A stretch of 32,493 nt of DNA from the NCBI RefSeq assembly GCF_004341365.1, contig NZ_SLXH01000036.1, positions 1-32,493 of the forward strand, written 5' to 3'. Shown here piece by piece: positions 1-32,493 of the stretch. Position 1 is the stretch's first letter. Each line of letters begins with the position of its first letter. A program made the position numbers and the translations under genes. The stretch comes from Simplicispira metamorpha. Lineage in GTDB: Bacteria > Pseudomonadota > Gammaproteobacteria > Burkholderiales > Burkholderiaceae_C. The notes below the pieces were generated by a model that was not told where the DNA came from, ran no database searches, and worked only from the letters and a program-made list of their open reading frames with translations.

Positions 1-104
1 ATCCAGACGGGCTCGAGCACGGGGCTGCGCTGCAGCTTGGCCAGCAGGTCGGTGCCGATGTTGCCTGGGCCTATCAGGGCGCATTTGATTTTTTGGGTGG
101 TCAT
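1..104 (-). CDS. tesF: Acetaldehyde dehydrogenase (acylating), N-terminal fragment
   Basis: Only the first 34 codons are present; the gene runs off the left edge. The fragment begins [19 protein letters not shown], the Rossmann NAD-binding start of the TesF/MhpF/BphJ family, which converts acetaldehyde or propionaldehyde to the acyl-CoA while held in complex with a 4-hydroxy-2-oxoacid aldolase. The start lies 12 bases after the tesE stop on the same strand, so it belongs to the tesA1-D-E-F operon. The aldolase partner (tesG) would be expected further left and cannot be seen. No good Shine-Dalgarno precedes the ATG, so translation may be coupled to tesE. The family call is secure; the tes name follows from the neighbours. 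Confidence 0.9.
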
Positions 105-116
105 ACAGGAGATTTC

Positions 117-908
117 TTATGCGGAGAAAGCGATCGAGCAGCCGCCCAGGCCCTCGATCTGCATGGTAAATCGGTCGCCAGCCACGGCGGGCACCAGGGG
201 CGCCAGCGAACCCGACAGGATCAGCTCGCCGGCCTTGAACGGAATGCCAAAAGCGCCCAGCGTGTTGGCCAGCCAGGCCACGGCTTCAGCCGGGTGGCCT
301 TGCACCGCAGCGCCCACACCGCTGCCAGCGGGAGCGCCGTTTTTCCACATCTGCATGGACGCGGCGGCCAGATCGAGCGTGCGCGGGTCGGTGTGCTGCG
401 TGCCGACGACAAACACCCCGCACGAGGCGTTGTCGGCCACGGTGTCCTGGATTTTGATTTTCCAGTCGTCAATGCGCGAATCGACGATCTCGAAGCAGGG
501 CGCGACCCACGCGGTGGCGGCCAGCACGTCGTCCCGCGTGACGCCCGGGCCTTGCAGGTCGGTCTTGAGCATGAAGGCCATCTCGCCCTCGGCGCGCGGC
601 TGGACCAGGCCCGACTGGCTCAGCGATACGGTGGCGCCATCGGCGTACTGCATGGCGTCGGTCAGAAAGCCAAAGTCGGGCTGGAACACGCCCAGCATGT
701 CCTGCACCGGCTTGGAGGTCACGCCGATTTTCTTGCCGATGACGCGCTCGCCCGCCGCCTGGCGGCGCGCCAGAAAGCGCAGCGAGATGCGGTAGGCGTC
801 GTCCACCGTGATGTCGGCGTGGCGGCTGGTCAGGGGCGCCAGCGTGCGGCGTTGGCGCAGGGCGTCAAACAGCGCGTCGCCCAGGGCTTCAATGGTTGCG
901 GCGTCCAT
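117..908 (-). CDS. tesE: 2-hydroxyhexa-2,4-dienoate hydratase (TesE/HsaE type)
   Basis: A 263-residue protein of the usual length for the MhpD/BphH/TesE hydratase family, with typical segments such as GERVIGKKIGVTS (about residues 53-65), GFLTDAM and EGEMAFMLK (about 107-115). In steroid breakdown this metal-dependent enzyme adds water to the 2-hydroxy-2,4-dienoate released from ring A by TesD, giving a 4-hydroxy-2-oxoacid for the TesG/TesF aldolase-dehydrogenase. Its ATG is 2 bases from the tesD stop and its stop 12 bases from the tesF start, a tight operon. The Shine-Dalgarno is weak, suggesting coupling with tesD. The same family serves other meta-cleavage pathways, so the steroid role rests on context. 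Confidence 0.92.
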   Translation of the reverse strand: MDAATIEALGDALFDALRQRRTLAPLTSRHADITVDDAYRISLRFLARRQAAGERVIGKKIGVTSKPVQDMLGVFQPDFGFLTDAMQYADGATVSLSQSGLVQPRAEGEMAFMLKTDLQGPGVTRDDVLAATAWVAPCFEIVDSRIDDWKIKIQDTVADNASCGVFVVGTQHTDPRTLDLAAASMQMWKNGAPAGSGVGAAVQGHPAEAVAWLANTLGAFGIPFKAGELILSGSLAPLVPAVAGDRFTMQIEGLGGCSIAFSA

Positions 909-910
909 TT

Positions 911-1750
911 TTAGCCGTTCTGCAAGAAGTCAATGCAGCTGCGGTTGAACAGCTCGCGGTGCTCCACCTGCACCCAGTGGCCGCAGCGGTTGATCAGCAC
1001 CATGCGCGCCTGCGGGCAGTGTTCCATCAGCTTCATGGTGCCGCTGGCCGGGTTGAACTGGTCGTTCACGCCCCAGAAGCCAAACACCGGGCAGCGCAGC
1101 TCGTGCAGGCGCTCGGTCATGTTGGGCACCTTCAGGATGGAGCGGGCGGCCTGCGTCTGCGTGGCGGCAATCGGCGCGCGCTCGTTGATGATTTCGTCGG
1201 TCAGCAGCGAGGGGTCGAACAGCTGCATGGTCATCACGGCGCGCATGGCCTCGGCGCCGGTCTTGCCCGATTGGTAGATGCTGAACATGTTGGCAATGCC
1301 GGGCATGGCCAGGTAGGTGTCCAGGTCTTCCACGCCACCGGGCGCCATCAGGATCAGGCGCGCCACGTCCTCGGGGTAGGCCAGTGCGTAGCCCAGCGCC
1401 ACCGCACCGCCCAGCGAGTTGCCCAGCAGCGTGACGCGTTGAAGGCCCAGGCCGTCCACCAGCCCCTTGATGCCAGCGATGAACAGGTCCAGGTCGTACT
1501 GCGGCAGGTCGGGCTTGCTGGAGAGGCCGTAGCCCAGCAAATCGGGCACCAGGGTGCGGTAGCCCGCCTCGGCAAACACGGGGTAGTTGCCCTTGAAGTT
1601 GCTGTAGCCACTGGCGCCGCCGCCCGCGCCGTGCAGGAAGATGACGGCTTCGCCTTCGCCCTGGTCGTGGTAGTGCACGCGCTGGGGCAGGCCGGCGACC
1701 TCGCCAATGTCGAGGTAGTGGCCTTCGGGGATGGAGGGGGTTGTCTGCAT
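911..1750 (-). CDS. tesD: 4,5-9,10-diseco-steroid C-C bond hydrolase (TesD/HsaD)
   Basis: Alpha/beta hydrolase of the meta-cleavage-product hydrolase family, about 279 residues. The nucleophile motif GNSLGG carries Ser112; the other probable triad members are Asp230 (GVNDQF) and His258 (NRCGHW). The oxyanion-region motif HGAGGGASG is near residues 40-48. In steroid catabolism it cleaves 4,9-DSHA, releasing the ring A fragment for TesE and the C/D-ring propanoate. The start is uncertain: the ATG at 1750 is chosen, but an in-frame TTG at 1768 would add six residues, and neither has a convincing Shine-Dalgarno. A hairpin and a long pyrimidine-rich stretch separate it from tesA1. Confidence 0.92.
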   Translation of the reverse strand: MQTTPSIPEGHYLDIGEVAGLPQRVHYHDQGEGEAVIFLHGAGGGASGYSNFKGNYPVFAEAGYRTLVPDLLGYGLSSKPDLPQYDLDLFIAGIKGLVDGLGLQRVTLLGNSLGGAVALGYALAYPEDVARLILMAPGGVEDLDTYLAMPGIANMFSIYQSGKTGAEAMRAVMTMQLFDPSLLTDEIINERAPIAATQTQAARSILKVPNMTERLHELRCPVFGFWGVNDQFNPASGTMKLMEHCPQARMVLINRCGHWVQVEHRELFNRSCIDFLQNG

Positions 1751-1805
1751 GGGGTGTGGGTCAAGCAAAAAGAAAAGAGAAAAAAGGGGGGGCTTTGCGG
1801 CGGGT

Positions 1806-1831
1806 GCGGGCGCACAGGCGCTGCCGCCCGC
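1806..1831 (-). other. GC-rich hairpin plus pyrimidine tract between tesA1 and tesD
   Basis: Reading the minus strand, directly after the tesA1 stop there is a 7-bp perfect stem (GCGGGCG paired with CGCCCGC) around a 12-base loop. It is followed about 20 bases later by a long C/T tract (roughly 1764-1793) ending just before the tesD start. The T-rich run lies too far from the stem for a textbook intrinsic terminator. It could be an attenuator, an mRNA processing site or simply biased sequence. Confidence 0.35.
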
Positions 1832-2821
1832 TCAGGCCGCTGGCTGCGCTGGTGCTGTGGCCTGCCACAGCTTGGGCAGGCCGGGGTCGGTGGCCAAAAT
1901 GGCCTGCTTGAGCAGGTTGCGCAGCGCAGCCGATTCCATCTCGCCCATGCGGTCTACCAGATCGGCCTCGACCGATTTGGCCGCCGCCAGCACATGCAGG
2001 ATGGCGTCCGAGCCGGTCGGGCTCAGGCGCAGGCCACCCGCCTCCTGCACCAGCAGGCCGCGCTGTACCAGCGACTGCAGCGCGCCCGTGCCCAGGTCCA
2101 CGCCGGTGTAGGCAATGTGGGCGGCGATCTCGGGCACTTGCAGCGGCTGGCACACGCTCAGCAGCGAGAGCACGAAAAAGTCGGTGTCCGACAGCTGGCG
2201 CTGCTGCAGCGTGCCCCGGATGCCATGTAAAAACTGAAAATGCGCGCGCCCGAACAGGTAGCCCAGCAGGTTCTCGGAATACACCGCACCCTCCAGCTGC
2301 GCCTGCGGCTCGGTCGAGACGGGCGCCGCCTTGCGCGAGGCCAGCGCATAGCCGCCGGTCACGTACAGCAGCGGGGGCAGGGCGCTGCTGTCGTACTGCA
2401 CCACCTCGCCGACAAAAATGGTGTGGTCGCCGCCCTCGTACTTGAACGCGCTCTTGCACTGAAAGCGCGCGCTGCAGCCGGTGAGCAGGGGCGCGCCGCT
2501 GGGTTGCATGTCCAGCGCCAGGCCGTTGAATTTGTCCTCGCCCGCGCGGGCAAAGCGGTTGGACAGCGCCTCTTGCTCGTTCGACAGGATGTGTACGTTC
2601 CAGTGCGTGCTGTCGCTGAAGGCAGGCAGGCTGCGCGCGTTGTTGGCCAGGCTCCACAGCACCATCGGCGGCTCCAGCGACACCGAGTTGAAGCTGTTGG
2701 CCGTGATGCCGATGGGCGTGCCATCGGCCGCTGTGGTGGTCACGATGGTCACGCCCGTGGCAAACATGCCCAGTGCGCGGCGAAATTCCTTGGGGTCGAA
2801 GGGCGGGGCAAGTGCATTCAT
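1832..2821 (-). CDS. tesA1: 3-HSA hydroxylase flavin reductase with C-terminal MarR-like extension (TesA1)
   Basis: The 329-residue protein starts at the ATG at 2821, preceded by a clear Shine-Dalgarno (AGGAG, 6 bases away). Residues about 10-160 form a flavin reductase domain with FMN-site segments around GITANSFNSVSLEPP (38-52) and a GDH motif (131-133). HsaB-type reductases usually end near 190 residues. Here residues about 180-315 form an extra, largely helical region with a winged-helix feel (LVQRGLLVQEAGGLRLSPTG, 251-270). The p-hydroxyphenylacetate hydroxylase reductase C1 of Acinetobacter has the same layout, with a MarR-like C-terminal domain that controls its activity. The reductase supplies reduced flavin to TesA2, encoded divergently 239 bases away. 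The reductase call is firm; the role of the extension is inferred. Confidence 0.88.
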   Translation of the reverse strand: MNALAPPFDPKEFRRALGMFATGVTIVTTTAADGTPIGITANSFNSVSLEPPMVLWSLANNARSLPAFSDSTHWNVHILSNEQEALSNRFARAGEDKFNGLALDMQPSGAPLLTGCSARFQCKSAFKYEGGDHTIFVGEVVQYDSSALPPLLYVTGGYALASRKAAPVSTEPQAQLEGAVYSENLLGYLFGRAHFQFLHGIRGTLQQRQLSDTDFFVLSLLSVCQPLQVPEIAAHIAYTGVDLGTGALQSLVQRGLLVQEAGGLRLSPTGSDAILHVLAAAKSVEADLVDRMGEMESAALRNLLKQAILATDPGLPKLWQATAPAQPAA

Positions 2822-2940
2822 ACAAGTCTCCTGAGTCCTGGAGCCCAAGCTTGCCGGGCGCTGCCTTGCATCGAATCCTTCACATGGACTAGGGCGTTCT
2901 TTGCTGCACATCAGGTGATGCGCTGGCGGGCGGCGTTTTA

Positions 2941-2952
2941 GTCTGATTGGAC
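2941..2952 (+). promoter_or_regulatory. Site A: GTCY-N4-RGAC palindrome in the tesA1/tesA2 divergent region
   Basis: GTCTGATTGGAC followed by GATG lies between the divergent tesA1 and tesA2 genes. Sites with the same arms and the same GATG flank occur at 14201 and 27345. A hexamer GAATAT starts 24 bases after the palindrome (2977-2982). If it is the -10 box, the palindrome is centred near -42.5 and the tesA2 leader is about 70 bases. The arms and spacing are visible; function as an activator site is inferred. No matching -10 was found toward tesA1. Confidence 0.55.
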
Positions 2953-3059
2953 GATGAGCCCTGCCGATGCGGGTGGGAATATCTGCCCATCGCAAGGGAT
3001 TTTCCTTGTGCGTTCACCCCCTCTGCCGCGTAGAGCAAAGCCTTTCGGAGACAAGCACC

Positions 3060-4256
3060 ATGATGACAGTAAGAGACGATTATTTGACGCCCGAAGCCAT
3101 TGAGTTGATCGAACGCGCCCGCGCCATGGCGCCGCGTTTGGCCGAGCGCGCCCGTGCAGCGGAAGACGCTTTGATGGTGCCGCGCGAGACTGTCGCGGAG
3201 ATGCAGGAGGCGGGCTTTTTCAAGGTGCTGCAGCCCAAGCGCTGGGGCGGCTACGAAATGGATCCGCGTGTTTTCTACACCGTGCAAATGGCGCTGGCCG
3301 AAGGCTGCATGGCCACCGCCTGGATTTATGGCGTGATTGGTGTCCACAACTGGCAAATTCCGCTGTTCCCGGAGCAGGCGCAAATCGACGTCTGGGGCCA
3401 AGACCCCACCACGCTGACCGCTTCGACTTACATGCCCACCGGCAAGGCCGAGCCGGTGGAAGGCGGCTACCGCTTCAGCGGCCGCTGGAGCTGGAGCAGT
3501 GGCTCGCAGCACTGCGAGTGGATTTTGCTGGGCGGCCTGCTGCCCAAGAAAGACGGCTCGGGCGTGTTGGAGCACTGCACCTTCTTGCTGCCCAAGAAAG
3601 ACTTCAAGATCATCGAAAACTTTGACGTGCTGGGCCTGCGCGCCACCGGCAGCCACGACATCGAAGTGACCGACGCCTTTGTGCCCGCGCACCGCACCCA
3701 CCGTACCAACGACCACAGCGACGCTGGCTGCCCTGGCCGTGCCGTCAACCCCGGTTGGCTCTACCGCATTCCGTTCACGCAGGTGTTCCAGCGCGCGGTG
3801 TCGTCGGCCTGCTTGGGCGCGACCGATGCCGCCATCAACAGCTTTCGCCAACGCTGCGCCAGCTTTGTTGGCAAGCACGGTGCCAAGACGGCAGAAGACG
3901 TCAACTCCCAGCTGGCCGTGAGCGAGGCCATGATGATGACCGACCAAGCCAAGCTGGTGCTGTATCGCAACTTCCAGCGCATCGTCGATTGCGCCAAGAA
4001 CGGCACGGTGATGGACGTGGAAGAGCGCCTGATGCAACGTGCCCAGGCATCGCAGGTGCCCAAGCGCTGCGCCGAGGTGGTCAACGAGATCATGCGCGCC
4101 TGCGCAGCCGGTGGCGTGTTCAAGACCAACCCCATCGAGCGCACTTTCCGCGACCTGCACGTGGCGCGCGGCCACATTGCCAACAACAGCGATACCTATG
4201 CACGCAGCCATGGCGCCGTGATGCTGGGCCTGCCCAACGCCGACGCTTTCGTTTGA
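3060..4256 (+). CDS. tesA2: 3-HSA 4-monooxygenase, oxygenase component (TesA2/HsaA)
   Basis: A 398-residue group D flavin monooxygenase with the acyl-CoA-dehydrogenase fold, like HsaA and HpaH oxygenases. Recognisable segments are FFKVLQPKRWGGYEMDP near the N terminus, GRWSWSSGSQHCEW in the beta domain and GLRATGSHDIEV. With reduced flavin from TesA1 it hydroxylates 3-HSA, the aromatised 9,10-seco-steroid, to the catechol cleaved by TesB. The ATG at 3060 is chosen because GGAG lies about 10 bases upstream; the open frame extends to 2967 but the extra residues look unlike the family. It heads a plus-strand operon running into tesH 13 bases later, with site A in its promoter region. The match to the steroid hydroxylase is strong. 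Confidence 0.92.
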   Translation: MMTVRDDYLTPEAIELIERARAMAPRLAERARAAEDALMVPRETVAEMQEAGFFKVLQPKRWGGYEMDPRVFYTVQMALAEGCMATAWIYGVIGVHNWQIPLFPEQAQIDVWGQDPTTLTASTYMPTGKAEPVEGGYRFSGRWSWSSGSQHCEWILLGGLLPKKDGSGVLEHCTFLLPKKDFKIIENFDVLGLRATGSHDIEVTDAFVPAHRTHRTNDHSDAGCPGRAVNPGWLYRIPFTQVFQRAVSSACLGATDAAINSFRQRCASFVGKHGAKTAEDVNSQLAVSEAMMMTDQAKLVLYRNFQRIVDCAKNGTVMDVEERLMQRAQASQVPKRCAEVVNEIMRACAAGGVFKTNPIERTFRDLHVARGHIANNSDTYARSHGAVMLGLPNADAFV

Positions 4257-4269
4257 GCGGTAACCACCC

Positions 4270-6054
4270 ATGACCACAGGAGGCGGCGTGCAGCACCCAC
4301 CCTTGAAAGACGAACAGCAGTTTGACGTGATCGTCGTCGGCTCGGGCGCTGGTGCGCTGCTGGCCGCCATCCGAGCCAGCGATGAGGGGCTCAAAACCCT
4401 CGTGGTGGAAAAAACCGCGCTGGTTGGTGGTACCTCGGCCCTGTCGGGCGGCGGTATCTGGATTCCTGACAACCACGACATGCCCAAGGCCGGGCTGCGC
4501 GACAGCATCGAGGTGGCCTTTGGCTACGTCAAAGCCTGTGCCCAGGGACTGGCCAGCGACGACCGCGTGCTGGCCTACGTCGAGACGGCGCGCCACATGG
4601 CGCGCTATCTGGCGCAGATCGGCGTGCCCTACCGCTGCATGCCGCATTACTCGGATTACTACCCCAACGTTCAGGGTGCGTTACCTGGTGGGCGCACTAT
4701 GGACCCGTTGGACTTCAACGCGGCCCGGCTAGGTCTGGAGGGCTTGGCGCTGCTGCGCCCGACCAACCCGGGCCAGTTGATTTTTGGCCGGATGCACATC
4801 AACGCCTTCCAGGCACGCTCCATGCTGGCGCGCGAGCGCAAAGCCAAGTGGATGCTGATGGGCATCATGGCCCGCTATTTTCTCGATTACCCCTGGCGCA
4901 GCAAAACCCGCCGCGACCGCCGCCTGACCGGCGGCCAGGCGCTGGTGGGTGGCCTGCTGGCGGCGCTGCGCCAGCGCAAGATTGCCCTGTGGCTGGACAC
5001 GCCCATGGAGTCGTTGACCACCGACGCGGGCCGCGTCACTGGCGTGGTCGTGCGCAAAGATGGCCAGGCGCTGCGCCTGCAAGCGCGCAAGGCGGTGATC
5101 CTGGGCGCGGGCGGTTTTGAGCGCAACCAGGCCATGCGTGAGCAATACCTGCCCCAGCCCACCAACCAGGCCTGGACGAGCACGCCGCCCGATGCCAACA
5201 CCGGCGACACCATCCGTGCGGGCGCCGCCGTGGGCGGCAAGCTGCACCTGATGGCGCACACCTGGGGCGTGCCCACGCTGGACGTGCCCAAGGAAGAGAA
5301 ATTCCGCCCGCTGTTTGTCGAGCGCTCCCTGCCCGGCTGCATGGTGGTCAACGCCCGGGGCGAGCGCTTTTTGAACGAATCGGGGCCGTACCCCGAGTTC
5401 CAGCAGGCCATGTACGCCAACCACGCAAAAACGGGCGGCGCCATTCCGGCATGGATTGTTTTTGATGCCACTTTCCGCGCCAACTACCCCATGGGCCCGC
5501 TCATGCCTGCGACGGCGGTGCCCGACAGCCGGTTGCGCAAGAGCTGGCTGGGCAAGGTGTACTGGAAGGGCGAAACCCTGCCCGAGCTGGCCGCTGAAAT
5601 CGGCGTCGATGCCGCTGGCCTGGTGGCCAGTGCCGCCCGCATGACCGAATTTGCCCGCACCGGCAAAGACCTGGAGTTCGACCGGGGCGGCAATGTGTTT
5701 GACCGCTACTACGGCGATGTCAACGTCAAGCCCAATCCCAACTTGGCGCCTATCCAGAAAGGGCCGTTCTATGCCATCCGGCTGTTTCCTGGCGACATCG
5801 GCACCAAGGGCGGTCTGCTGACCGACCGCGACGCCCGGGTGCTGGATGAGGCAGGCAAGGTCATTGAGGGCCTGTACTGCGTAGGCAACAACTCGGCCTC
5901 GGTGATGGGGCCTGCCTACCCCGGTGCGGGCTCGACGCTGGGCCCGGCCATGACCTTTGCCTACCGCGCCATTGCCGCCATCCAGGGCAAGCCGCTGGCG
6001 CTGGAGCGCACCGAGTTGCTCCAGGGCGCGCCCCGCGTGGGGCAGGCGGCATGA
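4270..6054 (+). CDS. tesH: 3-ketosteroid Delta1-dehydrogenase (TesH/KstD)
   Basis: FAD-dependent dehydrogenase of about 594 residues that introduces the 1(2) double bond in ring A of 3-ketosteroids, a step needed for ring B opening. The FAD dinucleotide motif VIVVGSGAGALLAA is at residues 20-33, followed by VEKTALVGGTSALSGGGIWIP (46-66). The substrate-side motif GPFYAIRLFPGDIGTKGG begins at residue 498 with a probable catalytic Tyr501, and GAGSTLGPAMTFAYRA is near the C terminus. These blocks closely match the C. testosteroni enzyme as I remember it. The ATG at 4270 has no clear Shine-Dalgarno; an in-frame GTG at 4288 follows AGGAGG by four bases and may be the true start. Its stop overlaps the next start (ATGA). 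Confidence 0.94.
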   Translation: MTTGGGVQHPPLKDEQQFDVIVVGSGAGALLAAIRASDEGLKTLVVEKTALVGGTSALSGGGIWIPDNHDMPKAGLRDSIEVAFGYVKACAQGLASDDRVLAYVETARHMARYLAQIGVPYRCMPHYSDYYPNVQGALPGGRTMDPLDFNAARLGLEGLALLRPTNPGQLIFGRMHINAFQARSMLARERKAKWMLMGIMARYFLDYPWRSKTRRDRRLTGGQALVGGLLAALRQRKIALWLDTPMESLTTDAGRVTGVVVRKDGQALRLQARKAVILGAGGFERNQAMREQYLPQPTNQAWTSTPPDANTGDTIRAGAAVGGKLHLMAHTWGVPTLDVPKEEKFRPLFVERSLPGCMVVNARGERFLNESGPYPEFQQAMYANHAKTGGAIPAWIVFDATFRANYPMGPLMPATAVPDSRLRKSWLGKVYWKGETLPELAAEIGVDAAGLVASAARMTEFARTGKDLEFDRGGNVFDRYYGDVNVKPNPNLAPIQKGPFYAIRLFPGDIGTKGGLLTDRDARVLDEAGKVIEGLYCVGNNSASVMGPAYPGAGSTLGPAMTFAYRAIAAIQGKPLALERTELLQGAPRVGQAA

Positions 6055-7730
6055 CGGGCCGCGCCAAGCCATCCACCGTCACCCCGATCGCCCCGGCGCT
6101 GGAGGTGGACAACGCCAGCGCCATCGACTGGAGCGACAGCGCCGACGTGGTGGTGGTGGGCTGGGGTGCCGCAGGTGCCTGCGCCGCACTGGAAGCGCGC
6201 GCCACAGGCGCCTCGGTGATCGTCATTGACCGCTTTGACGGCGGCGGTGCCAGTGCGCTGTCGGGTGGCGTGGTGTATGCCGGTGGCGGCACGCCCTACC
6301 AGCAGCAGGCTGGTTTTACCGATACCCCCGAGGCCATGGCCGAGTACCTGCGCCACGAGGTCAACGGTGTGGTCAGCGATGCCACGCTGCACAAGTTTTG
6401 TGCCGACAGCGTGGCCAACCTGGCCTGGCTGGAGGCCCACGGCGTGCGCTTTGGCGCCACCATGCCCGACCACAAAACTTCGTACCCGCCCGAGGGCAAG
6501 TTTCTCTACTACTCCGGCAACGAAGTGGTGCCCGCCTGCCGGGGCACGCTGGGCGCACCCGCGCCGCGCGGCCACCGGGCCGTGGCCAAGGGCCAGTCGG
6601 GCAAGGCGCTGTATGCGGCGCTGAAAGAGGCCACGCTGAAGGCGGGCGCGCAGCCCGTCACGCAGGCAGCGGTGCGCCGACTGGTGCGCCAGCGTGGCCC
6701 CGATGGGCAGCCCGGCGCCGTGCTGGGCGTGGAAGTCTGGCAACTGCCGCCGGGCGCCCCAGGTACCTTGCGCCATGCCGAGCTGCACCGCCAGGTGGCG
6801 CGCTGGCGCACGTTTCGCCCCGGCAAGGCGGCGGCCTGTCGGCGCGAGGCGGCGCTGATCGAGCAGGCCACGGCGCAGCCGCGCTTCATCCGCGCGCGCC
6901 ACGGCGTGGTCTTGGCCACGGGCGGCTTTATTTACCACCCTGAATTGATGGCCACGCACGCGCCGCACGCCAAGCGTGGCTGGCCGGTGGGCGCCGCCGG
7001 CTGCGACGGCAGCGGCCTGCGCCTGGGCCAGAGCGTGGGTGCGGCGGCCCAGGCGCTGGAGAACATTTCGGCCTGGCGCTTCATCACGCCGCCAGCGGTG
7101 TGGCCCAAGGGCATCGTCGTCAACACCCAGGGCGAGCGCTTTTGCAACGAGCAGGTCTATGGCGCCACGCTGGGCCATGCGCTGGTCGATCACCAGGGCG
7201 GGCGCGGCTGGTTGGTGATCGATGCCAAGCTGCGCGCGCAGGCCATTCGCCAGTGCCTGTTTGGCGGTTTGTGGGCGTTTCAGTCGCTGCCCGCGCTGGC
7301 CATGATGCTGCTGGGCGCCAAAAAAGCGGCCACGCCCGAGGCCCTGGCGATGCGCCTGAAGGCCAACCCGGCCAAGCTGCGCGCCAGCCTGGAGGCCGCC
7401 AGCGCTGCCGCACGCGGTGAGCGCGAAGACGCCTTTGGCAAATCGCCCGACATGCGCCAGGACATGGCGCGCGGGCCGTACTACGCCATCGACATTTCCA
7501 TCGGCTCGCCCACCTTTCCGCTGGCCACGCTGACGCTGGGCGGGCTGGTGCTGGACGAGGCCAACGGCCAGGTGCTCGATGCCGCAGGCCAGCGCATTGG
7601 CGGCCTGTTTGCCGCCGGGCGCACGGCCATGGGCTTGCCCTCGTCGCGCTACGTCAGCGGCCTGTCGCTGGCCGACTGTGTTTTTTCCGGGCGGCGCGCA
7701 GGCCATGCCGCAGCCCACTTCTCTGACTAA
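6051..7730 (+). CDS. tesI: FAD-dependent steroid dehydrogenase, probable 3-ketosteroid Delta4(5alpha)-dehydrogenase (TesI-like)
   Basis: A second flavoprotein of the KstD/fumarate-reductase superfamily, 559 residues, with FAD motif VVVVGWGAAGACAAL (32-46), a SALSGGVVYAGGG block (73-85) and a C-terminal segment GLPSSRYVSGLSLADCVFSG. It lacks the SGGGIWIP and GAGSTLGP blocks of true Delta1-dehydrogenases. It is encoded next to tesH with a 4-base ATGA overlap, implying translational coupling. In C. testosteroni a Delta4(5alpha)-dehydrogenase, TesI, works with TesH on 5alpha-reduced substrates, so that role is the best guess. The C-terminal motif suits this subgroup but the substrate cannot be read from sequence alone; other 3-ketosteroid or keto-acid dehydrogenation is possible. 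Confidence 0.72.
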   Translation: MTGRAKPSTVTPIAPALEVDNASAIDWSDSADVVVVGWGAAGACAALEARATGASVIVIDRFDGGGASALSGGVVYAGGGTPYQQQAGFTDTPEAMAEYLRHEVNGVVSDATLHKFCADSVANLAWLEAHGVRFGATMPDHKTSYPPEGKFLYYSGNEVVPACRGTLGAPAPRGHRAVAKGQSGKALYAALKEATLKAGAQPVTQAAVRRLVRQRGPDGQPGAVLGVEVWQLPPGAPGTLRHAELHRQVARWRTFRPGKAAACRREAALIEQATAQPRFIRARHGVVLATGGFIYHPELMATHAPHAKRGWPVGAAGCDGSGLRLGQSVGAAAQALENISAWRFITPPAVWPKGIVVNTQGERFCNEQVYGATLGHALVDHQGGRGWLVIDAKLRAQAIRQCLFGGLWAFQSLPALAMMLLGAKKAATPEALAMRLKANPAKLRASLEAASAAARGEREDAFGKSPDMRQDMARGPYYAIDISIGSPTFPLATLTLGGLVLDEANGQVLDAAGQRIGGLFAAGRTAMGLPSSRYVSGLSLADCVFSGRRAGHAAAHFSD

Positions 7731-7738
7731 GGATGGAT

Positions 7739-8500
7739 ATGGCAGGACGTGTACAAAACAAGGTGGCGCTGGTCACCGGCGGGGCCAGCGGTGTGGGCCG
7801 GGCCACGGTGCAATTGCTGCTGGAGGAGGGCGCCTTCGTCGGCATCAGCGACATCAATGCCGAGGCGGGTCAGGCCCTGGCCCAGGAGTGCGGCGAGCGC
7901 GCGGTGTTTGTGCGCCACGACGTGACCAGCGAGGCCGACTGGAGCGCTGCCATCGCCGCCGTGCAGCAGCGCTTTGGGCCGCTGGACATTCTCATCAACA
8001 ACGCTGGCATCCTGATTCCGGGCAGCATCGAAACCGCCACGCTGGCGCAGTTTCGCCAGCTCATGCAGGTCAACACCGACTCGTGCTTCATCGGCTGCCA
8101 GCAGGGTGTAGAGGCGATGAAAGAGCGCGGCGGCAGCATCGTCAACATGGCTTCGGTGTCGTCGTGGCTGCCGGTAGAAAACTACGCGGGCTACAGCGCC
8201 AGCAAGGCCGCTGTGGGCGCGCTGACCCGCGCTGCCGCACTGTTTTGCCGCAAAAACGGCCACCGCGTGCGCGTCAATTCGCTGCACCCCGATGGCATCT
8301 ACACGCCCATGATGCAGGCGTCGGCGCCGGGCGTACCGCCCCAGTTTTTGCTGTTCGATGCCAAGAACAACCCCAAGGGCCGCGCCTGCATGCCCGAGCA
8401 CATTGCCAAGGTGCTGCTGTTTCTGGCGTCGGACGACTCGCAGGCCATCAATGGCGCCGAAATCCGCGCCGACAGCGCCATCCTGGGCATGGGGCTGTGA
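7739..8500 (+). CDS. 3beta/17beta-hydroxysteroid dehydrogenase
   Basis: A 253-residue classical short-chain dehydrogenase, the same length as the well-studied 3beta/17beta-HSD of C. testosteroni and very similar as I recall it (for example FVRHDVTSEADW, SVSSWLPVENYAGYSASKAAV, VNSLHPDGIYTPMMQAS and the C-terminal AILGMGL). The NAD site is TGGASGVG (13-20); catalytic Ser139, Tyr152 and Lys156 are present. It oxidises 3beta- and 17beta-hydroxyls to ketones, feeding 3-ketosteroids to TesH. I chose the ATG at 7739 because AAGGA lies five bases upstream; an ATG at 7733 would add two residues. It follows the TesI-like gene by 8 bases in the same operon. Confidence 0.93.
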   Translation: MAGRVQNKVALVTGGASGVGRATVQLLLEEGAFVGISDINAEAGQALAQECGERAVFVRHDVTSEADWSAAIAAVQQRFGPLDILINNAGILIPGSIETATLAQFRQLMQVNTDSCFIGCQQGVEAMKERGGSIVNMASVSSWLPVENYAGYSASKAAVGALTRAAALFCRKNGHRVRVNSLHPDGIYTPMMQASAPGVPPQFLLFDAKNNPKGRACMPEHIAKVLLFLASDDSQAINGAEIRADSAILGMGL

Positions 8501-8554
8501 GTGGCCGGGCGCTGCGCTGCCGCTGTGCCCATCACATTCTCCATATTTTTATGT

Positions 8555-8605
8555 CAAAACGGCCTCCAGCGCTTGCTGGATAAGCGCTAGCAGCTACCGT
8601 TTTGA
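8555..8605 (+). repeat. Interspersed palindromic repeat, copy 1
   Basis: CAAAACGG (8555-8562) pairs with CCGTTTTG (8597-8604), and inside this AGCGCTT pairs with AAGCGCT around GCTGGAT, a nested hairpin between the 3beta/17beta-HSD and kshB. The core GCTGGATAAGCGC(T/A/C)AGCAGCTA recurs at 27209, with diverged versions at 13061, 30558 and 31935. I associate this type of repeat with Comamonadaceae genomes. It may also act as a transcript stabiliser or weak terminator here. Confidence 0.75.
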
Positions 8606-8639
8606 TAGTGTTTGACGCTGCCCTACCAAGGAGTTGACC

Positions 8640-9686
8640 ATGAGCCGATACCATGCGCTGCGCGTGCGCGCGGTGGTGGACGAAACCCACGACACCAAAT
8701 CGCTGGTGTTCGAGGTGCCGCCCGCACTGGCCAGCGCCTTTGCCTACCAGCCGGGCCAGTTTTTGACGCTGCGCCTGCCCATCGATGGGCGCCATGTGCC
8801 GCGCTGCTACTCCATGTCCAGCGCGCCGGGCGTGGACGATGCGCTGCGCGTCACCGTCAAGCGCGTGAAAGACGGGCGCGGTTCCAACTGGGTGTGCGAC
8901 CGCATCCGCACGGGCGACACCGTGGAAGTGCTGGCGCCCTCGGGCGTGTTTTATCCGCGCTCGTTGGACGGCGACTTTTTGCTGCTGGCCGGTGGCAGCG
9001 GCATCACGCCGGTGTTCTCCATCCTGCGCACGGTGCTGGCCAAGGCCCAGGGCCGCGCCACGCTGCTCTACGCCAACCGCGACGAAAAATCCGTCATCTT
9101 CCAAAGCGAACTCAAGGCGCTGGCCGAGGCCCACCCGGCCCGGCTGACGGTGATCCACTGGCTCGATTCGGTGCAGGGCGTGCCCTCGGTGGCGCAGCTG
9201 GCCGAACTGGCGCGCCACCACCGCAGCGCGCAGGCTTTCATCTGCGGCCCCGGGCCGTACATGGACGCTGCCGTGGCGGCCTTGCAGGCCATCGAGATGC
9301 CGTCCGAGCGCATCCACGTCGAGCGCTTTGCCTCGCTGCCCGACGAAGAAACCCAGGCCGCCACCCAGGCCGCCGCGCAGGCCGCGCCGCCGCTGCCCGA
9401 CGCCGTGGACGAAGCCGTGGTCGAGGTGCTGTTGGGCGGCGAAACCCATACCCTGCACTGCGGTGGCACGGAGACGCTGCTCGACGCCGCGCTCAAGGCC
9501 GGCCTGAACGCGCCGTACTCGTGCCAGGCGGGCATGTGCGCCTCGTGCATGTGCCAGGTGGTCGAGGGCAGCGTGCACCTGCGCCACAACGACGTGCTGG
9601 ACAAAAAAGACCTGGCCAAAGCCTGGACGCTGGCCTGCCAGGCCGTGCCCACCAGCGCGCGGCTGCGCATCCAATTTCCGGAGTGA
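8640..9686 (+). CDS. kshB: 3-ketosteroid 9alpha-hydroxylase reductase component (KshB)
   Basis: A 348-residue reductase that passes electrons from NADH through FAD and a plant-type 2Fe-2S cluster to the Rieske oxygenase KshA, which hydroxylates C9 and triggers ring B opening. Domains in order: FAD-binding barrel with RCYS (55-58), NAD-binding domain with GGSGITPV (118-125) and CGPGPYMD (202-209), an Ala-rich linker (about 235-258), and a C-terminal ferredoxin domain with cluster ligands Cys295, Cys300, Cys303 and Cys333. The ATG at 8640 follows AAGGAG by six bases. No kshA lies in the window. Phenylacetyl-CoA and related reductases share the layout, but the steroid setting makes KshB most likely. 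Confidence 0.88.
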
Positions 9687-9691
9687 ACCTT

Positions 9692-11350
9692 ATGAGCCTG
9701 ATTTCCGACGCGCCCACCAGCGCCGTGCCCCCGTCTTCTGCCTGGTCGCTGGCGTCCGACTTGCCCGAGACGCTGCCCGCCCTGCTGCGCCAGGCGGCCG
9801 CCCGTTACCCGGAGCGCGCTGCCATCGTCGATGGCGCGGTGGCGATCAGCTACGCCGACCTGCTGGCGCGCAGCCAGGCCGTGGCGCGCGCGCTGATGGC
9901 GCTGAACGTGCAGGCGGGCGACCGCGTGGCCATCTGGGCGCCCAACCTGCACGAGTGGATTCTGGCGGCCTGCGGCAGCCACGCCGCCGGTGCCGTGGTG
10001 GTGCCGCTGAACACCCGCATGAAGGGCGCCGAAGCCGCCGACATCCTGGAGCGCAGCGGCGCCAAGGTGCTGTTTTGCATTGGCGACTTTCTGGGCCAGT
10101 ACTACCCGGCCATGCTCAGCGGCCAGCGCCCGGCCACGCTGGAGCACATTGTGGTGCTGCGCGGCGGTTTCCAGCCTGGGGCGGGCGCACCGGGCGACAT
10201 GGACTGGAACCAGTTCCTGGAGGCTGGCGCTGGCGTGCCCGCAGCGCAGGTGGCCGCGCGCGAGCAGGCGCTGACGGCCAACAGCACCGCCGATCTGATG
10301 TTCACCTCGGGCACCACCGGGCGGCCCAAGGGCGTGATGTCGGCGCACGGGCCCACCATCCGCGCCTTCAGCACCTGGGGCCGCGTGGTCGGGCTGCAGC
10401 CGGGCGACCGCTACCTCATCGTCAACCCGTTTTTCCATTCCTTTGGCTACAAGGCGGGCTGGGTGGCGGCGTTCATCCAGGGCGCCACGGTGTACCCCGA
10501 GCAGGTGTTCGACGCCGACAAGGTGCTGGCCCGCATCGCGCACGACCGCATCAGCTTCATGCCGGGCCCGCCGACGCTGTTTTTGACCATGCTGGCGCAC
10601 CCGGGCCTGCACGATTTCGATATTTCTTCGCTGCGCGTGGCCGTCACCGGCGCGGCGACGGTGCCGCCGGTGCTCATTACGCGAATGCGCGAGGAGCTGG
10701 GCATTGCCAACGTCACCACCGCCTATGGTCTGACCGAATGCGGCGGCTGCGCCACCGTGTGCGACCCCGGCGACAGCGCCGAAACCGTGGCCGGCACCTG
10801 TGGCCGCGCACTGCCCGGCACCGAAGTGCGCTGCGTGGACGACCAGGGCCGCCCCGTGCCTGCGGGCCAAGCGGGCGAGGTGCTGCTGCGCGGCTACCAC
10901 GTCATGCAGGGCTACTTCGATGACGAAGCGGCCACCCGCGAAGCCATCGACGCCGACGGCTGGCTGCACACCGGCGACGTGGGCGTGCTGGACGAGCGCG
11001 GCTACCTGCGCATCACCGACCGCCTCAAGGACATGTTCATCGTCGGCGGCTTTAACTGCTACCCGGCGGAAATCGAGCGCCTGCTGGCTGCACACCCCGC
11101 CATTGCCCAGGTGGCCGTGGTGGGGGTGCCCAACGAGCGCATGGGCGAAGTGGGCTGCGCCTGCGTGGTGCTGCGCGCGGGCGTTGAAATCAGCAGCCAG
11201 GAATTGCTGGCCTGGGCGCGCGCCAACATGGCGAACTACAAAGTGCCGCGCCATGTGCTGTGGTGCGAGGATTTTCCGCTCAACGCCTCGAACAAGGTGC
11301 TCAAGCGCGAACTGGCGCAGATGGCCGTGGCCCGGCTGCAGCTGGGCTGA
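9692..11350 (+). CDS. Acyl-CoA synthetase, FadD3-like
   Basis: An adenylate-forming CoA ligase of 552 residues with ATP-site loop [10 protein letters not shown] (205-214), YGLTE (345-349), the hinge region around [17 protein letters not shown] (437-453) and probable catalytic Lys535 ([11 protein letters not shown]). It activates a carboxylic acid by ATP-dependent CoA thioester formation. Sequence style and its place after kshB suggest the role of FadD3, which activates the C/D-ring propanoate (HIP) left after TesD cleavage. The ATG lies 5 bases after the kshB stop with GGAG upstream. The ligase call is secure; HIP as substrate is inferred and a side-chain acid remains possible. Confidence 0.8.
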
Positions 11351-11404
11351 ACCGGGCCGCCACCGGCGCCACAGGCTTTTTCCACGCGGCACAAAGGAAT
11401 TCAC

Positions 11405-13123
11405 ATGACGGCCTCCACTTCCTCCAGGGCGCTTACCCCTGTGGCCTTGAAAGCAACGCGCTGGCGGCCTTCCTGGCGCTTGTCCACGCGCCTGTCGGTG
11501 GCGTTTGGCCTGGTGCTGGGGCTGCTGCTGGTGATCACGGCGGTGGCCTTGCACCGCATGCAGCGCATCGACGCCCACACCACGCGCATGCAAGAGGTCA
11601 ACCACAGCCGCATCGCCGTGATACAGACCATGATGAATGCGGTCAACGAGGTGACGGTGGCGATGTTGGGCGTGACGCTGGTGGTGGACGAGGTGGACGC
11701 CAAAGAGCAGGCCGACCTGCTCGCCAAGGGGCTGGAGCGCTACCGCAACGCCCGCGCCCAGTTCAAAACCTTGTCCGAGGCCGCGCCCGATCCGGAACAA
11801 GACGCCATGCTGGCTGCGCTGGAGAAAGTGGCCACACGCGGGCTCGACAGCGCCGATTACGTGCGCGATGCCCTGCGCTCGGGCAACAGCAACCTGGGCA
11901 ATATTTTTCGCCAGCGCAACCCCACCCCCTTGCAACACGAGTGGCTGGACCAACTGAGGGCGCAGGCCCAGCATGAAGCGCAGGGCGCCGCAGCGCAGGG
12001 CCAGGCCATCCAGGCCGAGTTTGCGCTGGCACGCCAGTGGCTGCTGGGCGCGGCGGGCGCAGCCATTGCCATCAGCGTGGTCGCTGGCATCCTGATTTTG
12101 CGCAGCGTGACGCGGCCCCTGGCGCAGGCCATCGACCACGCCCAGCGCATTGCCCAGGGCGACCTGACTGGCGACATCGTGGCCACGGGCACCGATGAAA
12201 CCAGCGATTTGCTGACCGCACTGGGGCGCATGCAGCAGCAGTTGCGCACCTTGGTGGCCAGCATCCACGACTCTGCCGGGGGCATCACGCTGGCCAGCCG
12301 GGAAATCGCCCAGGGCAACCAGGATTTGTCGACCCGCACCGAACAGGCCGCCAGCGATTTGCAGTCCACCGCCATCTCGGTGGGCGAGCTGGCGGGCGTG
12401 GTGCGCGCCTCGGCGGCGTCGGCCGCCCAGGCCGATGCCCTGGCGCGGCAGGCTGCCAGCACCGCCAGCCAGGGCGGCGAAGTGGTCGCCAGCGTCGAGA
12501 CGGTGATGGACGAAATCCTCTCGGGCGCGCGCCGCATTGCCGACATCGTCGGGGTGATCGACTCCATTGCCTTCCAGACCAACATCCTGGCGCTCAATGC
12601 GGCGGTGGAGGCGGCGCACGCCGGTTCGCAGGGCCGGGGCTTTGCCGTGGTGGCGACCGAAGTGCGCAGCCTGGCGCAGCGCGTGGTGGCCGCCGCGCAC
12701 GACATCAAGCAGCTCATCGAGCTGTCGTTGGCCAGCGCCAACCACGGCTCGCAGCTGGCGCGCAACGCGGGTGAAACCATGCAGCACATCGTCACCAGCG
12801 TGCAGCGCGTGGCCGCCACCATCGGCGAGGTGGCCACCGCCGCAGGCACGCAGTCGTCGGGCATTGAGGATGTGAGCGCCGCCGTGGGCCGCCTGGACGA
12901 CATGACGCAGCGCAACGCCGCGCTGGTCGAGCAGTCGGCCGCCGCCGCGCAGGCGCTGGAGCACCAGGCGGTGCAGCTGGAAGAGCTGGTGGGTGTGTTC
13001 CACGGTGCGCCGTCCCAGGGGCGCCATTCGGGCGCACCCGGTGCAGCACTGAAATATGAATCAAAACAGGCTGTAGCCCTTGCAGGTCATGCGCCAGCAG
13101 CTATGGTTATCGGAGCAATCTGA
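11405..13123 (+). CDS. Methyl-accepting chemotaxis protein
   Basis: A 572-residue transmembrane chemoreceptor: TM1 about 28-49, a short helical periplasmic sensor region (about 50-210), TM2 about 212-233, HAMP about 234-285 and a cytoplasmic signalling hairpin with its tip around IAFQTNILALNAAVEAA (388-404). The tip departs from the near-invariant AARAGEQGRGF: it reads AAHAGSQGRGF, so His405 and Ser408 replace Arg and Glu. The last 24 or so residues are encoded by a diverged copy of the interspersed repeat. The start follows AAGGAA by five bases. The gene sits 54 bases after the FadD3-like ligase on the same strand, inside the catabolic block, suggesting a receptor for steroids or their breakdown products. 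The ligand is not identifiable from sequence. Confidence 0.93.
   Translation: MTASTSSRALTPVALKATRWRPSWRLSTRLSVAFGLVLGLLLVITAVALHRMQRIDAHTTRMQEVNHSRIAVIQTMMNAVNEVTVAMLGVTLVVDEVDAKEQADLLAKGLERYRNARAQFKTLSEAAPDPEQDAMLAALEKVATRGLDSADYVRDALRSGNSNLGNIFRQRNPTPLQHEWLDQLRAQAQHEAQGAAAQGQAIQAEFALARQWLLGAAGAAIAISVVAGILILRSVTRPLAQAIDHAQRIAQGDLTGDIVATGTDETSDLLTALGRMQQQLRTLVASIHDSAGGITLASREIAQGNQDLSTRTEQAASDLQSTAISVGELAGVVRASAASAAQADALARQAASTASQGGEVVASVETVMDEILSGARRIADIVGVIDSIAFQTNILALNAAVEAAHAGSQGRGFAVVATEVRSLAQRVVAAAHDIKQLIELSLASANHGSQLARNAGETMQHIVTSVQRVAATIGEVATAAGTQSSGIEDVSAAVGRLDDMTQRNAALVEQSAAAAQALEHQAVQLEELVGVFHGAPSQGRHSGAPGAALKYESKQAVALAGHAPAAMVIGAI
13061..13108 (+). repeat. Interspersed repeat, copy 2, within the chemoreceptor 3' end
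   Basis: The stretch beginning TCAAAACAGGCTGTAGC and ending GCGCCAGCAGCTATGG aligns with the repeat at 8555 (CAAAACGGCCTCCAGC ... GCGCTAGCAGCTACCG). The centre is diverged and the inner stem is broken. It supplies the last codons of the chemoreceptor, making a tail rich in Ala, Val and Ile. Confidence 0.6.
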
Positions 13124-13205
13124 GCGACGAGCGGGATGCCTGCCTGGCGTGGGCGCCGGGCAGCGCGGCCCCGGTGCCCTGGCCCGCGCAGGCCGGGGGA
13201 TACGT

Positions 13206-14051
13206 TCAGCGGCCCTCGAACGTGGGCTTGCGCTTTTCAATGAAGGCTTGCATGCCTTCTTTCTGGTCGCGCGTGGCAAACAGCAGCTGGTTGGCTTTGC
13301 GCTCCAGCATCAGCGCCGTCTCCAGCGAGGCATCGACGCCCGCCAGCACCACTTCCTTGATCTGCATGGCGGCCAGCGGCGGCATGGTGGCAATCAGCGT
13401 GGCCATTTTCAAAGCCTCGGGCAGCACCTGGTCGTCGGGCAGCACCTGGCTGACCAGGCCCATGGCGCGTGCTTCTTCGGCGCCCACGGGCTTGCCCGTG
13501 AGCAACATGCGCATGGCGTTGAACTTGCCCACGGCGCGCACCAGGCGCTGCGTGCCGCCGATGCCCGGCATGATGCCGATGCGGATTTCGGGCTGCGAGA
13601 AGCTGGCGCCTTCGCCCGCCAGGATGATGTCGCAGTGCATGGCCAGCTCGGCGCCGCCGCCAAAAGCGTAGCCGCACACCGCCGCAATGATGGGTTTGGG
13701 GCAGCGCTCGATGGGCGCCCAGACGCGCTCGGTGTGGCGCTGCATGATTTCAATCGGCCCGGCGCCCTCCATGCTTTTGATGTCGCCCCCGGCGGCAAAC
13801 ACCTTCTCGCCCCCGGTCAGCACGATCACGCGCACGGCGGGGTCGGCGGCCAGTTGCGTGAACGCCTGCGAGAGCAGCGCTTGCAGGTGCAGGCTCAGTG
13901 CGTTGGTGGCCTGCGGGCGGTTCAGGCGCACCACGGCCACGCCTTCGTGGGGGTAGTCCACCAGCAATTCGCGGCTGTCGGCCGGGCTGGCCGGGGCGGC
14001 GCTGGCAGAAGAAGAGGGGGCAGAGGCGGGGGGGGGCGTGTCGGGGCGCAT
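13206..14051 (-). CDS. Enoyl-CoA hydratase/isomerase family protein
   Basis: A 281-residue crotonase-fold enzyme with an Ala/Ser/Pro-rich N-terminal stretch of about 28 residues. The oxyanion-hole motif AAGGDIKSM and both catalytic-type glutamates are present, in GGGAELAMHCD and FSQPEIRIGIMPG, so it should be an active 2-enoyl-CoA hydratase of the EchA8/PaaF kind rather than a ring hydrolase of the EchA20 kind. It is transcribed alone, opposite to its neighbours and divergent from the SDR at 14250; site C lies between them. It probably hydrates an unsaturated CoA ester from the side chain or the C/D rings. The start at 14051 has a modest AGGA upstream. Confidence 0.88.
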   Translation of the reverse strand: MRPDTPPPASAPSSSASAAPASPADSRELLVDYPHEGVAVVRLNRPQATNALSLHLQALLSQAFTQLAADPAVRVIVLTGGEKVFAAGGDIKSMEGAGPIEIMQRHTERVWAPIERCPKPIIAAVCGYAFGGGAELAMHCDIILAGEGASFSQPEIRIGIMPGIGGTQRLVRAVGKFNAMRMLLTGKPVGAEEARAMGLVSQVLPDDQVLPEALKMATLIATMPPLAAMQIKEVVLAGVDASLETALMLERKANQLLFATRDQKEGMQAFIEKRKPTFEGR

Positions 14052-14170
14052 ACGCAAAAGTCCTGCAAGGGTGGAAGTGGGTGCCGCGTCAACGCTCCAG
14101 GATCGCAACGCCGCGATGCGTGGCGCGGACGGCTGCAAACCGGCATGGGGGCTGTTGACGCGACCCCAGC

Positions 14171-14176
14171 ATGTTC
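14171..14176 (-). promoter_or_regulatory. Possible -10 element of the enoyl-CoA hydratase gene
   Basis: On the minus strand GAACAT lies exactly 24 bases downstream of the site C palindrome, the same spacing as GAATAT after site A. If it is used, the leader to the ATG at 14051 is about 113 bases. It matches the TATAAT consensus at only three positions, which would fit an activator-dependent promoter. Inferred only. Confidence 0.35.
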
Positions 14177-14200
14177 TGGTCAGGGGGGTGCTGTCACATC

Positions 14201-14212
14201 GTCCTTTTGGAC
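14201..14212 (-). promoter_or_regulatory. Site C: GTCY-N4-RGAC palindrome between the hydratase and SDR genes
   Basis: GTCCTTTTGGAC is a perfect GTCC/GGAC dyad in the divergent region. On the minus strand it is followed by GATG, exactly as at sites A and B. AT-rich hexamers lie 24 bases from the palindrome in both directions: GAACAT at 14171-14176 toward the hydratase, and TAAATT at 14237-14242 toward the SDR. It could therefore serve both promoters. Binding is inferred. Confidence 0.55.
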
Positions 14213-14233
14213 GTATCTGCGCAGGGGTGCAAT

Positions 14234-14247
14234 CCGTAAATTTACGG
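14234..14247. promoter_or_regulatory. Perfect 14-bp palindrome directly before the SDR start codon
   Basis: CCGTAAATTTACGG ends two bases before the ATG at 14250, where a Shine-Dalgarno would normally be. The TAAATT inside it sits at the expected -10 position relative to site C, which would place the transcription start at or next to the ATG and give a leaderless mRNA. It could equally be an operator for a second regulator. Confidence 0.45.
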
Positions 14248-14249
14248 TC

Positions 14250-15035
14250 ATGACACAGACCAGCAACAGCGATTTTGACCAGCGTGTGGTGCTCATCACC
14301 GGGGGCACCAAGGGCATAGGCCGCGGCATTGCCGAGGGCTTTTTGGCCGCAGGCGCCACCGTGGTGGTGTGCGCCCGCAGCGCCCCCGAAGCACTGCCCA
14401 CGGCGGGCGCGCGCAGCGCCGAATTTTTGCCCTGCGATGTGCGCGACGCCGATGCCGTGCAGGCGCTGGTGGCGGCCATCGTGCAGCGCCACGGGCGCCT
14501 GGATGTGCTGGTACACAACGCGGGCGGCAGTCCTCCGGTGGATGCCGCCACGGTATCGCCGCGCTTTCACGAGGGCGTGATCCGCCTGAACCTGACGGCA
14601 GCGCTGCACATGGCGCAGGCCGCCAATGCCGCCATGCAAACGCAGGCGGGGGGTGGTGTCATCGTTTTCATTGGCAGCGTTAGCGCGCTGCGGCCCTCGC
14701 CCGGCACGGCGGCCTACGGTGCGGCCAAGGCGGCGGTGCTGAGCCTGGCCTCGTCGCTGGCGGTGGAGTGGGCGCCCAAGGTGCGCGTCGTGGCCGTCAG
14801 CCCCGGGCTGGTGCGCACCGAGCAATCGCACCTGCATTTTGGCGACGAGGCGGGCATTGCCGCCGTCGGCGCCACGATTCCGGCGGGCCGTATGGCCGAG
14901 CCTTCCGACATTGCCCAGGCCTGCCTGTACGTGGCCTCGCCGCGTGCGGCCTACCTGAGCGGCACCAACCTGTTGCTGCACGGCGGCGGCGAAAAGCCCG
15001 CCTTCCTGGCCGCAGCGCAAGCACACCTTTCCTGA
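14250..15035 (+). CDS. Short-chain dehydrogenase/reductase, first gene of the side-chain operon
   Basis: A 261-residue classical SDR with cofactor motif TGGTKGIG (18-25), NAGG (90-93), and catalytic Ser143, Tyr156 and Lys160 (YGAAK). It probably oxidises a hydroxyl on a steroid ring, or a 3-hydroxyacyl-CoA of the side chain or C/D rings; sequence alone does not decide. It is not close to the 3beta/17beta-HSD or HsdA of this window, nor clearly to IpdF. It starts an 11-gene plus-strand run reaching 27114. There is no Shine-Dalgarno: a 14-bp palindrome occupies that place, so the message may be leaderless. No alternative start fits the SDR N terminus better. Confidence 0.85.
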   Translation: MTQTSNSDFDQRVVLITGGTKGIGRGIAEGFLAAGATVVVCARSAPEALPTAGARSAEFLPCDVRDADAVQALVAAIVQRHGRLDVLVHNAGGSPPVDAATVSPRFHEGVIRLNLTAALHMAQAANAAMQTQAGGGVIVFIGSVSALRPSPGTAAYGAAKAAVLSLASSLAVEWAPKVRVVAVSPGLVRTEQSHLHFGDEAGIAAVGATIPAGRMAEPSDIAQACLYVASPRAAYLSGTNLLLHGGGEKPAFLAAAQAHLS

Positions 15036-15086
15036 GAGAGCGCAGCGGCGCTGGCAGGGGACTCTGAACCAAACCAACGAAGGAGC

Positions 15087-16064
15087 ATGACCTTGGCTGA
15101 ACACGAGTGGATGAATGAAGTCCGCGCCCTGGTGGGCAAGGAATACGGGCGCGTTTACGCCTGGGACAAGATCAATGCCCCCATGATTCGCCAGTGGTGC
15201 GAAGTGATGGGCGTGGATGCAACCCGCTACACCGCCGAGGGTGCCGTGATTGCGCCACCGGCCATGCTGCAGGTCTGGTGCATGGAAGGGCCGGTGGCCA
15301 ACAACTACCCGCCCGGCTCGACCACCGAGAACCCCTACGAAGCCCTCAAGCTGCTGGAGGCCCAGGGCATGGCGTCGGTGGTGGCGGTGAACTCCGAGCT
15401 GACTTTTGGCCGCGATGTGCGCGAGGGCGAGCGGCTGTACTACACAACACGCCTGGACTCCATCAGCCCCGAAAAAACCACGGCGCTGGGCACCGGCTAC
15501 TTCGTCACGCTGGTAATGGCGTTTTTCTCCGAGCAGCCCCAGGGCGACGAAGAAGTGGGCCAGCTGCTGTTTCGCGTGTTCAAGTTCCGCCCCGCCAACC
15601 CGGTCAAGCCGGCGACTGACAAGCCTGCGGCCCCGGTGGCCGCCAAGCGCCCGCTGCCCGGCATCAGCGATGACACGCGCTTTTTCTGGGACGGCGCGCG
15701 CGCTGGCAAGCTGCTCATCCAGCGCTGCAAGGGCTGCGGCGAGCTGCGCCACCCGCCCGGCCCGGTGTGCCCCAGCTGCCATTCATTTGAATGGGACACC
15801 GTAGAAGCTTCGGGGCGCGGCACGGTGTATTCGTTCGTCGTCATGCACTACCCCGAGGTACCGCCGTTCGACCACCTCAACCCGATCGTTCTGGTGGAGC
15901 TGGAAGAGGGCACGCGGCTGATTTCGCAGATCGTGGGCATCCAGCCGGGCGAGGTGCGGATCGGCCAGGCCGTGCAGGTCGAGTTCAACAGTTTCAACGA
16001 TGGCGAACTGGTGCTGCCGCAGTTCCGTCCGGTGGCCGCTGCGGCCCAAGGAGTGGCCGCATGA
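15087..16064 (+). CDS. Steroid enoyl-CoA hydratase subunit, MaoC-like plus DUF35 (ChsH2-like)
   Basis: A 325-residue two-domain protein. Residues about 1-170 form a MaoC-like hot-dog domain and about 190-315 a DUF35 domain: a zinc ribbon with Cys214, Cys217, Cys228 and Cys231, then an OB fold. Mycobacterial ChsH2 has the same layout. There the hot-dog part pairs with ChsH1 to hydrate the C22 side-chain enoyl-CoA, and the DUF35 part binds the aldolase Ltp2. Both partners follow here, at 17205 and 17638. The ATG at 15087 is one base from AAGGAG, too close for efficient initiation; an in-frame TTG at 15093 sits seven bases away and may be the real start. The stop overlaps the next gene by 4 bases (ATGA). 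Confidence 0.88.
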   Translation: MTLAEHEWMNEVRALVGKEYGRVYAWDKINAPMIRQWCEVMGVDATRYTAEGAVIAPPAMLQVWCMEGPVANNYPPGSTTENPYEALKLLEAQGMASVVAVNSELTFGRDVREGERLYYTTRLDSISPEKTTALGTGYFVTLVMAFFSEQPQGDEEVGQLLFRVFKFRPANPVKPATDKPAAPVAAKRPLPGISDDTRFFWDGARAGKLLIQRCKGCGELRHPPGPVCPSCHSFEWDTVEASGRGTVYSFVVMHYPEVPPFDHLNPIVLVELEEGTRLISQIVGIQPGEVRIGQAVQVEFNSFNDGELVLPQFRPVAAAAQGVAA

Positions 16065-17218
16065 ACTTCCAACTGAGTGAAGACCAGCGCGCGTTTGCCG
16101 ACATGGCCAGCGGCCTGTTTGCCGACTACTGCGGCGATGAGCAACTGCGCGAGCACGACGCCTCGGGCGCGCCGTTCATGCAGGCGCTGTGGCAGCAATG
16201 CGTGGCTGCGGGCCTGCACACCATCCTGGTGCCCGAGGCCCAGGGTGGCCTGGGTCTGGGCATGACCGAGCTGATGGCCGTTCTGGAGCAGCAAGGCCGC
16301 GCACTGGCGCTGGTGCCGCTGTGGGAAACGCAACTGGCCGTGGCCGCGCTGGCCCGGTTTGCCCCGGCGGCGTTGCCGCAGGTGCTGGACGAGGCGCTGT
16401 CGGGCGGGGCACCGCTGGCGCTGTCGCTGGCGGGGCTGGCGCAATCGCGCGGCCCCTCGCTGCACCTGGAGCACACCGAGGGCGGCTGGACGCTGCGCGG
16501 CCAGGCCCACGCCGTGCCGCTGGGCGGCCAGGCCCGCCATGCGCTGCTGCCAGCGCAGGCCAGCGACGGCCTGCGCCTGGTGCTGGTGGACTTGGCACAG
16601 AGCGGCGTGCAGCGCACCGAGGGCACCAGCCAGCACCACCAGGGGGTGGCCGACCTGGCCTTTGACGCCATCACGCTGTCCGCCGACAACGTGCTGCCCG
16701 TGGCCGCCACGGCCTGGACAGAGCAGCGCGCCATCGCCTGCCTGGCCGCGCTGCAACTGGGCGTGACGCAAGAGCAACTGCGCCGCACCGTCGAATACGT
16801 GAGCGAGCGCCAGCAGTTTGGCCGCGCCATTGGCAGCTTTCAGCTGGTGGCGGGCCAGATGGCCGATGGCTACATCGCCACCGAGGCCCTGCGCACATCG
16901 GTGTGGCAGCTGGTGTACCGGCTGGACGCCCGCCTGGGCGCCGCGCCGCAGGCCTTTGCCACGCGCACGCTGGCCAACGACACCGGACACCGCACCGGCC
17001 ACATGGCGCAGCACGTACACGGCGGCATTGGCGTAGACACCACCTACCCGATCCACCGCTTTCTTTTCTGGAGCCGCGCGCTCGGCACTGCGCTGGGCGG
17101 CACCGAACACCACCTGGCCCGGCTGGGCGACTGGCTGGCCGACAACGACACATTGGGATGGAAATATGACGCTGCCGAAGACAACACCCCCGAGGAGGCC
17201 CGCCATGGCGCAGTTTGA
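16061..17218 (+). CDS. Acyl-CoA dehydrogenase subunit, half-site type (side-chain pair 1)
   Basis: A 385-residue acyl-CoA dehydrogenase-like protein. The C-terminal helical domain keeps the FAD-contact motif HVHGGIGVDTTYP, but the middle domain lacks the usual SE-x2-AGSD and NG-x-K-x-W-x-S motifs. This pattern is known for heteromeric alpha2beta2 steroid acyl-CoA dehydrogenases such as ChsE1-ChsE2, in which two different subunits share each active site. The likely partner is the protein at 18839, which has the complementary motifs. A good Shine-Dalgarno (AAGGAG) lies inside the end of the preceding gene. The pair would dehydrogenate the C22 side-chain CoA ester before the ChsH-type hydratase. 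The family is secure; the pairing is inferred. Confidence 0.83.
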   Translation: MNFQLSEDQRAFADMASGLFADYCGDEQLREHDASGAPFMQALWQQCVAAGLHTILVPEAQGGLGLGMTELMAVLEQQGRALALVPLWETQLAVAALARFAPAALPQVLDEALSGGAPLALSLAGLAQSRGPSLHLEHTEGGWTLRGQAHAVPLGGQARHALLPAQASDGLRLVLVDLAQSGVQRTEGTSQHHQGVADLAFDAITLSADNVLPVAATAWTEQRAIACLAALQLGVTQEQLRRTVEYVSERQQFGRAIGSFQLVAGQMADGYIATEALRTSVWQLVYRLDARLGAAPQAFATRTLANDTGHRTGHMAQHVHGGIGVDTTYPIHRFLFWSRALGTALGGTEHHLARLGDWLADNDTLGWKYDAAEDNTPEEARHGAV

Positions 17219-17609
17219 CGACATTCAGCCCGGCGCAGAGCTGCCCGCGCTGACCGTCCCGGTGACGGTGGCGCTGGTGACCGGCGGCGCCATTGCCACG
17301 CGCGACTACTTTCCGGGCCACCACGACCTGGAGGCCGCGCGCGCACTGGGCTCGCCGCACATCTTCATGAACATCCTCACCACCAACGGGCTGGTGCAGC
17401 GCTTCGTCGAAGACTGGGCAGGCCCGCAGGCCCGGTTGTGCGATCTGAAGATCAAGCTGGGCATGCCCAACTACCCCGGCGACACGATGACGCTGACCGG
17501 CGCCGTGACCGACAAGCGTGCCTCTGACCGCACGGTCGAAGTCACGCTCAAGGGCGCCAACTCCATGGGCAACCACGTCACCGGCACGGTGCGCGTGTGC
17601 CTGCCTTGA
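17205..17609 (+). CDS. Steroid enoyl-CoA hydratase subunit, single MaoC domain (ChsH1-like)
   Basis: A 134-residue hot-dog protein, close in length to mycobacterial ChsH1. The segment TRDYFPGHHDLEAARALGSP (about 40-59) is typical of igr-operon MaoC proteins and carries a hydratase-like Asp/His cluster, followed by IFMNILTTNGLVQRF. It should form the catalytic half of a heteromeric hydratase with the hot-dog domain of the 15087 product. The ATG at 17205 follows GAGGAG by seven bases; an upstream ATG at 17166 would add 13 atypical residues. It overlaps the end of the acyl-CoA dehydrogenase gene by 14 bases. Confidence 0.86.
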   Translation: MAQFDDIQPGAELPALTVPVTVALVTGGAIATRDYFPGHHDLEAARALGSPHIFMNILTTNGLVQRFVEDWAGPQARLCDLKIKLGMPNYPGDTMTLTGAVTDKRASDRTVEVTLKGANSMGNHVTGTVRVCLP

Positions 17610-17637
17610 TGCCGCACTGCCAGGAGCACCCCCTTCC

Positions 17638-18816
17638 ATGAACGATTTTTCTATTTCCGGTCGCGCCTCCATCGTGGGTTTGGGCGCCACTGAATTCTCC
17701 AAAAACTCCGGTCGCACCGAAATACGGCTGGCGATGGAAGCCACGCTGGCGGCGCTGGCCGACGCGGGCATCGACCCCAGCGAGGTGGACGGCTTTTCGT
17801 CGTACACCATCGACAAGGTGCCCGAGTACGAAATCGCCCGCCTGCTGGGCGCCAACAACGTCAAGTTCTTCTCGCAAGTGCCGCATGGCGGCGGCGCGGC
17901 CTGCGCGCCGATCCTGCACGCCGCCATGGCAGTGGCCACCGGCATCGCCAAGACGGTGGTGGTGTACCGCGCCATGAACGAGCGCAGCTGGTACCGCTTT
18001 GGCAACGGCAACTACGGCTTTGGCTCCTCGCCGATTGTCGAGAACGTCAACTACGGCTGGTACATGCCTTATGGCTTTCACACGCCCGCAGCCTGGGTCG
18101 GCATGTTCGCCCAGCGCTACATGCACACCTACGGCGCCACCAGCGAGGACTTTGGCCGCGTGGCCGTGGCGGCGCGCGACTTTGCCGCCACCAACCCGGC
18201 TGCTTTCTTCCATGGCAAGCCGATCACGCTGCAAGAGCACCAGGCTTCGCGCTGGATCTGCGAGCCGCTGCACCTGCTGGACTGCTGCCAGGAGTCCGAT
18301 GGCGCCGTTGCCATGGTGATCACGTCCAGCGAGCGGGCACGCGACCTCCTGCAAAAGCCGGTGGTCATCAAGGGCGCTGCCCAGGGCCTGAGCGACGGCC
18401 AGCAGATCATGACCTCCTACTTTCGCAAGGACATCACTGGCCTGCCGGAGATGGGCCTGGTCGCCCAGCAGCTCTGGCAGCAAAGCGGCCTGAGCGCCCA
18501 AGACATCCAGACGGCGGTGATCTACGACCACTTCACCCCCTTCGTGCTGCCGCAGCTGGAGGAGTTCGGCTTTTGCAAGCGCGGCGAAGCGAAGGACTTC
18601 GTGCGTGCCGGCGAGCACGCACGCGGCGGCAAGCTGCCCATCAACACCCACGGCGGCCAGCTGGGCGAGGCCTACATCCACGGCATGAACGGCGTGGCCG
18701 AGGCGGTGCGCCAGGTGCGCGGCAGCGCTGCCAACCAGGTGGACAACGTACACAACGTGCTGGTGACAGCGGGCACCGGCGTGCCCACCAGCGGCCTGAT
18801 TCTGGGCGACGCCTGA
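17638..18816 (+). CDS. Steroid side-chain aldolase, thiolase-fold lipid-transfer-protein family (Ltp2-like)
   Basis: A 392-residue thiolase-like protein of the SCP-x/Ltp2 group. It has blocks such as GLGATEFSKNSGR, HGGGAACAPILHAAMAVATG, YDHFTPFVLPQLEEFGF and NTHGGQLGEAYIHGMNG. Its place directly after the MaoC subunits matches the igr operon, where Ltp2 with ChsH2 performs a retro-aldol cleavage that releases propanoyl-CoA and leaves the C17 ketone. Tyrosines, including that of the YDHF block, are the catalytic type expected, rather than thiolase cysteines. In bile-acid-degrading Pseudomonas related aldolases (Sal proteins) do comparable work. The ATG at 17638 is 28 bases after the previous stop, and the N terminus MNDFSISGRASIVG fits the family. 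Confidence 0.87.
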   Translation: MNDFSISGRASIVGLGATEFSKNSGRTEIRLAMEATLAALADAGIDPSEVDGFSSYTIDKVPEYEIARLLGANNVKFFSQVPHGGGAACAPILHAAMAVATGIAKTVVVYRAMNERSWYRFGNGNYGFGSSPIVENVNYGWYMPYGFHTPAAWVGMFAQRYMHTYGATSEDFGRVAVAARDFAATNPAAFFHGKPITLQEHQASRWICEPLHLLDCCQESDGAVAMVITSSERARDLLQKPVVIKGAAQGLSDGQQIMTSYFRKDITGLPEMGLVAQQLWQQSGLSAQDIQTAVIYDHFTPFVLPQLEEFGFCKRGEAKDFVRAGEHARGGKLPINTHGGQLGEAYIHGMNGVAEAVRQVRGSAANQVDNVHNVLVTAGTGVPTSGLILGDA

Positions 18817-18838
18817 CGCCAGGCAAGGAGACCACAGC

Positions 18839-20020
18839 ATGTTCATTGACCTGACCCCCGAGCAACACCGCCTGCGCTTGCAGGTGCGCGACTACTTCAA
18901 CACGCTGATGACGCCCGAGCTGCGCCTGGAGCTGCGCGGCGCCGAAGGCGGCGACACCTACCGCAACACCATCCGCCAGATGGGGCGCGACGGCTGGCTG
19001 GCCGTGGGCTGGCCCAAGGAGCACGGCGGCCAGGGCCTGAGCGCTACCGAGCAGCTGATCTTTTTTGAAGAAGCCAACATTGCCGGTGCGCCGCTGCCCT
19101 TCGTGACCATCAGCACCGTCGGGCCCGCCCTGATGGAAAACGGCACGCAGGCGCAAAAAGAGCGCTTCCTGCCCGGCATCGCCGCAGGCGAGATCATTTT
19201 CGCCATCGGTTATTCCGAGCAGCAGGCCGGCTCTGACCTGGCCACGCTCAAGACGCAGGCCCGGCTGGAGGGCGACTTGCAGACCGGCCAATTCATCGTC
19301 AACGGCGCCAAGCTGTGGACGTCGGGCATCGAGTCGGCCGACCATGTCTGGCTGGCGGCGCGCACCAGCCCCGAGCTGGCGCGCCACAAAGGCATCTCCA
19401 TCCTGATTCTGGATACCGATGCGCCGGGTTTTTCGCACACGCTGATCCAGACCGTGGGCAACTTCACGGCGGCCACCTACTACGACAACGTGGCCGTGCC
19501 CGCCGACCGCCTGGTGGGCGAGTTGCATGGCGGCTGGAAGCTCATCACCGCCCAGCTCAACCACGAGCGCTTGGGCCTGGGGTCGTGGTCGGACAAGGTG
19601 TTTGGCCCGTTTGGCCGGGTGCTGCAATGGGCCAAGGCGCGCGATGAGCAGGGCCACCGCGCGGTGGACCAGCCCTGGGTGCGGCGCGCACTGGCCGAGT
19701 GCTATGCCCGCATGGAGGCCATGCGCCTCATCAACTTCCGCATCGCCGCCGACCTGGAAGCCGGCGGCATGGACGTGGCCCTGGCCTCGACCACCAAGGT
19801 CTATGGCTCCGAAGGCGTGCTGGAGATATTGCGCCGGCTGATGGACATCGTCGGCGCCAGCGCGCTGGTGCGTGCGGGCTCCAGCGCGGCGCTGCTGATG
19901 GGCGAGCTGGAGTACGAAATCCGGGCCAGCACCATCAACACCTTTGGTGGCGGCACCAACGAACTGCAGCGCGAGCTGATTGCCCAGTTCGGCTTGAAGA
20001 TGCCGCGCCCGGCGCGCTGA
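18839..20020 (+). CDS. Acyl-CoA dehydrogenase subunit with complete middle domain (side-chain pair 1)
   Basis: A 393-residue acyl-CoA dehydrogenase with intact FAD and substrate motifs: GYSEQQAGSDLATLKT (about 123-138), FIVNGAKLWTSG and the C-terminal TFGGGTNELQREL. It lacks the HGGIG motif kept by the 16061 product, so the two look complementary, like ChsE2 and ChsE1. Together they would desaturate a side-chain acyl-CoA and pass electrons to ETF, encoded at the right end of the window. AAGGAG precedes the ATG by eight bases. A homodimeric enzyme cannot be excluded from sequence. Confidence 0.85.
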   Translation: MFIDLTPEQHRLRLQVRDYFNTLMTPELRLELRGAEGGDTYRNTIRQMGRDGWLAVGWPKEHGGQGLSATEQLIFFEEANIAGAPLPFVTISTVGPALMENGTQAQKERFLPGIAAGEIIFAIGYSEQQAGSDLATLKTQARLEGDLQTGQFIVNGAKLWTSGIESADHVWLAARTSPELARHKGISILILDTDAPGFSHTLIQTVGNFTAATYYDNVAVPADRLVGELHGGWKLITAQLNHERLGLGSWSDKVFGPFGRVLQWAKARDEQGHRAVDQPWVRRALAECYARMEAMRLINFRIAADLEAGGMDVALASTTKVYGSEGVLEILRRLMDIVGASALVRAGSSAALLMGELEYEIRASTINTFGGGTNELQRELIAQFGLKMPRPAR

Positions 20021-20064
20021 AGTCCATCCGCTCAGATACACCACAACGACACTCGGGAGACAGC

Positions 20065-21873
20065 GTGAAAACAGCCCCCATCGTGCCGCGCGAAGTGACG
20101 CAGGCCAAGCTTGACCATCGGACACGGGCGGGCCAGCGCCACCGTGCATCACAGACCTACACGGTGGCCGAGCGCGTCGAGGAAAGCGCGGTGCGCTTTG
20201 CCACGCGGCCCTGCATTTTGTATGGCGACATGCGCTACGACTACGCCGCCACCAACCGGCGCGCCAACCAGGTCGCCCACGCGGCGCACGCGCTGGGCGT
20301 GCGCTGCAACGACGTGGTGGCGCTGTGCATGGAAAACCGCCCGGCCTTCCTGTTTGCCTGGCTGGGCCTGGCCAAGGTGGGCGCCCGGGTGGTGTTTCTC
20401 AATACCAACGTCAGCGGCAAGGCCCTGGCGCATGCGCTGCAGGCCACGGGCGCCACGCACGTGGTGGTAGGCGAGGAGTGCCTGGGCCTGTTGGCCGCCA
20501 CCGAGCTGCCGCCGGGCCTGTGCTACTGGCTCTGGCCGGACGCCGAGCGGCCCGCGTCCGCCGCGCTGCGCGCGCGCTGTAGCGTGGACCTGGAGCAGGC
20601 CGCCGGCCAGGCGCCAGAGCACAACCCGCCTGCCGAGTGGCGCAGCGCCCTGGTGGCGGGCGACCCGGCGCTCTACATCTTCACGTCCGGCACCACCGGC
20701 CTGCCCAAGGCCGCCGTCATCAGCCATGCCCGCTGGCTCATCACCGGCGACGTGATGCAGGCCACCATGGACGTGCAGGCGCACGACTGCTTCTATGTTT
20801 TCTTGCCGCTCTACCACGGCGCCGCTTCGCTGTCGGCCGGGGCCACGGCATTCGTCTCGGGTGCCAGCCTGCTGCTGCGGCGCAAGTTCAGCCGCAGCGA
20901 GTTCTGGGCCGATGTGCGCCGCCACCACGTGACGATCTGCCAGTACGTCGGCGAGATCTGCCGCTTCCTGCTGACCGCAGCACCGCAGACCGACGACCAC
21001 GCGCACCCGCTGCGCAAGATGGTGGGCGCGGGCATGGCGCCTGAAGTCTGGGAGCAGTGGGTGCGGCGTTTTGGCGACCAGTTCCAGATCTACGAAGGCT
21101 GGGGCTCGACCGAGGCCAACACCAACACCATCAACCTGGACAACCGCATCGGTTCCTGTGGCCGCGTGCCGTTCTGGGAAAAAACCAACCTGCGCCTGGT
21201 GCGCTACGACATCGACACCGACACCCACCCGCGCGATGAAAACGGCTTCCTGCAGCTGTGCGAGGTGGGTGAGGTGGGGGAGGCCATTGGCATGATCATC
21301 GACATCCCCGACGTCGTGGGCGGGCGTTTTGAGGGCTACACCTCGCCCGAGGCGACAGAAAAGAAAATCCTGCGCAACGTCTTTCGCCCAGGCGATGCCT
21401 GGTGGTCGTCGGGCGACCTGCTGCGCGTGGATGCCGACGGGTATTGCTGGTTTGTCGACCGGATTGGTGACACCTTCCGCTGGAACAGCGAAAACGTCTC
21501 GACCACCGAGGTGGCCGACGCCCTGGGCGACTTTCCGGGGCTGGACGCCATCACCGTCTATGGCGTGAAGGTGCCCGGTGCCGAAGGCCGCGCCGGCATG
21601 GCGGCGCTGGTACTGCAGCCGGGTGCGCCATTCGATCCGGCGGCGTTCTGGGCCTTTGCCCTGGCGCGCCTGCCGCGCTACGCCGCACCGCTGTACCTGC
21701 GCCTGGCCCCCACCACGGACATGACCGGCAACTACAAGCTGCGCAAGGTCGATTTGCAGCGCCAGGGCTACGACACGGCGCAGGTCGCAGACCCTTTGTT
21801 CGTACGCGATGACGCCGCCAAGACCTATGTGCCGCTCCATGCCGCGGTACCGGCGCAAAAGGTGCTGGCATGA
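20065..21873 (+). CDS. FATP-type acyl-CoA synthetase, probable steroid side-chain CoA ligase
   Basis: A 602-residue ligase of the fatty-acid-transport-protein/very-long-chain synthetase branch, which includes mycobacterial FadD17/FadD19 and the human bile acid CoA ligase. The ATP loop IFTSGTTGLPK is at about 205-215; the branch signature FRWNSENVSTTEVAD and the C-terminal GNYKLRKVDLQRQGYD are clear. It probably forms the CoA thioester of a carboxylated steroid side chain, for example a C24 bile acid. It starts with GTG preceded by GGAG, 44 bases after the previous gene, and its stop overlaps the next start (ATGA). The ligase family is secure; the substrate is inferred. Confidence 0.83.
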   Translation: MKTAPIVPREVTQAKLDHRTRAGQRHRASQTYTVAERVEESAVRFATRPCILYGDMRYDYAATNRRANQVAHAAHALGVRCNDVVALCMENRPAFLFAWLGLAKVGARVVFLNTNVSGKALAHALQATGATHVVVGEECLGLLAATELPPGLCYWLWPDAERPASAALRARCSVDLEQAAGQAPEHNPPAEWRSALVAGDPALYIFTSGTTGLPKAAVISHARWLITGDVMQATMDVQAHDCFYVFLPLYHGAASLSAGATAFVSGASLLLRRKFSRSEFWADVRRHHVTICQYVGEICRFLLTAAPQTDDHAHPLRKMVGAGMAPEVWEQWVRRFGDQFQIYEGWGSTEANTNTINLDNRIGSCGRVPFWEKTNLRLVRYDIDTDTHPRDENGFLQLCEVGEVGEAIGMIIDIPDVVGGRFEGYTSPEATEKKILRNVFRPGDAWWSSGDLLRVDADGYCWFVDRIGDTFRWNSENVSTTEVADALGDFPGLDAITVYGVKVPGAEGRAGMAALVLQPGAPFDPAAFWAFALARLPRYAAPLYLRLAPTTDMTGNYKLRKVDLQRQGYDTAQVADPLFVRDDAAKTYVPLHAAVPAQKVLA

Positions 21874-22985
21874 CGCGGCTGAGCGCCCGCGCGGTGCAGG
21901 ACTATCCCTTCAGCGCGCCCGACTGCGACGGCTCGGTGGTCGAAGTGGCGCCAGGCATCCTGTGGGCGCGCATGCCCATGCCGATGGCGCTGGACCACAT
22001 CAACGTCTACCTGCTGCGCGGTGACGACGGCTGGACGCTGATCGACACCGGCCTGAACACGCCAGCCGCCCGCGACTGCTGGGAGCACATTGCTTCCACG
22101 CACCTGCAGGGCCTGCCCATCGTGCGCCTGGTGTGCACGCACATGCACTACGACCATGCGGGCCTGTCCCATTGGCTGTGCGAACGCTTTGGCATTCCGC
22201 TGTACATGACGCACGGCGAATACTTCATGATGCGCACGCTGGCCGAGCCGGTGCCCGACCCGCTGCCGAGTGACCAGGCTGTGTTCTATGCGCGCTCGGG
22301 CATGCCGCCCGAGCGCACCGAACGCATGTGGAAAGCCATGCGCGCCGACCCCTTCATGCCGCCGCAGCCGCAGTCGTTTCACCGGCTGCGCGGCGGCGAC
22401 GACATCACGCTGGGCTCGCGCACCTGGCGCGTGGTCATCGGCGAAGGCCATTCGCCCGAGCACGCCTGCCTGTACTGCGCGCAGGACGAGATCCTGATCG
22501 CTGGCGACCAGTTGCTGCCGCGCATTAGCTCCAATGTGCTGGTCACCAGCATCGAGCCCGAGGCCAACCCGCTGCAACTGTGGCTGGAGTCGCTCACGCG
22601 GCTGGAGCGGCTGGCGCCCGGCACGCTGGTGCTGCCCTCGCACGAGCGGGTGTTTCGCGGCCTGCACCCCCGCACGCAGGAACTGCGCGAACACCACGGC
22701 CAGCAGCTGGGCCAGTTGCGTGACCATCTGGCCGAGCACGGCACCTGCACCGCCTTTGACGCCATGCTGTGCCTGTTTCCGCGCCTGCGCACCCCCGTGG
22801 ACGACATGCTGGCGCTGGGCGAGACCATTGCCCACCTGTCCTGGCTGCGCTACAGCGGTGTGCTGCGGCGCGTGCTGGACGAAGATGGCATCTACCGCTT
22901 TGCGCTGACCGACCCGGCAGCAGCCACGCCACCAGAAACCCCAGAGCCATCCGAAGAGGCAGACATTTCTTATGCAAGACACTGA
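21870..22985 (+). CDS. Metallo-beta-lactamase-fold hydrolase
   Basis: A 371-residue protein with the metal motif THMHYDH (His91, His93, Asp95, His96) and further ligand candidates in GEGHSPEH, IAGDQLL and LPSHERV. It resembles LACTB2-like hydrolases, with a long C-terminal helical part. Its function is unknown. Being sandwiched between a CoA ligase (4-base overlap) and an acyl-CoA dehydrogenase (14-base overlap) points to hydrolysis of a CoA thioester, lactone or other intermediate of side-chain breakdown. The N terminus is unusual in its DCDGSVVEVAPGILWARMP stretch, which sets up the usual first MBL strand. The fold is certain, the substrate unresolved. Confidence 0.85.
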   Translation: MTRLSARAVQDYPFSAPDCDGSVVEVAPGILWARMPMPMALDHINVYLLRGDDGWTLIDTGLNTPAARDCWEHIASTHLQGLPIVRLVCTHMHYDHAGLSHWLCERFGIPLYMTHGEYFMMRTLAEPVPDPLPSDQAVFYARSGMPPERTERMWKAMRADPFMPPQPQSFHRLRGGDDITLGSRTWRVVIGEGHSPEHACLYCAQDEILIAGDQLLPRISSNVLVTSIEPEANPLQLWLESLTRLERLAPGTLVLPSHERVFRGLHPRTQELREHHGQQLGQLRDHLAEHGTCTAFDAMLCLFPRLRTPVDDMLALGETIAHLSWLRYSGVLRRVLDEDGIYRFALTDPAAATPPETPEPSEEADISYARH

Positions 22986-24159
22986 CACATTCCGCGCCGA
23001 CACCCGGGCCTGGCTGCAGGCCAACTGCCCCGAGTCCATGCGCCAGCCGATCACGCCCGATGAGATGGTGTGGAGCGGCTCCAGCGTCCGCTTTGGCAGC
23101 GAAGACCAGCGCCTGTGGTTCGAGCGCATGCGCGACCGGGGCTGGTTTGCGCCCGGCTGGCCCGCCGCGCTGGGCGGTGGCGGCCTGACGCCCCGGCAAG
23201 CCCGCATCGTCGAAGAAGAAATGCTGCGCCTGGGTTGCCGCCAGCCACAGTTCAACCTGGGCGTGTGGATGCTCGGGCCGGTGCTGCTGGAGCTGGGCAC
23301 CGAAGCGCAAAAACAAGAACATTTGGTGCCGATGATGCAGGGGCGCGCCCGCTGGTGCCAGGGCTTCAGCGAGCCCAATGCGGGCTCTGACCTGGCCAGC
23401 CTTAAGACCGCCGCGCGCATCGAGGACAACGGCGACTTCGTCATCAACGGCTCGAAAATCTGGACGTCTTACGGCGACGCCGCCGACTGGATGTACGCCC
23501 TGGTGCGCACCGACCCCACGGCGCGCAAGCAAGAGGGCATCAGCTTCGTGCTGATTGACATGAAGAGCCCTGGCATCACCGTCAAGCCCATCGAGCTGAT
23601 CAGCGGCAAATCCAGCTTTTGCGAGGTGTTCTTTGACGAGGTGCGGGTGCCTGCGCGCCAGCTGGTCGGCCCGCTGCATGGCGGCTGGACGGTGGCCAAG
23701 AAGCTGCTGCAACACGAGCGCGCCGCCATGTCCAAGTTCAGCGAAGGCTCGGCGCCCTCGCACGATGCGCTGGCCGTGGCACGGCCTTATTTGTTTGATG
23801 CAGACGGCACGCTGCTGGAGCCGGTGTGGCGCGACCGCCTGGCCGCGCTGTTGATGGATTCGCAGGCCTTTGGCCTGACGCACCAGCGCGTGCTGGAGCA
23901 GGCCATGGCACGCATGGACGTGAGCGGGCCGTCCTCGATCATGAAGCTGGTGCAGACCGAGCAGGAAGTGGCCAAGTACGAGCTGCTGATGCAGGTCATG
24001 GGCCAGCGCGGCCTGAGCTGGGAGGGCGACGAGTTCAGCAGCCAGGAGCACGACATTGGCCGCCTGTGGCTGCTGTCCAAAACCTACACCATTGCGGGCG
24101 GCAGCAGCGAAGTGCAGCTCAACATCATTGCCAAGCGCGTGCTGGGCCTGCCGGGCTGA
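22972..24159 (+). CDS. Acyl-CoA dehydrogenase subunit with complete middle domain (pair 2)
   Basis: A 395-residue acyl-CoA dehydrogenase with intact GFSEPNAGSDLASLKT, FVINGSKIWTSYGDAADW and C-terminal TIAGGSSEVQLNIIAKRVLG motifs. The adjacent gene at 24206 encodes a subunit with the complementary pattern, so the two probably make a second heteromeric steroid acyl-CoA dehydrogenase, perhaps for a longer side chain than pair 1. The gene begins 14 bases inside the preceding MBL-fold gene in another frame, which implies coupled translation. Electrons would go to ETF. Substrate length cannot be deduced. Confidence 0.86.
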   Translation: MQDTDTFRADTRAWLQANCPESMRQPITPDEMVWSGSSVRFGSEDQRLWFERMRDRGWFAPGWPAALGGGGLTPRQARIVEEEMLRLGCRQPQFNLGVWMLGPVLLELGTEAQKQEHLVPMMQGRARWCQGFSEPNAGSDLASLKTAARIEDNGDFVINGSKIWTSYGDAADWMYALVRTDPTARKQEGISFVLIDMKSPGITVKPIELISGKSSFCEVFFDEVRVPARQLVGPLHGGWTVAKKLLQHERAAMSKFSEGSAPSHDALAVARPYLFDADGTLLEPVWRDRLAALLMDSQAFGLTHQRVLEQAMARMDVSGPSSIMKLVQTEQEVAKYELLMQVMGQRGLSWEGDEFSSQEHDIGRLWLLSKTYTIAGGSSEVQLNIIAKRVLGLPG

Positions 24160-24205
24160 TGCCTTGCCACCCCCGCGCAGACGACACAACACACGGAGAC
24201 GCAGC

Positions 24206-25348
24206 ATGGTTTTTTTGCTGAACGATGAACAACGGCAGCTGGCCGACAGCGCCACGGAATTTTTGAACGCCCAGTCGCCCATTGCCTTGCAGCGGCGCCT
24301 GCGCGATACCCGCGCGCCCCTGGGCTATGAGCCCACGCTGTGGCAGCAGGTGGTAGAGCTGGGCTGGCCCGCCGCCGTATTCCCGGAGGAAGACGGCGGC
24401 CTGGGCGTGGGCTACCAGGGCCTGGGCGCCGTCTTTGAGGCCATGGGCCGCACCGTGGCGGCGCTGCCGCTGTTGTCCTCGGTGGTGCTGTGCGGCGAGC
24501 TGCTGCTGGCCGCGGGCACCCAGGCGCAGCGCCAGCGCTGGTTGCCCGGCCTGATCGATGGCCAGCAGCGCCTGGCGCTGGCACTGGACGAGCAGGGCCG
24601 CCACCACCCCGAGCGCATCCGCACGCAGGCGCGGCGCAGCGCCAGCGGCGGCTGGGTGCTGGACGGCGAGAAGTGGTTTGTCATCGACGGCATCGGCGCG
24701 GCCTGGCTCGTCGTGGTGGCGCAGACCATCGGGGCCGAAGGGCAGGGCGAGGGCCTGGGCCTGTTCATGGTCGAAGCCACGCAGCCCGGTGTGGCGCTGC
24801 AACCTACGCTGCTGGCCGATAGCCGCAACCACGCCCGCATCACGCTGACGGGCGTGCAGGTGGCCGACGACCTGCGCCTGCCCGCCACGGCAGGCGCATT
24901 GCAGGCGCTGGACGCCGCCCTGGACCGCGCCCGCATCTGCCTGGCCGCCGAGGGCCTGGGCCTGCTGCGCGAGGCCTTCGAGCGCACCTTGTCGTACCTG
25001 AAGGAGCGGGTGCAATTCGAGGTGCCGATTGGTTCCTTCCAGGCCTTGCAGCACCGCATGGCACGCCTCTACACGGAACTGGAAATGCTGGAGAGCTGCG
25101 TGCGCGCCGCGCTGGCCGCCATCGACGCGGGCGAGCCCGGGCTGGCGCTGCTGGCCAGTCTGGCCAAGGCCCGGGCCTCCGACCTGTGTGAAAAGGTCAC
25201 CAACGAGGCTATCCAGCTGCATGGCGGCATCGGCGTGACAGATGAGTTTGACCTGGGCCTGATCGTCAAGCGCGCACGCGTGCTCCAGCACAGCCTGGGC
25301 GACGGGGTGTTTCACCGCGACCGCTATGCTCGCCTGCAAGGATTCTGA
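24206..25348 (+). CDS. Acyl-CoA dehydrogenase subunit, half-site type (pair 2)
   Basis: A 380-residue acyl-CoA dehydrogenase-like protein that retains QLHGGIGVTDEFDLGL near the C terminus. It lacks the SE-x2-AGSD block, having LALDEQGRHHPERI at that place, and has no GG(T/S)-x-E-x-Q motif. This mirrors the 16061 product and supports a heteromeric enzyme with the 22972 gene product. The start at 24206 follows GGAG by eight or nine bases; the longer open frame to 24056 overlaps the previous gene and adds no family-like sequence. The stop is 2 bases from the next start. Confidence 0.83.
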   Translation: MVFLLNDEQRQLADSATEFLNAQSPIALQRRLRDTRAPLGYEPTLWQQVVELGWPAAVFPEEDGGLGVGYQGLGAVFEAMGRTVAALPLLSSVVLCGELLLAAGTQAQRQRWLPGLIDGQQRLALALDEQGRHHPERIRTQARRSASGGWVLDGEKWFVIDGIGAAWLVVVAQTIGAEGQGEGLGLFMVEATQPGVALQPTLLADSRNHARITLTGVQVADDLRLPATAGALQALDAALDRARICLAAEGLGLLREAFERTLSYLKERVQFEVPIGSFQALQHRMARLYTELEMLESCVRAALAAIDAGEPGLALLASLAKARASDLCEKVTNEAIQLHGGIGVTDEFDLGLIVKRARVLQHSLGDGVFHRDRYARLQGF

Positions 25349-25350
25349 AC

Positions 25351-27114
25351 ATGAACGCTGCTGCCTCTTCTGTCCCTTCCACCCCCATGACCGCCCCCGC
25401 CACTGCTGCCACCTCTGCCGACGCGCAAGACCTGCTGGCGCTGGCTGCCCGTTGCCGCAGCCAACTGACCGCGCCCGGCGCGCCCTTTGAGCTGATCGAT
25501 CTGGACATCAACGGCCAGACCGTGCCCGCCTACCGCCACGCCCAGCCCACGCTGGCAGCGCTGATCGACGCTGGCCGCGCCCACGCGGCGCGCGAGTTCA
25601 TGGTCTATGAAAACGACCGCTGGACGTTTGAGCGCTTTTACCAGGCGGTCGATGCCCTGGCCGGGCGCTTGCAGACCGACTACGGCGTGGCCGCTGGCGA
25701 GCGCATCGCCATCGCCATGCGCAACCGCCCCGAGTGGGCCGTGGCATTTGCGGCAGCAGCCCTGGTGGGCGCCGTGCCCGCACCCCTGAACAGCTTTGGC
25801 CTGCACGATGAGTTGCTGGCCGGCCTGCGCGACGTGCAACCGCGCTGGCTGCTGTGCGACGCCGAGCGCTTTGCGCATGTCAAGGACGACCTGGCCGCGC
25901 TGCACTGCCGCGCTGCGGTGGTCGATGGCGCGCCCGGCCAGGGCCATGCCGACTGGGCGGCGCTGACCGCACCCGGCGCGCCCGCCGTGCAGCCGCCCGC
26001 GCTGGCGCCGGACGACGATGCACTCATCCTGTTCACCTCGGGCGCCAGTAGCCAGGCCAAGGGCGTGCTCTCCACCCAGCGCGCGGTGTGCCAGGCGCTG
26101 TACAACATTGATTACATCGGCGCGATTTCCGCCATGACCTCGCCCGACATGATCGCCGCCATGATGGCGCGCGGCTTGCAGCCCACCACGCTGACGGCCG
26201 TGCCGCTGTTCCATGTCAGTGGCCTGCACGCGCAGTTGCTGGCATCGCTGCGCCATGGCCGCAGGCTGGTGTTCATGCGGCGCTGGAATCCGGCGCAGGC
26301 GTTGCAGCTCATCCAGACCGAAAAAATCACCCAGTTCAACGGCGCGCCCTCGATGGTGATGCAGTTGCTGGCCGAGCCCGGTTTTGACGACCCTGCCATC
26401 ACCGGCAGCCTGGGCGGCGTGGGCTTTGGCGGCGCGGGCCTGCCCCAGCGCCTGATCGACGACGTGCTGGGCCGGCGTGGCGACTCCATGTCGGGCATCG
26501 GCTTTGGCCTGACCGAAACCAACGGCGTGGGCGCGGCTGCGTCAGGCCGCCTGTTCCAGTTGCGGCCGCACGCCTCGGGCCTGATTTCGCCCATCATCGA
26601 GCTGCGCGTGGCGGAGTTTGACGGCACGCCCTTGCCCACGGGCGAGTCGGGCGAGCTGTGGCTGCGCGGCGTCACCGTGATGAAGGAATACTGCGCCCAG
26701 CCCGATGCCACGGCGCGCGCGCTGGACGGCGGCTGGTTTCGCTCCGGCGATATCGGCATGGTGGATGCAGAAGGGTTTGTGCGCATCGTCGATCGCATCA
26801 AGGACGTGATCAACCGTGCGGGCGAAAAAATCGCCGCCGCTGAAATCGAATCGTGCCTGCTACAGCACCCGGCGCTGGTCGAGGCGGCCGTGTTTGCCCA
26901 GCCCGACGACCAGACCGGCGAAGCCGTGGTGGCCGTGGTGGTGCTGGCGCCCGGCGAGGTGCTGAGTGCGCAGGAAGTGCAGGCGCATGTGGCTGCGCGC
27001 CTGGCCGCCTACAAGGTGCCCCAGCAGGTGCATGTGCGCCACGACAGCCTGCCGCGCAACCCGGCCGGAAAAATGCTGAAAACCGTGCTCAAGCGCGAAT
27101 ACGCCAGCGCCTGA
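25351..27114 (+). CDS. Acyl-CoA synthetase with variant ATP loop
   Basis: A 587-residue adenylate-forming ligase, last gene of the long plus-strand operon. The C-terminal hinge (DRIKDVINRAGEKIAAAEIE) and the PAGKMLKTVLKREY lysine motif are normal. The ATP-binding loop reads TSGASSQAKG (229-238) instead of the usual TSGTTGxPKG: the second Thr, the following Gly and the Pro are replaced. The N terminus has about 25 low-complexity Ala/Ser/Thr/Pro residues. It probably activates a second side-chain acid, such as the C22 acid after one round of shortening, or a different ring fragment. The ligase fold is certain; activity with the variant loop is probable because the key Lys and Ser/Gly are kept. 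Confidence 0.8.
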   Translation: MNAAASSVPSTPMTAPATAATSADAQDLLALAARCRSQLTAPGAPFELIDLDINGQTVPAYRHAQPTLAALIDAGRAHAAREFMVYENDRWTFERFYQAVDALAGRLQTDYGVAAGERIAIAMRNRPEWAVAFAAAALVGAVPAPLNSFGLHDELLAGLRDVQPRWLLCDAERFAHVKDDLAALHCRAAVVDGAPGQGHADWAALTAPGAPAVQPPALAPDDDALILFTSGASSQAKGVLSTQRAVCQALYNIDYIGAISAMTSPDMIAAMMARGLQPTTLTAVPLFHVSGLHAQLLASLRHGRRLVFMRRWNPAQALQLIQTEKITQFNGAPSMVMQLLAEPGFDDPAITGSLGGVGFGGAGLPQRLIDDVLGRRGDSMSGIGFGLTETNGVGAAASGRLFQLRPHASGLISPIIELRVAEFDGTPLPTGESGELWLRGVTVMKEYCAQPDATARALDGGWFRSGDIGMVDAEGFVRIVDRIKDVINRAGEKIAAAEIESCLLQHPALVEAAVFAQPDDQTGEAVVAVVVLAPGEVLSAQEVQAHVAARLAAYKVPQQVHVRHDSLPRNPAGKMLKTVLKREYASA

Positions 27115-27208
27115 ACCGCACGCTGCCCCGCAGCGGTGTGCCGCGCGGCAAGGCCCGATTCGGCTCTGGCTGCCACACAGCCCCCGTGTCAGGGGTTGTG
27201 GATTAGGC

Positions 27209-27262
27209 ATCAAAAAGGCTTCAAGCGCTTGCTGGATAAGCGCAAGCAGCTATCTTTTATAT
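27209..27262 (+). repeat. Interspersed palindromic repeat, copy 3
   Basis: ATCAAAAAGGCTTCAAGCGC continues through TTGCTGGATAAGCGCAAGCAGCTAT and shares the core GCGCTTGCTGGATAAGCGC with the copy at 8555. The inner arms GCTTGC and GCAAGC form a hairpin. It lies about 95 bases after the ligase stop and could contribute to transcript ending. Confidence 0.75.
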
Positions 27263-27344
27263 AGCAATTGATTCCTCTGCGGGAGCTGCGTTGCAGCGCC
27301 CGCTTTGGTGCGTCTGCACGGCGCAGGCTCCGGGTCGGCCCCTA

Positions 27345-27356
27345 GTCTTATCAGAC
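27345..27356 (+). promoter_or_regulatory. Site B: GTCY-N4-RGAC palindrome upstream of DUF1329
   Basis: GTCTTATCAGAC is a perfect GTCT/AGAC dyad preceded by CTA and followed by GATG, like site A (TTA before, GATG after). AACAAT starts 24 bases downstream (27381-27386) and may be the -10, giving a leader of about 108 bases before the ATG at 27501. This would put the envelope genes under the same control as tesA2 and the hydratase/SDR promoters. Function is inferred. Confidence 0.55.
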
Positions 27357-27500
27357 GATGGAGAGAACACAGCGGGGTTGAACAATTCCCCCCGGAAGGA
27401 TAGGGAGGAGCAGTTCTGACCCGTTCGCCACAGACCACCACCACGCACCGTGTAGCGATTCGGATCGCCACCCTTTTGACAGAGATGCAAGGAGACTTCA

Positions 27501-28874
27501 ATGAAAGCAACGATGACCGCCATTCCCCTGGCCGTGGGCCTGCTGATGGCAGGCGCTGCCCTGGCCAAGGTGCCCGCCGCCGAGGCCGACAAGCTGGGCA
27601 AGGAGCTGACCTGCGTCGGCGCTGAAAAAGCGGGCAGCAAGGACGGCGTGCCCGAGTTCACCGGCAAATGGCTGGGTACGCCACCGGGCGTGCAGTACAC
27701 GCCCCACGTCGGCCAGCACCCCGTGGACCCGTACCCCAACGAAAAACCCGTGCTCACCATCACGGCAGAAAACCAGGCGCAGTACGCAGCCAAGCTCTCC
27801 GATGGCCAGAAAGCCCTGTTCGCCAAGTTTCCCAAGACCTTCCGCATGGACATCTACCCGGGGCACCGCGATTTCCGCTACCCCGATAGCGTCTGCGAAT
27901 CCGCCAAAAAGAACGCACTCAATGCCGAAATCGCCGACGGTGGCCTGAGCATCAAGGGCGCGGTCAAGGGCGCCCTGCCGTTTCCTATCCCCAAGGACGG
28001 CCACGAAGCCCTGATGAACAACATGTTCCCCAGCCGCGCCTTCAATGAAAACAAGGTGGCTGACATTGCCAACGTGCTGTCGGATGGCACCATTTCCTGG
28101 GGCCGCCAGCGCAACACCAACCTGGACTACGGCAACCTGCCAGACCAAATCGGCAAACCCCTCGAAGGCTTGATGGCCAACAGCGTGAATGCAACGCTGC
28201 TGCCCGAGCGCGAAAAAGGCAGCGTCAGCGTGTCTGCCGAGCCAGTCAACTTTGCCAAGGACAAGCGCCTGGCCTGGAACTACGACCCCGGCACACGCCG
28301 CGTGCGCCAACTGCCCGAGTACGGCTTTGACCAGCCCCTGGGCGGCACCGGCGGCAAGATGACCATCGACTCCGACCGCCTGTTCAACGGCTCGCCCGAG
28401 CGCTACAACTGGAAGCTGCTGGGCAAGCGCGAGATGTACATCCCCGCCAACGGCTACAAGCTGCACAGCAAGACCGTCAAGTACGCCGACCTGGTCAAGC
28501 CCGGCGTGCCCAATCCCGACTACATCCGCTGGGAGCTGCGCCGCGTCTGGGCCGTGGAAGGCTCGCTCAAAGACAACTACCGCCACCTGTACGGCAAGCG
28601 CGTGCTGTTCCTGGACGAGGACACGGGCCACGCGGTGATGTCCGACCTGTACGACGCGCGCGGCTCGCTGTGGCAGTACGCCTACATCAACTACTACTAC
28701 GCCTTCGACACCAAGGCGTGGCAGGCTGGCAATGCGTTTTTCTTTGACCTCAACTCGGGTGGCTACGTGGCCTACAACCTGTTCCAGGAGCGCCCCACCG
28801 GCCCCGTGCTGAACAAGGGCGACCTCAAGCCTTCCATGTTTACCCCCGAAGCTGCCCGCAACATGGGTAACTGA
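27501..28874 (+). CDS. DUF1329 periplasmic/outer-membrane lipoprotein-carrier-like protein
   Basis: A 457-residue exported protein with a signal peptide of about 22 residues (hydrophobic core AIPLAVGLLMAGAALA). The mature part belongs to DUF1329, a family with LolA/LolB-like folds usually encoded beside DUF1302 outer-membrane proteins, as here (41-base gap). Such pairs accompany degradation clusters for hydrophobic compounds in Gammaproteobacteria and Betaproteobacteria, so a role in moving steroid or other lipid-like molecules across the envelope is likely but unproven. AAGGAG precedes the ATG by eight bases. Site B upstream links it to the catabolic promoters. The family call is firm. Confidence 0.88.
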   Translation: MKATMTAIPLAVGLLMAGAALAKVPAAEADKLGKELTCVGAEKAGSKDGVPEFTGKWLGTPPGVQYTPHVGQHPVDPYPNEKPVLTITAENQAQYAAKLSDGQKALFAKFPKTFRMDIYPGHRDFRYPDSVCESAKKNALNAEIADGGLSIKGAVKGALPFPIPKDGHEALMNNMFPSRAFNENKVADIANVLSDGTISWGRQRNTNLDYGNLPDQIGKPLEGLMANSVNATLLPEREKGSVSVSAEPVNFAKDKRLAWNYDPGTRRVRQLPEYGFDQPLGGTGGKMTIDSDRLFNGSPERYNWKLLGKREMYIPANGYKLHSKTVKYADLVKPGVPNPDYIRWELRRVWAVEGSLKDNYRHLYGKRVLFLDEDTGHAVMSDLYDARGSLWQYAYINYYYAFDTKAWQAGNAFFFDLNSGGYVAYNLFQERPTGPVLNKGDLKPSMFTPEAARNMGN

Positions 28875-28915
28875 GCACCACCAAGCCATCCAGAGGTCAA
28901 GAGGAGACTTTTCCC

Positions 28916-30466
28916 ATGTACAACAAAGCACCCCGTAAAAACATTACGCCCATCGCCCTGGCAGCCGCCTTGTTGTGCGGTGCAGGCGCAGCCAGCGCAG
29001 GCGAGCCCATCGAGTTCGGTGATGGCTACAAGTTCGACTGGCGCGTGAACACCAACTACACGCTGTCCCAGCGCGTCAAGAGCCAAGACCCCATCCTGGC
29101 GGGCAGTGCCGCCAGCAACGACGGCAACAACAACTTCAACAAGCACGCGCTGACGGCCAACCGCTTTTCGGCGCTGTTTGAGGGCAAGCTGTCCAAGGGC
29201 GAGAGCGGCTTTGTGCTCTCGGGCAGCACGTTCTATGACGATGTGTACCACCGCGACAACGACAACACCGGCAACCGCATCAGCAAGCCCGGGCCAGTCA
29301 ACCAGTTCACTGCCGAGGCCAAGCGCTTTCACGGGGGCTACAGCCGCATCCTGGATGCTTATGCCTACACCTCGTTTGATTTTGGCGACTCCAGCCGCGC
29401 CACGATCCGCGTCGGGCGCCAGGCCGTCAACTGGGGCGAAGCGGTGTACTTCCCCAACATCGCCCAGGCGCAAGGCCCGTTTGACGGCACCAAGACCGGC
29501 GTGCCCGGCACGGAAACCAAGGACGTGATCCTGCCCGAAGACCAGATTGCCGCTTCGATCGAAATCACCCCCCGCTGGACGATGCTGGGCCAGGTGCAGT
29601 TTGGTTTTCACGAAACCATTGCGCCCGCACCGGGCTCGTTCCTGAACACCTCCGACGGCGTCGGCCCTGGCGGCACCTGCATCGGCGTGTACAGCGGCAA
29701 CAACTGCATGGGCTTTGGGCGCGGTGCCGACATCAAGCCGGGCAAAACCGGGCAATGGGGTATTGGTACGCGCTACCGCGTGACCGACCAGACCGAAGCC
29801 GGTCTGTACTACCTCAACTACAACGACCGCACACCGCTGCCCATCATGCAGCCCCGGCCACCGACCTTTGCGGTGGGCTCCTACCAGGTGCGGTACTTTG
29901 ACAACGTCAAGCTGCTGGGCGGCACGGTCAGCACCACGTTTGGCAACACCACCGCCTACAGCGAGTTGACCCACCGCAAGGGCGTGCCGATTCTGATCGG
30001 GCCGTTTGCCACGCCCACGCGGGCCAACGCCACACAGCTCAACGTGGGCACGTTCACCAACCTGGGTCGCTCGGCCCTGGCCGATCAGGTGCAGTTGCTG
30101 GGTGAAATCTCCGCCATCAAATACAGCGGCTACGACGGCCCCAAGAGCAATCTGAACTTCAAGACCGACTCGGGTCTGGCCTTCTCTGGCACGCTGGTGC
30201 TGGGCTACCCCGGCATCTTTGAAGGCTGGGACTTGACGGTGCCCATCAGCTATTCGCAGCAGTTGAGCGGCCGCACGCTGCTGGGCGGCGTCGGTGGCAA
30301 GGGCGACAAGCGCTACAGCATCGGCGCCTCGTTTGTCCACCGTGGCAACCTGTCGGTGGGCGTGACGTACCTGGGTTACGCCGGTGGCGCATCGCTGGAT
30401 GCGACCAGCAACCGCCTGCTGGCCGACCGCGATCAACTGTCGCTGAACATGAAGTACTCGTTCTGA
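28916..30466 (+). CDS. DUF1302 outer-membrane protein
   Basis: A 516-residue exported protein with a 29-residue signal peptide ending in ASA before GEPIEFGDG. The mature protein alternates polar and aromatic residues as in beta-barrels and ends in MKYSF, the terminal Phe typical of outer-membrane barrel proteins. It has the DUF1302 opening (FKFDWRVNTNYTLSQRV-type) and the RVGRQAVNWGEAVYFPNI block. It would form the outer-membrane pore or receptor partner of the DUF1329 protein, plausibly for steroid entry. GAGGAG lies upstream of the ATG at a rather long spacing. A strong terminator follows 20 bases after the stop. Confidence 0.88.
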   Translation: MYNKAPRKNITPIALAAALLCGAGAASAGEPIEFGDGYKFDWRVNTNYTLSQRVKSQDPILAGSAASNDGNNNFNKHALTANRFSALFEGKLSKGESGFVLSGSTFYDDVYHRDNDNTGNRISKPGPVNQFTAEAKRFHGGYSRILDAYAYTSFDFGDSSRATIRVGRQAVNWGEAVYFPNIAQAQGPFDGTKTGVPGTETKDVILPEDQIAASIEITPRWTMLGQVQFGFHETIAPAPGSFLNTSDGVGPGGTCIGVYSGNNCMGFGRGADIKPGKTGQWGIGTRYRVTDQTEAGLYYLNYNDRTPLPIMQPRPPTFAVGSYQVRYFDNVKLLGGTVSTTFGNTTAYSELTHRKGVPILIGPFATPTRANATQLNVGTFTNLGRSALADQVQLLGEISAIKYSGYDGPKSNLNFKTDSGLAFSGTLVLGYPGIFEGWDLTVPISYSQQLSGRTLLGGVGGKGDKRYSIGASFVHRGNLSVGVTYLGYAGGASLDATSNRLLADRDQLSLNMKYSF

Positions 30467-30486
30467 GCCTCGGTGGATAGACCATG

Positions 30487-30514
30487 AAAAAACCCGGTGC
30501 AAACCGGGTTTTTT
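30487..30514 (+). terminator. Intrinsic terminator after the DUF1329-DUF1302 operon
   Basis: AAAAAACCCGG (30487-30497) pairs perfectly with CCGGGTTTTTT (30504-30514) around the loop TGCAAA, with the T run continuing to 30515. Because the stem is flanked by A on one side and T on the other, it can also end minus-strand transcripts coming from hsdA. Confidence 0.92.
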
Positions 30515-30557
30515 TGTGTCTGTCGTGCTGAAGAAGCAGAGGCGGTGTGGCTGTGAT

Positions 30558-30605
30558 TTGCTATTTTTACTATAGCTGGTAGCGCGCTCTGCGCATGGCT
30601 TTGGG
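30558..30605 (-). repeat. Interspersed repeat, copy 4 (diverged)
   Basis: Read on the minus strand, CCCAAAGCCATGCGCAGAGC is followed by GCGCTACCAGCTATAGTAAA, resembling the left and right arms of the copy at 8555 (AGCGCTAGCAGCTACCG), with the middle diverged. It lies between the terminator and the hsdA stop. Confidence 0.45.
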
Positions 30606-30630
30606 CCGTAAAAGACCCAAAATCTAAGCG

Positions 30631-30657
30631 CCCGCCAAGCCCGCCAAGCCCGCCAAG
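30631..30657. repeat. Three tandem copies of CCCGCCAAG
   Basis: Three exact 9-base units directly after each other in the 207-base gap between the DUF1302 gene and hsdA, just beyond the hsdA stop on the minus strand. Probably a slippage-prone microsatellite with no clear role. Confidence 0.85.
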
Positions 30658-30673
30658 TCGGCTGCGGTTCCGT

Positions 30674-31447
30674 TCAGAACTGCGTCGGGCGCGTGACGGC
30701 GTCGATGCCGCCGTCCACATAAAACTGCGCGCCGTGCACAAAGCTGGCCGCATCGCTCATCAGGAAGGCCACCACCGAGGCCATCTCGCGCGGGTCAGCG
30801 CGGCGTGCCAGCGGGGCGACAAAGTTCTGGATGGCGGCGCTGAAGCGTGGGTCTTGCAGGCCCGCCTGCAACAGCGGGGTTTCGGTGGCGCCGGGGGCCA
30901 CCGTGTTCAGCCGCACACCGGCCTGGCCCCAGGCGCTGGCGCGCTTGCGCACCGCGACCGTGAGGGCATTCTTGGAGCCCGCGTAGGCCAGGTTGCCGCC
31001 CTGTTCGCCCGCGCCCATGACGATGGCGCTGGCCATGGCCTCGTCACCCGATTCCAGTGCCTGGGCCAGCGGGTTTTTCTCCCAGGGCAGCATGGCCGAG
31101 GCCACGGATGAGATCACCACCGCTGCGGGCTTGTGGCCTTTTTGCAGCGCGGGCAGCAAGCCGTCCAGCAGCTCCACGGCGCCAAAGTAATTGACCGAGG
31201 TGACCAGCGACGCGGGCTGCGTCTGCCCGCCCAGGCCCGCGCACAGCACCAGGCCGTCGAGCGTGTCGTTGCTGCGCTCCAGCGCCTGCGCCACGATGGC
31301 CTGGCGGCCCGCCGCCGTGGATAGGTCGCCGGTGATGTCGGCGTTGCGCAAGTCCACGCCAATGACGGTGTGGCCAGCGGCTTGCAGCGCCTGCACGGTG
31401 GCAGCGCCAATACCGGACGCGGAGCCGGTGACAAGGGTAAGGGGCAT
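30674..31447 (-). CDS. hsdA: 3alpha-hydroxysteroid dehydrogenase/carbonyl reductase
   Basis: A 257-residue SDR of exactly the length of C. testosteroni HsdA, with highly similar blocks such as DGLVLCAGLG, AAVVISSVASA, EQGGNLAYAGSKNALTVAVRKRA, RLNTVAPGATETPLLQAGLQDPR and the terminal DGGIDAVTRPTQF. The NAD site TGSASGIG is at 7-14; catalytic Ser114, Tyr155 and Lys159 fall at the positions known for HsdA. It interconverts 3alpha-hydroxyl and 3-keto steroids and also reduces xenobiotic carbonyls. It lies 53 bases after etfA on the same strand and may share its transcript. The known repressor gene hsdR is not visible nearby. Confidence 0.94.
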   Translation of the reverse strand: MPLTLVTGSASGIGAATVQALQAAGHTVIGVDLRNADITGDLSTAAGRQAIVAQALERSNDTLDGLVLCAGLGGQTQPASLVTSVNYFGAVELLDGLLPALQKGHKPAAVVISSVASAMLPWEKNPLAQALESGDEAMASAIVMGAGEQGGNLAYAGSKNALTVAVRKRASAWGQAGVRLNTVAPGATETPLLQAGLQDPRFSAAIQNFVAPLARRADPREMASVVAFLMSDAASFVHGAQFYVDGGIDAVTRPTQF

Positions 31448-31500
31448 GGCTGGGTTCTTTCAGAAAGGAAGGGGTGGGGCAGGGGAGTGCGGCGCAGGCG

Positions 31501-32436
31501 TTACAGCGCCCGTACCAGTTCAGGGATGGCGACGAACAAGTCCGCCTCCAGCCCATAGTCGGCCACGCTGAAGATCGGCGCCTCGGGGTCTTTGTTGATC
31601 GCCACGATGACCTTGCTGTCTTTCATGCCTGCCAAATGCTGGATGGCGCCCGAGATGCCCGCAGCCACGTACAGCTGCGGCGCCACGATCTTGCCTGTCT
31701 GGCCCACTTGCCAGTCGTTGGGGGCGTAGCCCGCATCGACCGCTGCGCGGCTGGCACCCAGTGCGGCGCCCAGCTTGTCGGCCAGCGGGGTCATGACTTC
31801 GTCGAACTTCTCTTTGCTGCCCAGCGCCCGGCCACCCGAGACGATGATCTTGGCCGCGGTGAGTTCAGGGCGGTCGCTCTTGGCGATTTCGCTGCCCTGG
31901 AAGCTGCTTTGTCCGGCGTCGGCCACAGCCGCTACGCTTTCGATAGCTGCTGGCGCTTGTCCGGCGCTGGCTGCAGCGTCAAAACCCGTAGAACGCACGG
32001 TGATGACCTTGGTGGCATCCTGGCTTTGCACGGTGGCGATGGCGTTGCCGGCGTAGATGGGGCGCTCGAAGGTGTCGGCGCTCACGACTTTGCTGATTTC
32101 GCTGATCTGCGCCACGTCGAGTAGGGCGGCAACGCGCGGGGCGACGTTCTTGCCCGCTGCCGTGGCGGCAAACAGGATGTGGCTGTAGCTGGATGCGATG
32201 GCCAGCACTTGCGCGGCCATGTTTTCGGCCAGGCCGTGGGCCAGGGCGGCGCCGTCGGCGTGCAGCACTTTGGCGACACCGGCGATTTGGGCTGCGGCTT
32301 GGGCTGCGCCTGTGGCGTTGTGGCCTGCGACCAGTACGTGGACATCGCCGCCGATGGCTGCAGCCGCCGTGACGGTGTTGAGGGTGGCGCCTTTGAGGCT
32401 GGCGTTGTCGTGTTCGGCAATAACGAGGGTGGTCAT
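31501..32436 (-). CDS. etfA: Electron transfer flavoprotein alpha subunit
   Basis: A 311-residue ETF alpha subunit. The N-terminal domain ends near 190, and the C-terminal FAD domain contains [36 protein letters not shown] and the terminal [13 protein letters not shown] block. With EtfB it accepts electrons from acyl-CoA dehydrogenases and passes them to ETF-quinone oxidoreductase; four such dehydrogenase subunits are encoded in this window. The etfB stop is 10 bases upstream. Residues about 151-167 ([17 protein letters not shown]), between the two domains, are encoded by sequence resembling the interspersed repeat found elsewhere here. This may be the housekeeping ETF rather than a steroid-specific one. 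Confidence 0.95.
31935..31985 (-). repeat. Interspersed repeat-like sequence inside etfA
   Basis: On the minus strand GGACAAGCGCCAGCAGCTAT matches the repeat core GGATAAGCGCTAGCAGCTAC at 17 of 20 bases, and GTTTTGACGCTGCAGCCAGC precedes it where the arm would be. It is in frame and translated, in the linker between the two ETF alpha domains. Confidence 0.5.
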
Positions 32437-32446
32437 GTTCGGTTCC

Positions 32447-32493
32447 TCAGATCACTTTGGCTTCGTTTTTGAGTTTGTCCACCAGAGCGGCCA
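32447..32493 (-). CDS. etfB: Electron transfer flavoprotein beta subunit, C-terminal end
   Basis: Only the last 15 codons are in the window, encoding AALVDKLKNEAKVI and a stop, which is the typical EtfB C terminus. The stop lies 10 bases before the etfA start on the same strand, the usual etfBA arrangement. The rest lies beyond the right edge. Confidence 0.88.
   Translation of the reverse strand, partial: AALVDKLKNEAKVI

Follow-up and report, generated by a model that had tools for sequence, protein, structure and literature searches.

A predicted polar operator of fixed geometry at steroid-degradation promoters of Simplicispira metamorpha, and its probable recognition by TesR/TeiR

A palindromic element at a fixed distance from a σ70-type -10 sequence heads steroid-degradation operons of Simplicispira metamorpha and its relatives, and is very probably the operator of TesR/TeiR, a dimer of which would bind the 20-bp dyad and activate these promoters in the class II manner, that of the tesR operon included. 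As far as sequence can tell, the pathway is readable as one switchable unit, the site most likely being the landing site of TesR. The predicted operator, its apparent polarity and the range of operons that it would serve, in several genera, go beyond what the open-access literature searched gives for Comamonas testosteroni. (What was read directly from genomes is the sequence of the element, its spacing and orientation, its conservation at the heads of orthologous operons and its co-occurrence with TesR; from these we infer TesR binding, its effector, the transcription starts and activation.)

The window (the whole stretch of DNA analysed, 32,493 nucleotides) holds three exact matches to the 16-mer GTCY-N4-RGACGATG, at 2941-2956 (+), 14197-14212 (-) and 27345-27360 (+), just where the initial annotation had placed them, and no others. 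The bare 12-mer GTCY-N4-RGAC is found only at these same places. Its chance expectation was overestimated at about two (1.07 is computed), but the extended form does exceed chance, none of 100 dinucleotide shuffles of the window giving three 16-mer matches (mean 0.00). The -10-like hexamers described earlier begin, as stated, exactly 24 bases after the 12-bp palindrome: GAATAT at 2977-2982 (+), AACAAT at 27381-27386 (+) and GAACAT at 14176-14171 (-). The downstream genes are likewise correctly named as encoding a tesA2-like hydroxylase, a DUF1329 protein, and an enoyl-CoA hydratase diverging from an SDR.

At the tesA2 promoter, operator tttaGTCTGATTGGACGATG (2937-2956, +) is an exact match and scores 34.8 with a matrix derived from relatives only, namely from the 62 of their 73 sites that have a -10-like hexamer at 23-25. 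The predicted -10 GAATAT leads to the tesA2-like 3-HSA hydroxylase gene (3060-4256, +; Pfam Acyl-CoA_dh_2/N on the longer frame 2967-4256), first in a rightward operon. The protein has an acyl-CoA dehydrogenase fold and orthologues in 10 other family genomes (66-75%, one partial). Of 13 loci examined that have a tesA2 orthologue (L102, at 38% identity, is left out), 12 have an operator of the tttaGTCTGATTGGACGATG kind no more than 330 bp upstream. Operator cctaGTCTTATCAGACGATG (27341-27360, +; exact match, matrix score 35.6), with AACAAT as predicted -10, would serve the putative DUF1329/DUF1302 operon (27501-30466, +; genes at 27501-28874 and 28916-30466, identified by Pfam). Operator atacGTCCAAAAGGACGATG (14197-14216, -; exact match, 28.1) lies between the divergent genes for enoyl-CoA hydratase (13206-14051, -; Pfam ECH_1, 1.1e-78; the start at ATG 14051 is a choice), with GAACAT as its predicted -10, and SDR oxidoreductase (14250-15035, +; Pfam). 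Read on the plus strand, in the SDR direction, the atacGTCCAAAAGGACGATG palindrome scores only 12.9, and a predicted SDR -10, TAAATT (14237-14242, +), is found 24 bases past it; two relatives have TATATT and TAAATT at equal offset. The SDR transcript is possibly leaderless, its ATG falling at about the predicted transcription start.

A variant operator, TAGTCCATGTGAAGGATTC (2873-2891, -), with one good half-site and a weak matrix score (10.2), faces the gene for a tesA1-like flavin reductase (1832-2821, -; Pfam Flavin_Reduct, 2.8e-39; AGGAG precedes ATG 2821). The predicted tesA1 -10, CAAGCT (2848-2853, -), is at offset 24. The variant recurs at tesA2 within the family (9 of 11 loci, L091-L101), all nine having CANNCT, read by eye, at offset 24. 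G116 and G104, two genomes with no separate tesA1-facing element, have as their central site a perfect palindrome that scores high in both directions.

The shared class II-style architecture proposed from the three window sites extends to other sites in this genome and in relatives. Duplicate sites were removed with a 50-base key, matches lying less than 50-80 bases from a stretch end were left out, and palindromic sites make two oriented entries each. Of the resulting 85, 49 carry NANNAT at exactly 24 (42 of the 73 in relatives); the mean is 1.7 per offset across offsets 4-59, peak included. For nine further oriented sites of the own genome the counts are four at exactly 24 (P=3.5e-7) and seven at 23-25 (P=8.5e-11), relatedness being ignored in both probabilities. 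NANNAT is found in none of six SDR1 promoter entries and is missing from two of six tesA2 entries. The consensus, T[AC]GTCY-N4-RGACGATG, combines a strict gene-facing arm (RGACGATG) with a far arm relaxed to T[A/C]GTCY. CATC is present on the far side too in 32 of the 85 oriented entries, and the operator can be thought of as a 20-bp palindrome, CATCGTCY-N4-RGACGATG, of which GATG is one arm. It is this arm that faces the -10: at places with one-sided GATG the -10, at 23-25, is on the GATG side in 43 of 53 and only on the opposite side in one, and no -10 is found at 23-25 in 20 12-mer places lacking GATG. (The 12-mer table counts duplicates; L082/G131 and L086/G142 overlap there.) A dyad of ~20 bp thus stands at one fixed distance from a σ70-type -10, as at class II promoters; with a discriminator of 6 nt, this spacing would put the dyad centre at about -42.5 from the predicted start.

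The genome as a whole has 14 oriented 16-mer matches at 13 places, 11 of them at operon heads on steroid-gene stretches and two inside long coding frames. A relaxed composite pattern yields eight sites, all on steroid stretches (control, 0). Site-headed operons comprise tesA2 and tesB, the gene run from SDR to tesR, a thiolase/lipid-transfer gene, genes for two MFS transporters and for a BNR/MMPL exporter pair, and others. Gene-start distances and orthologous heads replace the intergenic counts of a mechanical ORF caller (1 of 3 sites in the window, 4 of 13 in G004), which are uninformative because longest-frame starts overrun sites.

The view that the extended motif is special to steroid promoters fails for the 16-mer by itself, present in at least one copy in 288 of 299 family genomes, but holds for the composite of 16-mer and NANNAT 24 bases on. 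Wherever a TesR homologue of 39% identity or higher is encoded (11 genomes), the composite is present in 4-8 copies; of the other 288, 287 hold none or one (one copy in 19) and G104 holds three. Across all 299 genomes the reversed-pattern control matches once. Co-occurrence of composite and TesR gives a Fisher probability of 3e-19 (relatedness ignored), the 288 genomes counted without TesR including 21 with more distant LuxR-type matches (24-31%). The spacing was discovered independently of G018, G094, G116 and G104. G104 is an incomplete steroid degrader (76% complete) with TesA2 and sites and no TesR match, and G094 has TesR and sites and no TesA2 match.

Looking in relatives for the motif at fixed spacing to a -10, as had been proposed, finds it conserved at orthologous operons. 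The same 11 operons are headed by 60 of the 85 sites; because the own genome's heads account by definition for 11 of these, the proportion is taken in relatives only, 49 of 73. At the SDR-to-tesR run a site is present in 15 sources, with spacing 24 in all. One SDR1 assignment, that in G004 (identity 36%, distance 261 bases), is doubtful. No head operon is matched by 25 of the 85 sites, 15 of which are perfect-palindrome readings without NANNAT at 23-25. In L088 (TesR 56%) the highest score over 20 kb is 17.8, short of a strong site, the site near tesA2 in G902 (TesR 44%) is weak (15.6) and faces away, and the short contigs L070 and L071 have no site.

TesA2 is found in 2 of 369 genomes of the class sample at E up to 1e-100 (both of the same family) and in 27 of 300 of the order sample at E up to 1e-60. 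Outside the family, G902 and G941 have TesA2 at 50-53% identity together with TesR homologues at 44% and 40%. Weaker TesA2-like matches seem to be other enzymes; at 26 such loci (L105-L130, 31-39%) the matrix gives one match of at least 10 (11.6) and none of at least 16. The class, order and family samples yielded no complete steroid degrader lacking a TesR homologue, so that co-occurrence alone cannot single out TesR. A regulator travelling with steroid clusters would also co-occur with the motif.

A TesR/TeiR-type LuxR protein, named in the initial annotation as one candidate reader, is encoded in the genome. The distribution of its homologues over the 299 genomes follows that of the composite motif, which favors it for that role. 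The tesR gene (C3:172234-173409) closes the tesB cluster, on the same strand as a TesB-like dioxygenase gene (C3:155955), as befits a TesR orthologue. Its product has 391 residues (published TesR/TeiR length is about 391) and a LuxR-type helix-turn-helix (HTH), a C-terminal GerE domain (1.1e-6, residues 326-379) that aligns with ComA in the PDB (E 0.021). The genome has 14 GerE matches; that of tesR is the only one on steroid stretches, and one more is on C3, about 140 kb off. Pairwise identity among 25 chosen homologues averages 85% in the HTH, 90% in the recognition-helix stretch and 52-59% in other regions; paralogues show 42% versus 23-27%, and the higher HTH conservation is thus partly generic. 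NCBIfam gives LuxR-type matches and a weak AtoS sensor kinase match (E 0.00097) at residues 190-257, the PAS-like part. The structure model of the Polaromonas glacialis homologue, of moderate quality (mean pLDDT 70), and its weak PDB matches (no TM-score by query length above 0.32 among those listed) suggest only loosely a GAF/PAS-like sensor part joined to the HTH, and the argument does not depend on them. In Comamonas testosteroni, TesR is required to induce tesB-tesR, tesA1-tesG and tesA2-ORF18, and TesR/TeiR is a positive regulator by genetics, both as cited in PMC6895838; sites precede tesB, tesA1 and tesA2 here. The open-access literature searched, which lacks key TeiR/TesR papers, yielded no published TesR/TeiR operator.

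That the operator is real and another cluster-travelling regulator reads it, with TesR acting upstream as sensor or kinase, is improbable. Two papers lend themselves to it, one reporting kinase activity for TeiR, described as a polar membrane protein (PMC6678751), the other listing for the C. testosteroni JLU460ET cluster genes of LysR, XRE and response-regulator type (PMC10637631). On the other hand, the TesR HTH is strongly conserved, Pfam finds no kinase domain in TesR at E up to 0.001, and the only other transcription regulator in Pfam scans of 78 further steroid-stretch ORFs is of the OmpR/KdpE type, beside kdpABCD. (The 78, made up of 9 + 30 + 39, are most of the ORFs there; C37:15586-16839, for example, is not among them, nor are a few that are short or cut at an end. 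For the final 39 the limit was E 1e-8, at which a weak HTH could be missed.) Moreover, LysR sites are normally T-N11-A.

With TesR as direct activator, a steroid or breakdown product would activate the TesR dimer, which would bind the dyad CATCGTCY-N4-RGACGATG. The bound dyad would cover the -35 position, centred near -42.5 with the σ70-type -10 at fixed spacing (class II, lux-box-like). The site at the SDR-to-tesR run would provide positive feedback on tesR, and the variant with one good half-site would serve tesA1. With the -10 at 24 the GATG arm sits at the -35 position, where a repressor might also bind; a repressor operator is nevertheless very unlikely, since rigid spacing and a -10-facing arm are needless for a repressor and TesR/TeiR is cited as a positive regulator (PMC6895838). 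Unlikelier still is a -35/-10 pair of an alternative σ factor, which fixed spacing and strict conservation would suit: against it stand the dyad form of the element, the ability of perfect palindromes to face either way (G116, G104), the 24 bases between core and -10, and a -10 that is itself σ70-like. Chance or composition, to which the ubiquity of the bare 16-mer might point, is negligible given the near-complete separation of genomes by the composite, conservation operon by operon in relatives, restriction of the relaxed composite to steroid stretches, and the absence of matrix hits of at least 16 in 523 kb of shuffled sequence (shuffles keeping base pairs in blocks only).

On balance we lean toward a broader formulation of direct activation by TesR, in which TesR/TeiR would be a one-component DNA-binding steroid receptor in charge of the steroid catabolon, and with it of its own operon, in many Comamonadaceae. 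It would act through a polar class II operator of fixed geometry with a strict promoter-facing arm; half-site variants would serve divergent partners such as tesA1, and one perfect palindrome could drive both directions. In a 2021 review (PMC8399759), regulation in bile-acid-degrading Proteobacteria is called still largely unknown. Descriptions of TeiR/TesR, as LuxR-type activator and as membrane kinase, conflict. A defined operator whose geometry is fixed opens direct activation to tests with short DNAs, allows regulon members to be predicted wherever genomes carry a TesR homologue, and offers a promoter design for steroid biosensors.

The actinobacterial KstR/KstR2 regulons are comparable in placing many steroid genes under one regulator. 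In contrast, KstR and KstR2 are TetR-type repressors, and the KstR motif is an AAC-GTT-type palindrome to which the consensus T[AC]GTCY-N4-RGACGATG is unrelated, as first supposed. The ComA box of Bacillus, a LuxR/NarL-type dimer site, also has half-sites four bases apart, but these differ in sequence and ComA is a two-component response regulator. The lux box and LuxR-type class II promoters share the 20-bp dyad with a σ70 -10, and their centring at about -42.5, over the -35 position, is the one predicted here. Here the half-site is another one and only the promoter-proximal arm is strict, and TesR would have a GAF/PAS-like sensor (weak fold evidence) instead of an acyl-homoserine-lactone sensor. 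The TesR/TeiR regulon of C. testosteroni is alike in that a LuxR-type regulator closes the tesB-tesR cluster, and operons cited as TesR-dependent in PMC6895838 carry the site here.

The three oriented 16-mers (GTCY-N4-RGAC followed by GATG) that the initial annotation placed in the window, at 2941, at 27345 and, on the minus strand, at 14212, are exact and are its only matches (3, as against a shuffle mean of 0.00). Their -10-like hexamers, GAATAT, AACAAT and GAACAT, each lie exactly 24 bases past the 12-bp palindrome, as had been claimed. The genome-wide scan that it called for yields 14 oriented matches, which fall at 13 places of the 3.78-Mb assembly (reversed-pattern control, 2). Eleven of the 13 places are on steroid-gene stretches, three in all: the window, contig C37 and the end of contig C3; the other two are inside long coding frames. 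A relaxed form of the composite pattern (16-mer plus NANNAT at the 24-base offset) finds eight sites in the whole genome, all eight on steroid stretches (control, 0). Downstream of the sites are, among others, genes for a tesA2-like hydroxylase, an extradiol dioxygenase of TesB/HsaC type, SDRs and an old-yellow-enzyme-type reductase, for two MFS transporters and DUF1329, and for a thiolase/lipid-transfer protein; a BNR protein gene also belongs here, with an MMPL exporter gene after it. A KshA-type Rieske oxygenase gene is nearby on C37. A matrix built only from relatives' sites with a -10-like hexamer at 23-25 recovers the genome's own sites at scores of 27-38, the exception being one palindrome's reverse reading (11.0), and adds two weaker candidates, C3:180063 (23.0) and C37:6735 on the minus strand (22.1). 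In 523 kb of shuffled sequence it gives one match at or above 14 and none at or above 16.

The proposed spacing holds in sites beyond the original three: at nine further sites of the same genome NANNAT is at exactly 24 in four (P=3.5e-7) and at 23-25 in seven (P=8.5e-11). Steroid or TesR regions in this genome and in relatives supplied 85 oriented sites after removal of redundant ones; 49 have NANNAT at exactly 24, the mean per offset being 1.7 (offsets 4-59, peak included); for relatives' sites the count is 42/73. The element is polar. Where a 12-mer of this set lacks GATG, a -10 at 23-25 is found on either side in 0 of 20 places; where GATG is one-sided, the -10 is on the GATG side in 43 of 53 and only on the opposite side in one, which implies that the GATG arm is directed at the gene. 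CATC is also present on the far side in 32 of the 85 oriented entries, so that in full the operator is palindromic over 20 bp, CATCGTCY-N4-RGACGATG. This far arm is often relaxed (T stands two bases before GTC in 79/85).

With the genome's own 11 head genes as queries, 60 of the 85 sites turn out to stand directly before one of these heads; 11 of the 60 are the genome's own and count by definition, and for relatives alone the count is 49/73. Counting the own genome, the -10 is at 24 in all sources of the SDR-to-tesR run (15), the thiolase/lipid-transfer operon (9) and tesB (6), and at 23 in all four of the BNR operon. It is at 24 in four of the six tesA2 sources, the other two being without NANNAT, and none of the six SDR1 entries has NANNAT.

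The operator is present at all 11 family tesA2 loci (L091-L101), at a distance of 79-201 bp from the matched tesA2 start on its upstream side, with Y replaced by A in two. Nine of them also have, on the other strand, a tesA1-facing element (TAGTCC + GGATTC; in the window 2891-2873, minus strand, with its -10 at 2853-2848 and the tesA1 start at 2821). CANNCT is at the 24-base offset in 9/9 of these elements (seen by eye; the search pattern did not include the -10). The two loci that lack the tesA1-facing element, those of G116 and G104, have instead a central palindrome that is perfect and scores high as a promoter either way (34.6/31.8 and 35.7/32.9). Read rightward, the hydratase/SDR palindrome has GTAT in place of GATG and a strong hexamer, TAAATT, at exactly 24; in two relatives the rightward hexamers of this divergence are TATATT and TAAATT, also at 24. 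Since in this part of the window (14237-14250) the SDR ATG is approximately at the predicted transcription start, the SDR mRNA may be leaderless. Leaderless-like geometry is also seen in G142 and possibly in locus L156 (G018).

The motif was put forward as an architecture shared by three steroid promoters. The 16-mer alone is not diagnostic (it occurs in 288 of 299 family genomes), but with the -10 added it tracks genomes that have TesR, the LuxR-type steroid regulator known from Comamonas testosteroni. The 11 family genomes with a TesR homologue (39-100% identity) have 4-8 composite matches each. Among the other 288, which take in 21 with more distant LuxR-type matches, 19 have one match, one (G104; 76% complete, with TesA2) has three and the rest have none; the reversed composite gives one match over all genomes. 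Same-genus genomes without TesR (G141, G225, G294) have no composite match. The spacing was found independently of the positive genomes G018, G094, G116 and G104. In 10 genomes TesR is found together with TesA2 (66% identity or more); G094 has TesR only and G104 TesA2 only. Beyond the family, a strong site (score 33.4) stands 154 bp before tesA2 in G941 (TesR 40%), a genome with four TesR-like genes; G902 (TesR 44%) has only a weak site, score 15.6, facing away. L088, from a MAG labelled Oxalobacteraceae, has a TesR of 56% identity, yet no strong operator in 20 kb; its best site, at 11301, is degenerate, with a -10 at 24.

The TesR candidate (C3:172234-173409), 391 aa long, has a LuxR/GerE helix-turn-helix at its C-terminus and, below threshold, a PAS match in Pfam; it is encoded at the end of a cluster whose first gene is tesB. 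It is the sole one of the genome's 14 GerE matches on the steroid stretches; another is on C3, but ~140 kb away. Pfam scans of most other steroid-stretch ORFs (9+30+39, the last 39 only to E 1e-8) found, as other transcription regulator, only an OmpR-type one beside kdpABCD. The site at C3:169609 heads the SDR-MaoC-thiolase-tesR gene run, and autoregulation of TesR is accordingly a prediction from operator placement. In 25 chosen TesR homologues mean pairwise identity is 85% in the helix-turn-helix and 90% in the recognition-helix stretch, the two other regions standing at 52% and 59%. In 14 paralogues plus TesR the helix-turn-helix mean is 42% vs 23-27% elsewhere, so higher conservation there is partly generic, but its level in TesR fits a conserved operator.

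A methyl-accepting chemotaxis protein with HAMP (window 11405-13123) is encoded within the steroid cluster, between a CoA-ligase gene and the hydratase; TeiR has been linked in print to steroid chemotaxis. On C3, a kdp potassium-transport operon (142294-151324; KdpA, E1-E2 ATPase, KdpC, KdpD, OmpR-type regulator) directly precedes the first steroid operator, and the MMPL exporter behind the BNR-repeat protein in the predicted regulon (174146-176569) is 807 aa long and matches Patched and the sterol-sensing domain. Inside the C37 cluster, the old-yellow-enzyme gene is followed at once (2483-4146) by a gene for an ATPase of AAA_21 type (AbiEii-like) and by a small unknown gene with lower third-position GC. 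After that cluster, C37:18443-31385 combines low third-position GC with a phage-type integrase (18443-19657) and phage-type recombination genes (Gp3-like, YqaJ), so that the cluster appears to lie next to a prophage or a mobile island.

A 6-nt discriminator would centre the dyad at -42.5, with its GATG arm at the -35 position; this is how a class II activator promoter is arranged. We infer TesR binding, its effector and the transcription starts. The open-licence papers searched yielded no published TesR/TeiR operator. PMC6895838 repeats the statement that C. testosteroni strains alone have tesR-like genes; contrary to that passage, homologues are spread over several Comamonadaceae genera and beyond, with Simplicispira, Polaromonas and Rhodoferax among the named records. 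Pseudomonas stutzeri Chol1 has two TeiR-like genes, and a mutant with one of them deleted degrades cholate with a delay (unpublished data mentioned in PMC8399759). For C. testosteroni JLU460ET, PMC10637631 lists the LuxR gene itself within the steroid-induced cluster, with a value of 4.88 in one of four conditions, which would fit positive feedback. As cited in PMC6895838, induction of tesB-tesR, tesA1-tesG and tesA2-ORF18 depends on TesR; the element is present here before tesB, tesA1 and tesA2.
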